A stretch of DNA of 64,000 nucleotides from Pristionchus mayeri (taxonomy: Eukaryota > Nematoda > Chromadorea > Rhabditida > Neodiplogasteridae): NCBI GenBank assembly GCA_036245805.1, contig BTRK01000002.1, positions 16,733,067-16,797,066 on the forward strand, given 5' to 3'. A program made the translations under genes and the position numbers. The notes beneath the pieces are model-generated. The model worked only from the letters and a program-made list of their open reading frames with translations. It was not told where the DNA came from and did no database searches. Every line of letters starts with the position of its first letter. Position 1 is the stretch's first letter. This document shows, in pieces, positions 1-64,000 of the stretch.

Positions 1-202
1 GAAAATACGACAGGGTGTGTCGAGGTGAAGAGAAGACTGAAGAAGATTATCAGAGAGATGGGAGTGAGCGAGTGAAATGATTTCGGAGTAAAAGAGGAGA
101 TTTCAGGAGCAGGAAGATATCGAGGAATGGGCGCAGAGAGCGCAATTGAGTGAAGCCGAGTGCTACACACTCGCTTCTGTCCTCAGACAGGAATCCGTTT
201 AA
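1..202 (+). CDS. 3' end of an unidentified protein gene
   Basis: Two exons can be read in one frame. Exon 1-63 is open from the window edge and ends GGA followed by a GTGAGC donor; a 43-base intron ends TTTCAG at 106; the last exon runs 107-202 and stops at TAA. The joined tail is charged and probably helical: KRRLKKIIREMG followed by an E/Q/W-rich segment and the end SVLRQESV. The upstream part lies outside the window, so the family cannot be named. An AATAAA polyadenylation signal follows 68 bases after the stop, which supports this as a true gene end on the plus strand. Nothing here indicates function. Confidence 0.55.
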
Positions 203-270
203 TACGATGTCGATCCACCTCAGAGTGATCTTATCTGCCCAAATCTCGTACATGTATTCGACCAATTGAC

Positions 271-276
271 AATAAA
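271..276 (+). terminator. Polyadenylation signal AATAAA
   Basis: A canonical AATAAA lies downstream of the TAA at 200-202 and is followed by T-rich sequence. It is the likely 3' end of the gene at the left edge. Confidence 0.5.
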
Positions 277-299
277 CTAATCTTTTATACTCCGAAAAA

Positions 300-1020
300 A
301 GTTTTCATTGTCTCATAATTGAGTGTCATTTTTTCTAGGTATCATCTGTGACAATATATTACAAGACTTTAGCACATTGACGACAAAACCGTAAGATAAG
401 CACAGCTCAATGATTGTAGTTTTTATCGCATGAGCTGATGGATGAGAACGCAATGCTTGAATTGAATATGAGTATAGATCGGGTGGGAATAAGTCGCAAT
501 CACATTTCTTTTTGAAGTGCTTCTCCTCTCCAATCTTTATTTGACGGAGACACAACTCGGGCAGACCACTTCGAGCCTACAGTATTCTTCGTTACCGTAT
601 GCCATTCAATTATCTAGCGTACACCCTCCTCTAATTCCTCGGCATAAATGCCTCGTCGTTTGAGACATTCACAGACCTAACTCGTTGGGTACGATAGTCC
701 ATCGCAGCTTGAGATCATCGGGGGAAAATCAAACCTTTTTGTATTCTGATTTAAGTGAAATGTTGGGGAGATCGATTGTAACTTGTGCTGGCAGGGTAGT
801 CCCAAGTACATTTCCGATAGCCGGTTCATTTATTCCAAACTTTACACTACTCCCCTAAATATATTATTTTTATATAATAATTCTCAAAGGATTACTTGGT
901 TGGATCCACTACAGAATCACATACTTCGATCGGTTCGGGCTTCTGTAAATATTTAATATCGCATAATTCTTATTAGTATTAAAAGACGTTATTAGGCTCA
1001 CCTTCGATCCCACAACCAAT
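300..1020. other. Intergenic, no supported gene
   Basis: I see no exon with convincing splice sites and protein-like composition here. Short open frames exist on the minus strand (313-555) but have no recognisable features. Upstream exons of the gene read at about 1030-1386 may be hidden here. Confidence 0.4.
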
Positions 1021-1029
1021 TAGAATCTT

Positions 1030-2670
1030 TGAAGTTCTTCAACGCGTTTGTGGTGGTGCACTCTCTAGAAGCTGTGGCAAAATATTCTTTGATCATCAAG
1101 GAAGACAAGAGGAGGGATGTGACTGTAAACTACATCCAAGCTGTTCGATTGTGCATCGCCATTCTTGGCAAGGAGGTCAGTTGCTGTATAATTTCTGAAA
1201 AGTGCGTTACAATAGGCCTAATTTGTAACATTCATGTGAGCCCCCAAATGAGAACATTTCAGGGAGTTACTGTGGATGAGATGAACGAGATTGGAGTAAT
1301 GATAAAGGAACAATTGGAAGAAGAGAAGAGAATAAGAGAGCTGCCGATTGGAAGAGTAGAATCGGTCGCAGTGCTTGATCAAATCGCATATCACGCCTCT
1401 CACGAGAAAATGGAGCTGAATTTTCCATTCATGGGAATGGGGGAAAATCGTGAATTGAGTTATAACCGGTTTTGTCCATCCTAAGGCATGCCTGAGTGAC
1501 CACCGAAGTCTTATTGGGCAGACTTCATTTTGGAGCTTCCTACACCGGGTCGCAATTCGGCATCACTCACTTCAAGGGCCGATTTCTCGAAAACGGTGAT
1601 AGATTGAGCGAAATTGTCCTCTGACAAGTGAGTGACCCCGACTCATTTTTTGAGCTCTATCGATCTATCTAAACCAATTTCTCTGAATCCGATTTTAAAC
1701 AGTGGTACACTTCTGGGCATGTTTCTCAAAAATGTAGGTGCAGAAGCAGCTCACATTTTCTAAGTAAATGCAGCTCAGTGAGACCTTTCAAATGAGTGGT
1801 TTGCCAACAAAATACGGTCCCGCTGGTGATAGTTTCGCCCCTTTTATGTTTTTCGATTATTTGAAATCACTCATTCCTCGCACAGCGAACGTTTTTTTGG
1901 GAATGAGGGAGGAGTGAGAACAATGGGGGGAGTGAGGGACAATGGGATCATTTCACTCTGCGCTCTCAAAAACGCACGGTGTGGCGAGGAATGAGTGCCT
2001 TCAAATTATCGAAATACGTAAAAGGGGCGAAACTCTCACCAGCGTGCCCGTATTTTGTTGGCAATCCACTCATGTGAAAGGTCTCACTGAACTGCATTTC
2101 CTTAAAAAATTTGAGCTGCTTCTGCACCTACATTTTTGAGAAACATGCCCAGAAGTGTACAACTGTTCAAAATCGGATTCAGAGAAATTGGTTTAGATAG
2201 ATCGATAGAGCTCAAAAAATGAGTCGGGGTCACTCAGAGGTCAATTTCGCTCAATCTATCACCGTTTTCGAGAAATCGGCCCTTGAAGTGAGTGATGCCG
2301 AATTGCGACCCGGTGTAGGAAGCTCCAAAATGAAGTCTGCACACTAAGACTTCGGTGGTCACTCAGGCATGCCTTAGGACGGCCAAAACCGGTTAGAACC
2401 AATTTCACCATTCCCACATCCAGCTCGATTCTCTCATGATAGGCGTGATATCTCGTTGATGCTCACTTCGAGGTAAGCTAAAAAATAACAAATAAAGAAT
2501 TATTAGTCTCCAATGATATTGACGTTACGATTTTAGAAGGTGGACCCATACATCTGCCAATCTCTCCATCCAGTAATTCCGCTCATTTTCGCCATGATCA
2601 AGTCTTCCAGTAACAAGTACTGGGGAATATATATAGCCTCATCTCTCATTATATATGCTCCTGACGTATG
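1030..2670 (+). CDS. Tentative multi-exon gene split by a palindromic element
   Basis: Protein-like exons can be read on the plus strand. One runs from about 1030 to 1173 and ends GGCAAGGAG before a GTCAGT donor; the intron ends TTTCAG at 1262; the next exon starts GGAGTTACTGTGGATG and encodes a charged helical stretch (DEMNEIGVMIKEQLEEEKR). That exon runs directly into the fold-back element at 1391-2448. Beyond the element a short in-frame stretch ends at a GTAAGC donor near 2473, and a possible terminal exon follows TTTTAG at about 2537 and ends TGA near 2670. No start exon or known domain was found. It may be a gene broken by the insertion, or one whose real 3' exons lie elsewhere. Confidence 0.3.
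1391..2448. mobile_element. Large TA-flanked palindromic (fold-back) element, copy 1
   Basis: The left arm starts TCACGCCTCTCACGAGAAAA and the right end is its diverged reverse complement. The two arms, each about 500 bases, pair almost throughout, with a short centre near 1892-1948 made of GAGTGAGG-type runs. TA flanks both ends (1389-1390 and 2449-2450), the target-site duplication expected of Tc1/mariner-type movement. It encodes no transposase. Two shorter relatives with the same ends lie at 39348-39729 and 41645-41976. Confidence 0.85.
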
Positions 2671-2689
2671 ATTTAATTATGATACATAA

Positions 2690-5600
2690 AGAAGGAAAGT
2701 AAGCTTTCAGGTGGCTCTTCATTATCATCAACAGATAGTTCAACTCCTCTTCCAATCACTCCTTGATCAAATCCCTTCAGTTCGCCTCTACACTACCATT
2801 ATTGAACAATGAAGGACGCCTTGCTATACTCTCTATCCTGTATATTGACCGAAACTGATATTCGGACTTGACACTGTTTGAGATTGTTACGTTATTCTGA
2901 AGTCCTGTAGAACTTGTTATCATCATCGATATCTGATTAACTACTTTCTGGAACTTCATGCGTGCCTTTCATAAATCGGTTCCTTATTGGAAATAAGCGT
3001 AGACACTGCGTATTCTTTCTTTAAAACCTTTCATAATTCGCCAAACTGTGTGAGGGGGTTGAACTAATCATTTCCATGAACTCTCAATTCCTCGGTCTCC
3101 TTCTGCACTGTGATCTTGTTTGAATGACATATGGATATCAAGGTATACTTGTATTTGGGAAAGCTCTTTAAATATCTTGTAAAATTTGAGAACTATTTTC
3201 ACTTCCTGAACTTGTCAACTGAAATCTGTAATTTTGAAAATGTCGTTCCGGCTGGGAGTACAACTGAACCAATTGTATGCAGTGACCATCGTATTATGTG
3301 ATATCCGTGCAATGCCTGGATCAGTATCGAGTTGACTTGAATTCACAGGAACGTGATAGCACTTTACTTTGCTCGTGTTTCGCTGTTGTCGGGGCTTGGC
3401 ATCTTTAGTAATTCCTTCTGTGCTGAATTCACGTGAATTCTCAATCCCATTAAATTCACTATCGAATCAACAATAATATTCAACATCTGAATCACCTGAA
3501 TTCGCATTTCATTCTGTATATCTCGTAATTATCGATTACGTACTCTATTACCGTGTTCTAGCTCTCATATTTCTTCATAACACTCATCAAACGTCTGAAC
3601 GCTTGTACTGGTTTCTGTGGATATGCCTTCTCGATTGAAATGAGAACCTGGATTACCAGTGGATTACAGATGTATTGTTAATAATAATATGGATCCTTTC
3701 TGAATATTCAGTTTCTATCGACTTCACTATATTTTGCATTATACCCTTGCGAAGATGTTTGTACCATGATGCCACTGGACTCCGATAGCCTCTTATCTCT
3801 GCATTTTGAAATGTATCTTGACAAGAATTAGCGAACATGATGTATTCTGAGAGGAATCTTTAGACATGTCTCCAACTTTTGCTGAAACTGTGTTCTTCAA
3901 AAGCAATCTTGGAACGATCATTTCTTTTGGCGAAGTCAGAATTACTCGGGCATGGTTTCCGGCAATTATTATTCAGATGTCCTTGAGCTGAGTAGGCTTA
4001 TTCTGGGACTGAGAGTGATCAAATCAATTTCTGCGGACAATCGTAAACAACGGTAAATGATCTCTGGTTGACCTCGTAATGTCATCTTTGTTTGTACTTC
4101 TTGGAGATATATTGTATGAGATGTGTAAACATAGAGTATGTGCCCATTTTCATTTTCTGAAAGTTCTGTATCACGCTCTGGTGAAATATTTCGCCTCGTC
4201 TTGAATCAGATCAAGATACTTATATCTTTCTGGTAAGTGAGATGAGAATCTGTTATTAATTATTCACAAATCGATGCAATGCTGAATGCTTTCATGGAAC
4301 TCTTCCAAAAAGTAGTATTATGTCCGAGTTTTCGGGAATATTCAACTGTACTCAGGGTCTTGTAAAAACTGGATCAAGAATAATACTGTGTATTCGAATT
4401 TCCTCGAGCGTTTCAAATAGTACAACTGGCTCTACATTCCGTCTGACAATATTGGAGGCTGGGATGTACTTTGATTTCTGGTCTTTGGATAACTATCCAC
4501 TGATAATAAAACTGTCGTTTACTTCTCATATATTTGACCTTTCATAAGTTCGTTCTACTTTTGCGTCATTCTAAACACCTTATCAACTGTTGAGGGTCTA
4601 TTTGCTCACTCTGTCCGTGAAATTTGTCATTATGCCTGGTATGATCACTTTAATGACTTCTGATAAAGGAGCGATGTTCAGATCATTGTGGTGAGTACCT
4701 TGTAGACTTGTAGTCACATGACATGAATCCTGCTGGTCCATGATTAACAATGGTGCTTGTATTCTCTCAATTCTGCATTTTATCTCGTCACTGTCACTGA
4801 GCAAAATACCTCGTAGAATGAATGTTGATACCGAATTGTCAATAATATCATTCTGGGTGTGAACACATAGTACTTTCAAGAACTGAAATTCTGATGTAAT
4901 TGAATTGGCGAATTGGCAGCACATTATTCCAACTATTATCAGTAACTGTTTCCAACTGTTATCAGTTCTTACTGAATATTTCTGCTCTTATTAGTCATTC
5001 CCAAAATGCTCATTGGACATCGATGGCATAATTTGGCTTCATTCTTTGCTCCCTGATTGTTCATGTGAATGAATACCTGTCCAGGTGCTGATCTGTTTTG
5101 TGATCGGAATCTGGTGTGACAATAGTCTGACTGCTTATCATATCCTTTCAACACACTTCATCTCATCTTGAAGGTCTAGCTTTCGTGGGAATCACGTGCC
5201 ACTCGCTTGAATATTTGACTCCAATGCCAAGCATTTTGCCACTGTATAGGAACTGAAATTGGTCCTCATTTTTACTTATTCTTGTACTGCAAAATACTTG
5301 TTCTGGAAATTGTTGTCTCAAATTTTAATACTGGATGATCGCATTTTTTCCTTTACAATTACTGGTTTTATTATGCTTGATCACATGAATCTCATAAAAT
5401 TTGCCTCATTTCTCGAATGATTCCACTTTTCCGATTTTCAATTGCTGATTATTTCGAAAATATTCCGATATTCTGTTAGACGCACGTACTTTCTCCTCTC
5501 TCTGGCCAACATGGGAAATTCATCATCTTTCCGAATTGGTTGGTTATTCAAGCTCGTTTTATTGACTGGTAACTGCTGAACTGTGAATTATCAGACCATC

Positions 5601-6590
5601 CGATGTGAAATCGCTACATGTGCCTTCTTTTCCACCAATGAGCTGAGTTGGTTACCGAATGATACTTGACTTTTTTCTGAACGAACAATGATATCTCGCG
5701 ACTTCCATGACTTCTCATCAAGATCATAACGTCAATAAAGTTGATGGACTATCGAAGTTGGCTATTCAACATAATTCTGGAACGTTACTGTTAATTACTA
5801 TGACTGTTAATTAGGCTTGAAATAATCAATCTCAAATTGGAAAACCAGAATATTTCAGGTACTTGTCCAATATTTCTTCTATATCTCGTGGGTTGTGTCT
5901 AGGGACAATTGTCTAATATCTCTATAAACAATTCATACTCTGCTAGGTTTACTGTTTCCTTGGGGTCTCAACCACTCGATTATATCCTTTTTTGATGAAT
6001 AAAATACTGGAAATAATAATGATGGAGTCAGTCTATGTTATCCCAATCTCAATAATTTGAGAAGGTCTGAAGTCGAATAACATATTTATCCACCATTATA
6101 TTTCAACTATTTCATACATGTCTCCTCTGATCTTATCATACTGGAATTATATCATTATTTCCATAAAATGCATACAAGCAAGGTGGCCATTGATCTCTCA
6201 AATGCGGTTCTGACTATTTAATCTTCCGATTAATCACCATAAATTCTGAATTCATCTCCATTACATGATACTGTGTTTCATAAATTTGATATTGTTTTCA
6301 TGACTTCCTATACTTCGACAATTATCTTTTTTTTCTTCAAAGTACTCGTTTCTTTAAATAGACTCATTTGTCGCTCCTCTAGCATTGTACATTGATTCTT
6401 GAGAGTTCTCTTTCTTTAGTCAACTCGTATGGATTAAATTAATGTACAGTAGTAGGCTTTTCCTCAGATACTCTTTCCTTGATGCGCGTTTTCTGTTACA
6501 CATATTTCCTTATGATAGGCAACAAATATGATCTGAGGCACTTCATGATAATCGCTCGGGGTTAGTTGAAATACGTTCGGAATATCATTT
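2690..6590. other. Gene-poor stretch with odd word bias
   Basis: About 3.9 kb with no exon I can support on either strand. The sequence is AT-rich and repeatedly uses words such as TTCTGA, CTGAAT, GAATTC and GATATT, giving an impression of an old degenerate tandem array or a dead repeat. The longest open frames (about 60-108 codons) have no protein-like character. Confidence 0.4.
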
Positions 6591-6649
6591 CATCGTATTT
6601 TCCTGTGTTTTCTGAACTGTTCTCTGGTAGATTCACCGATGTATAAAAA

Positions 6650-6790
6650 AGGACTGTATTCGATAGGCTGACCGATAAATGGACTGTATTCGATATACTG
6701 ATCGATAAATGAACTGTATTCGATACTCTGATCGATAAAAGGACTGTATTCGATACACTGATCGATAAATGGACTGTATACGATACACAA
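6650..6790. repeat. Minisatellite, about 30-bp unit
   Basis: A unit like GGACTGTATTCGATACACTG plus ATCGATAAAT is repeated about four and a half times with small changes. On the minus strand it yields a repeated peptide around EYSPFIDQ, but this is a by-product of the tandem repeat with no other support as a gene. Confidence 0.8.
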
Positions 6791-7111
6791 CATTCTGATA
6801 TGAAAGCCTGTATTGCTCTGAATCTGGATAGCTTTGAGACTGGAAAACAATAAATTCAGCTAATCTTCAAACTGTAAAGATCTGAGAACAAAGTATACAA
6901 CAATAATAATTCATCGGCATTATAACTTAGAGAACCTGTTCCTGCTTATGGCTTTTCTTACATTTCCTTGGCCTTATTCTGGATGTCCATATCGGCGTAT
7001 TGAATTCTCAATGAAAATATTCCTTCGAATCAGCTTTTATTCAAACTACAAATCAAATTGCCTATTCATTTCTCATATTAGGTCCTGTTATCTACTCGCG
7101 TTTCCACTAAT

Positions 7112-7210
7112 GATTCATTTTGCCAGTTATGACTATATTGACATTTCATGATTCCTTTTGCCACTTATGACTCATTTTGCCACTTATGATTCCTTTCGCC
7201 ACTTATGATT
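7112..7210. repeat. Short tandem repeat, about 21-bp unit
   Basis: The phrase TTTTGCCACTTATGATTC recurs about four times with substitutions (7112-7205). The region has no coding support. Confidence 0.6.
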
Positions 7211-8830
7211 GAATGCAAGTCCAGGGTGTTATCCCTGAGGGTACCTTGCGGACGGACAAACAAGGGGTGGGTGTGCTGACTACGACTACACTAGACTATA
7301 GAAGGGTGGTGCAAGCGATGTAAAGTGACAAGCTGATAAGACAGTGCCAGTGATTCTAAACTACATGATTTTGCAAACGGTTGCGTGTGGAAAGTGGTGC
7401 TGGGTGGAGTTGATAAGAAAGAATCGGACAGTGATCAATAGCCCTGACGAAATGGTGGCTCAGAGTGTACATCTCTAGCCTTCTCTCGCGATAACAAATA
7501 TGGCGCGCTATTTCATCAACTATAAACTTCGAGACCCTATCCTGAGTGTGTTTACCAGGCCGCAAATCAACTAATTCGTCATTTCGTCAGTTTTATGGTC
7601 AAGGATCATGAATCGTCTCATGCTTAACGAAAGAATGCAACCTACGGAGTACTGCGATGGACCACTTGGCTGTTGTCTAATTGGCCTAATTATTTAGTTA
7701 CAAAAATGCAGCGTTTCTTCTCTGGCTCACAAAAAAATTGAGGTCAGAGTCCATCGTCCCTCGATTGTTCTACTTCTCTATCTCCAATTATATAATTTCT
7801 GCTGCTACTCTCTCTCGGGATGGGAGGTTTGTGCGGGCGGGTCTCGACACAAATTTAGAACTTAAAAGACAGTACTCCGTATTTCGTATAATTTCCTTAA
7901 CATGAGTAGGCTCAGGGCCTCCCCTAATGACAGTGATGAGTACACACAAAAAACACACTGAATTTAACCCGTTTTCTCATCTACTCAATAAGGGTGTAGT
8001 CACTGTACTGATAATAACAATCTTGAGATGGCAATTCGGCAGAAAGAAAACAAAATGCGATCTCTTGGTTGTTATCAGTACAATGATCAACGATTCACGC
8101 ATGATGCTGAGCATTTTCGCAGCTCAATCACCTCGTTTTCTAACTATCAAATGAAGACTCTGAATACCTGCGTTCATCTGAGCGGCAAATCGGCTGTAGT
8201 GCGCACTTCCAGCCTCTTCTCATTCGACTTCGGCAAGCAGTAGGGTCCCCGGGACTCCATTTCATGATGCGGTCGTCTTGGCTCTAATTCTGAAGGGGGA
8301 TTAACGGGAGCTACGTCCCGGATGCCTAATTCATACAACAGCCCTATGCGAGAGATCTTCCTATCCCGATTCTATGGCATCCAGTCCCTGATGGTTTCCC
8401 CTTATGCGACCGTCACTTACGGGACGTTCAATACCTACTCTAAACTTGCCAGCATTGTCCATCCCTTGGCCGAGGGCATGTCCATGTGGGAGAGAAGAGC
8501 AACAACGTTAGCATCGAAGATGGTGTAGCGGATTGTTCGATGGAGAGACTAACATTGTTGAGAGGCACGACACGGTATAGACTCACAGCTTTATCTATCC
8601 GGCTCTCTCTCTTATCAGTGAGAAACTGACCCTTATATAGGGACAAACATACATGACGAAAGTGGATAGTTGCTAGATAAAATGGTACGATGGTGTGAGG
8701 GGAAGGTTCTGGAAGGTGAGTCAGATAGTGAGGGATCGCTATCATGACAGCTTTGCAATTATGGTAACACGAATCAAGAATCATTAAATAAAAGGTATAA
8801 ATCGATTTCTATGTTCTCTGAAAATATGCT
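7211..8830. other. Intergenic, no supported gene
   Basis: Several open frames of 68-114 codons overlap on both strands, but none has splice support or recognisable motifs. Confidence 0.35.
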
Positions 8831-8833
8831 AAG

Positions 8834-9079
8834 ATGTATATTTCAGAAAGTGATAAAGGCAACGACGAAAAAATTCTGATCACCTATCTCGAAATTTGGA
8901 AAAACTCGCAATTGTACTTCGCAGAAAGTTCATTATCCATGAACTATCTTGCTTCGTTGCACATTCCACCGATTAGCGTGATTTCATTCGAAGGATTCGA
9001 ATCTGATTTGATTGACAATCGATGTGCAGAGAGCAGACATCAAAGGTCCAGCAGTCCAGAACATGATCAGTCATGCTAA
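8834..9079 (+). CDS. Possible small ORF of 81 codons
   Basis: An ATG-initiated open frame begins MYISESDKGNDEKILITYLE and ends at TAA. Its composition is reasonably protein-like, but it has no signal peptide, no domain I recognise and no visible splice context. It stands alone between a gene desert and the Kelch gene. It could be a single exon of a larger gene or chance; I rate it low. Confidence 0.2.
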   Translation: MYISESDKGNDEKILITYLEIWKNSQLYFAESSLSMNYLASLHIPPISVISFEGFESDLIDNRCAESRHQRSSSPEHDQSC

Positions 9080-9542
9080 TCACAAAATATTACTCGAAAG
9101 AAACATGATCACTCAGTATCACAAACATACGAAGAGAGTCGGCAACCAGTTGCCTCATTGATCTTTATTCGATTCGATCCACCACCCGCACACTAACTCG
9201 TTATAAACCAGATTTTAGAGATACAAAAACAGTTGACATCGATCTCACGAAACCTCACGATCTTCAGGCGATGGCAAAAATATTTTCGATGCTGTCAGTC
9301 CGCTGCTTTAGATTCTAAATTTCAATAATATCAGTCATCAAGCGAAAGGTGGTAACATCGAAGTGCACCCTTTCTAAAATGGAAGTGCACCGTCCATATC
9401 CAACTCGATAGTGTTTTACAGATGATGAGTTAGGTGAAATTATGGAAATTCAAATATAACCGAGTTGCTATTCTCGACTCTCCCCTCATTTATCCACTCA
9501 TTTCTCCAATTTCTCCTCTCGTCGAGTGGTCTCGTCCCTCCA

Positions 9543-12500
9543 ATGGGTGCCATTTCAACCCCATTTTCGCACTGTTAATAGTTTGTTTATCTTTAATATT
9601 CAGATGAGCAAGCAGATCCTTCCCCGTTGGCATCTTCCCACACTCAGTCGGATCTCTCGGTGACCATTCGCACTCCTGATCCAATCGAACAAGTCTGACA
9701 TCAGGATGCCGAATCGATCGGATTGAGTGAAGTTGAGATGGAATGGAGTGAACTAACGGCAAGGGAACCATCACTTACAGAGTTTGTTGATCCCTGAAAG
9801 ATCAAAGATCAATGTTGTTCTGAGATCGACGACTCCTTGTTCCTCCCTCGAATCTCTCCTGGACGATCGATTCGCTTCATTCACAACCTGCGGTTAGCTA
9901 GTCGACATTACAAATTATTTTATTAATTTTAAGAACAATAATCGATTTGATCTTAGATACGGGAGATCCCAAAGATTGGTATATTTTAGATGAACTGAAA
10001 TTGAAATTCCTCAGGTATTCGACTCGACCTCTCATATCGCTGCTCCGATACTCATACTGTGACTCATTCCCTACCAGAGGTTAATTGTTAATAATTATAA
10101 TTATAATAATGAAACTTTATTTGAAATAAGTATCGAATTTAAATAAATTGTATCGATTTTGTAATGTTCGAATGATCTTTGATCTTTGCAGGCTCTGCGC
10201 CACTTTGATAGTCTGCGTCGCGAGGATAATCTCTTCGATATCACATTTGTGGTCGGCGAGAAGAGCTTCCAGGCGCACAAGGTAAAAACGAGAAAAGAAT
10301 GAAAAAATAACAAAAATCACCCAAAAATATGTAAAAATAAGAACAAAATTTGTTTATTTTTAAACTGTATACCGCGACATATACAATCTACAGCGACATA
10401 AATTACCCATGATTAAATTGGTGCTCTGTAGACTCTGCTGGCCGCGCGTTCGCCCTTCTTCTCAGCGATGTTCTCCCCTTCCTTCGCCGAGGCTACCGCC
10501 GGAACCGTCGATCTTTCCCATGGTGAATAAACAAAATTACAGATTAAAAGAGATCAAAGAAGAGATGAATTAGACCAAAAACAATGGAGAACATATGTAT
10601 TAGATTGGTTCAAAAGTTTCTGACTATTTTCATGTTCGGGCATTTTGACCTACCCCGTCCATCTCATTCAGCCAATCAACTAATGGTTATTCATCGTTGA
10701 TAAAGGTTTGGGAATACTTTTTACGCGATACAATATCGGGCCAATTCGATCAGGAAGGATGACACTATTCACAGTCAAACTCTAAATTGTTCTTGATTTT
10801 CAATACTATTCATTTGATTGTAACTCCAAGGACAAATGAGATTGAGACAAACGTGAAGGATTAATGAGAAGCCTATTACACAGGCATTTAATTTGACTCT
10901 TCAGAAATTCTGGTCCCCTGAATTCCCGCTTAACATTTTGTCCAAATCAGTAAACTATGCTAATTGGAGAATGCTTATTTTACATTTTCTGGCACTGTAC
11001 TCGTACAGATCGACCTTGAGAGCTCAATAGTGGTTCATTATTTTCTACCTTCCTATCTTAGAACACAGTTATATTTAAGAGTAGATTCATCAATCAATAA
11101 GTAATTATGATATTTCGGAACCGCGTTTTAGAAATTTAATCATCGAAATCAGCACTTTTTGTTGTTTCTATTTTCTCACTCGCAATGAGGACCCGGTTTT
11201 TCACGTTTAACCGAACAAGCAACTCTTGCCCTACAACATATATGTTGGGCAAATTAAAGAGGTCGCAAATATCTGAGAAGTTGAGCTTAACCAAAAACAC
11301 CGAAAAACACTATTTTCGGCAGTTTCGATATTAAATTAATGTTCTCACGTTCAATAACCGATATATCAATGTTAATGTTTTCCGGTACTCCATCACTACT
11401 GACGCCACTAAAACTATAGATGAATTGCAGGCAATCGAAATAGGCTAGGAGAAATTATGAAAAATAAATAGTCAGAAACTTATGAACCAACCTAATATAT
11501 TCCTGTTTTTACAGCCATGCCCTCTTGCACACTGGAGTTTCTTCTCCACTACGTGTACACGAGTCAGCTGATCATAACAGAGGACACCGCACCCCAGCTG
11601 TTCCTCGGTGCGAGGTATCTGAACATGGTCAGTACTGCACTATTTTCAGTATGTCCACCTTTAGATTTGCAAAGAATTTTTTAAATTTTATTTTACGTAT
11701 CAATTATGATAATGATATTCACATCCTAAATATTCTCATATTCTCATCGCAGCACTCCGTCACTCTCGAGTGCGCACAATTTCTGCATGCTCGTATGACG
11801 ATCTCCAGTGCTCTGACGCTGCGACGTGACCTCCACTCAATCGACTACTACGATCTGGACGACTCGATCTACAGATTCATGAGAGTGAGTGAGAAGAACT
11901 GATGTGTTCACTACTCAGCAAACCCCTCCTAACTTCACAATACAATGTGGAGCACGAACTAATGCTCGAGCCCAGCATAGTGATTGTTCATTCAGGCCAA
12001 CTTCGTCCCTTTCTCATCTATCTCTTCCTTCCTCGACCTCACTCTCAATGAGTTGGAGACTCTCATCGGAAAGGACTGCCCCAACATCGACAAGGAGATA
12101 CAGGTGATCAATATTTGCACGCTATGTTTAAATGTCTTGCTTTTCTCATGTAGTGACTGCCTCAATTTTCAGATCTTCGAGGCTATCAACAAGTGGGTGC
12201 ACCATGATGAGGAGAGGAAGAAGCACGGCGCTAGGTTCGAGTTATTCAATCTACAGCTACTGCGACCACTTTGAATGATTATACGTGATTCTTAGATTAG
12301 TTTACTTTGAAGAGAAGAGATATAATAAATATTGTTGCAGACTCTTTCAGTACGTTCGCTTCTCCCTCATCCCCATCGTCATCATCACTGAAATCATCGA
12401 GAAGACTCCGTGGGTGGCAGACTCGCCCGAGTGTGCCTGCATTCTCACTCAGGCTAAGGTGAATGCTCCCAACTGAACCCCTGGTTGAGTAGAGGTCAAA

Positions 12501-15500
12501 GATCTACTTGATGATTCAGGCGAGTCAGACCTTTCCGGTGACTGCGAATAAACTCAGTGATGATCGCCACAGCCTCATCATGGTCATGGGTAGGCGTGAT
12601 CTATGATGTTTGATCTTCGACCTGCTCTAGGTACGTCCTTTACGGGCTCTAGGAACAAAGACGATTTCAAAATCGCCATCTACGACCCTATCTCTGACTC
12701 ATGGAGTCGTGAGTTTTTTTTTCAAATTTATATTGCTCTCTTCCCGAAATGCAAAATCAATAAAACCATTAATATCGAGGTGGCACGACTGCCTATTCGC
12801 GTGATATCTTCATCTCACACGAGGAGTTCACTGCGGGCAGCATCGTCAGTATTATCCTTCCAATCCCAATTCTTCCACTTTTCTCTTGCGAAGATGTATG
12901 AATTTTCTCGTTCACTTATATTGGCGGAATCTACGAGATGTATGATTCCACGCAGAATCGATTCATCGACGTATGCGTTGAATTCTCCATTTTGCAATAA
13001 ATGTGACATTAAGTTACGCACGCCATGTCGCTGTCGGCAGCATGATGCAAGAACGACTTTTTATTTTGAAAAAATGCGCATGCATTTCAGCATTCGGATT
13101 GGGGGGTTCAATGCACCTACTGTTGAGAACGAGCGCATGTCGGATGCTATCCTCACTCTCGATATCAACGAAGAGAGCCCTGGTAATCGATGGAATCTAC
13201 CTCCATAATCGTATAGTAGAAGTGCAACTCATTCATGTTGCAGAGTGGATCCCCCTCACTTCGATGTCAAAGCCCCGCGAGGACGCCCCTTCGTGCTTCC
13301 TCGACGGCAAACTCTACAGTAAGTCATATTAACATCTGATCGCAATGATCTTTCATCTTCCTAGTCTGGGGCGGCCAGAACGGGGTTGAGGAAAAGGCGT
13401 ATTGCGATGGAGAAGCGTACGAGTTCGAGACGGACTGGTGAGCTATTTCTACGGAATCATAAAAAATACAATAATAAACATATAAGTAAATTTGTTGTTT
13501 AGCTGGCAGAAGGTGGCCGACATGAATGAGTCACGCAGCGGGGGCGGGATCATTGCCTACAGAGGATACATCTATGTGGCTGGGGGGTAAGTAGATGTCG
13601 AGTAGAGATCTCCAGTCACTTGAGGAGAGACCATCATATTTCTCGGAGATTTTAGTAATCCAATAGAATATATTAATAGAGGAAAATGAATTATCGTGAA
13701 ATGTGTATTTCATTGTTCGCAGACTACAACAAGAAGTTTTTTTTCCAAATTTAAATTATTTCTAAAATTCTTTATATTGGGGTGTCCGGAAAGTTCGTAT
13801 ATTTTTTTGTTTTTATTTTTTATTCAATGCTTTACAATTCTCAGTGACCAATGTATGCCCCCTTCTTTCTCACTACCTCCCTCCAGCGATTGGGCAGGGT
13901 CTCGATTCCTCTCTTCCAGAATGCGGGTTTCTTCGAGACGGCCCAGTTCACGAAAGCCCTCACAACTTCATCTCGATTCTTGAACTTCTTTCCTTTGCAG
14001 AAGTCAGAGAGAGAGCGGAAGCAGTGGTAGTCGCATGGGGAGAGATCCGGGGAATACGGTGAATGGGGAATCCTCTCGATCTTCAGCTCGTCCATTTTCT
14101 TCTGGGTCATCTTCGCTCGATGTGGGCGAGCATTGTCCATCAGAAGAAGAATTTTGCCCTGGTTCAGGAGTCTGGGAGGGACTCTGATCGCGACATCTTC
14201 CAGTTGTTCAGAGAAGAGGTCGGCATTGATGCTGGTGCCAGGGGCGAGGATCTCCCAGTAGATGGGACCGAGCACTGGGAAGAAGAAGCAGAGGAGTTCC
14301 TTCTTTCCGTGTTCTTCCTTCTTCGGGACGGGCGTGGGCTTCTCATCTGCATCCACCCATTGCAGTCTCCTCACAGGGTTATCGTACGTGATCCACTTCT
14401 CATCTGTAGCGATGATGGAATTGACCCATCGAAGATTGGATCTACGATGGAGTAATTCCCGACAGACTTGAACACAATTTTTCAGGTGTTCGGGGGAGAG
14501 GTCATGGGGAATCACTTGTGGGAGTTTCGGCTTATTCCCAGATCGATGGAGGATATCGGACACCGTTGATCTGGGAGTACCAGTATACTTCTTCAACTCA
14601 CGCACACTGGCCATGGGCTTGTGCTTCAGTGTGCGGAGAACGAGAGGCTGATCGAGAGAGGGAGGGAGGGCGTCCAGAGCGGGGTTGATCATCGAGACCA
14701 AACTCCCCTTTCTTGAAGCGGGAAAACCACTTATAGCAGAAGGGTATGGAGGGGGCGTCAGCTCCTTCCGACTGGGCCAGGGCAGAGTGGGCCTCCTTCA
14801 CGGATCGGCCAAGACGGTAGTAATGAAGTAAAACTGCTCGGAGGTAGAAATGGGAGTCCATCACAAGAATCAATGTAGCAACTAGGAGACTGATTAAATC
14901 CTCTCACTACTCAACGTCAGAATGATGCAATACATTGTTGACAAACAGATTGCGCAATCACTGCATTTGATCGCGAACTGACTTTTTTCCGAAGCATTAT
15001 ACGAACTTTCCGGACACCCCAATATTTTCCCATGGAATAAAAAGATGTTTGCAGATATGTCGACGAACACGGGGATCCCGCTCAAGAAGACGTCAGTATG
15101 AAGAGTGCCGAACGATACGATCCCAAGACGAATAAGTGGACTTCGATTGCAAGCATGAACTTCAAGAGGTTGGTCAATCTTCAGTATCTCGAACTGATAT
15201 TTCATTTTATGAAATGAGTATCATTCAATTAGTTTCAAATCTACTATATTATCACGCATTTCTCTGTGCATATTTTTATATGAATACAAACATGTATTAT
15301 TTATTTTGTTTTAGCATTAGCATTGCACTTATCTGCACTTTGCGATATTTCGTGTATTGTAGACGAAGGTGCAGTCTGGCTGTATCGTGTGGTCGTCTCT
15401 TCGTCACGGGAAGTCCATACTCAGTGGAAGAGTATCTGGTGGAGAAGGACGAGTGGGTGGTGCGAGCGGACTTCCCCTTCACTCTGTGAGTCTTGTAGTC

Positions 15501-15912
15501 AAAATATGGATATGTTCTTAATGTTAACGAGACTTGAAAAAAAGAGAAAGATATGATCTAGCTGAAATGGAAATGAAAACAACTATAGATTTTTAAGTGT
15601 TTGATTAGAGAGTAATAGTTGTTCGTCTGGCACACCAACTGGGAAAGTATTTGCAGCTCAGAAATGGGCTACAACAGCAGCTTCGTCCTGCCCGTTCCCG
15701 CCTCCTACCCCATCCCTGCACACGCTCTCAAGGTACGAGTAGAATGGGGCAATGATGATTTTACCTTCTCAATCATGTGGGAAATATATTACTATGTTGT
15801 GATGCTCTTTTGCAAGGATACAATGAAAGGACACATTTCGAATATTCAGGAACGAATTCCGAAGTGCGACGTCGTTGAGAAGAGAGAAGACGTAGTCAGA
15901 GAGGAAGAGTAG
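9543..15912 (+). CDS. BTB-BACK-Kelch (KLHL-type) protein gene, possibly decaying
   Basis: Proteins of this type are usually Cullin-3 substrate adaptors. Predicted start ATG G at 9543-9546, then exons at about 9604-9692, 10192-10281 (BTB: RREDNLFDITFVVGEKSFQA), 10432-10522 (TLLAARSPFFSAMF), 11516-11627, 11753-11884, 11996-12103, 12173-12234 and 12341-12458 (BACK), then Kelch blades from 12520: IAIYDPISDSW, WIPLTSMSKPRE, GKLYIWGGQ, GYIYVAGG, AERYDPKTNKW, WVVRADFPF. The last exon (15850-15912) is acidic and stops at TAG. Most junctions join in phase with clean GT-AG sites. Three do not: about 12709-12930, the A6 run near 13070, and the intron 15486-15608, where the frame shifts by one. Either it is an old pseudogene in its propeller, or the assembly carries small indels. 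A mariner occupies the intron after 13586. Confidence 0.75.
13777..15022 (-). mobile_element. mariner-family transposon
   Basis: Matching 24-bp terminal inverted repeats (left TTGGGGTGTCCGGAAAGTTC, right its exact complement at 14999-15022) are flanked by the TA duplication typical of mariner (13775-13776 and 15023-15024). At 1246 bp it has full mariner length. It lies in an intron of the Kelch gene in the opposite orientation. Perfect ends suggest a recent insertion. Confidence 0.95.
13841..14873 (-). pseudogene. mariner transposase, one frameshift
   Basis: A DDE/D transposase that would cut and paste the element through its inverted repeats. The N-terminal DNA-binding part reads from ATG at 14873 (LHYYRLGRSVKEAH, WFSRFKKGEFGLDDQPRSGR). 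The catalytic part carries ATDEKW, LLMDNARPHR and YSPDLSPCDYH. Exactly 34 residues separate the last two catalytic aspartates, the D34D spacing that defines mariner. The two halves are in different frames. The shift falls in a short CCCT repeat near 14655-14670, just after the GRPPSL motif, and is a single-base indel. Otherwise the coding region looks complete, so this copy is only recently dead or mis-assembled. Confidence 0.9.
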
Positions 15913-16222
15913 ACAAGATGAGGGAGAAGAGAAGCGAAGAATGAGCTCTACCCATTTCCCTTCTCATTATCTATGTGTGATAAAGCCTAATACGGCACAA
16001 TTCCTTCAGAGTCTCTTATGTAAATTTGGCATTAATATCTTTCTTGTTAATCTGATTTCACGATCTTCTGATGTGAAGATTGCGGCATATTTCGATGAGT
16101 TGAGAGAAAATCATATAAAATATTGCATGTAGTTTTTTTTAGCTTTTGACATTTCAACACGTAATGTTACATTATGAGCACGAATCAATAAATTATGTAG
16201 CTGAGCGTAAGCAATTCACAAT

Positions 16223-17170
16223 CTACAACTCGTCGAGTGTCTCCCTCCTCTCTTCCTCCTCTTCCACTCCATTCTCGCCGTACCACAAATGGAAGATTGC
16301 GAGTTGTCGATCCGCCTGAAATGAATCAGATCTAGAAATGAAATTGAGCGTTGGGCTCATTGAACAAACGTTTCTATTTACGTTAGGTGCTTCAAATAAG
16401 TCCAAGAAAAATGCTCGTGGACTATATTTACTTACTACTTCCTGCTTAATCTGCTGCTTGGTCAGCTTTCGCCGTTGAAAATCACTTTTCCTCTTCGCGA
16501 TTACTTTGAGTGCTGATTGGACACCCAATTTGTGCAGAATGAGACCGGTAGGCTGTAATGATTCGTGTTTCTTCGCCTGAGAATGAGGTGTACGCTCTCA
16601 ATGAACTGCTTCTCCTCATCAGTCAAGCCTTCGAACTCCTCGTTGCAAATCCTTCTCAACTCTTTCAATTTGCCCCACAACACTCGATAGTTGGAGGGAA
16701 ATCCTGTTAGAACCTGCAATAATCTGTCCAATTCTATAGTTAATGGGCTTGATATTTAAAAAGTGACTGCGAATATGAAACGGGCTTATCTAGCCTAAGA
16801 AAATGTTAGTAATTCTTTCGAATTGCGTAAGTGACCTCGTCTTGGACTTCTGGTTTTTCTGCCAGAAATCCCATAAATTCCTTCTTGAATGTGATCAGCT
16901 CCTCTTCAGAGGAAGTGCTTAATGAGGGATAGGAGTCACATAATTCGTTGATTCCGAGGTCAATAACTGCAAAGATAGATTGTGCCTCTCACAATGCAAT
17001 CTCTATCTGGAAAGGTAGCCTATTCCGAAGGTCAGTGAAAGTGAAAACGAACGTTCATAGGGGCTGGTGAACTCGTAGGGATCCACAAGTGACTGATACT
17101 CATTGCTCTCTTCGATTATATTGCATCGCACCATTGATAGGATGAGGAATAGCGGCAAAAGAAGCAACAT
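16223..17170 (-). CDS. Array member A: secreted five-exon protein, tail LDEL
   Basis: First copy of the family that fills the next 45 kb; I do not recognise the family. Exons are about 17170-17057, 16967-16838, 16712-16593, 16555-16437 and 16313-16223. The start follows AATTCAG directly, as expected for a trans-splice acceptor. Residues 1-18 (MLLLLPLFLILSMVRCN) are a clear signal peptide. Exon 2 has INELCDSYPSL and TFKKEF, exon 3 LTGFPSNYRVL, exon 4 KLTKQQIKQE, exon 5 a W plus a run of Glu ending ETLDEL. The last four residues resemble a KDEL-type ER retrieval signal, though Leu at the first position is unusual. It is the most diverged in exon 5 (no WHKDDP). No break is seen, so it may be functional. 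Confidence 0.7.
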
Positions 17171-17664
17171 CTGAATTAGAATTTTGAGAATGTAAAAATT
17201 TATGCGTCACTATAGGCAAACATGTACTTATCAACTTACATTATCTTTCCAGAACTGTCACAAAATGAACACGCGAAAATAAATATCGAGGAAATTCAGA
17301 ATAGAGCAATTCAGTAAAGGGGAGTGACGAGAACGGAAGAAGGGAGTGAACAGAGAAAGGTCGTGCATCCAATAGAGGCGAGTACTCTCACTTTCCATTG
17401 AAGTTAGTTCAAAATATGTCCTTGTTGATAATGAAAGGATCTAGCTCCATTCAGTAAAATTGATGTGACAATGATATTCAGAAATTATTAAAATATTTTC
17501 CAAAACCGTGTTAAAAACAGTAATATGTTGTTGGAGGTTGTCTTTTGGGAAACCTACAATACAAGACCATGCTTCAAATACACTTTATCACACGTCCAGA
17601 TGCACGTAAAAGGAACTAGTGAGAATACAGTCCAACTCTGAGGGACTCGTTACTCTAGGGTAGG

Positions 17665-20600
17665 TCACTCCATGGGGACAGTGGGCCAATCGTCGACCAG
17701 AAGACGAACCATCGTCTTCTCCACGTAGGGAACCGTGTCCGTCACCTGGAAGGCTTTTTATGAAATAGAATTTACACAAATTTATTCTAGGGGCAAAGAT
17801 AGTTCAGAATTTGAGTACACTTAAAAACTCCATAGTTGCGTATTCAAAAACTAAACAAAAGTGAAATGAGGCTTTCATATGCTTAGAGGAGGAATCTTTT
17901 GGTCGGCGTACCTCGTAGAACTCGTTCAGGATCGCGTCCACGTATCGTCTATCGCAGCCACTCTCCTCCAGATGAGGAAGCACCTTAACAGGGAGTTTAA
18001 CAAAAAGAGTTTATTACGAGACAATTCACCGACACACTGTGCTACACTGTTCAACCCGCTACTCAACTTCCACTCACCGACTCGTCTACCCACTGCTGCA
18101 GACTGGTGCGAGTGTTGAGATGAGCCTGCAACAATGAATTCAAACCCGCTCAGTTTCCACCTCTTCAGGTTTTCGTTTTTTCCCTACCCATGGCCGAAAA
18201 TCATGAGAGATACCTAGAAATGAGTGGGGGGGGGAATGGTCAAATATCGTAGAAGGGCCAAACATGACATGCTCTCTCCATCTCACCATGTCAGCCAGTA
18301 CTCCGATGGCGATTCTCTTGGCCATGGGACACTCTCCTTCGGGCACCGCCCAGATGACGTGCAGCAGGTGGAGGATATCGACCATCGACGAGGACGGAGT
18401 GAGAGGCTACAAGAATGAGGAGAGTTCGATGCCCGCCAGGTGCATCATCTTTTGTAGGGAGAAAGGACTGACGTCGATGGCGAGGGCCAGTCTGCAGATG
18501 GCCCGTTCCCACTGAGGAAGCACGATGTCGAAGAAGTGATCCTCAACATTTATCAGGTAAAAGATGGAGGACACTCTCCACTGTGATGATCTCTGGTATT
18601 TTTTATCCCACTAGTTTCCTGCATCACTGCCCACTGGGAAAAGATGAAAGGTGCCGATAGGAAACAACTGGGAAAAATACTGGGATCCCACTGGGGAAAG
18701 CCGTCTTCCCAGTAGTCCCCTAATATATTTCCCACTGGTTTCCTATCGGCATCTTTGATGTTTCTCCCAGTGGGCAGTGAGGTAGGAAACCAGTGGGAAG
18801 AGCTGGGATCCCACTGGGAAAAAAATACCAGAGATATTCTAGTTCGAGAAAGAGTGCAAGTATGGGTTCACGAGACATAGGCTGTGACATCTAGCACATT
18901 GCCATTCTCACCCGGAAGATTCCATGGAGGACGTTCGTGATCCGTTCCAGGTTGTCTACCCTCACAGGCAGGGGCATCTCCACTCCGTAGGCAACCGGAA
19001 TCACCTGAACAATCAACCATCACCTCTCCATTCGTTGTGCTATTGCCAATGGGCGTGTATGCTTCCATCATTTTCAAAGCACGCACGAAAGCCTTATGCT
19101 GACATGGTATCTTACCATTCTGAGCTCTCGCTCGGAGAGACTTCTGATGGTGGTGACTTCGCCGATAGGCATTCCCTGGAAGTGAATTTAACCTTTTCTT
19201 TATCGATTGAATATCAAAGATCAGGTCGGAGTTATCACTGAAACACAATGTGAGATGCGAAACCTGGAGTTGTTCCGCGATGCGGGGACTGCTCTGGAAG
19301 GCCGATCGATGGCACCGGTAGACACGCGCGTCCGCTCCGTCTCCCTACAGGAGGAGATGTTTGTGTCAAATCTTTGAATGCCTTTTTGTTTGTCTACTGA
19401 ATTCCATTGATAAATCCAATATTCAGAGGAAATCAAACACCTTGAGCTTGAGGTCGCTGCTGCGCGGCCTCTGCCCAGCCAGGATCGCCTGCACAGTGTA
19501 CTCGGCGCTCGAGAGACGGCCAGCCCTGAGCTTATCGATTGGGGAAGGGATACGGTAGTCAGCGTACGGTCTCAGATCGATGAATGATTCGAGGGCGAAG
19601 AAGGACCGAGGGATGACGAGACGAAGGGAGAGACGGAAACGGCCGGATTCGTCTGAATTATTTTTTTTTAAAATTCGAACATTAGAAATGATGAAAAAAT
19701 CAATTTATTATAATGTTGTTGGAGGTGAACAATTTTTTACAATTACTTTTTACCTGCGAATCGGCGCAATTCCTCTTGAGTGAACTGCTTGGCGGGTGAA
19801 TACACACGACGTGTATCTGTGTACCGCAGATCGTCTGAACATCAAAGATCAGAATTCATTGCAGAAAATGATGCGGACGATTCGCATTCGATGCATTTCT
19901 TTAATAATTTACTTGCTATAGATCATCGCATATTGTTTTGTGAAGTGTCAAGAGTGCTGAAGGGGCTCACATTCATCCTTCGTCGTCTCATCATTCGCCG
20001 TCAGAATCACATCGGCCTCAACGATGCGAGGGAACGGGTAATCTTTAGTGCCTGAAATGTTACAGCGTGTCCAGGATTAGCTTAAACAGTTTCACAGCTG
20101 TCAATTACATCAAAACAATGAAATGCAAGCTCACATTCCTCCTCCACTCCCTCACTCTTCATAGTCAGAGCGAACGAATCATCTAAAATGGAGATAAATC
20201 AGAGACCAAAGACCAAAGATCAGCTCACTTTGCACTCGAGTGAGACGAAGGGAGCAGAGCCAGTAGACATTAGCGTGGTTGAGAAGGATACGCTTCTCCG
20301 AGTACTGACCCACATCGATCAGGGACTGAAACGTCATTTCTATGAAAAATCAAAGATCAAGTTTCAGTACCTCGAAGGGCAGGCGGCAATCAGCGGTGAA
20401 GGCGAGGCAGAAGTTCATGTTGTCGCCTGCACAACACTCGAGGGAGAGGTCACGAGGACGGAGAGGGAGATAGGCTATAGAGATTAACGATGAGAGATCA
20501 AACATCATATACGAGGGAAGAATCAGAGGGAGGAAACACTCACGCTTGTCCCTGGCCAGAGAACTCGATTCGTCGACCTCAGGGACACTCTGAAAGATCA

Positions 20601-20760
20601 AAGTTCGAACATGAATAATCATTTTAAAAAAACGATTGAGCGCTTCCTACCATTTCGTTGAGAGAAGGGAAGGAGGCGAGAGGAGCGAGTCGACCACTCC
20701 GAAGGAAGGAGGGAGCAGAAATGAATAGAGCAGAGAGAGGAGGATGCAAATAACACTTCA
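17665..20760 (-). CDS. BTB-domain protein (possibly MATH-BTB), 5' end unresolved
   Basis: About a dozen exons can be joined on the minus strand. Near 19340-19250 a BTB-like segment reads GDGADARVYRCHRSAFQSS then RIAEQL, followed by RSLSERELRM, VIPVAYGVEMPLPVRVDN and LERITNVLHGIF, matching the core of BTB folds. The N-terminal exons (20590-19470) encode segments like FCLAFTADCRLPF and NHANVYWLCSLRLTR that could be a diverged MATH domain. The C-terminal exons are 18287-18547, 18078-18125, 17912-17983 and 17665-17745, ending TVPME. The 18287-18547 block contains an in-frame TAG at 18407-18409, but GTCAGT at 18467-18472 and TTGTAG could bound a 66-base intron that keeps the frame. It sits between array members A and B on the same strand. 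The start codon was not identified. Confidence 0.5.
18589..18835. mobile_element. Inverted-repeat MITE in a BTB-gene intron
   Basis: The ends ATCTCTGGTATTTTTT and AAAAAATACCAGAGAT are complementary and the arms pair through repeats of CCCACTGGGAA and GGGATCCCACTGGG. It contains no ORF. Ends and internal words are shared with the element at 61911-62060, so the two are one family. It sits inside a larger intron here. Confidence 0.8.
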
Positions 20761-20947
20761 CTCTTACAACTTTCACTTGTTATTAGATTACATTTTCGAT
20801 GCAATTTCATGTAAACTTCAATTGGAAATAGAAAGTCAGATCATCATTGGGTGGTTTATCATTAGTTGTATGTGCAACTGAACAATGATGTGATCTTTAT
20901 CGCCCAAAAATAAATTAAAATCGTCGGAACAGCCGAAAAACAATCAA

Positions 20948-21887
20948 TCAAAGCTCATTTGTCGATCTCAGGGAAGCCCTGAGGCCATCGACGAGTTCAT
21001 TGTTCGGGTCGTCCTTGTGGAAGAGCTCCATCAGTCTCTTGAGATTGGCGACCTGTGAAGAATTTTTTCGTCAATTCTCAAGTTGCAGCACAATTCAAGT
21101 AAAATCGGAGAGCGGAAAGGTGAATTTTCCCGAGAGGAAATGTAAAAAGAGCTGAATTATGGACGATGGCCTGCATGGGCTGGGCAAGAGCACTTACGAC
21201 ATCACTTCTGATCTCCTTCTTGTTCATTCCCTCATACTTCCTCTTCTTCTCCTTCAGCAAATCCATCACGGGTTTCATGCACAACTGGTAGATGAGGAAT
21301 TTGTGCCCCTGAGGAAACACTGATCAGAAATTGCGAGGTTAGTCAACGAACATCCTCTTTCACTTCCGGTACATCGCGTCTGTTGATCTCCTTGAGCTTC
21401 GTGATAACTCCCGGAAGGATCTTGTACGATGAAGGGGATCCCTCAAGAACCTGCAAATAGCAAAAATACTGAATTCAGACTATCATACAAGTCAGCTATA
21501 GAAAAACAACACAATTATATATTTTTGTGAACATTTTTGTGAACAGATAATGCATCGATCATGACGTCCATCTAATTACTTACTTTATCCCGCGCATCTT
21601 CTTCAGACGCGGCGAAGTAGATCATCTCTCGTTTCAGGAGAATCTTCTCGTCTTTGTTGGCAGGACAAAGATCGTCATACTCTTTGCACAAGTCATCCGC
21701 AATTCGATTTGCCACTTAAAAGTTGTTCAAGTGACATAATTGCCGTATTTTCTAGATAATGCAGCTTACTTTCATATGCGGTAGAATGCTCTAAGAGCTT
21801 GCGTAAATCATCCTTCGTTGGAGGATCGAAGGAGACATTGGCGAGGATCAGGGAAGGAACAAGGAGGAGAGGCCAGATGAGACGCAT
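20948..21887 (-). CDS. Array member B: secreted protein, tail TNEL
   Basis: Exons about 21887-21772, 21716-21584, 21451-21355, 21308-21197 and 21052-20948. ATG follows TTTGTAG directly. The signal peptide is MRLIWPLLLVPSLILANV. Exon 2 has LCKEYDDLCPAN and LLKREMIYF, exon 3 EGSPSSYKILP, exon 4 EGMNKKEIRSDVV, exon 5 LFHKDDPNN ending ASLRSTNEL. All frames are open and junctions are in phase as far as read. The C-terminal NEL is close to the ER retrieval consensus. It is closest to member E by its FDPPTKDDLRK / RPTKGDMKK exon-1 segment. Confidence 0.7.
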
Positions 21888-22414
21888 CTACAAAGTGAAG
21901 TCATCTCAGATATGCAAGCAGTTTTAAGAGAACAGTACGAAAGATGAGCTGAATATACGGGAAAGCAGAATTATTTCAAGAATGGCCATTTGTATTAGCT
22001 ATTAGAATGGATAATGAGATGAAGGGGTGATAATAGCAGGTATGGTCCGAGTGATGAGAGGATGGAAAAGACGCGATGGAGACTCTTCTCACTATTTGAA
22101 TGATGACGGGGCATGCCCAATGGTTACTAAGAGCGTCGAGATATGAACTGAAAAGCTTCTCCAGGGTTTGCCCGGTCATACATCAACTGACCTATCTCTT
22201 GTAGTTGATAGTCTTGTCTTATTTCTTGTGTGGTTGCTGTCTAACTTATTCATTTTGCAACACACTTTACTCTGTGAATCGACCATGAACAAGCTGAAAC
22301 GTTTAATCCGTGAATAAAATGTGAATCAACACAAACAAGACTATCTGAATAACGGTAGTATAAATTTGGAGGAAAACCTTAACAGAGACCTTTCTAGTAA
22401 ATTGGAATAACATA

Positions 22415-23765
22415 CAGTAGCGCTCATAAGTCATGGGACACTTTTTGCTTTTATTGTAACTTTTTGCCCAGGAAAGGCATCATTCTGGCACTAAGGCTGG
22501 ATGTACCAAATCCGGTGGAGACTATGCTTATGATAGTGGGGTATGACGCAATAGCCTAGTTATTGCGTAGTGATGACGCAATCAAAGTGTACTTATTCAA
22601 AACGGCATTATTCTTACATGGATTTTTTCCTACTCGCCAAACTTTATGAGGTTGGAGATATGACTGATGACTACTCAGATAAAATTTTTGAAGTTGCGGC
22701 GCGACCGCACATTTGCAGCAGCATTGCTGCAAAAACAAGGTCTGAAATTTAGAACTCAGCTCCTAGACTAGCTAGAGACTCGATCAAAACGCCTAAATGA
22801 TCGCCATCATGGGTAGAGTTGATCCTGAGAATATGAAAACAATATCTCGAAATTTGCCCTCAGGGCATGAAAAAATCACTTTTTTGTATGACCATTTTTT
22901 GGACATCCATAACTTTATGGGAAGGTTACGTACAAATCTGGTTTTTGCATAGGAATGTTTAAAATGTATCGGAGACCGGATTACCAACTTTTTAGAGTGA
23001 TTGGACATCTTTCATGCCTGCGACGTGCGTTTTTCGGGGGTATAGTAGGGTCGGGAATCACAGTGTTTACGCACTCTCGTCGTCTGTACTCTCTCGCCAT
23101 TGGGGTAAATAGGGTGTTTTCCGACCCTGGTATACCTTCGAAAATCGCACGCCGCAGGCAAGAAAGATGTCCAATCACTCTAAAAAGTTGGGAATCGGGT
23201 CTCCAATACATTTTGAACATTCCTATGCAAAAAACAGATTTTTACGTAACCTTCCCATAAAGTTATGAATGTCCAGAAAATTGTCATAGAAAAAAGAGAT
23301 TTTTTAATGCCCTGAGGGCAAATTTCGAGATATTGTTTTCATATTCTCAGGATCAACTCTACTCACGATGGCGATCATTTTGACGTTTTGATCGAGTCTC
23401 TATCTAGTCTAGAAGCTGAGTTCTAAATTTCAGACCTTGTTTTTGCAGCAATGATGCTGCAAATGTGCGGTCGCGCCGCAACTTTAAAAATGTTATCTGG
23501 GTAGTCCTCAGTCATATCTCCAACCTCATACAGTTTGGCGAGTAGGAAAAAATCCATGTAAGAATAATGCCGTTTTTAAAAAGTACACTTTTATTCCGTT
23601 CCGTCATCACTACGCAATAACTAGGCTATTGCGTCATACCCCACTATCATGAGCATAGTCTCCAATGGATTTGGTACATCCAGCCTTAGTGCCAGAATGA
23701 TGTCTTTCCTCGGCAAAAAGTTACAATAAAAGCAAAAAGTGTCCCATGACTTATGAGCGCTACTG
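22415..23765. mobile_element. 1.35-kb palindromic Tc1-type fold-back element
   Basis: The left end CAGTAGCGCTCATAAGTCAT is the exact complement of the right end, and TA flanks both sides (22413-22414 and 23766-23767). The arms of roughly 650 bases pair along their whole length, including TGATTGGACATCTTTC and the poly-purine blocks, with a centre near 23090. It has no transposase, so movement must rely on a Tc1-like enzyme elsewhere. It lies where exon 5 of array member C would be expected. Confidence 0.9.
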
Positions 23766-23916
23766 TAATTGTGCAACATCATATTCAGTCCGAGAATCAT
23801 AGAGTTTGTTACTCACACACATTGTAGGTAGTAAGATCGAGTATTTCACTTTCAGACAGCTCCCACAGTTCGTAGTGCTTGTCCTCCTACAATGCATCTC
23901 CATGAAAATGTTACAT

Positions 23917-24610
23917 TTCTCCAACATCCAATGTACTTCCGAATTTGTTTCTCTGTCAGTCCTCTTTCCAGATACATTACAGTCTTTCGGTAATGCAGAT
24001 CGACTAGGAACCCGTAGATGTGAGAAAGGATGAAGTGGTCCTCCTGAAATCATAAATTTATTTTCGTTCGACCTTGGAAACTTACATCCTCATACTCGTA
24101 AGTTCGCATAGCCATCTCGCGTTCCGCAATCTTTCTCAATCGTCCGATTGTATGAGAAAGGTTCTTCAGCTTGTTTGGAGACTTGCCAGTGAACACCTAA
24201 AATTTTTAAGCTCAATATCAAAATGCTAACACTTTTCAAGTGGCATTATCCAATTACTTGCATAATCAAAGTAGACTAGTTTAAGTTATTACATGTGTTC
24301 GCTTCAGCTCTTCGAACTCCTCAAGGAACTCATCAACGATCGTGTCGATCCCTTAAATGGCGTGATTAACATTTCTACAATTTGAATTTTGAGAAAAACA
24401 ATTTCAAATATCTATTTTCACGTTCTGTAACAAAAAGTTGTAAAATAATGTGGAGTAACATTTATCCAAAAAGATGCAAACAAGAAAATGAAGAAGAGAC
24501 TTACAATCGAGCACATCGCTCTTTGCTCTCCAATACTTTCTTCGTTCTTTGAAGTCGAGATTCCACGCGAAGGTCATGAAGATAAGAATACGCCTAGAAT
24601 CGAAGCATGC
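23917..24610 (-). pseudogene. Array member C, incomplete copy
   Basis: Pieces of four exons remain. Exon 1 is near 24600-24515 (AWNLDFKERRKYW, related to the AWEY start of members F and G) without a good hydrophobic leader. Exon 2 near 24353-24295 (IDTIVDEFLEEFEELKR) is cut short before the LKRE block. Exon 3 is at about 24199-24088 (FTGKSPNKLKNLSHTIGRLR) and exon 4 at about 24044-23930 (LERGLTEKQIRKYI). No exon 5 is visible before the Tc1-type palindrome. Truncated exon 2 plus missing exon 5 make this a probable pseudogene. Its closest relative is member D. Confidence 0.55.
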
Positions 24611-24715
24611 TGTACAGGATATTAAAAAAATAGTTAATCTCTTCGAGTTTAAGTAGACTTTCATAAAATACAAAAGAAGACATGGGAAACAAATCAATAT
24701 TCGAATGTGCATGAC

Positions 24716-24838
24716 GCAAGTTCTGCCTATGGGTATAGCGAACAAATTATAGAGACACATTCTCGGAATGCCTCGCCGCAAGTTCTGCCTTGGGGATAGC
24801 GAACAAATTATAGAGACACATTCTCGGAATGCCTCGCC
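24716..24838. repeat. Tandem duplication of about 60 bp
   Basis: A block starting GCAAGTTCTGCCTATGGGTA and ending GGAATGCCTCGCC occurs twice in a row with only a few differences. It lies upstream of the member C remnants. Confidence 0.8.
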
Positions 24839-24839
24839 T

Positions 24840-25820
24840 ACTACATGCGTAACTCATGCAGAAAGAGATAAAGTGCACATTCGCGGGCAAACACGGGATA
24901 AAAATTGGCAAGAATATAATTATTCGTGATTTTAGCTTTTTGTTCTCGAAGTGCAAACTAAAATAAAGCACGGAAGAGCAAACTAGAACGCATTTTACTT
25001 GGGAGCAAAGAAATAAGAGGAAATTTGCTCCCAGAGTGGATAAAAAGGGGGATGACCGAAATTTCGAAGCACGGATTTCTAACGAGGCTGCCATGAAAGA
25101 TAATTTATTTCTTATAAGAACACGATTTACTTAACACAGTTCAGTATATTAATAAAAAATTAAAAGTTGAGTGACTTAGTTTCGAGAGAGGCAAAAAGAG
25201 GACGGCAACTGGCCCTCGCTCTAATCGTGCCAAGGTCGAGTGTAAAAAGAGAGGAGAAAAAAAACGAGAGAGGCATGTTGAAAAGGGCAGAGGGTAAGAG
25301 CGACCTTTAACTCATAACTGGAGAAGGTTTGTAAAGTGCAACCCCTCTCTTGTTTCTATTTGTTCTCTTCCCTCTTCTCCCTCTTTCGCTCTGCTCCCAC
25401 GATGCGTCAAGACTGCTTAGAAGAAGAAGACTTCCAGAAAAGAGCACAATGGGGAGAAATAAATAATGAAAGAGAACTCTTGTTTATGCATTCTCCCCCC
25501 GAGAATGCGTAGGGCTCAAACTTCTCCCCATCTCTTTTCTCCAGATTGAAGCGACATGAGGACGAGAGATAAGGAGAACATAGTATTCATATGTATTCCT
25601 TTGAAATTTGAAAATGCATTTTTGCAAAGCTTTACACTCCATAGTCTGCGTAAGGTATTCATAACCAAATCCATTGGAAACACACTTATCAACGATTGCA
25701 CTTTGCAGTATAGAGTGTCAAAAGTACATCAAACCATAATATAACAAAATTATGAACTTCACATAATCTTTGCATAGTTTTGCGAGTGATAACAGTAAAT
25801 AGTTTAGATTTTCGAGACAA
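24840..25820. other. Intergenic, no supported gene
   Basis: AT-rich sequence with GAGAGAG and AAGAAG runs near 25180-25460. No exon with splice support was seen. Confidence 0.4.
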
Positions 25821-25823
25821 TAT

Positions 25824-26783
25824 CTAGTGATGAGCCACAATGTGCAGCTGGAGTTTCTTCGGCATCTTCTCCGGTGTCTCCTTTTTCTTTACGTCTCGAT
25901 GCCATCTCTTCCACAGCTCGCCCTTCTTCTTTTCCTCAAAAAATTCATTCAAATAGATTATTGTTTTATAAACTAACAATTTCGTCCACGATCTGCTGTG
26001 CTGTCAATCCCCTCTCCAGGTACTCCTCCACCTTCCTGGCCTGGAGTCGGAATAGGATGCCGTAGGCAAACGACTTGATGAAATGCTTCGCCTGAATTTA
26101 CAAATGACTATTACCCTTTTCGTTCTGAAACTCACACTCTCAAATTCTCCCACTTCTCCCTTCGCCATCTCTCTTTTCGCAATTTTCTTCATATCCCGCA
26201 TCTTTCCGAGAAGAATTTTGAACTTGGCAGAAGCCCATGCCTGTAGTGGGTAATATTACACCAGATTATTTCGTCTCAATCAATTACTCGGTCTTCATCT
26301 ACATAGTCAGCCATGCTGTAGTAGTCGAGTAGGTCTCGTTTGAGTTCGATCACTTCCTCCTCCCTTCGAGGTTTCAACTCTGGGAATTCCTCCAGAAATC
26401 CATCGACGATCGCCTCGATCCCTGCGAAACTCCACTGGTTCCGCGTCAAAGGACGTATTCGCAGAAATAAATGTTGTACTTTTCCACGAAATCGCGCTTC
26501 GGTCACAGAGCGTGTGAAAATATGCAAGAGTTAGCCCTCGGCTTTTCCCACTCGAAACTTTTTTGTGACGCCCTTCCGGCGCCAAACTTTCTCTTAGCTG
26601 CACTGTCAAAATGGAAAATTATTTCAAAAATTCCAAAATTTGGACATGTAAACTCAGACAGCAGAACAGCTCACATTCCAGTTGACTTGAGACGGCGAGC
26701 AGTTTCCTCACTTGGGGATCTTCTTCGAGGAAATTGGGCGCAGCCACTGAGAGAAGAACGATGCAGCAAAACTTCCCGAGCAT
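25824..26783 (-). CDS. Array member D: secreted protein without EL tail
   Basis: Exons about 26783-26675, 26420-26285, 26240-26135, 26092-25976 and 25940-25824. The leader MLGKFCCIVLLSVAAP is a plausible short signal peptide, preceded by CGCAG two bases from the ATG. Exon 2 has IVDGFLEEFPELKPRREEE and LKRDLLDYY, exon 3 KMRDMKKIAKREMAKG, exon 4 LERGLTAQQIVDEIV. Exon 5 is Lys-rich (WKRWHRDVKKKETPEKM) and ends HIVAHH, so the usual acidic WHKDDP block and C-terminal EL are both absent. With C it forms a diverged subgroup that also lacks the exon-2 Cys. Confidence 0.6.
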
Positions 26784-26969
26784 TCCTGCGTTTAGCAAGG
26801 CTCGGTTAAACAAATTGAATAATGAAGTGGGATGTTTCACACTTCGTTGGAATAAGAAGAAATACCACATTGAGGTCATAGCTACAATGAAAATAGGTGA
26901 GGTTCATAAGATTTTCCACTCATTTCTAGTATACATTCACCACCAGTTAGTATTGCAACAGAGTTGAGA

Positions 26970-28080
26970 ATGGAGATGCATTTGATAGAGAGGGCTTTAT
27001 GAAGGAATGGGCGGAGTTTGCAAGTGGGAATTTTTAGCCAGGAGACACTTCTCTAACGCTGGCTCTGACGCTGAACCTACGTTTGAAACGAGGCATGGAA
27101 AGACCATGGCGTTACTCTAACGACCAGGATGAAATAGCATCAAACGAGGGTTAACGAAACATGTGTGTACGTGGTTTCGTTAGCCATATTTGCGAGTTGT
27201 TGTTAAAGCTCTTAGTGGTTCCGCATTCCGCCCCCGGAGAAAAGTGCACAAATTATAGAGAGCAGTCCTCTCGATTCTCTGACTAGTCCATAACTAGAAA
27301 ACTCGTGGACAGAGGAAGTGCACTTGTTGGTAATGAGTGAATTCTCAGAATTGGGAGGAGCAGTTATTACTAACGCTTATTGGGACAGGTATACAATTTT
27401 CGAGCAAGTAAGCATTCTCATGTTAATGTGCAAATTAGATGTTGCGAAACCCGAGAGCAAAAGGCAAAGAACACTCTCCCGTACGGGGAAAAAGTATGTA
27501 TGCGTCTTGAAAGGGAACGTGAGATAGTGGAAGAAGGGTGAAGAGGACTTCCGGCGAAGAAAAAAAGTAGAGCGCACTAAAATATCTGCATCCAGGGATT
27601 TGCAATTTTGAGATTAGAAAGTAAGGATGAGGTGTAAGCTCCTTAATAAGCAGGATTAGAAGTGTCAACACATTTTCCTCCCTTTGCAAGACAAGAATAG
27701 CGAAAATTCATCGGATTTGGCTTGCATTTCCTGCACACTTCAGCTTGCAGAGAGCATAAATGTGAACTTTACGTGCAATATTTGTGGTAACGAGGAGCTG
27801 CAAAAGCATCTAATTTGGAAAAGTTGTAGATTAGTTTAGAGCTGATTTTCAGGGGTTTATTTCAGGGGTTGCTCAATTGAAAAAAAGCAATGCGTAATCA
27901 GAGCTTTAGAGAACATATTCTATTTTCCACTACCAATCTCGTCAGGATGGCAGTGAATGGAATGATGATTGACTTAGCGTCAGGAGTCGTTTACAAATCA
28001 CAAATTAGGAGTTGAAGGGAAAGATCTGGTCTGAGATAGGAAAAGTATTTTTATCTTTACCGCATTTAAAAACAAGTTAT
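26970..28080. other. Intergenic, no supported gene
   Basis: No exon with convincing features on either strand. Small open frames of 66-84 codons around 27318-27689 overlap one another on both strands. Confidence 0.4.
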
Positions 28081-28102
28081 CAACAAAACAAGTAAAACAA
28101 TT

Positions 28103-28971
28103 TCAAAGTTCCGTCTTGGGGCGTTTTTTTCAATCCGAGTTTATCGATCAGCTCTGGATATTCTGGGTCGTCTTTATGAAAGATATCCATAAATATTTTC
28201 TGAGTCGCTCTCTGTAAAGTTTATACAAATGGCAAAATATGCCTGTGTGTATTACAGACCCAGCAGATCGATATTATTAAAATGAAGAGATTTTATTAAT
28301 GACATAAAACGAACTTTGTTAGCTCTGATCTCATCCGCGCTCATTCCTGTGAATTTCTTCTTCTTTTCTCTAGTGAGGGAAATCACTGGTTGTAGGCACA
28401 GATAATTCATGAAACTTCTTTTCTGAACAATAAATGCAATTTATGGGTCTCGAAGAACCATTTATATACGATGGTTAGATAGATTTCATGCATTTTTACT
28501 TTTCTTATCTTTCCGTACTTACACTTTTGATATATTTCCGATGACTTACTAATTGCCTGCAACCTCAGAATTGACTGAGGCAGAATCTTGAACTTGGAGA
28601 GAAAACCAGCAAGAATCTGAAAGTATAATCAAGAGATTCTTTACAATTAAATTTAGAAAATTTTTTTTGTTAAAATACCTCATTCTGTTCTTTTTTCTCA
28701 AGGATTAAGAAATAGATGAGTTCCCGCTTCAGGAGCAATTTATCCTCATCAGTGTGGGGGCAGGCTTCCGGAAAGTGTCCGCACAAATCCTCTACGGTTC
28801 TCTCCATAACTGAAATATTTCTAGGCTTTGAAGAAATTCTAACTGTAATTCACCTTCATATGGAGATGAATACACGAACATCTTCTTCATATCCCCCTTC
28901 GTCGGCCGATTGAAGGGGAAAATAGCAGAAGTTATGGAAGATATACAAATTATTACTCCGAGAAGACGCAT
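28103..28971 (-). CDS. Array member E: secreted protein, KTEL tail out of frame by one base
   Basis: Exons about 28971-28853, 28808-28680, 28619-28555, 28424-28320 and 28214-28103. The signal peptide is MRLLGVIICISSITSAIF. Exon 2 has VEDLCGHFPEACPHTDED and LLKREL, exon 3 LAGFLSKFKILPQS, exon 4 FTGMSADEIRANK, exon 5 FHKDDPEYPEL. As written, the frame ends in an unlike tail (GTLKLFYLFC) after a T7 run on the plus strand at about 28124-28130. With one base fewer in that run the next frame gives a tail ending KTEL and TGA at 28103, exactly like its relatives. This may be a homopolymer error rather than a true mutation. Confidence 0.6.
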
Positions 28972-29273
28972 GCTCACTCAATATGCAGTCAACATTCAAT
29001 GGGCACTTAATTAGAAATATTTGTATTTTCGAGCAATGATTTTTTTCAGATTTCCTTCAAGTAGTTGTTTGTGAAAATAACACCTGTTGTTTGAAAATGA
29101 AGACTAGTGAAACGAAAAACAACATTTATCAAATTGAAATTCCCTGAGCCTGCTGAATAATTAGAGATCCTGATGGATTGAATGGCAATATAGAACATCG
29201 TACACGTGAGGAAAGACGATTTGAGAGGGATGACATCGAAGGAACATTACGAAAAAACGTTAGAAGAAGCTAT

Positions 29274-30446
29274 TCAAAGCTCGTGTTTCTTTCGAATTTC
29301 ATCTCGCGCTTTATCGTCCAATTTCCCATCAAAGTCTTCTTTGTACAAATAATCGATGACAAGCGTCTGCGTGTCGAACTGAAACAGAATTTTCTTGCAC
29401 TCACACTCTCATACAGGAATTGATAAAGAATGGCGAACTCACAACATCCTTCTCGATTTCGTCCTTTGTCAAGCCGTAATTTTTGTACATCTTTCTTTTC
29501 CTAACCATGTAACCCATCATTGGGAAATACAACATTTGTTTGAAGATGAGATCGTCTACCTGAAAATTATCAATTGAAATTTCAACATGAATAAACCCTC
29601 ACATCCTCGTATTCCTTCTTCTGCAATTCAGTCATCGTCGAGTAAATCTTTCTCCCGAGTGTCTTTGCCTTCTTTAAGACGATTGGAAATATTTGTACTT
29701 GGTAGGAAAGCCAGCGAGTACCTTAAAGTTAGGAGCTGATTTCAATAAAATTAATCGCGAACTAGTCCATATCTACAAAATTTTACTATAATTGTGCAGA
29801 GAAATCAAGCGCACTTCTGCACCGAACAGTCGATCCTTATTCGGCATGAAGTCGATGATCTCCTTCTTGAGTGCTTTCATCTCATCCTCACTGTCAATTC
29901 AATTCAATTCAATTCAATTATTTATTCCGTTCATGTGGGAATATTCAAGATATCATTGTGGAATGGTGTCGAAAAACAGAGGTCCGTCGATGTGGTCGAA
30001 TCGGGTTTGCTTGCAGCAAGGGTATAGAAGGGAAGGGGTGGGTTCTCATTGATGTAGCCAATTATGGATAACGGATTTGGGAAATGATAGAGGGGGCTGT
30101 GAGGAGATGAGAGAACGGAAGGAATTATGTGGGAGAACAACAAAATCTGTGGTAAGAGAATTCCAAAAGGAAATCCAAAAGGAACTGTCAAGACACAACT
30201 CAGGAAATGTCTCGCACAACTCGTCCACGAGGGTGTCGTACACTGAATATATTTGAATCTTATTCTTCAAGTGATCGTTCTAGAGCAATATTGCTCAGCT
30301 GTTAGCATTGAATATGAATTATGATGCTTACATTCGTGGGAAGAAGTCACTTCTAAGAGCATCTTCTTGTCCTTCATTCCCTGTTCGATGTTGTATTCCC
30401 AAGCGACCGAGCAAGATGCGAAATATAATAAATAGATGAAAAACAT
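29274..30446 (-). pseudogene. Array member F, broken by an insertion and a frameshift, tail KHEL
   Basis: The leader MFFIYLLYFASCSVAWEYN (30446-30332) is intact. Exon 2 starts VYDTLVDELCETFPELCLD and is then interrupted by a 294-bp insertion; its remainder (SEDEMKALKKEIIDF) resumes at about 29890. Exon 3 (29718-29605) has AGFPTKYKY and then loses frame by one base, meeting TAA before the rest, which continues as KKAKTLGRKIYSTM in another frame. Exon 4 (NYGLTKDEIEKDV) and exon 5 (DYLYKED, ending RKKHEL) are intact. Two independent lesions make it a pseudogene. Nearest relative is member G. Confidence 0.75.
29890..30191 (-). mobile_element. Retroposon-like insertion in exon 2 of member F
   Basis: The insert has ACTGTCAA at both edges (29890-29897 and 30184-30191), a likely target-site duplication, and its minus-strand 3' end is ATAAATAATTGAATTGAATT, a simple (AATTG)n tail. 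Removing one duplication and the insert restores the coding frame of exon 2. It could be a SINE or the 5'-truncated 3' end of a LINE; no diagnostic promoter box was recognised. Confidence 0.7.
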
Positions 30447-30922
30447 ACGCTATAACGACTATTATAAATGCATTTCAAAGTTGAATTCCTTACCTTATTT
30501 TAAAATATTTGAAAATATTCAACAAAAATAAGACGCGAGGAGGCGAAAAGGAAATCGCGTTTTACAGAAATTATTGGCTTATAAATGACGCCATTTAAAA
30601 TACGCATACATAGTAAAGGCGCGAATACTAAAAGTAATCACGAACTGGGTCCAAAGTAAGACGCGATGTATGCGCGTTTGTTATTGAAAAGCGTGCATGC
30701 TCCATAGGAGGGAGAGGATAGGAGATGAAAGGAGAGATTGGGGGCCGTTGAGGAAGAACGCTTCTTGATAAAAAAAATATTTATTGAACTCATTGTGTAC
30801 CCGAATGAATTGAGAATATTTAAAGAGATTTCACAAACACAATGGAAGGAGAGATTACATTTCAGAAGCGATAACTCAATACAATTTAAATTTGAGGAAA
30901 TTGAATAACTCTTCTCATCCTT

Positions 30923-31771
30923 TTATACTTCATCATGCCAGTCCAATTCGTGCTTCTTTCGAATCTCTTCCTTCGCATCTTCGTCTAATTCCTCATCTTG
31001 ATGCAGGTAATCGATGATCGCCATTTGAACTTCCAACTTGAATTTGTTTTAATTTATTACCGTTCTTTGGTTGGATAAACTCACCACATCCTTCATCCTC
31101 ACTCAGTCCATGATCTGCGTAATATTTCTTCTTCAGCTGCGCATGTCTCCGCATCGGCCAGTACAGCATTTGCTTGAAGAGGAAATCGTCCACCTGAATT
31201 ACAAACTCTCCCCCACTAAGCATCTCTAGCAACCCACATCTTCGAACCTCTCTCGTTGCAAATCAGTGAGCGTGGAGAAGATCTTCCTACCGAGTGTCTT
31301 AGCCTTCTTCAACGCGAGAGGCAGGTATTTGTACTTGGTGGGAAATCCGGCGAGTACCTAAAAAAATTGATTGTGTAATAGTAATTTCTTCTATCGACTT
31401 GCATCTGCTCTCAGGGAGGGATCGGTGTTCTTGGAGTGCTCGACCATCTCCCTCTTCAGTCCCCTCATCTCCTCTTCCGTGTCCAGACACAGTTCAGGGA
31501 AAGTCTCGCACATGTCGTCCACTATCGCATCCACCACTGAAGACAATGTTTTGCTTGTTTTTGTTAAGAAAATAGGAGAAAATAATAGAAATGTATGGTT
31601 TCAACAACAACAAAACAACTATTTTTAGCATTAGCTGAGAAGTACAAACTCACACTCGTGCGTAGTGGTAACCTCGTACATCTTCTTCAATCGTTCCCGG
31701 GCCTTCTCGAAGCTACCATATTCCCAAGCTTGTGAGTGAGCAACAAATAAGAGCAAATAAGGAAGAATCAT
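30923..31771 (-). pseudogene. Array member G, probable pseudogene (8-base deletion)
   Basis: Exon 1 (31771-31653) has leader MILPYLLLFVAHSQAWEYG after TTTCAG. Exon 2 reads VVDAIVDDMCETFPELCLDT and LKREMVEH, exon 3 AGFPTKYKYLPLALKKAKTL, exon 5 DYLHQDEEL and EEIRKKHELDWHDEV. Compared with member F, exon 4 lacks the eight bases that encode most of EIEK, so its donor is in the wrong phase for exon 5. The C-terminus also extends five residues past the KHEL found in F, burying that motif. An alternative donor could rescue the frame, so the pseudogene call is moderate. Confidence 0.6.
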
Positions 31772-31907
31772 ATCCTGAAATTAATAGGATTTCGAAAATT
31801 GCCTAATTTGCTTCATTTGAGATATTTTTATCCAACCATTTATCACACGATTAGTTGTAAATACGAATGTAATTCAGAGAAATATCAAGAGCTGTAAAAT
31901 AAAGCGT

Positions 31908-32189
31908 TTGAATGAGTACAGACGAGCACAGAATGAAGAGTCAACATGTTCAGGGTATACTGAAGAAGACTACTGCATGGAAAGATGTAAGGAGAAGGGC
32001 ACAGCATGTGCAAGCAAATGGAATGAGGGTAAAGAACCCTTCCTATCACTCAACAATGAGAACGAGAAAGAATGTCATGCAGTAAACAAGTTAAACCAAA
32101 TGAAGCTGGCAAGTAAAGTACCTGCACAAAGTGTGCGTGTTTATCAGAGGGAAAAGCCGCGCACAAACAGTGCTCAGGAGGGAAAGTAG
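31908..32189 (+). CDS. Doubtful ORF, 93 codons
   Basis: An open frame from ATG with several cysteines (CSGYTEEDYCMERCKEKGTAC) and many charged residues, ending at a TAG. No signal peptide, no known motif and no splice evidence. It lies between array member G and the tRNA on the opposite strand. Probably chance, recorded because of its cysteine spacing. Confidence 0.15.
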   Translation: MNEYRRAQNEESTCSGYTEEDYCMERCKEKGTACASKWNEGKEPFLSLNNENEKECHAVNKLNQMKLASKVPAQSVRVYQREKPRTNSAQEGK

Positions 32190-32425
32190 TAGAATAGGAA
32201 AGGTGACGAGGAAATAATGTAGTTGGCTTAAATTATATATTTTTAAAAATGTTTAAAAAGTCAATCTTATTACAAAAGCGATCACAAGGATCGCCAGGAT
32301 TATGTCACATGCATTATGACATCGCAAGATCTAGCGAGATTGAAGTCATCCCTGATTCATCTCATTGGGATAGAAAGAAATATGCGCTCGTTCCTGATCT
32401 AATGTTGAAATGTCACTAATGCTGG

Positions 32426-32546
32426 ATTCATAGTCGAAAAAGCTGAGGAGTCACTCTCTTCATTCCCCGAACTCTCTCGACCGGTCGACCGGTGAGAGAG
32501 TTCGGGAAATGAAGAGAGTGATCCCTCAGCTTTTTTGACTATGAAT
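32426..32546. repeat. 121-bp near-perfect hairpin
   Basis: ATTCATAGTC plus AAAAAGCTGAGG at the left is complementary to the right end, and the arms meet at a central ACCGGTCGACCGGT palindrome. It is probably a small MITE; no coding capacity. Confidence 0.8.
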
Positions 32547-32632
32547 GGGCCATAAATGATAAAAATTTATCTAAACGAACGTACCAAATCGCTCTTTGAT
32601 GAGATTTTTTCAAAAAAGGATAAAACATTTTG

Positions 32633-32704
32633 TGCCTCATGCTGGAATCGAACCAGCGACCTTCTGTTTACTAGACAGACGCTCTGCCACTGAGCCAATG
32701 AGGC
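32633..32704 (-). tRNA. tRNA-Thr, anticodon AGU
   Basis: On the minus strand the 72-base sequence folds as a complete cloverleaf without intron. The acceptor stem GCCTCAT pairs with ATGAGGC followed by discriminator A; the D stem is GCTC/GAGC; the anticodon stem TCTGT/ACAGA carries loop CTAGTAA (anticodon AGT, reading ACU threonine codons after inosine modification); the T arm is GCTGG TTCGATT CCAGC. A-box and B-box consensus are present inside. It lies between array members G and H. Confidence 0.95.
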
Positions 32705-32927
32705 AGACGAATGTTACCATGAAAGTTAGGGACAAGAAAACTATAGTTGTTATTCCATTCAAAATAATCTGAATCACAATTACCATTCGTAATTCAGTCA
32801 AATGAAGAGATTCCACTCTCTCGTCTCTGATCCCTCACTTTGACTGGCCACTTCCAATGTAAATCGACTCGTTCTCGCGTATAAAACCACCGTCGATCGG
32901 TCTCTCCTCTCACACCAAGTCGTCGAC

Positions 32928-33701
32928 ATGGCCCAGTCTGTCCCTCCAGGAGATATCGCCACCCAGCCGGGCACCAAGATCGTCTTCAACGCCCCCTACG
33001 ATGACAAGCACACCTACCACATCAAGGTACGGTACCCCCTCCCCTCCCTTTACACTGTAGTATACTGCTTTTTCCCCTCTGTCACTCTGCTTACCCCATC
33101 CTTCCCTCTCCCGTTTCCTACAGTAACCCTTCTCCTTCCAGGTGACCAACTCCTCTGCTCGCCGCATTGGATGGGCCTTCAAGACCACCAACATGAAGAG
33201 ACTCGGAGTCGACCCCGCCGCCGGAGTCCTCGACCCCAAGGAGAATGCTCTCATCGCCGTCTCCTGCGATGCCTTCGCCTATGGCCAGGAGCTACGGTAC
33301 CAGCCCCTTCTCCATACCACCCATCGTAGACTGATCTCACACCCTCTATCACATAGACTATCGTGCCTAAACCTGTGGTACAGTATCAGACTGTCCCCAC
33401 CCCCTCCACCCCACCAATCTACAACTGAATTTCCACAGTTTCTAGCATTGAATACCGTATCTACTAAGGCGTATCTATCGTATCTACCGTATCTACGTAT
33501 CTACTACCCCCCCCCCCGAACATCATCTCTCATCCATTTCTTCACTGTCAATTTGTTACAATTAAGGACACCAACAACGACCGTGTGACCATCGAGTGGA
33601 CCAACACCCTCGATGGAGCCGCCAAGCAGTTCCGCCGCGAGTGGTTCCAGGGAGACGGAATGGTCCGCAGAAAGAACCTCCCCATCGAGTACAACCCTTG
33701 A
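32928..33701 (+). CDS. msp: Major sperm protein (MSP), intron 2 donor mutated
   Basis: MSP is the abundant sperm cytoskeletal protein of nematodes that polymerises to drive crawling and also acts as an oocyte-maturation signal. Exon 1 (32928-33026) begins [20 protein letters not shown]; exon 2 (33142-33291) has [20 protein letters not shown] and [15 protein letters not shown]; exon 3 (33567-33701) has [17 protein letters not shown] and ends [11 protein letters not shown], the usual MSP C-terminus, giving about 127 residues. Intron 1 is clean (GTACGG to CAG). After GAG at 33291 the expected donor of intron 2 reads CTACGGTACC instead of GTACGGTACC, the sequence at intron 1. The next GT, five bases on, would shift the frame and end translation soon after. 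So this copy is either a fresh pseudogene, non-canonically spliced, or carries a base error. It has a TATAAAA-like box at 32879-32884. Confidence 0.9.
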
Positions 33702-34288
33702 AGGGTAATAAAAAAGTAATTGAATCCCCGCTGTGTTAGCGCATTGTATTGAAGGAGGGGAAGACAGTGGAGCACAGATTGGTTTGATTCAGGCCTTCTT
33801 TCGTGCCCTTGCCTTTTCACACTTAGATAGTTCTTTCCTTTGCACATGTCGATCTGTCGTAGACATGGTGATAGGGATTCTTTCCATTTCTTCTCTTTTT
33901 CTGTTTAGCACATCCTCGGTATCTTTGCATATATCATTGTCAAGATTCAACGAGCTAGTTTATCCGTTGATAGTGAGCAAGTGAGCAAATTTTTCGACGT
34001 TTCAACCTTCTTCAATCTTTCAATTGAATTTCTGTATCTTGTTCCAAGCATGGGCAAATGCAATAGATCAAACTTCATATCGAAGTCTTTGCTTTCTCTC
34101 TTTCCCCTTGGATAATCTTGACAGCTTGCTCTCTTCCTTGATGATCTGGCAAACTTCTTCCAATATTCAAGTTTATTACTTGTGTGGACAAATTCAGGAA
34201 ATGTGCCATTCCTTCCAGACAAGTTTATACAATTCCATAAATCTAGCAACAATCCACCAACATTACAGTTCTAACACAGGAATATTGA

Positions 34289-35153
34289 TCAGAGTTCGTA
34301 CTTCTGTCGAACCTTCACGCTGAAACTCTCCAATATCACATTCGGGTCGTCAGAATGTATAATTTCGATTAGTTTCAGCTCGGTATTCATCTAAAAAAGG
34401 AATCGTTTTTGTACGATATTGGGCTAGTATGGTCTCACTCGATCCTCTTTTATCTCCTCCTTTGACCATCCCAGTCCAGCATAGTATTCCTTCTTCATCT
34501 CTCCATGCTCTCGCAACGGCCTCGCCAAGAAATATTCTAGCAGGAATATATTTTCCTGAATACACATTTGTGTTGTTATATAAATTCGAAACTCACGCTT
34601 TCTCTCTTGATATAGTTTTCATTTTCGTTAGCGGGCAAAATCAGACTACCGACTCTTTTTGCCTTCTTGAATATTGATGGGAGTAGCTTGTATTTGGAGG
34701 GGAATCCAGCAAGAATCTGCACGAAATCTACCAAAATTAGATAATCTTTATTTGAAAACTGAAGGAATCTCATTGGTCCTTTGTGAGAGACATCATGCGT
34801 CACCTCCAATTGTTCCTTCCTCTTGAGAAGGATGAAGTAACTGATCTCCCTCTTCAGACGAAGTAGATCTTCCTCGCTTCCCGGGTGCAGCTCTGGATAT
34901 TTCGTGCAGACCGAATTAACGATGCTATCGATCACTGGAATAGATTCCACATTTAATTTTAATAATTAAGGTACGACTTACTCTCTATTTGCGATGAAAA
35001 TTTCATGTACTTCTCTGAGAGAATCTTGATAACTTCGAGAGTTCCACTGAATAGTTGTTCATGCTCAGCTGGAGTTAGAGGATCCTCGGACTCGAAGGAA
35101 ACGGCCAATGATATGGGGAAGATCGGAATTAGCATCCAGAGAAGGGCTATCAT
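34289..35153 (-). CDS. Array member H: secreted protein, tail KYEL
   Basis: Exons about 35153-34983, 34935-34800, 34716-34600, 34555-34440 and 34390-34289. The leader MIALLWMLIPIFPISLAVSF follows CTGCAG directly. Exon 1 is longer than in other copies (about 57 residues). Exon 2 has VNSVCTKYPELHPGSEEDL and LKREISYF, exon 3 AGFPSKYKLLPSI, exon 4 AGLGWSKEEIKED, exon 5 IIHSDDPNV ending VRQKYEL. No break was seen. It stands alone between the MSP gene and the palindromic element at 36007-37369. Confidence 0.7.
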
Positions 35154-35159
35154 CTGCAG

Positions 35160-36000
35160 TTGTTGAATTTACTCACACCACAACTTAAAAATTAAAACGA
35201 TAATTGGACGTTTGAAAATGATTTCATTGCGGAGCGAACATTATTGTTAAGATAGTGACGGCCAAAGATTATAGAGAGACACTAAAAAAGCGAACGCACA
35301 CGAAAATGTTTAGATAATGCGAACTACACTGCTGACTAATTGTGCTGCTATAACCAATTTGTTCACACAAGCATAATTCCAAGTCTCTCAACTTTCATCC
35401 CCCATAAGAGTTTTTATGATCGGTCTTTTTCTGAATGCGACCGATATCCTCTGACATGTATCAACTGAAGAACGCTGCTCTGTTATGGCTAGGACGGAAC
35501 GACAGAAGCGAAAGAAGCTAAAGAAGGTCATTTGCGCGTTTGCATAATGGGGGAACACCACAGGGTTCGCATAGTCTTCGTCTCCCTGAACTCCATTTAG
35601 CTCGGCCCACATGGAGATAATGCTCTTTTTGAGTCCGTCAGTCTTCAGCTCCATTTCTCTCACACATTTTTCCTGCCTCTTCCATTACTCATCATTCCTA
35701 GGAATTTTCTACCAATCGCATGCCGTCATCTCACGGTTCTACCCTTTCCGGATACTTCTTTCCTTCGAAATTATCCAATGGTCAAAAAAGCCAGCCAGCA
35801 CACATTTAGAAATTGAACGCTCCTAATAAAACGGAAACCAAACTTCCATTTCAATTCATTGCATCTCTTCTTGCTTAGGTGTTTCCCAAGGAAAATCACT
35901 TACTCTAAAACACTCTAAAACATGATTCATTCCTCCCTTTCTGTATGCACATTCTTGTTTGGACGACAGCTGCACCTCTCCCTTTTCCCGTTCAAACGCT
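35160..36000. other. Intergenic, no supported gene
   Basis: Between array member H and the large palindromic element I see no exon with splice support. A minus-strand open frame at 35388-35663 has no recognisable motif. Confidence 0.4.
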
Positions 36001-36006
36001 CCTACG

Positions 36007-37369
36007 CGCACCGCCTCACATGTGAGGCGGTGCGCAAGGCATGTAGGCATGTTCATGGAAAAATCGCAAGGCATGTTCATGGAAAAATCGATTTGTAAGT
36101 CATGGTAGGTCACGACTAAGTACCGTACCCAATCGATAGTACAGTACCAGTAGATACCGTATACCACCGCCGTAACCCGCTATTATCGTGAACTAACTTT
36201 ATTTTCAAAAAATTAAAGTACCGTAACCAATCGACTCTACATTACTCCCCGATACCGTATACCACTACCGTAATCCACGATTATCGCAAACTAACTTTAT
36301 TTTTAAAAAGCCCCGGCACCGTGTCCATTCGATTATACAGTACTCAAGTAACTAACGTAATCCAGTTCCTTGGGTCAGATCCAGTTTCTTGGGTCAAACA
36401 TTTTTCTACAAAATTCAAACGTTTTTCTACAAATCCAAAATCGTTCCTAAAATGATTCTACAGTAATGATATATATGTTAGGATACTTTACAATAATTTA
36501 ATGATCGATGTTGGATTTTTAGAAAAATGTTTGACCCAAGGAACTGGATCTGACCCAAGGAACTGGGCTACGGTAGTTACTTGGGTACTGTAGAATCGAT
36601 TGGGCACGGTCCCAGGGCTTTAAAAAATAAAGTTAGTTCGCGATAATAGCGGGTTACGGTAATGGTATACGGTATCGGTATTACCCCGAAATGTAAATTT
36701 CATTTCGTAAATGCAAATTTTGGAAAAAAATATTTAGAAAAAAATTATAGAAATTCATTTTTTGGAAAGGCAAGAAATGGAAAATAAATTTCGGAATTTC
36801 CATTTTGGAAATGCACGTTTTGGAAATTTTTCCATGGCCGGTAGCACTGTAGCCGAGCGGAAAACTACCGTAACCTATGGAGCATTTTCGTCATTTATCA
36901 GCCAATTCGAAACAAAGTATTATTTTCCTTAATTATATTATTATTGTAATTAACAATACTAATAATTAAAGAAATAAAATATACAAAATAATGCAAAATC
37001 AATGTTTAAATTTAATTGTTATATTTCGCGGTTCTCTCGAGGCAGCGAAAAGTACCGTAACCAGTGGAAAAATTTCCAAAATGGGTCTTTCCAAAAATTT
37101 TTTTCCAGTTTATTTTTTCCACAATTGTTTTTCCAAAAAGTAAATTTCCAAATATTTTTTTCTAAATTTTGTTTTTACGAAAAATTCGTTTACAAAATGA
37201 AATTTCCAAAATAAATTTTACAATTCGGGGTAGTACCTACGGTATCTACTGGTACTGTACTATCGATTGGGTACGGTACTTAGTCGTGACCTGCCATGAC
37301 TTACAAATCGATTTTTCCATCAACCCCTATACATGCCTTGCGCACCGCCTCACATGTGAGGCGGTGCGC
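36007..37369. repeat. 1.36-kb compound palindrome ending in perfect 30-bp palindromes
   Basis: At each end (36007-36036 and 37340-37369) lies the same self-complementary 30-mer built on GCGCACCGCCTCACATGTGA. Inside, the arms are inverted copies: GGTACTTAGTCGTGACCT on the right matches the left arm, as do CTGGTACTGTACTATCGA and GACTTACAAATCGATTTTTC. Further inward, repeated CCTTGGGTCAGATCCAGT blocks and ACCGTAACC words form nested inverted repeats, and the centre (36660-37220) holds AAATTT and TTTTGG runs. No ORF or transposase is present. No clear target duplication was identified. Confidence 0.85.
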
Positions 37370-37373
37370 AGCA

Positions 37374-37590
37374 CCCCCCCCCCCCCCCCTCGCCGCCATT
37401 TCTGGACACCTATGGTCCCCCATATCCGTACAGAAAAAGTCATTAGTCCCCCATAATCTCATTGATCCACCATATCCGTACAGAAAAAAAGCCATTAGTC
37501 CCCCATAATCTCATTGGTCCCCCATATCCGTACAGAAAAAGTCATTGGGCCCCCATAATCTCAATGTTCCCCCATATCCGAACAGAGCCA
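37374..37590. repeat. Poly-C tract and minisatellite
   Basis: A run of C is followed by about four imperfect units of roughly 55 bases made of CCCCCATATCCGTACAGAAA and AAGTCATTAGTCCCCCATAA. It adjoins the compound palindrome and ends shortly before the truncated array member I. Confidence 0.75.
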
Positions 37591-37695
37591 TCAATTCATT
37601 AGTGTAAATTTGAACAAAGTGGATATATTAGAAAAAATTCAATTGAATCAAATCGGCATCGAGACAGCTGGCATGCATTTGTGAATAATCTTGAC

Positions 37696-37992
37696 CTCTA
37701 TTGCCTCCTCCATTGGCATGTCGATCATGTGCATCATTTCTCTCTTGAGAACAATCATCTTCTCGTCGGTTCCCGGATGCAAATCGGGATACTTCTCGCA
37801 TATAATATCTATGACTCTGTCGACCACTACAAATTGTCTTTTTTCCATACAAGAAAATACAAGAATATATTTGGACTCACTTTCCATAGATGTAGTGTAA
37901 GCAGTAAATGTCTTCATATACTCGACGGGATCCATGGGAAGTTCCGCAAAAGTAAGCGATAGAAAAGCAAATGCAACCAAAAGGCGCATCAT
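37696..37992 (-). pseudogene. Array member I, exons 1 and 2 only
   Basis: Exon 1 starts MMRLLVAFAFLSLTFAEL (clear signal peptide, after TTTTTAG) and exon 2 reads VIDIICEKYPDLHPGTDEK and LKREMMHMIDMP with a plausible GTCAAG donor. Exons 3-5 are not found. The space where they belong is occupied by the minisatellite and the 1.36-kb palindrome, and past that the next recognisable exons belong to member H. The copy is therefore a truncation, probably caused by the repeat or by unequal exchange. Confidence 0.7.
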
Positions 37993-38366
37993 GCCCTAAA
38001 AATTATAACTTTGATTGTTTCTTTCACTGTAGTTTCGATTTGCACCTAATTTTACCCTAATAACATGAAACAAATATCACATATGGTTGGCAACCAATAA
38101 CAAGCAAATTCGAAAAGAGATGCAAATCAACAACTTTATCAAAATATTGAATATTCGAGAGTAGAATAAATGCCTTGAATCGATCGAAAATATGATAAAC
38201 CAAGCCATTAAAGATATTTATAAAGAGTATGATTGTCAGTGAGGGGTTGACTAGGAACGTTAGTTAAATTTACTGTTCTATTCTGTATGGGGAGATTCGA
38301 CATAGTTGATCTGATTAGTGAGAATCTTTCAGAAAATATAATGAACAATGGTGTAGATGCTCGTAA

Positions 38367-39141
38367 TTAGAGGTCTTCGTTTGGCACAAAATCAGATCTG
38401 CTCGGAAGCATGGCGCCCGGGTCATCTTTGTGCCACTTGAAAATCAATGCCGTTTGAGTTTTCTCCTGAATTTAAATTTTTATCGCTTTCATCAATAGAT
38501 AGAGAATGGATAATACGAGTATCCTCACGTTTATTTCCTTGAACTTGTCCATGGTCAATCCGCTCTTCTCGAAAATTTCCTTCTTCTTCATCAGATATTT
38601 AACCACGGGTTTGTAGACCATTTGGATAAACATTTGCTCTTCCTCCTAAACAAACCTTTTATAGAATGTTAACACAATGCCAGCTAACATCGTTCAGCAA
38701 ATTCTTGTCTTCTTCGTCGAGATCAGCAATTTCCTTTTTCCCGATCTTTTTGAGCTTTTTAATAGCAGTGGGAAGCTGTTTGAACTTGGATGGAAATCCC
38801 GCGATCAACTGAAAGACCATTATCATTTCCTTTAACAAAGAATTGATACCTCCATTTGCTCGCTCCGAGGAATTTCGAAGAGGTAGACGACTTCTCTCTT
38901 CAGAACGATCATATCTTGGTCGTTCGCTGGACGCAATTCGGGATATTCTCTGCACAGATCCTCCACAACTCTATCTGTCACTGAAAAATATAGCCATTTG
39001 ATAAATGACCACTCCGCTTTGTTATTCACTCTCGTAAGGTGTTGAGTACTGGAACAACTTTGGGAGTTCATCCGGATCCATCAGAGTGAGAGATACTGAG
39101 AGCGATACGAGAAGGGCGAATGGAAAAAAGAGACGAATCAT
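38367..39141 (-). CDS. Array member J: secreted protein, tail NEDL
   Basis: Exons about 39141-39027, 38982-38850, 38809-38690, 38646-38528 and 38468-38367. The leader MIRLFFPFALLVSLSVSLTL follows TTTCAG by three bases. Exon 2 has VEDLCREYPELRPAND and LKREVVYLFEIP, exon 3 IAGFPSKFKQLPTAIKKL, exon 4 FEKSGLTMDKFKE, exon 5 FKWHKDDPGAML ending FVPNEDL. The tail has ED in place of xE, as in members K and L, so J, K and L form a subgroup. Frames are open throughout. Confidence 0.75.
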
Positions 39142-39347
39142 CGTCTGAAATCACTCATTCGATTCGAAATATGCACGCATAGTTCAATTATTAACGCACA
39201 TAAAGAGGTATGATTGACTGCGAATTAAACAGTTCAGCTATTCACGAAAATGCATCGACAAAAATATTTATCGAACGATCAAAGAGAACATGCGAATTAG
39301 AAAGTACAATACCCAATAAATCAGTGAGCATTTCGAACATTACTATA

Positions 39348-39729
39348 ACACGCCTCTCACGAGAGATTCAGGGCAACCCTGGTACAATCGAAAAAGTCGA
39401 TTTTGAGGTTTTGGCAAACTGCTCAGACCCATTCGGTTGGCCAACTTCAAAATTAGCTCGAATAGTCAAAATAGGTCATAATTGATGTATACAGGCCAAA
39501 TTTCAGCCAGCTCGAAGAAATTTGAAGTCATTTTCAGAACCTCGAAAGACAAAGTTTCAAGTCTGTGCAGCAAGCTGCTGCAGCTGCCGATCGAGATAGG
39601 CTGCAGATCGACCCGGAATCGAATTCAGAGCCATAGATTACCCCAGGAACTGCCAAAACCTCAAAATCTACTTTTTCGATTGTACCACGATAAGGGCGTT
39701 TTGTCCTGATTCTCTCGTGAGAGGCGTGA
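39348..39729. mobile_element. TA-flanked palindromic MITE, copy 2
   Basis: The ends carry CACGCCTCTCACGAGAGA in inverted orientation, flanked by TA (39346-39347 and 39730-39731). Internal arms with AATCGAAAAAGTCGATTTTG pair. At 382 bp it is much shorter than the copy at 1391-2448. It lies between members J and K. Confidence 0.85.
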
Positions 39730-39825
39730 TAAATATGTGTCTTGACTTCAAAAGAGCACAAGATATTGTTCTTAAAAAGATGAATCTCAGAAATTACCCA
39801 AGTAAAGGATTCGGATTTGCTCAAT

Positions 39826-40739
39826 CTAAAAGTCTTCCCTAAATCTGCTGTGCAGAAGATCGTCATCTTTATCCCACAAATCCATATACTTTGCGTCGAT
39901 TTCCTCCTGGAAACCAAAGTTAGTAAATTTACAAGCTTGGACAGTTTACTTCATTTAAATTAATCATTGAATTTCGGATTTGAAAAAAAAAATTTGAATG
40001 AGTACGTACAAGTTCTTTTCTGATCTCTTCCTTGCTCAGTCCACTCTTCTCGTAATTTTCCTTCTTCTCACGCAGAAATTTAGCGACGGGAGTCCAGATA
40101 AATTCCAGAAAAATCAATGAGTCCTCCTAAATTGAATAATTTCAAGTTCAGATCCAATTTGAAAACATACGTTTAGTTTTGAAGGTTGCTTATCCGGATA
40201 AAATTCTCTATGAAGCTGATGAAGACGACTGCCGATCTCCTTCATTCTCTTGATCGCCTTGGGAAGATGCTTGAACTTAGACGAGAAACCAGCAAGAAAC
40301 TGCAATTTCACTTTCCATCTATCTGCGGTTAACTCTTTAACGATAAGAAGAATATCAATTACTTATCTCAACGCCAAGAAAGAGTTATTTAAAATGCACT
40401 GTAAAAGGAAAATATGCGTTAAAGATTAGAAACCTCAGCCTTGAGTTCCTCGGGACTCTCAAAGAAGTAGACTATTTCCCTCTTCAGAGTAATCAAGTCT
40501 TCTTCGGTTCCAGGATGAAAGTTAGCGAACCTCCCGCATAATTCGTCCACTATCTTATCAGTCACTGGAAAAAAACGACAACTATTTCGAATGACAGCAA
40601 CGCTTCGTGACTCACACTCATAATAAGTTGAATATTCCATATACTCCTCCAATTGCTCATAAATCTCATCCTTCTCATCATTCTCCTCTGCTAAGAGAGG
40701 GCTCGATAAGAGAGCAATCGTGAGCAATATTCTGATCAT
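39826..40739 (-). CDS. Array member K: secreted protein, tail REDF
   Basis: Exons about 40739-40616, 40567-40435, 40300-40171, 40126-40010 and 39908-39826. The leader MIRILLTIALLSSPLLAEEN follows TTTCAG by six bases. Exon 2 has VDELCGRFANFHPGTEEDL and LKREIVYFFESPEELKAE, exon 3 AGFSSKFKHLPKAIKRM, exon 4 KSGLSKEEIRKEL, exon 5 LWDKDDDLL ending SRFREDF. It is a recent duplicate partner of member L, which ends REDL; here the final Leu has become Phe. Frames are open, so it is presumably still coding. Confidence 0.75.
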
Positions 40740-41048
40740 CAAACTCTGAAACTGCTGATATCTTGGTTTGGCGTCTATGATGGATAGTCACATAAAATTG
40801 TCGAAAACGAAACACAAGTATGAATAACTGTAGAATCAACAGTTTCAATCTTATTCGGCACATAATCGAAAGAAATATGTTTATCAAATGCATATCCTAG
40901 AACATTCTCAGTAAAAACAGCAACAACAGGGAGCTACAACTTATTTTCTCTAACAATACTCAGATGACTTGACTTTTGCTTTAAAATGTTATAAGCAAAA
41001 GCATGCATTTAAGAATTCACAAAAATAAAGGAATCGGATTTGCTCAAT

Positions 41049-42289
41049 CTACAGATCTTCCCTAAATCTGCTGGGTAGAAGGTCGTCGTCTTTGTGCCAC
41101 ATTTCCATATACTTTACGTCGAGTTCCTCCTGAAAATCGATGTTTTTAAAGTTACTAGCATAAATTATTTGCTTTATTTAACGTGAATACTTAAACTTCG
41201 AAGTTAAAAAAAATGCTAATTTTTAATATGACAACATACAAGTTCTTTACTAATTTCCTCTTTGTTCATTCCACTCTTCTCGTAGCATTCCTTCTTCTTC
41301 CGCAGATATTTAGTAACGGGAGCCCAGATATATTCCAGGTAAATTTCTGCGTTCTCCTACATTGAATAATTTAAAACTCAATCGTTCATATTTGAAAGCA
41401 TACGTTTAATTTGGAAGGTTCCTTATCTGGGAAGAATTCATAATAAAGCTTGCGAAAGTAACTGCCTATCTCCTTGATTCTCTTGATTGCCTTGGGAAGA
41501 TGCTTGAACTTGGAAGAGAAACCAGCAAGAATCTGCAATTTCGTATTCTCTTCTATCTGAAATCATCCATATTTTACTATGAGAAGAAGATCTATTTCTC
41601 ATCTTTAGCATGGGCCAAAAAAGAGATAGAAAATACATTTTTTATCACGCCGTCTCATCAGATAATTGATATAAAATCGCCTTTCTCGGAAATGAAGGGA
41701 AAATCGTGAAATGAGTTTTAACCGATTTTGGTCATCCTGAGGCAGTCTTATTGTATAGACTTCATTGTGGACCTTCGTACACCAGGTCGCATTTCAGCGC
41801 CTTTCACTTAAACATTTTTTTTCGATTCGTCCTTGGGAGCGCCAGAATGAAGTCTGCACAATACTACTTTAGGGTCTCTCAGACATACCTCCGAATGACC
41901 AAAACCGAGTAGATCTTATTTCAAAATTTTCCCTCCAATCCCGAGAATGGCGCTCGGTTCTCTCGTGAGGGGCGGATATGCGCAAACGAACCTCAGCCTC
42001 GAGTTACTCAGGATCCTCGAAGAAGTAGACGACTTCTCTCTTCAGAGTGATCAAATCTTCCTCGGTCCCAGGATGAAAGTCAGTAAATCTCCCACAGAGT
42101 TCGTCAACTATCTTGTCAGTCACTGAAAAAAGGACAATCGAATAACAGCAGCGCTCGTGACTCACACTCGTAATAAGTTAAATATTCCATGTACTCCTCC
42201 AGCTTCTCATAAACATCATTCTTCTCATCATCCTCCTCTGCTACGAGAGGACGCGATATGAGAGCGATTGAGAGCAATATGCGGATCAT
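41049..42289 (-). pseudogene. Array member L, nonsense codon in exon 2, tail REDL
   Basis: Exons about 42289-42167 (MIRILLSIALISRPLVAEED), 42123-41986, 41534-41402, 41357-41240 and 41132-41049. Exon 2 (VDELCGRFTDFHPGTEEDL) reaches FFEDPE and then TAA where K has GAA, followed in frame by LEAEV. Exons 3-5 (AGFSSKFKHLPKAIKRIK, KSGMNKEEISKEL, MWHKDDDLLPSRFREDL) are otherwise open. The next intron holds a palindromic MITE that ends within about ten bases of the exon-2 donor. One substitution separates it from an intact copy, so the loss is recent. Confidence 0.7.
41645..41976. mobile_element. TA-flanked palindromic MITE, copy 3
   Basis: The ends TCACGCCGTCTCATCAGA and its degraded partner (right end read inward TCCGCCCCTCACGAGAGA) are bounded by TA. 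Internal words such as TTTTAACCGATTTTGGTCAT are shared with the 1391-2448 copy. It is 332 bp long and lies in intron 2 of member L. Confidence 0.75.
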
Positions 42290-42542
42290 TCCCTGAAATG
42301 TATGATATCTTGGTCGGACGTCGTGAAAGTTATGATGAAAGTTACGACACGTAAAATTGTGGAAAACGATTAAATCAAAAAAAGATATGAATCACTGTGA
42401 AATCAACAGTTTCAATATTGTTCAGCATAAAATAAAAAGAATTGTGTTTATCAAATGCATATCCTAGAACATTCTCAGTAAAAACAACAACAAAAAGTTA
42501 CAACTGTTCTCTCACAACACATTACTACAATCAACATCAGGT

Positions 42543-43770
42543 TTACAGTTCGTATTTCTCTCTGACTCGTTCTCTCGACGCCTCAATCAGCGCCTCCTCG
42601 GGATCGTCTTTGTGCCATTCGTCGATGAATTTCAGAGTTTCCTTTCCCTTAAAAATTTCCAAACTTATACTGTGTAAATGTTTCAGATGACCATCTAACT
42701 GTCAAGAATGATCTCACCAGGTCTTTCTGTATCTCTTCCTTCGTCATTCCACTGTCCAGATAATAGTCCTTTCTCATCTCGAGATGCTCTACGGTAAGAG
42801 GGAACATCGTTTTGAAGAGCGCATATTGATCCAGCTGAAGTTGTGAGGTGAACATACTGTTAGGTGAACATTTTTTGAAATTATTTGAATTTACGCGCGT
42901 CCATGATCACAGCACGAGAGAGTATACTAAAACAAGAGAGCGGGTGTGGTAAGGCACGCGAGCAATTTCAAATAATTTCAAGAGTGTTGTGTAACTTTAA
43001 AACTTCTTCAGTCTTTTTTCTCATGATTCTAATAACTAATAATTCTTGAAATATTGATTGGTTCACATGATTATTCATAAAAAAATATGTAAACCTACAT
43101 TGTGGTCTTTGAACTCCTTCTCCGCCGAATTGAGGGGCTTCAACGCTCTGCCGATCTTCATCAACTTTTGCAGTGCGGAAGAAACAAGTGTGTACTTGGA
43201 GGGAAATCCAGCAAAGATCTGAAGAATATTGAAATATTTTGAATTCAGCTATGATAAGCGGTGCAGTGCTTACTAGTGATGGTCATGCGATGTGAGGTAG
43301 CGATTCAGCTATGCCTCTCCCTCCTCTGATTTCTCAACTCGAGGAGGGAGAGGCGTAGCAAAATCGCTACATCGCATTGAATGACCATCCCTCGCACTCA
43401 CCTCGGCCTTCTCCTTTTCGGGTAGTTCGTAGACATAGACGATCTCCCTCTTGAGCAGGATCATGTTCTCCTCACTTCCAGGGTGCAACTCAGGGTATTC
43501 CTCGCACAACTCGTCCACAATGTAGTCGATCACTGCAACAGACAAGTAGAATGCACATCGCTTTAGGGTCTCCAAAAATATTTTAGTAATATAGTGTTGA
43601 ACATGGGCCGAACCAATGAATATTTTTTCAAGTTTGTTTCACTAACCGCCGTGGATGTGCGAGTACTCAGTCCACATCTCCATCACTTCATCTATCTTGT
43701 GGAATTCCATGGGTCGATTGATGGCTAAAGAGAAGGAGAAGAGGAGAAAGAGAGGCCAGAGACCACGCAT
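42543..43770 (-). CDS. Array member M: secreted protein, tail KYEL
   Basis: A model copy. Exons about 43770-43649, 43533-43402, 43219-43100, 42834-42719 and 42646-42543. The leader MRGLWPLFLLFSFSLAINRP follows CTTCAG by three bases. Exon 2 has VDELCEEYPELHPGSEEN and LLKREIVYVYELPEKEKAEV, exon 3 AGFPSKYTLVSSALQKLM, exon 4 LDQYALFKTMFPL and DSGMTKEEIQKDLV, exon 5 IDEWHKDDPEEAL ending SRERVREKYEL. All frames are open. With N, O, P and R it forms the NRP-EF subgroup (exon 1 contains NRP-x-EF). Intron 2 contains a small hairpin. Confidence 0.8.
43278..43389. repeat. 112-bp hairpin in intron 2 of member M
   Basis: GATGGTCAT begins the left arm and its complement ATGACCATC ends the right arm. GCGATGTGAGGTAGCGATT and AGGAGGGAGAGGCGTAGC pair with the opposite arm. 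A non-coding MITE-like hairpin. Confidence 0.8.
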
Positions 43771-43790
43771 CGCCTGAAGATGATTTAGTC

Positions 43791-43878
43791 GACACTAGGT
43801 TGGATGGTAACTATGACATCATGTAGCCATTGATATATCAAAGGTGGCATGACGTCATAGTTCTCATCCGACCTAGTG
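43791..43878. repeat. 88-bp hairpin upstream of member M
   Basis: CACTAGGTTGGATGGTAACT at the left pairs with the right arm ending CATCCGACCTAGTG, with a short centre around TTGATATATCAA. One arm recurs at 53069-53100 in member R. Confidence 0.8.
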
Positions 43879-44058
43879 CCGCTGCAGTCGAATGAATTAA
43901 CGCAAAAGATAGGCAAACAATCATTATGACAGATAATTATTGGTTTGTTAACCAAGGATATTGAAGATATAAAAGCACACATTGTAGAGACCATTTATAC
44001 CAGTATGTAATCACAATAATCCAAGGCAACAACAATAACAATGATGAGTCACTGCTGT

Positions 44059-45049
44059 TCACAGTCCGTATTTCGCTCGGGTGCGAACTTTGGACTCCTC
44101 GATGAGTTTCTTATTCGGATCGTCCTTGTGCCATTTGTCGATGTATTCGAGTGCCGTTCTGCCCTGACAATACTTCTATTACTAGAAATGGTAAAAGAGG
44201 CTTTCAAAAAGGCTTTCATAGGATATTCCAAAATCAATGGGATTCCTCGTTAGACGATCTAGCGAATACGTAATTCAATAATTTAGAAAATGCAAGGAAC
44301 AATAGACTGACAATGTCCTTCTGGATCTGCGCCCTGGTCATTCCACTCCTCTTGTAGAAGGCCTTCCTCTCGTCCAGATGCTTGAGACATAGAGGGAAGC
44401 ACAGCTTGAACATCGCGTACTGATCCAGCTGAAATCGAGTTTCGTAAGCATGCTCAAGATCCGGAATATGTTCCGTTAATAATGATCCACTGGATGTTTC
44501 AAATGAATAATTCGTGTATTTTACATTAGCTCTTCTGTGCTGCTGCTCCGCATCGTTAAGTGGTTTGAGTGCTCTGCCGATGGGCATCAATTTCTTCAGA
44601 GCGATTGAGAGATACTTGAACTCGCATGGAGCTCCAGCGAAGATCTGAAAATAAATATCAATGCTGCAGTTGTTAAATTTATCTTAGCCGTTGGTCCACT
44701 ACATGTTCTCTCATTTGCAAAAAAAGTTGATTCCCAAATTTTCTGCCTTCTCACCTTGGCCTTCTCATCGTTGGGAAGAGTGTAGAAGTAGGTGATCTCT
44801 CTCTTCATCAGAATCATTTTCTCATCGTCTCCCGGGTGCAACTCGGGGTAATCCATGCACAAGCCATTCACGATACTGTCGAGTACTGAAATTGATTGCG
44901 TCCTTACAGTAACAGCTACATGGTTCAGCATAGATTAATCACTCACTCGCATGGATCTCTGAATACTCCAAGATCATGAGCGTCGAATCATCGATTCGAT
45001 CGAATTCTTTCGGACGATTGAGGGGAGAGACCGTAGATCCGCGATTCAT
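44059..45049 (-). CDS. Array member N: leader lost, tail KYGL
   Basis: Exons about 45049-44946, 44886-44755, 44646-44527, 44429-44312 and 44164-44059. The ATG follows TTGCAG by three bases, but the N-terminus MNRGSTVSPLNRPKEF lacks the hydrophobic core seen in M (MRGLWPLFLLFSFSLAINRP); the core appears to have been deleted or replaced. Exon 2 has VNGLCMDYPELHPGDDEK and LMKREITYFYTLPNDEKAKV (near identical to O), exon 3 AGAPCEFKYLSIALKKLM, exon 4 RSGMTRAQIQKDIV, exon 5 IDKWHKDDPNKKL ending TRAKYGL. The tail has Gly for Glu. Loss of both leader and tail suggests a cytosolic or decaying product. Confidence 0.65.
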
Positions 45050-45586
45050 TTCCTGCAATTGACTCATATTACTGTATGAAACAGTACTGAATCATCAAAG
45101 GGAAAACGAAGAGGGGACATCACAAGAACGATGAAAGATATGAGATTATTGAGAAAGAGTAGGAGATAGACTGAAGTTCATTTACGCTCCATCTACTTTT
45201 ATGCGCTTCTGAGACTGGAAGGTTCCGATCTTTGGCATATTCCGCCCATTCCTAGCCGTAAACAGAGAGATGAGTGATGCCAGAGGGACGAATACAAGCA
45301 CGCACCCTATGCCTGCTAGAGGGAAATATATCGATCGATATAAATATATTTGATGGTTTGCAACCAATATCAAACATGAAGGAAGGTTGAAGAATCGACA
45401 AGGTAGTTATTATATGGCATATTTATCGAAGAGAGGTATGTACTATCACAGACGATGGTGTAGAAGTCGTACAAAATAAAGCGATTAATTGACTAGTGAT
45501 AGGAAATATGAGATTCGCTATTATCATAACTTGAAGACAATATTTTGATGAGCTAGAATGTTTCGAACTGGTAAGCAGTTCGTTCC

Positions 45587-46618
45587 TCAAAGTTCGTAAT
45601 GCTTTCTGATGCGGTCTCGGGATGCCTCGATAATCTCCTTCTCCGGATCGTCCTTGTGCCACTCGTCAATCAGCTTCAGTGAGTTTTTACCCTAAATAAT
45701 CATTCCTATCACGTCGCTTTTCACTTACGATCCCTCAAAATGAACACACCAGGTCTCTCTTGATCTCTTGCTTCGTCATTCCATTCTTCTCGTAGAGATC
45801 TCTCTTCTTCTCGAGGTGACTGAGTAGTAGGGGATAGCACGTCTTGAAGAGCGCGTATTGATCGGCCTGAATTTGATTTATTGCATTGTTCGTACTGAAA
45901 CCATGATCACCAGTTTCTCGGATACAATAATATTCCTTACATTGTCCTTCTTTAGTCTCCCTTCGTCTTCACTCAAAGGTTTCATCTCCTTGCCGATCTT
46001 CACCACTTTCTTCATCGCCTCGGAGAGATACTTGTACTCGGAGGGATATCCCGCGATTATCTGCAATGATCGCGGTATTATTTAGCCCACTGATATTTTC
46101 ACAAATTATTGAATGATTGATGCAACTCTTGTGGCCCACGCACTAGCTGAGCTGAAGATTTGTAAAATATGATACCTTGGCCTTCTCATCGTTAGGCAGA
46201 GTGTAGAAGTAGGTGATCTCCCTCTTCATCAGAATCATCTTTTCATCGTCTCCCGGATGCAACTCGGGATATTCCTTGCACAGATCATTCGCGATGCTGT
46301 CGATCACTGCATAGAATACTTTTCACTCTAGAAAGGAATATATAAAAAAGGGAAATATTTATAAAATTATATATTCAATTGTCACCATAATGTCTTACTA
46401 TCCACCAAGATTGAAAGATTATAGTGTTTTTTCTGCCATAATAATCCTTTTTAGGGCTATAGAAGGAGAAGATTCAATAAGAAGATGCGGTCACCCTCGT
46501 GTATGTTGGAATAATCAGTCATCATCGTCATCGCTTCTCCCAATCTACTGAATTCGAGTGGACGATTGGCAGCGAGAGCAGAAGAGAAAAGGAAGAGGAG
46601 AGGCCAGAGAAACAGCAT
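45587..46618 (-). CDS. Array member O: secreted protein, tail HYEL
   Basis: Exons about 46618-46497, 46308-46174, 46061-45940, 45868-45753 and 45691-45587. The leader MLFLWPLLFLFSSALAANRP begins right at TCTCAG. Exon 2 has ANDLCKEYPELHPGDDEK, exon 3 AGYPSEYKYLSEAMKKVVK, exon 4 KNGMTKQEIKRDLV, exon 5 IDEWHKDDPEKEI ending RDRIRKHYEL. Frames are open. The RTE-like LINE begins about 170 bases upstream of its start, so promoter sequences may be displaced. Confidence 0.8.
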
Positions 46619-46784
46619 CTGAGAGATTTGAAGAGTAGAATAATCTGCATAGTATTATATGAATATCAGAGCAAATATAGTTGATGGTTGTAAAACCAAT
46701 CAGCCGGCAACAAATATCACAAGTATGGAATGTAATGTCTTTATCGAAATACTAAATTCTGAGATGTATTTCGATAAAGTTCTG

Positions 46785-49694
46785 GGTTCTCAAGTGTGTG
46801 GCGAGCGGTCGAGTGCGATTTCGTCTCCCCGTCTCCGGTTCCGCCCGCCCAGAGTCCCTCTCCCAGAAGCGTTTGGCACGCGGGAGTTGTACGCCACTAC
46901 GATGGTTCGCCGCTTCTACATCGGCACCATCAACGCCAGGACGCTCGGTCCAAGGGAGAAGCAGACGGAGATGGAGCTCGCCCTCGACAAGATCAAGTGG
47001 GACGTGATTGCAGTGCAGGAAGCAAGGATTGTGGGTTGTGCCTCGTTCAATCTTACATCCTCAGGCACTGTAGTCTACCACTCGGGCGGGCCCACTGCTT
47101 CCCATGGCGTCGCATTCTTGCTTCGACCGCACCTTGCGCGCGGAGCGGTGTTCAATGGCCTCTCCCCTCGTCTGGCCACTCTCCTCCTCCCCGATCTACG
47201 GCTCTTCCTGGTCTGCGCGTATGCTCCCACGTCTTCCTACGATGACAACGCTTACGATGACTTCCTAGACCAGGTTGAGACTGCTCTGCAGAGTGCGCCC
47301 AGAGGCCTTATGCCAGTTCTAGTCGGTGATTTCAACTGTAGAGTAGCGAGGGAACCTGGCAATGAAAGATTTGTCGGTAACTTCGCCTCTCCCACACCGA
47401 ACTCACGCGGACGCTGTTTCACTGAGCTCTGCGTGAGGAATAGACTGCGCATCCAGAACACGTTCCCCAAGAGACGGCACGGTCGAATCTGGACATGGCG
47501 ATCCCCCAACGGCTCCTCATTCCACCAAATTGACTACGTTGCAGCGCCCACCACAGCGAGAGTAGTCAATTGCGGAGTCATTGGCCGGTTTGAGTTTGAC
47601 TCCGACCATCGCCTTGTCCGGATGTGCCTCTCCCTCCCTGGCAAGATGAGGCAGAAAAGATGCAGGGAGCGGTTAGATTTCGATCGATCTGCTTTTACTG
47701 CCAACGCATCCCTTCTCGCGTCACTGCCCCTTGCCCGCCCCAGTTCTGCTGCCGATGCCTACTCTACGGTCAAGGCTTTCACGGAGACCGCGGCAATGAA
47801 CTGTTGGAGGAAGCGCCAATCCCCGCCTTGGATCTCGAGTGGAACACGGAAGCTCCTAGCGATGCGGCATCAATTGCAATCCAATCCCCCAAGGAACTGT
47901 CGCCTACTCAGTTGCCTGCAAAGCTGCCCGGACGAGTCTCGTCGATGACATCAGGAAGCGAAAGGAGGCACAAGCACGGCAAGCAGCAACCATGGGAAGG
48001 AGCATCGTGAAGAGCATGCTGAATCTGCACACCTCAAAGAAGCGCCTCCTCGTCCCCGACCCTGTCACTGGTGCTCTCTCTCAAGCAGCCACCGAGACAG
48101 CTGTCCAGCTCTTCTTCGAGGATCTCTACACCCCTGCAGTTCAGGTCCCACTCACAATCCCCCCTCATCCACCCGATCCTCTTCCGCCCTTCCTACCCGA
48201 TGAGGTCAGCGAAGCGATGTCTCTACTCAAGTGTGGTCACTCCCCCGGGTCGGATGGCATTCTCCCTGATATGCTATTCCACTCGCGACACCACCTCGCC
48301 CCCATCATCGCTGATCTCCTCAACTATCTGGTAGAAGGTGAAGCCGTCCCACGCGATTTGACCGAAGCAGTGGTTACTCTTCTGCACAAGAAAGGAGATC
48401 CCACCAACGTCGGAAATTTCCGCCCAATCTCCTTGCTCACCGTAACCCTGAAAACCATGACCAAGGTGATTCTGAAAAGACTCGAGGCAGTGCTCGAAGA
48501 GACTGAGTCGTCAACCCAAACCGGTTTCCGGAGCGGGTATAGCACCCTCGACAACCTGCATTCCATCAATCAGGTCGCAGAAAGAACCTCGGAATACGGT
48601 ATCCCGGTCTATTTCGCATTCGTCGACTTCAAGAAAGCATTCGATTGCGTGGAATGGAGTGCATGTTGGCAAGCCCTCTACTCGTTCGGAGCCCATCCTA
48701 CCCTCGTCCACCTGCTGCGCCGCATCTACGAGTCTTCCTCTACACTCATCAGAGTAAACGAGGAACTCGTACCAGTCACTGTGCGAAGAGGAGTCAGGCA
48801 AGGGGATACCCTCTCCCCTCGTCTCTTCAATGCAGTGCTTCGCTCAGCCATGAATGACATCGACTGGGAGAACGACGGGATTCGAATTGATGGCAGGAAT
48901 TTTTGCCACTTGGAATATGCCGATGACGTAGCCCTTGTTGCGAAGTCTCACCCGGAAATGGAGAGAATGCTGAAAAAGCTGATGGACGCTTGCAGTAGAG
49001 TTGGTCTCGAGATGAATTCAAATAAGACCAACCTACTCACTTCCTGTACAACAACCCGAAATCCAATCATTATCAACAATCTACAGTTCGATTTCGTTGA
49101 ATCAGCCACCTATCTCGGAGGGAAGATCAGTCTCCCACTTGATCACTCTGACGAGATCGAACACAGGATTCGACTAGGGTGGTTCGCCTGGAGCAAGCTC
49201 TCCCATCTGCTGTCCTCCCGCCTTCTACCCATCAAGACCAGGAGAAGAGTCTTCGAGAGCTGCGTGACGGCTACCGTACTCTACGGAAGCGAAGTTTGGG
49301 CGCTGAGGGCGAGTGAGAAAGAGCGGCTCAGTGTTACCCAAAGAAAGATGGAGAGGAAGATGTTGGGAGTCACGCTGAAAGATCGCTGGAGGAATGAACG
49401 CGTGCGCGGGATCACGAAGCTGAGGGATTGGATCGAGGAAGGACTGAAAAGGAAAGCGCGCTGGGCCCTCAAGGTCAGGAGAATGGGACTAGAGCAGTGG
49501 AGCCGTGCCACTACGGTGTGGACGCCATACAATAGGAAGCGCCCCCCCCTGGGAAGCCTCATGTACGATGGAGAGATGATTTGACCCGAGCTATTGGCAA
49601 ACACTGGTGGAATGCAACTTATGAAGAGTACCTCCCCATCCTCATCTGAGCACCTATTGCCTTACATGATAAATTGATTGATTGATTGATTGAG
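46785..49694 (+). mobile_element. RTE-like non-LTR retrotransposon (LINE)
   Basis: A GC-richer block in AT-rich surroundings, encoding an apurinic-type endonuclease followed by a reverse transcriptase and ending in GATAAATTGATTGATTGATT, a (TTGA)n tail as in RTE-type elements. The 5' limit is approximate and set by the change in composition. It lies between array members O and P on the strand opposite to them. No clear target duplication was found. Near full length with few lesions implies a young insertion. Confidence 0.85.
46902..49650 (+). pseudogene. LINE endonuclease-reverse transcriptase, two frameshifts
   Basis: The single polyprotein would nick target DNA and copy its RNA there. From ATG 46902: RRFYIGTINARTL, VQEARIVG, LVGDFNCRV and FDSDHRLVRM are endonuclease motifs; FRPISLL, FVDFKKAFDCVEW, GVRQGDTLSP and LEYADDVALVA are reverse transcriptase motifs; RMERRMLG-like RKMERKMLGVTLKDRW and KARWALKVRRMG match the RTE C-terminal region. 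The frame changes twice. Near 47910-47925 one extra base moves the endonuclease frame to the next, where AARTSLVDDIRKRKEAQARQ precedes the RT. At the C8 run 49542-49549 one base is missing; in the restored reading register the tail continues as VRWRDDLTRAIGKHWW to TGA near 49650. Both could be assembly errors. Confidence 0.85.
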
Positions 49695-49720
49695 ATCAAT
49701 AATGCTATTCACAGGTCGTA

Positions 49721-50714
49721 TCACTGTCGTATTCTCTCTTTCCCTATCTCAATATTCTCCCTCTCCGATTCAGGGTCATACCACTTGTCCATCAGCTCCA
49801 TAAGGACTTTTCCCTGTAAGCACTGATTTTAGGTCCAAATTCGCATAGGAAACGACTTTTTGAACTCACTTGATCTTTCCATATCTCCTCCTTCGTCAAT
49901 CCACTCTCTAAATATGCGTCCCTTTTCGCCTCGAGATGATCAATAACCAATGGGAAGGTCATTTTGAAGAATGCATACATATCCAACTGAAATGTTTATG
50001 GTTTTGAACGAAGTATCACATTTTCCATGGTCTCCTTATACAAAGACTCAACACAGAAAAGGTGCAGTAAACACTTACCTCGTGGTTTTTCATCTTCTCT
50101 TCCTCGCTGGTTAATGGTTTTATCTCTCTGCCGATCTTCATGAACCACTTAAGTGCCTTGGGGAGATACTTGAAATCAGAAGGACCTCCGGCGATTATCT
50201 TCAATTCAAAAATCTATGCCAAAGTTGTGAAAAATGTTATAACTCAAAGCAGAGTTCACTATTAATTTTGAAATCTAACGAAATATCATATTGTGAGAAC
50301 TTCAACATTAATTATTATTGAACTGTCATTTCATCGTGATTTTTGAAATACTCATTGAATCGTTACCTTTAACTTCTCATCGTTAGGAATGGACTGCAAG
50401 CCAATGACCTCCCTCTTCATTGCAATCAATTCATCCTCTGTTCCAGGATGCATCATGGGATACAAATCGCACAAATCGTCGACGATAACGTCGATCACTG
50501 CAATAGACTACTTCACATTTTCGAGATGTATTCTTTCGAACAACTTTCCATGAATTTTAAGCTTAGTTCTCTGATGAAGAATGAGCTTACCCTCTTCCAT
50601 CGGTGAATAATCCTTCATCATCTGCACTGCTTCATCTGTCCGATCGAATTCGATGTATCGATTCATTTCTGAATCCGCAGTGGAGAGAAAGACGAATGGC
50701 AAGAAATAGCGCAT
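49721..50714 (-). CDS. Array member P: tail removed by a stop codon
   Basis: Exons about 50714-50592, 50499-50368, 50201-50080, 49987-49870 and 49813-49721. The leader MRYFLPFVFLSTADSEMNRY follows CGTCAG directly. Exon 2 has VDDLCDLYPMMHPGTEDEL and AMKREVIGLQSIPNDEKLKV, exon 3 AGGPSDFKYLPKALKWFMK, exon 4 ESGLTKEEIWKDQV, exon 5 MDKWYDPESEREN and KERIRQ followed by TGA. Three more codons in frame (YDL, then TGA at 49709) match the KYEL/HYEL tail of its relatives, so the protein has lost only its last three or four residues. The rest is open and may be expressed as an untethered secreted form. Confidence 0.7.
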
Positions 50715-50822
50715 CTGACGGAATTAAATTATAATATGCATTTCGAATAATCGAGGTAACCCCTGCATGGTTAAACGGTGATCAGAAGTAATGAATGGTG
50801 TATAACCATTCGATTTGATTAT

Positions 50823-52143
50823 TTAGCGAACACAGGAGATAATATTCATTGCATCGATCTTAATGAAGCCCGTACAATAATTAATACCATCAAAAAGTTT
50901 TAGAGGTAGATAAAAACGTGTACTTAAATACATCTTCCTATTTCGGAACTCCTTCTCCTTCATTTCGTATTTTTCTTCGAGCCACATTTCATGAAGTATC
51001 AGAGGATCTTCCACGTCATGTCCCTGGTCCTCCCAGTCGAAACGATTGCTCGTTTTCTTCTGAAAATTTTTTTGTATTGATTATAAATTGTTTTATCGTA
51101 AAGAAGTTTATGCATAAAGAGTCCATATTGATAGCAACTTTTGGAACTTCTTCAGTTTCTGCCACCCCTCTTTTTGTGGCTACCCCTTCAATGATGGGCG
51201 AAGAAATGAGAGAGGGATGGATTGCCCAACGTTCCATGGACTTCTGAGAAAGCTCATAAATTTGACATACGATCTCCTTCTTTATTTGCTCCTTCGTCAG
51301 TCCTCGACTCTCGTAGCTGGCCATCTTCTTCTCGAGAATTTCGGTAACATACGCGGACAATTTGAACATCGCATATCCCTCAGCCTGGAATTGACAGGCA
51401 TTATAAAGCTGAAATGAAGAATATCGATGAATATGCTTACGTCTTTCATGATCCTTTTCTTATTCTCAGTCAGTTTTCTAAATTCTCGTTCTGCGATCTT
51501 CCATCCGGAGACAATAAATTCTTTGAAGAGACTGAATTTATCTTGAAAACGGGCCACAACCTGAAGAAAAGTTCCCATTCCCGCTGTGTAATATTCAATA
51601 GTTTCAGAATACGGCCGGGTTATTTGGCTACCACTCTTTCCACTTTTGAAGTTCCTTGTGATATGAAGAACTAATGACTAATTAATCGACTAAAAACGAA
51701 CCTCTTCAAAATCCTTGGCATCGGTGGTTAGCCAGTAAACTAGCTGCAGCTTCAACAGGTAGGTTTGTTCGACGATGGGTTCGAATTTCTCTTCCGGAGG
51801 TCCTTCTAGCTCTTCCAATTCTTCCATTAGCTTTCGGAACTTTTCGCTCTCCACTGGCTCCGGACGCAACTCTGGAAACTCCGTGCACAGCTCTTCGAAG
51901 ATCGTCTCGACCACTGAAATGTCAATTTCACATTCAGTGTCCCGGACTATTGAAGCATAAAAATAAGACATTAGGCGGAATAATTTCATCGGCTTTTCAT
52001 AAGCAAGAAGTTGAAAAAGTCGCACATTCATGGGGCGATACGTACTCCAGAATCCTCTCCAGATCGTGCGCTTTCACGATATCAGAGGCGTGAGATGCTA
52101 AAACAACATTGAGCAACGCCAGGAGTATCCATATTCAAAGGAT
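50823..52143 (-). pseudogene. Array member Q (EYVSPHE subgroup), start codon lost
   Basis: Aligned base for base with member T, exon 1 has ATC in place of ATG (52141-52143) and TGA in place of CGA two codons later, then continues in frame as a leader (ILLALLNVVLASHASDIV) and HDLERILEYVSPHE. No other in-frame Met precedes the leader. Exon 2 (51912-51702) is the long subgroup form: FEELCTEFPELRPEP, then a Glu-rich insert and YLLKLQLVYWLTTDAKDF. Exon 3 reads RFQDKFSLFKEFI, exon 4 SRGLTKEQIKKEIV. Exon 5 (51062-50823) starts WEDQGHDVEDPLILHEMWLE but its C-terminus has run on into unlike sequence without the EL tail. Confidence 0.7.
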
Positions 52144-52485
52144 TCCTGACATGAGTTGTGGTAAAATACAAAGGCGAATTGCCGAATTCGAAGTGGGAGG
52201 CCGGAGACTTCCTATATCTCTGGTTCAAAAGATCATTGCAGTGATCATATGATTCTTCGGTGCTTTGACATGCCCAACGCTCAGAGGAATTCGATGGATG
52301 TGAACCAATTGAAGGAAGAAGTTGAGATAAAGCAATTGAGAATGAAATGTTTATTGGAAAGGTGAAACAATGACAAAAAGCACACCCGTTCTCGCAATAG
52401 ATATCGTAAAAACAAGACTGAATGGAACAGTTTTTCAAAATTTTATGAAATATCAATGAGTTCTCAAAAGAGTAAGTCAGAGTTC

Positions 52486-53627
52486 CTATTGCTCACGTAT
52501 CCGCTTCTTCCCTACCTCGACGCTTTCCGCCTCCGGGTCATATTCGTGCCATTTATCAATGAGCTCCAGGGTACTTTTTCCCTGGAACATTCACTTTATA
52601 AGCACGGAGAAGTATTGAGCTCACTAGATCTCTTCTGATTTGTTCTTTCGTCAATTCACTCTCCACATAGGCGTCCCTTTTCGCAAGGAGATGATCGAGT
52701 AAAAAGGGGAAGCTCATTTTGTAGAATGCATACTTATCTAACTGCAATTCGATCTTTTTTTCGTAATATTGATCATGGATTCGTTACCACCACCCAAAAA
52801 ATGTACATTATTTCATTAAAAAACGTACATAATCATTTTTAAACTTTTCTTCCTCCTTGTTCAGTGGTTTCATCTTTCTTCCTATTTTTAAAATCTCAAA
52901 AATCGCATCGGAGAGAAAATTGAAATTGGGCAATTTGCCGCCTTCAGCGGAAACCTTGATCACCTGAAGTGAACAGTGTGAGACAACAATTTCTAATAAC
53001 AGAGAGTTTAGTGCATACTTTGAGAAACACTTAGCCATTTCAGTAAAAGAGTGCTACACAAGTGTATGGCACTAGGTCGGATGAGAACTAAGACGTCATG
53101 TTTTGACAGATCAGTGTTCAAGAATAAAGTAGCGTTCTCACCTCTTCCCTCTCATGCTCGGGTAGCGTGAAAAAGTATACGAGCTCCCTCTTCAGTAAAT
53201 TTATCTCCGGGACGTAATCAGGTAGCACATACCAGTAATAGTAACACAGGTCGTCCACGACGCTGTCTATCGCTGAAAGGGAGCTTCTAACAAGAATTTC
53301 CATTTCAAATTTTGATCCTTTGACTAAGACGTGTCTTCAATATTTGTTGATTCTACGATAATAATGTACACCAGAAGAAAGGTACACGAAAATATAGATG
53401 TCGCTAATCAAAATCTATGTTCTGCGATTAAGATAGTTATTAATGACTATCTAAGAGAGTCTCATAAGATTCGCATACTAATGAGCTATCGATGAGTACT
53501 AACCAGCGTGGAAATGTGAATAATTGGCCATCAGCTGCTTCGCTTCATCAATCCTTTCGAATGCGATTTCGCGATTAACCTCTCGAGCAGAAGCCGAAAG
53601 AGCGAAGAGTGGTAGGAGACTTCGCAT
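52486..53627 (-). CDS. Array member R: tail removed by a stop codon
   Basis: Exons about 53627-53506, 53273-53140, 52964-52829, 52742-52626 and 52582-52486. The leader MRSLLPLFALSASAREVNRE follows TATCAG directly. Exon 2 is diverged (VDDLCYYYWYVLPDYVPE, no HPG) but keeps LLKRELVYFFTLPEHEREEV. Exon 3 begins with extra residues (VSAEGGKLPNFNFLSDAI), exon 4 ESELTKEQIRRDLV, exon 5 IDKWHEYDPEAES and KKRIREQ followed by TAG, then in-frame GAA CTC TGA. Thus a TAT/TAC to TAG change deletes YEL, the same part that member P has lost by a different mutation. Confidence 0.65.
53069..53100. repeat. Single arm of the 43791-43878 hairpin family
   Basis: CACTAGGTCGGATGAGAACT followed by AAGACGTCATG matches the right arm of the hairpin upstream of member M, here without its partner arm. 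It lies in an intron of member R. Confidence 0.6.
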
Positions 53628-53639
53628 CTGATATGTATA

Positions 53640-54380
53640 TCTATCAAAAAATGTAGAGAGCAAGTTCCATAAACGATTTCGAGTAACAACTTGACAGCTT
53701 GAAAATTGAAGCGCTTGAAGATGATCGTGGTCTTTAAATTACGAGCGTCCGCCACTCCCCAACTCTTCTTCCCATAGAATGGGAAGAGACAAGCAGAAGC
53801 AATTCACTCTAAAGGAGGAGTAAATGCAAACGCGCGCCCGGTTGGAATATGTTTCACCTAGGGACGCACTCTCTTCAAGTCGCGTGCTATCTCGCCACCT
53901 TCCCTGAGCTTTCCCTGATCTGGCTCCCAGCCAAATAGCTATAACTCTGTTCGGAATGAAGATATCAATATGAAAATTTCGGAGCTTCTTATCGTTGTGG
54001 AACTCTAGGCAGTGCATATGATAGCTTCAAAAAATGGATTTTGAGTTTACTCCTCCTTAATCACTCTACCATGTTCAATATCACCCTACCATGCTCACTT
54101 ACTGCCCTTCCATCAGAAATGAAGGATAAACACACGACAGAGACGACGATATTAGCCGTCCTTCAGATGCTTCAGATAATTGATGGTCTCAAACCAATGA
54201 CAGCTGAAGATTGATAAACAATTATGATTTAAATGTTTACTCCAATGATTACAATCAAGGAATGAGTGATGAGTAAATCCCGTAAGCTCATTGATTTGAA
54301 AATGATGCAATTAGATGACCCGGCGCATAAAATAAGAGGTAAGAGATTGATATGTTTCGATACGCGTTATGACATCCCAT
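53640..54380. other. Intergenic, with a possible short inverted-repeat element
   Basis: No gene is supported. AAGGAGGAGTAAA at about 53812 recurs inverted at about 54045, which could be the ends of a 240-bp element, but the arms beyond that match poorly. Confidence 0.35.
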
Positions 54381-54389
54381 AGCCCTATC

Positions 54390-55328
54390 CTACAGCTCTT
54401 CTCGGTGCTGACTGCTCGCATCTTCTGTATTCTCCGTCGACAACCGTGCAATTTGATCCTCCGTCTTCCTTCTCTTAATTTCCCTCTTATACTTCAAGTA
54501 CTTGCTGTGTCTTCTATCTTCAAAGTATTCCTCCAGCTTCCGAAGCTTCTCTTGCAGCCAAGTGTTGTGCAGGACACCAGGATCAGCCACATCCCAGTAC
54601 GAGCGCCGCCAGCGTTTCTGGTACTGACGAAGAGCCTTCTCCTGCACAAACAACGAACAAATTAACGTTTTTCCCCAGTTCTATTCCATTTTGGATAACA
54701 AGTTTTGACCATTCTAAATGAATTTCTTGCAAACCGTATTCGTTTCCAATGCCCACATCGGTTGCATTCCATTATGAGTGAATGGTTTTGACTGCGAATG
54801 AACTTCACCTACAATCTCCTTCTTGATCTGTTCCTGGGTCAGTCCTTGAATTTCGTATCTGGCCATATTCTTCTCGAGAAGTGCAGTAGCACAGGCGGAC
54901 AATTTGAACATCGCATATCCTTCTGCCTGGAATGGGTAGGCGTCTTAATGTTAAAGTGAAATTAAGAGACCGGCTGGGTAAGAATCGAGGGTCTCTTTGT
55001 TTCTCTCTTCACAAGATTCGTGTCTTCATCGTCAAATGGATCCACCAAAATGTCGTGGTACTTTCCCATGTCGTCCACAACACTGTCGATTACTGTAAAA
55101 TTATTAATATTGGAAAATGTGTGATAAAATCAATGCTCAATTAAAAAAATTTAAAAAAATTAATCAATGCTCAATATGCTCAATTAACATTTAAAGAGAC
55201 TTGCCCTCGTGAATATTGGAATATTCAGCCATCAGCTCCATTGCTTCATCAAATCGGTCGAGGAAGATGTGTCGGTTCATGGCGAGAGATGTTGTTGAGA
55301 GAAAAATGAGTGACAAGATACATCTTAT
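54390..55328 (-). pseudogene. Array member S: chimeric copy, start lost, tail REEL
   Basis: Exon 1 (55328-55203) is of the P/R type: after TCTCCAG the first codon is ATA instead of ATG, then RCILSLIFLSTTSLAMNRHI and DRFDEAMELMAEYSNIHEG. Exon 2 (55094 to about 55000) is a degraded P/R-type piece, VVDDMGKYHDILVDPF. No exon 3 was found. Exons 4 (54928-54810, GYAMFKLSACATALLEKN, IQGLTQEQIKKEIV) and 5 (54643-54390) are of the Q/T type, the last with a long charged helix (LEEYFEDRRHSKYLKYKREI) ending SSQHREEL. This is a recombinant between two subgroups. Confidence 0.7.
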
Positions 55329-55532
55329 CTGGAGATTTGGTCTGGATGCTGCAGTGAATTCCAAAGCTTCAGAAATACTTGATGGTGTAAAACCATTCAT
55401 CAACAATATACGAGGAATCACGAAAGAATAGTTGACAGTAACAAATTCATTCGGATGCAACATGACAAACTGTAACTGTAACAACACGTTTTCGTGCGAT
55501 CGTTTTGTATGAGTAAAAAACAAAGCTACAAC

Positions 55533-57004
55533 CTACAACTCTGCTCTCTTTTCTGTCTCTTCATCCCCTGAATTCTGAATCTTCGCTCGTTCTCGTCGAT
55601 CTTCATCGAGTCTTCGCTGGATATCCTCCATGTACCTCTCCTCTCTAATCGACCTTTCCAGTTTCAACTCCCTCTGCTGCATCTGCCAAATCTCGGATTC
55701 CCACATTCTGTGCAGCACATCGGGATCTTCATTGTCCAAATACGAGTCCTGCCATTGCTTCTCGTACTTCCGACGCGTTTTCATCTGTGCAGGACACGAA
55801 TAGTTGAGTTCGTGCATAATCAACGCTTACGATATCCTTCTTAATTTTCTCCGTGGTCAGCCCTCAATTTTCGTAGCTGGCGATTTTCTTCTCGAGAAGT
55901 TCGTTCACAATCGCGAATATTTTCTCCTTTGCATATCCCTTTCTCTGCAGAGGCTACGTATTGATTCATTAATAAAGCATGAGGTTACATTTTTCATTTC
56001 CTTCCTCTTCTCCTCACTCAGTTCCTTAAACTCTCGAAGTGCGATCTCCTCACCAGTCTCGACGAACTCGTGGAAGAGACTGAACTTGTCGTAGTAGCTG
56101 GCTTCCACCTGCAATGTGATCAATGAGTTGGCATGGTATGGTGCGATATTCTCCTTTCTAGGGTACGGTATCTTGATAGTACACAGTAATATTACGATAT
56201 AGATTATATGAACGTTTAGACAGAGAAAAATTGAGAATGGTTCTCGGAATGCCAAACTTTTCTGCGTATGCTCTGGTTACTTGCTCCCTCTCTTTCCCTC
56301 TTCCTTACCCTTATATTCTAATGATCTCGCGTTGATTTTCAACTTCAATTTCCATAATATCTAAGGGTAGTTCATAGAAATCGGATATGCCCATATGCAT
56401 AAGAGCCAACCTGCTCGAATTCCTCTGTATCGGTGGTGAGCCAGTAAACCAGCTGCAGCTTCAGGAGAAATACTTGTTCCACGGGAGGAGGTCGCTTCTT
56501 CGCCTCGGGAAACATCTCCATCATCTCTAGGAGCATCGCGCTCTCCTTTGGTTCTGGGACCAGCTCGGGATAGTCGGTGAACAGTTCTTGAACAACCGTG
56601 TCCACCACTGAAATGAATTTGCTTGTTTCTTGACGAAAACAACTGCTTCTTCACTCGGACTTTGGTCTATATTTGCATAGCTCTATGAAGAGCAACAGGT
56701 AGGATGATATGCTTCCGAATGATAACCAATCTCCAATAGTTTCACAGTGGGCTTTCCGTAAGTGTGAGAGTCTACTGTGATATCCGGAATGTTATGATCC
56801 GAAGGTGATAACATACAGCCCTATGAACATGTTTTTAGAAAGGTCATCTTACTCGAAAGATGGTAATCATAATGCGGCATACTCACATTCATGGGGCGAT
56901 ACGTACTCCAGAATCCTCTTCAGATCACGCGACTTCACGATTTCAGAGGCTAGCGAAGCTGAAGCAGTGTTGAAGAGAGCGAAGAGTAAAGATATTCGTA
57001 GCAT
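55533..57004 (-). pseudogene. Array member T (EYVSPHE subgroup), stop in exon 4, tail RAEL
   Basis: Exons about 57004-56886, 56608-56412, 56109-55992, 55950-55830 and 55783-55533. The leader MLRISLLFALFNTASASLA follows CTTCAG by two bases. Exon 2 is the long form (VQELFTDYPELVPEPKE, YLL-like VFLLKLQLVYWLTTDTEEF), exon 3 ASYYDKFSLFHEFVETGEEI. Exon 4 reads NELLEKKIASYEN, then TGA, then GLTTEKIKKDI; Q has Arg (CGA-type) at that site. Exon 5 is a charged coiled segment (QRELKLERSIREERYMEDIQ) ending EETEKRAEL. One substitution separates it from an open frame, so it is a young pseudogene or a selenocysteine/readthrough curiosity (unlikely). Confidence 0.65.
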
Positions 57005-57701
57005 TCCTGAAGTGATGCTTGGTATGAAGTAATCTAATGCATCTGTAGTAACGTCACGATACGAAGATGAATCTGGGCATTGATGTAGGAGTAGTCCCCC
57101 CCCGCCCCAATATTACCAATCAAACACGCAGGCATATAGGGAGCGAGGGTGTGGAAGAGAGAGTAAATTGTAGATATGAACAACAAGGTCAGCAAAAAGT
57201 GATAACATGAACAATCAATGGGGCTCGCCAAGCTCACTTGCGTTTACACCTCAACGCACAGTCACACGATGTCAATAAAATGGGTTACATTTCATAGCGA
57301 GACATGACTTCAGTTATTGGGAACTTACTGACAATCTGGGAATGAATACAACTACTTAAAACATAACGAAAACTGCATAGAACTGCTAAAATTCTCAATT
57401 CAAACATGCGCACAAAGCATGCGCATTTGTTGTCAACAAGCGTGCAGACGCAAGAAAGTGGGCGGAGTAGTGTGAACGTGGGAGAAGAGGGAAGAGATAG
57501 GGGTCAGGGCAAGGAGTAGAGTCAACATGAGAGTGAGTGATAGAGTGGAGGGTTCCCTCACTCTTGCCAACTGACGGGAGAACCACTTTGTTGAAAATTT
57601 TATCTCAACCTGATTATCATGGTAAACAAAAACAATAATGCAATATTATGACAAACAAGAAAAGAGGCAGTGAAATCCAGTTAAAATTCTGGGCAAATGG
57701 C

Positions 57702-58489
57702 CTATAGATCGGCTCTGGATCGTTTGCTGTCTTCGTAGACATATTTCCAGGCCTCAGGGTCGTCGTAGTGCCACAAGTCCACCAGTGCTTTCGCCTTCTG
57801 CTTCTGAAAGCAAATCATGTGCAAATTCTTCAACGGTTGCTAACAATCTCCATCTTTATCTGTCTTTCACTCAATCCTCGTTCCTCATAGCTCGCCATCT
57901 TCCTCTCAAGCAGCTCCATCACTGGGTAATGAACGTGGAAGTTGAGATATCGATCTGCCTGGAATCATCCACTTATTGTGAAGTGGAAAGGCAACTCACG
58001 TCGACAACGACTTTCTTCGTCTCGTCGCTAAAGTCTTCGAATTCTTTCTCGGCGAGATCTCTCAATTGCGCTATATTGGCAGGGATGGTCGTGTGTTTGG
58101 ATGAGAAGGTGCACGATATATTGCAAGGAGTGCCAGCAATGATCTGGGGGAATTTTACTTCTAGTTTGGATCAAAATTCTCGTACCTCATTCTGCACATC
58201 CACGGGAGAAATTAAAAAGTGTACGAACTCTCGCTTGAGAAGAACCATTTCCTCTCGTGTTGATGGCTCCAAATCAGGAAACTCCTTACACAGATAATCC
58301 ACGATTGTATCCGCAACTGAATATTCCGATTGCATTTAAAATTAGAACAGATAAGATGATAATCAGCTCACTTTCGAATAATGAAGTGTACTCCAAAATC
58401 TTATCTAATTCGTGATCTCTGACAAGATCCTGAGCGAAAGAAGCAAACGAAGCATTTATCAATGCAAAAATCAAAAATATCTGGCGCAT
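57702..58489 (-). CDS. Array member U: secreted protein, tail RADL
   Basis: Exons about 58489-58372, 58317-58185, 58143-58000, 57960-57850 and 57806-57702. The leader MRQIFLIFALINASFASFAQ is clear; unlike most copies no AG acceptor sits at the ATG, and an upstream in-frame ATG (58495) exists. Exon 2 has VDYLCKEFPDLEPSTREEM and LLKREFVHFLISPVDVQNEV, exon 3 AGTPCNISCTFSSKHT (longer, two extra Cys), exon 4 EERGLSERQIKMEIV, exon 5 VDLWHYDDPEAWKY ending SKRSRADL. All frames are open. It pairs with member V. Confidence 0.75.
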
Positions 58490-58874
58490 TACCATAATAA
58501 ACACTATAAAGAAATTGTTTAAAAAACTTGATTTGTTAAAAAAATACTGGAAAGTAATGCCGCAAAGATTGCAAAACGGAAAGAGAGTGGAAAGAAAGAG
58601 AGCCGGGAAGTGCACTTTCGAGTTGAAAACCCCACACTCACGAGAGTCGGTGAAAGATAGAGAGAGAACAGAGAGTATGAGAAGGGGGAACAGACGGGTG
58701 GAGATGGACTGGGAAACGCGCCCTTTGAACTTTTGTGTTGCTGAGCTTTGTCCATGAATTTCTGCCGGTCAGCGATCGTATTCAGCAATTTACTTTATCA
58801 ACAAAATATACACGTATTTCAAATTTACACTTCATGATGACAGTATCAACCGGTATCAGCGGATCCAAAGTTAT

Positions 58875-59859
58875 TCACAGTTCGTTTTTCAATTTTTTCT
58901 TCGCTTGGTAGAACTCTTCGTTTCTCATTCTCCTTCTCTCTTTGCCTATCTTGTCCTCCCTCCTTTCTTTGTTAACATCGGCAATCTTATGATCCGTTAG
59001 GTACAAGTATGCATATGGATCGTCGGCCGACCACAAATCGGTGAGTTCGTCCTGCTTCTTCTTCTGCAATAATCATCTAAAGCATAATTACAAAATCCGC
59101 TCACAATCTCCATTTCAATCTGCCGATCATTCAGTTCTCTTTCCTCGTAGCTTGTCATCTTCTTCTCAAGAAGCAGTGAGATTGGCCATTGGAGATGAAA
59201 GTTGAGCAAGCTATCCACCTGAAATTTCATCTCGATCACTTGTCTCGTTTCGTCATCTCACGTCTTTTATTGTTTCCTTCATCTCGTCGTTGTACGATTC
59301 GAATTTTCGGGAAGCAACTGCTTTCAGCTGCGCAATTTTCATGGAAATAGTAGGGAACATGGAAGTGAACTTGTTGGGAATCCCTGCGTACACCTGTGAT
59401 GATGTCTCAACATCATTTAACGTAGTAATAAGAGCAGTTTTAGTTCCTCAAACTGGAAAGTACAAAACAAACGAGTCATACGAGTCAGAGCCTTTATCCT
59501 ATTGTAGCATACCTCATCTTGAATGTCAGGATTCGTAGAAATGAGATGTCCGAATTCCCGTTTAATGATAATCATTTCTTCCTCTGACGGGGGAGCCACT
59601 TCCGGAAATTGCTCACACATGTACTCGACTATTGCATCGACAGCTAAGTGTTCGAGTTTCATTTTGCAAGACAGGTGGGGGGGGGGGGGGGGGGAGCGAA
59701 CCAACACAACACTGGAACAAGTGCTAGCTCACCTTCGAGTATTGATGCATACTTCTCCATTCCCCCTTCGTCATGATTTCTGACCAATTCTATTGCTAGA
59801 GGTCGCGGGTCAGCAAAAATACCATGCAAGAATATGAATGACAGCCATATCGGGAGCAT
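58875..59859 (-). CDS. Array member V: secreted protein, tail KNEL
   Basis: Exons about 59859-59735, 59645-59513, 59396-59260, 59220-59105 and 59065-58875. The leader is MLPIWLSFIFLHGIFADPRP. Exon 2 has VEYMCEQFPEVAPPSEEEM and IIKREFGHL, exon 3 AGIPNKFTSMFPTISMK, exon 4 EERELNDRQIEMEIV. Exon 5 starts LTDLWSADDPYAYLYL and then carries an extra charged stretch (NKERREDKIGKERRRMRNEE) before KKKLKNEL. The final KNEL fits the published ER-retention pattern [KRHQSA]-[DENQ]-E-L. A run of about 19 G at 59676-59694 lies in intron 1. No break was seen. Confidence 0.8.
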
Positions 59860-60238
59860 TCCCCGAAGGTGGTTTGCTGAGCCAAAAAGTAGACAAATAG
59901 TTTGAAGAAACAAGATAAATTAATCCGTTTACGGAAAGAACTAGTTTTACGTAGGTTTCAAAACAGTTATCACGAGCGTGCGCGATTGTTATTGAAAAGA
60001 GCGCACACTCGGCACACCGAGAGAATGAGGTTCGAGGGAGAGGGGCGAATGAACGGGTGGAGTGAATGATACTGCAGATGTGTAAAAAAGACTCGACGAG
60101 AAAATAGAGCCATCTTTATCTGACGACCAATGTGGCTATATTCGTTTCGTATATTCAGTATCAGCTCAGACATTCACAAGATGTAACAAGAACAGTAAAT
60201 GTTTAGTGACAACATTGTTCAGATAGTTCACATTCCCA

Positions 60239-61373
60239 TCACAGTTCTTGCTTCGCCGCGTACCATCTGTTGTGCAGCCGCATCACGTTTTCGGCCTGTA
60301 CAGCTTCGAGTAGTCACGACTCTGGATCTCCTTGTGAACAAGACTTTATAGACTCATTCTCTCCCAACATTCTTCCCTGCTTCTCGTTTGTAGTTTTACT
60401 ATTGTCTACACTTTTTCAGATTTGAAAAAAAGGTTCTCAACTGACGATCTCAGCCTGGATCTCCTTCTGACTCAGTCCCCTCCCATCGTATTCCGCCTTC
60501 TTCGACTGCACGAGAGACACCACTGGCTCGACGGCGATCAGATACTTCAGATACACCTCTTTCTGCAAGAAATCAAGCTCTTTTCACATTTTTCAAGTAG
60601 TCACAATCCGCTCATTGAGCAAAACAATAGAATAGTCCAATGATGTCACTACTGGGCTTCAAAAGAGATTCAGAAGACAATAAAGATTAAAGGTCAAGGA
60701 ACGCACGCTGACGAAGTACTCCTTGTCCTCATCGTCGAGGTCGTTGAACTGCTCCTCGATCAGGGGCTCAAGCTGCCGAAGTTTCGTGGGCAATACGGGG
60801 AAGCGAGGATGGGTGCCCGCGAAGGCCTAAAGATAAACATTTTTTCGCTTTTGAATGCAAACCATAGTACATTGTACGGAGTATAGAAAGAAGAATCTCA
60901 AACTTTGAATTGTAACCTTCCAACTAAGCAACAATAGACCACCGACTTTATCCATCTCCTCCGGAGTGAGAATGAAGTAATCAATGAGTTCTCTCTTGAA
61001 GGCAGTCAGATCATCTCTGTCGAAAATATCGGGATATTTCTGGCGAAATTCCTCGCCGATTATCTGTGAAACTGCAATGATTTGAGAGTGAGGGCGGGAG
61101 GGAAGAGAGGCGGAAGTGTACAACTGCACGTTACAACTGCTCATTTTAGAACTCATTGTTTTTTAAACTAATTGGTTACTTTGGAACGCTTTATTTTTCA
61201 CCCTATGTAGAGTTTTAAAATGACCAGTTCTAAATTGATGCAGTCCTAAGAGCGAAACCTTCATAGAGACTCGTGTACTTGGCCAATTCGGGCAGTTCTT
61301 CCTTGCTAACTCGCTGTTTAGCGCCCGTTGCGTTGTTGAGAGACAATAACAAAATAGTGAAGAACAACTTCAT
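60239..61373 (-). CDS. Array member W: secreted protein, tail KQEL
   Basis: Last copy of the array. Exons about 61373-61258, 61072-60945, 60827-60710, 60563-60445 and about 60294-60239. The leader MKLFFTILLLSLNNATGAKQ follows TTGCAG by one base. Exon 2 has IGEEFRQKYPDIFDRDD and FKRELIDYFILTPEEMDKV, exon 3 AGTHPRFPVLPTKLRQL, exon 4 YDGRGLSQKEIQAEIV. Exon 5 is short (AENVMRLHNRWYAAKQEL), keeping the Trp and the C-terminal KQEL, which fits the ER-retention pattern, while the WHKDDP block is gone. The exon-5 acceptor (GTACAG) was chosen because it gives this frame; the call for that exon is moderate. Confidence 0.7.
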
Positions 61374-61636
61374 TCTGCAATAGATACTCAGTGAACCGTT
61401 GAGTGACAAAGAAAACAATATTGTGATAGCGTTCCAAACAACAGAAAGGGATTGAATTGCACAAATATGAAGAGTATGAAGTGCTGATTGCTAAACAATA
61501 GTGCTAGTAAATGAAAAAAATAGACTTCGGATCAATTCATTAATCGCCTTCGGGAGGTTGGAGAATGACTATAGAGTGTGGAGACACTAGAGAATGGAGG
61601 AGAAGGGAAAGGTGATAAGAGGGAAATGTGTCATTC

Positions 61637-62087
61637 TCAGCCCAACAATTCTTCTGATTCGTCGTGGGACGGGGCAGGGCTGGTTTCAGGAGTGGATTCA
61701 GTTCCCGCAATCCACTTCCACAGGTCGATATGGTCCCATAGGAGATATTTATTGACGAATTCGTTCTCTAATTGTAAGACCTCGTCGAGTTTGTTGGCGA
61801 AGTCCTCAAAGATCTCGTTTTCCTTGAGTATGCTGATGACTTCTTTTCCGCCGTCTTTGATCAGACTGGGAGAAGAAGGAGAGGGGAGCTGAGTGAGGAG
61901 CACGAGGAGCTCTGGTAAAAGTTTCCCAGTGGGATCCCAGTGGGATGGGATGTCTAACGCTGTTCCCAGTGGGATCACAGTGGAATTCCCAGTGAGATAT
62001 GTACATGTGGGGTCCTCACTGGGAAATCCACTGGGATCCCACTGGGAAACTTTTACCAGAAAGGAGCGAGAGCGATAGAAGATGCAT
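61637..62087 (-). CDS. Small secreted protein, 101 residues, intron made of a MITE
   Basis: Exon 1 (62087-62057, 31 bases) encodes MHLLSLSLLS plus one base; exon 2 (61911-61637) continues in phase as ELLVLLTQLPSPSSPSLIKD and ends EESEELLG-like SHDESEELLG at TGA. Together the N-terminus is a long hydrophobic leader split by the intron. The mature part is acidic and helical (ISILKENEIFEDFANKLDEV, WDHIDLWKWIAG). ATG follows TTTGCAG by one base, as in the array genes. No domain is recognised. Exon length 306 bases is a whole number of codons only if the element is removed. An unspliced reading through the element is open but out of phase with the ATG. Confidence 0.6.
61911..62060. mobile_element. 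Introner-like MITE of about 150 bp
   Basis: The ends TCTGGTAAAAGTTTCCCAGT and ACTGGGAAACTTTTACCAGA are exact complements and the arms share GGGATCCCA-type words with the element at 18589-18835. On the minus strand its terminal inverted repeats provide both the GT donor (TCTG/GTAAAAG) and the AG acceptor (TTTTACCAG/AG) of the gene at 61637-62087, so the intron (61912-62056) coincides with the element. Confidence 0.8.
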
Positions 62088-62089
62088 AC

Positions 62090-62760
62090 TGCAAAGTTGA
62101 AAAGAATCAAAGAACAAGGTGGAGGATACTGCATTCAGAAAATAGAGATACCGAATGAGAACAAGATGAAAGGGCAGGCCAGTGCAATAGTGTAAAGAGA
62201 GATTGAGAGATATGGACACAGAGACATAGGGGGGGGGGGGGATATATTAGACAAAGGTGCGTAAAAAATTGCCCAGGTGTGACCCTAATGGAACAGAAAC
62301 CGGTACGTTCCCAATCCACTACGAACAATCCACTCCACTTCTGTCCACATTTTACATTTCTCGAATTACTGTACTTCGAATACAACCGCCATCTTGAATT
62401 ATTATTATTCATTCGACAATCGATAAATACGAGTACGGTATGTGAGAGTCAGTACAATACGATTTCACCGTCGCTCAGTTTACAAATCAAGAGAAGGCAT
62501 ATTGATTAAGCTGTTTTGGAAATGGCTAAAAAATAACACATCAATTCTGTACATCATAATGCGCGCGTATCGCAAGATAACATCGTAGAGCGAGGGAAGA
62601 ATACTCAATGGAACTCTGCTACCAACTACAGAGGGAAGATACAATATTTAGGGGGCATCTCGAGTATGGACAGGGATGGATAAGCTATGTACATGTTTGA
62701 CAGAAGACAGGTATTGAAGGGAAGTGGGGGCAGGCTGTGTGTGGTGTGGGGGCTACAGTA
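62090..62760. other. Intergenic, no supported gene
   Basis: Contains a run of ten or more G near 62229-62240. Short open frames on both strands lack support. Confidence 0.4.
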
Positions 62761-62766
62761 CTCCTC

Positions 62767-64000
62767 TCATTCGTCGTCGTCGTCTCCAGAAGGCGTGCCG
62801 ACGACGGACTTGTCGCCCAGCGCAAGATGCTCGCAGATGTGCATCGGCAGTTTGTCCTGAGAATTGAGAGGTGGTTATTGATTTAATGCCAGTAAAAACT
62901 GCATCACTCTTCCATCCACACTAGAATCCTATTCAATAGCAGTGAAACACCAACCGAGCTACACTTCGAAACATAATTTTTCCAAGTGGAAAGGAATATT
63001 AGTCTTTTTGAAGCAAGAATCAATTATTGAGGTCGAGTCGACGCATCTCCAGTAACTATGCTAAGGCAATATCGAAAAGTCATTTCTCGACCGACAGTTG
63101 GATTACGGTAGTAGTTACCTGGCTGGCGGATAGCTGGTGGAATATGGCCTCGGCCGAGGTGAGCATCTCGTCGAGGTCGTGGTGCATCGAGAGATCGTTC
63201 ACGTGCTGAATAATCAATGGTTATTATCACCGCGAATTCACCACGGTTAAACTGGAACTCTCGTCTCTCCTACACTACAACCAGTAAGCGAATCCTAATA
63301 GAGCCAGCTACACCAGCCATACCTACGAAAGTATCCATTCCGTTAATTTTTTAAGACGCCAGTATTTTATTATTTACAATGTATTTGCAATTCTTTGATG
63401 AAAATGCGCCTTTGAAAGAAATTGAACGTGCCTCCCCTCCCCTCCCTTCCCTTCACCTCCACACACCTTGAGTATCTCGGTGAGTCCGAACTTGTTCTCG
63501 ATGATGGTCTCCGTCTGTCGATCGAGGGTCGCCGCGCAGATCAAGAGAAGGAAGTTGGGACACGGCTGGCAGGTCCACAACACCTGAGCAGAGGGGATGT
63601 TCAATTGAAAGACATGGAAAGTCTACAATAAGCTCGACGCACTTTTACTATAACCTTTGATAGAACAAACTTCAGTTACGGCCTATATCTACAACAAACA
63701 TGACATATACACGTGTGACTATCTTTAATAAATATGTAACATCGTTAATTAACATTAATTAATAACTACTCACCTCCCACAGTTTGCATGTGTCCTCGAA
63801 GGAAAACTCTCGCTTGAACCAGACGATGAGCCATCGGAAGCAGAAGTACATGTCGTCCGAGTCGTGCGACTCTGCAGCACATTCCATTATTAATTTATTA
63901 ATTGCATTGTTATGAACAATTGTATTCTACATAGTCAATTGCGTTTTTTTTTCTCGATCGTGATCAATCTTGCAGATATTACCACCATTCTACTGGCAAA
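62767..64000 (-). CDS. TBC-domain Rab GTPase-activating protein, TBC1D15/17 type (C-terminal part)
   Basis: TBC proteins stimulate GTP hydrolysis by Rab GTPases; the TBC1D15/17 group acts on Rab7 and related Rabs at late endosomes and mitochondria. Four exons are read: 63871-63774 (DDMYFCFRWLIVWFKREFSF), 63583-63467 (VLWTCQPCPNFLLLICAATL, IIENKFGLTEILK), 63205-63119 (HVNDLSMHHDLDEMLTSAEA) and 62856-62767 (LPMHICEHLALGD, then an acidic tail SGDDDDE and TGA). All junctions are GT-AG and in phase. FRWL near the end of the TBC fold, the FKREF segment and the order of these blocks match the group closely. The catalytic Arg and Gln fingers lie further upstream, beyond the right edge. Confidence 0.85.

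Follow-up and report, generated by a model that had tools for sequence, protein, structure and literature searches.

A tandem array of five-exon genes in the nematode Pristionchus mayeri encodes leader-bearing proteins whose C-termini suggest KDEL-type retrieval to the endoplasmic reticulum

Introduction

Soluble proteins that are retrieved to the endoplasmic reticulum (ER) combine a leader with a KDEL-like C-terminal end. RAP (LRPAP1) and MESD, small ER proteins with KDEL-like tails, are escorts of LDL-receptor-family proteins, and MANF is characterized by eight conserved cysteines. The genus Pristionchus belongs to the diplogastrid nematodes; to our knowledge, other lineage-specific tandem families in nematodes encode either secreted or membrane proteins, and we know of no ER-tagged array.

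Retrieval of the KDEL type is described as requiring a free carboxyl end with acidic residues at positions -2 and -3, whereas position -4 is the selective one, being K, R or H in mammals, with ADEL and DDEL in some yeasts (PMC8248988, in the excerpt available). Natural tails also depart from the classical form, as exemplified by KTEL in AGR2 (PMC12328878, excerpt). MANF and CDNF, which are small proteins with KDEL-like tails, end in RTDL and [Q/K]TEL, and their direct recognition by KDELR1 was judged unlikely (PMC4731063, excerpt).

Here we describe an array of genes in a 64-kb stretch of P. mayeri DNA (hereafter the window; contig C2, 16,733,067-16,797,066; genome 290.8 Mb). The proteins resemble the KDEL-type ER-lumenal class in their hydrophobic leader, in a C-terminal x-x-[E/D]-L and in the acidity of most measured copies, and differ from it in that most of their tails depart from K/H/R-D-E-L. 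On the evidence of the sequences, we think it fairly probable that the array holds a family that is restricted to a lineage, was expanded in tandem and encodes soluble proteins brought back to the ER by KDEL-type tails.

Results

Iterated exon profiles were used to search the window, taken as 2,391 six-frame fragments. Significant exon matches occurred on the minus strand only, between about 16.4 and 61.1 kb, and the rows for the plus strand of the window had E values of 0.48 or worse. Combining the exon profiles with splice sites and reading frames, we modelled 23 copies of a five-exon gene (c01-c23), all on the minus strand, from the ATG of c01 at 61,373 to the stop codon of c23 at 16,223 (Table 1). 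The original prediction of about 23 tandem minus-strand copies sharing a five-exon plan was thereby borne out, down to its exact end points; the motifs that it quoted are consensus forms, with C..YPELHPG as an exact string being found four times. In the splice-aware models, intron 1 is in phase 1 and introns 2-4 are in phase 0. Fifteen of the 23 models have an uninterrupted ATG-to-stop five-exon frame, and in the remaining eight (c04, c05, c07, c12, c15, c17, c18 and c21) the frame is broken or incomplete. An AG lies 0-6 bases 5' of the start codon, or of its remnant, in 19 of the 22 copies with an exon 1, as would be expected of trans-splice acceptors. The insertion of ~300 bases that splits exon 2 of c18 has a terminal TTGAA-type repeat and, as judged by eye, appears to be flanked by a short direct repeat.

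Table 1. Copies of the family and neighbouring features, in window positions
Feature	Position	Strand	Description
c01	60239..61373	-	five exons, intact, end KQEL; identical to deposited P0007
c02	58875..59859	-	intact, end KNEL
c03	57702..58489	-	intact, end RADL; deposited P0003
c04	55533..57004	-	in-frame stop in exon 4, end RAEL
c05	54390..55328	-	start codon lost, without exon 3, end REEL
c06	52486..53627	-	intact; stop immediately ahead of EL; deposited P0008
c07	50823..52134	-	start codon lost, odd tail, exon 5 end uncertain, without motif
c08	49721..50714	-	intact; stop immediately ahead of YDL
c09	45587..46618	-	intact, end HYEL; deposited P0006
c10	44059..45049	-	open frame without hydrophobic leader, end KYGL; deposited P0004
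c11	42543..43770	-	intact, end KYEL; deposited P0001
c12	41049..42289	-	in-frame stop in exon 2, end REDL
c13	39826..40739	-	intact, end REDF
c14	38367..39141	-	intact, end NEDL
c15	37696..37989	-	exons 1-2 only; its exon 2 joined to c16 in P0002
c16	34289..35153	-	intact, end KYEL; deposited P0002
c17	30923..31771	-	frameshift in exon 4; tail continues beyond HEL
c18	29274..30446	-	exon 2 insertion and exon 3 frameshift; exon 5 end KHEL
c19	28080..28971	-	intact, without tail motif
c20	25824..26783	-	intact in model (weak exon 5 acceptor), without tail motif
c21	23809..24351	-	exon 1 not found, exon 2 short, without tail motif
c22	20948..21887	-	intact, end TNEL; deposited P0005
c23	16223..17170	-	intact, end LDEL
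Non-LTR retrotransposon	46653..49581	+	between c08 and c09
MSP gene	32928..33701	+	three exons
mir-8364 match (both strands) and tRNA-Thr (agt)	32455..32517 and 32632..32704		within array
Insertion in c18	29896..30183	-	splits exon 2
Mariner-type transposase frame	13844..14797	-	adjoins array end
BACK domain	11987..12268	+	flanks array

The exon joins of the models agree with eight deposited P. mayeri proteins (P0001-P0008). Besides P0007, P0001 comprises the entire c11 with seven extra N-terminal residues, P0004 is c10 minus its first three residues and P0003 is c03 with an extension at the front and without the final L. P0005 follows c22 and ends early within exon 5, P0008 contains exons 3-5 of c06 preceded by intron sequence, and P0006 and P0002 combine c09 and c16, respectively, with an exon of the upstream copy. 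The deposited array entries carry the name of the PPCAC pipeline, the input of which is given as open reading frames of assembled transcripts together with P. pacificus homology (PMC7992802, excerpt). The joins between neighbouring genes in P0002 and P0006 therefore probably reflect RNA. The exon 5 acceptor of c11 (window position 42647) reads TTAAG, not TTCAG, and P0001 uses the same site.

With 18 copies aligned, dN/dS (omega) was 0.17-0.33 in the ten closest pairs, which indicates that the exons code. The closest pair (c12/c13) has a dS of 0.65, and the pairwise medians, 26% for identity and 0.77 for pS, show the array to be old. Subgroups lying in blocks, which had been put down to local duplication, are thus real, yet old. 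In a tree of 19 rows, c12 groups with c13 and c04 with c07 (support 100/100 for both), c06 with c08-c11 (100/99), c02 with c03 (97/94) and c23 with a paralogue on contig C5 (92/92); this last grouping suggests that the family predates the array. The first and last exons of c05 belong to different subgroups.

Searching the genome with nine protein queries placed the family at no fewer than four loci, namely the array, C2:17.46 Mb (0.67 Mb from the array), C4:29.20 Mb and C5:18.97-18.99 Mb, a lower bound given that the search scores best candidates only. Exon profiles found no copies within 20 kb on either side of the window, and a weak candidate on C1 (E 0.109) was dropped since they matched nothing there. 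One C5 paralogue, an identical inverted pair that we counted once, ends in IDEL, and a second, with a frameshift in exon 3, ends in SDEL. The C2:17.46 Mb paralogue has KKEL only past an in-frame stop, and the C4 paralogue ends in INE and is without a leader. On C5, 18971573-18975320 and 18975772-18979519 (L010 and L011) form an inverted repeat of 3,748 bases that is 100% identical and contains a partial family copy; it either arose by duplication very recently or is an artefact of the assembly.

A hydrophobic N-terminal peak, as measured by hydropathy rather than by a dedicated signal-peptide predictor, is present in 21 of the 22 copies with an exon 1, the exception being c10. By the same measure, the family has the signal peptide expected of KDEL-type ER-lumenal proteins, c05 and c07 being without an ATG. 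The readable copies that are leaderless (c10 and the C4 paralogue) are also without the [E/D]L ending described below. After the leader, the proteins span roughly 155-215 residues. Among the 13 intact copies measured, a set that excludes c06 and c08, a basic pI (>8) was obtained for c10, c19 and c20, all of which are without the tail motif, and the acidic copies other than c13 carry it. Between zero and five cysteines follow residue 20 in 13 intact copies.

The original prediction had used REDL/NEDL as a subgroup label and overlooked the C-terminal ending: these strings are C-termini, and an [E/D]L ending spans most subgroups. Of the window copies, 22 have an exon 5, and 13 of these close with it (tails in Table 1); it is found in nine of the 15 intact copies and, when paralogues elsewhere are counted with the window, in 15 of the 26 tails. 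Four of the 13 motif-bearing window copies (c04, c05, c12 and c18) are damaged elsewhere. Near-misses account for five of the nine motif-less window copies: a stop precedes EL in c06 and YDL in c08, c10 and c13 end in GL and DF, and c17 runs on for six residues beyond HEL. The tails of c07, c19, c20 and c21 have nothing like the motif. For comparison, [E/D]L occurs at 12 of 1,507 ends of open reading frames of at least 40 codons outside the family, most of which are surely not genes, and none of the 1,507 fits the classical pattern. In 20,000 tail shuffles the maximum was five of 26 with [E/D]L, and at offsets 1-10 from the end it is found 0-2 times. Because the copies share descent and few of the ends used for comparison belong to genes, p-values overstate the independence of these counts.

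Among the 15 motif-bearing tails, ten have K, R or H at position -4 and six have D or E at -3, the two coinciding in only two (REEL and REDL); the classical pattern fits four of the 15. Taken together, the leader and the [E/D]L ending suggest ER retrieval of the KDEL type, against which count the small numbers of tails that are classical or suit both positions, the doubt over direct reading of RTDL and [Q/K]TEL by KDELR1 (PMC4731063), the 11 of 26 tails without the ending and the retention of REEL by c05 despite its lost start codon. The array could alternatively encode an ordinary lineage-specific secreted family, in which [E/D]L is inherited from a common ancestor or caps the last helix structurally instead of serving as a sorting signal. 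The copies are indeed homologous, six of the 15 intact ones are without the ending, most tails are non-canonical and the motif-bearing copies are scattered on the tree (six changes, with 375 of 500 shuffles as low), a distribution compatible with repeated loss and with weak constraint alike. However, the ending is kept while the preceding part of the exon varies greatly in length and sequence: exon 5 measures 18-83 residues, and its last two are nonetheless kept. The final L is present in 15 of 17 rows, compared with seven of 17 for the next most constant tail position (one residue); this set omits seven of 24 tails, all motif-less, and so flatters the comparison, for which reason we prefer the all-tail count of 15 in 26. 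In both AlphaFold models the final helix stops short of the last residues. We consider an ordinary secreted family unlikely, if not negligibly so.

The surroundings of the array bear on a further alternative, that the family acts in sperm or the male germline, whatever its biochemistry. A major sperm protein (MSP) gene lies within the array on the opposite strand, and its three exons form an open frame when followed by eye. For exon 2 the Pfam score exceeds the cut-off (PF00635, E 2.7e-9); taken alone, the frames holding exons 1 and 3 did not match MSP. Regions of P. pacificus and C. elegans that express MSPs are described as rich in recently duplicated families (PMC8480184, excerpt). A single neighbour is, however, no proof of shared expression, and we regard a role in sperm as unlikely too. 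The other neighbours are a non-LTR retrotransposon (endonuclease E 2.5e-8, reverse transcriptase E 3.5e-37), a mariner-type transposase frame (PF01359, E 3.2e-16), a BACK domain (E 2.4e-9) that probably belongs to a BTB-Kelch gene, and the mir-8364 and tRNA-Thr matches (Table 1).

We then turn to the identity of the family. Pfam searches with five proteins, 16 aligned members, three further proteins and two consensus sequences gave no convincing match; the best E value was 0.0022 (among the 16 aligned members), and all matches shown with a curated cut-off fell below it. Nothing convincing was found in NCBIfam, where the best match (E 0.0021) was an unrelated CRISPR family, or among PDB sequences (best E 0.015-0.24). 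No significant match thus appeared to the described domain families, a comparison that had been named in advance as able to refute the original prediction, and its statement that no named family has this plan holds: the family is unrecognized in the libraries searched. Nor did any known ER protein emerge from these searches as related in sequence. AlphaFold returned an all-helical model (pLDDT 80-82), for which no clear fold relative was found. Beyond the eight array proteins, protein homology searches matched P0009 alone, an unnamed frame of 97 residues from a public collection that matches exon 2 of c01 (E 9.6e-15); c01 accordingly has a relative in another sample, and we do not claim that the family is exclusive to P. 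mayeri. No description of the family was found in the published literature, as judged on titles and abstract openings.

The range of the tails, from REEL, KNEL and KQEL through KYEL and LDEL to REDF, would also suit factors resembling MANF and CDNF, part of which is retained and part secreted, with the tails setting the leakage, for example under ER stress. Partial secretion is reported for MANF and CDNF with their RTDL and [Q/K]TEL tails (PMC4731063, excerpt). The array proteins, however, have no Pfam match to the MANF/CDNF family and, with 0-5 cysteines in 13 intact copies, far fewer than the eight of MANF, making this explanation distinctly unlikely. Remote kinship with the fatty-acid and retinol binding (FAR) proteins, lipid carriers that are likewise small, helical, of nematodes and furnished with a leader, is improbable, as c23 is the only one of the 16 aligned members to match PF05823 (E 0.018 over 105 residues) and does so at 15.9 bits, short of the Pfam gathering cut-off of 29.2, whereas the other 15 had no match at E 1 and neither consensus sequence matched.

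Discussion

Local duplication, many copies and the lack of a Pfam homologue are features that the array shares with the lineage-specific tandem families of nematodes. The original prediction called the family secreted, and the leader does point to the secretory pathway; secretion itself is doubtful for many copies, given that [E/D]L tails point to ER retrieval, and most members are probably better labelled ER-retrieved. In such a scheme, the leader would send the proteins into the ER, and the x-x-[E/D]-L tails would allow their return from the Golgi by the KDEL receptor, so that most members would act in the ER lumen or the early secretory pathway, and those that have lost the tail would probably be secreted.

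As to the work performed there, the proteins might bind, hold or escort other fast-evolving secretory proteins, as chaperones or escorts dedicated to particular clients. This is a guess, and a doubtful one, for which RAP and MESD offer a likeness in mode of action only; the array proteins have no Pfam match to either. Judging from their sequences, some tails look like strong retrieval signals and others like weak ones. It is tempting to speculate that the array is a bank of client-specific ER escorts differing in binding surface and tail strength, which would place a graded retrieval series in one genome. With similar reserve, the gradation might run from the classical REEL, KNEL and KQEL through the weak KYEL, LDEL and REDL to the lost REDF, KYGL and truncated tails.

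Genes expanded in one lineage are commonly taken to encode proteins that are secreted or exposed at the surface and so face the world outside. If ER retrieval is correct for the array, as its C-termini suggest, a family of this kind can remain within the secretory pathway instead, and the leader by itself can be a misleading ground for labelling orphan families 'secreted'. With its graded retrieval-like signals, the array supplies paralogues in which to study, in an animal, how weak KDEL variants balance retention and secretion, and it raises the question of what client would make an ER protein increase in number.
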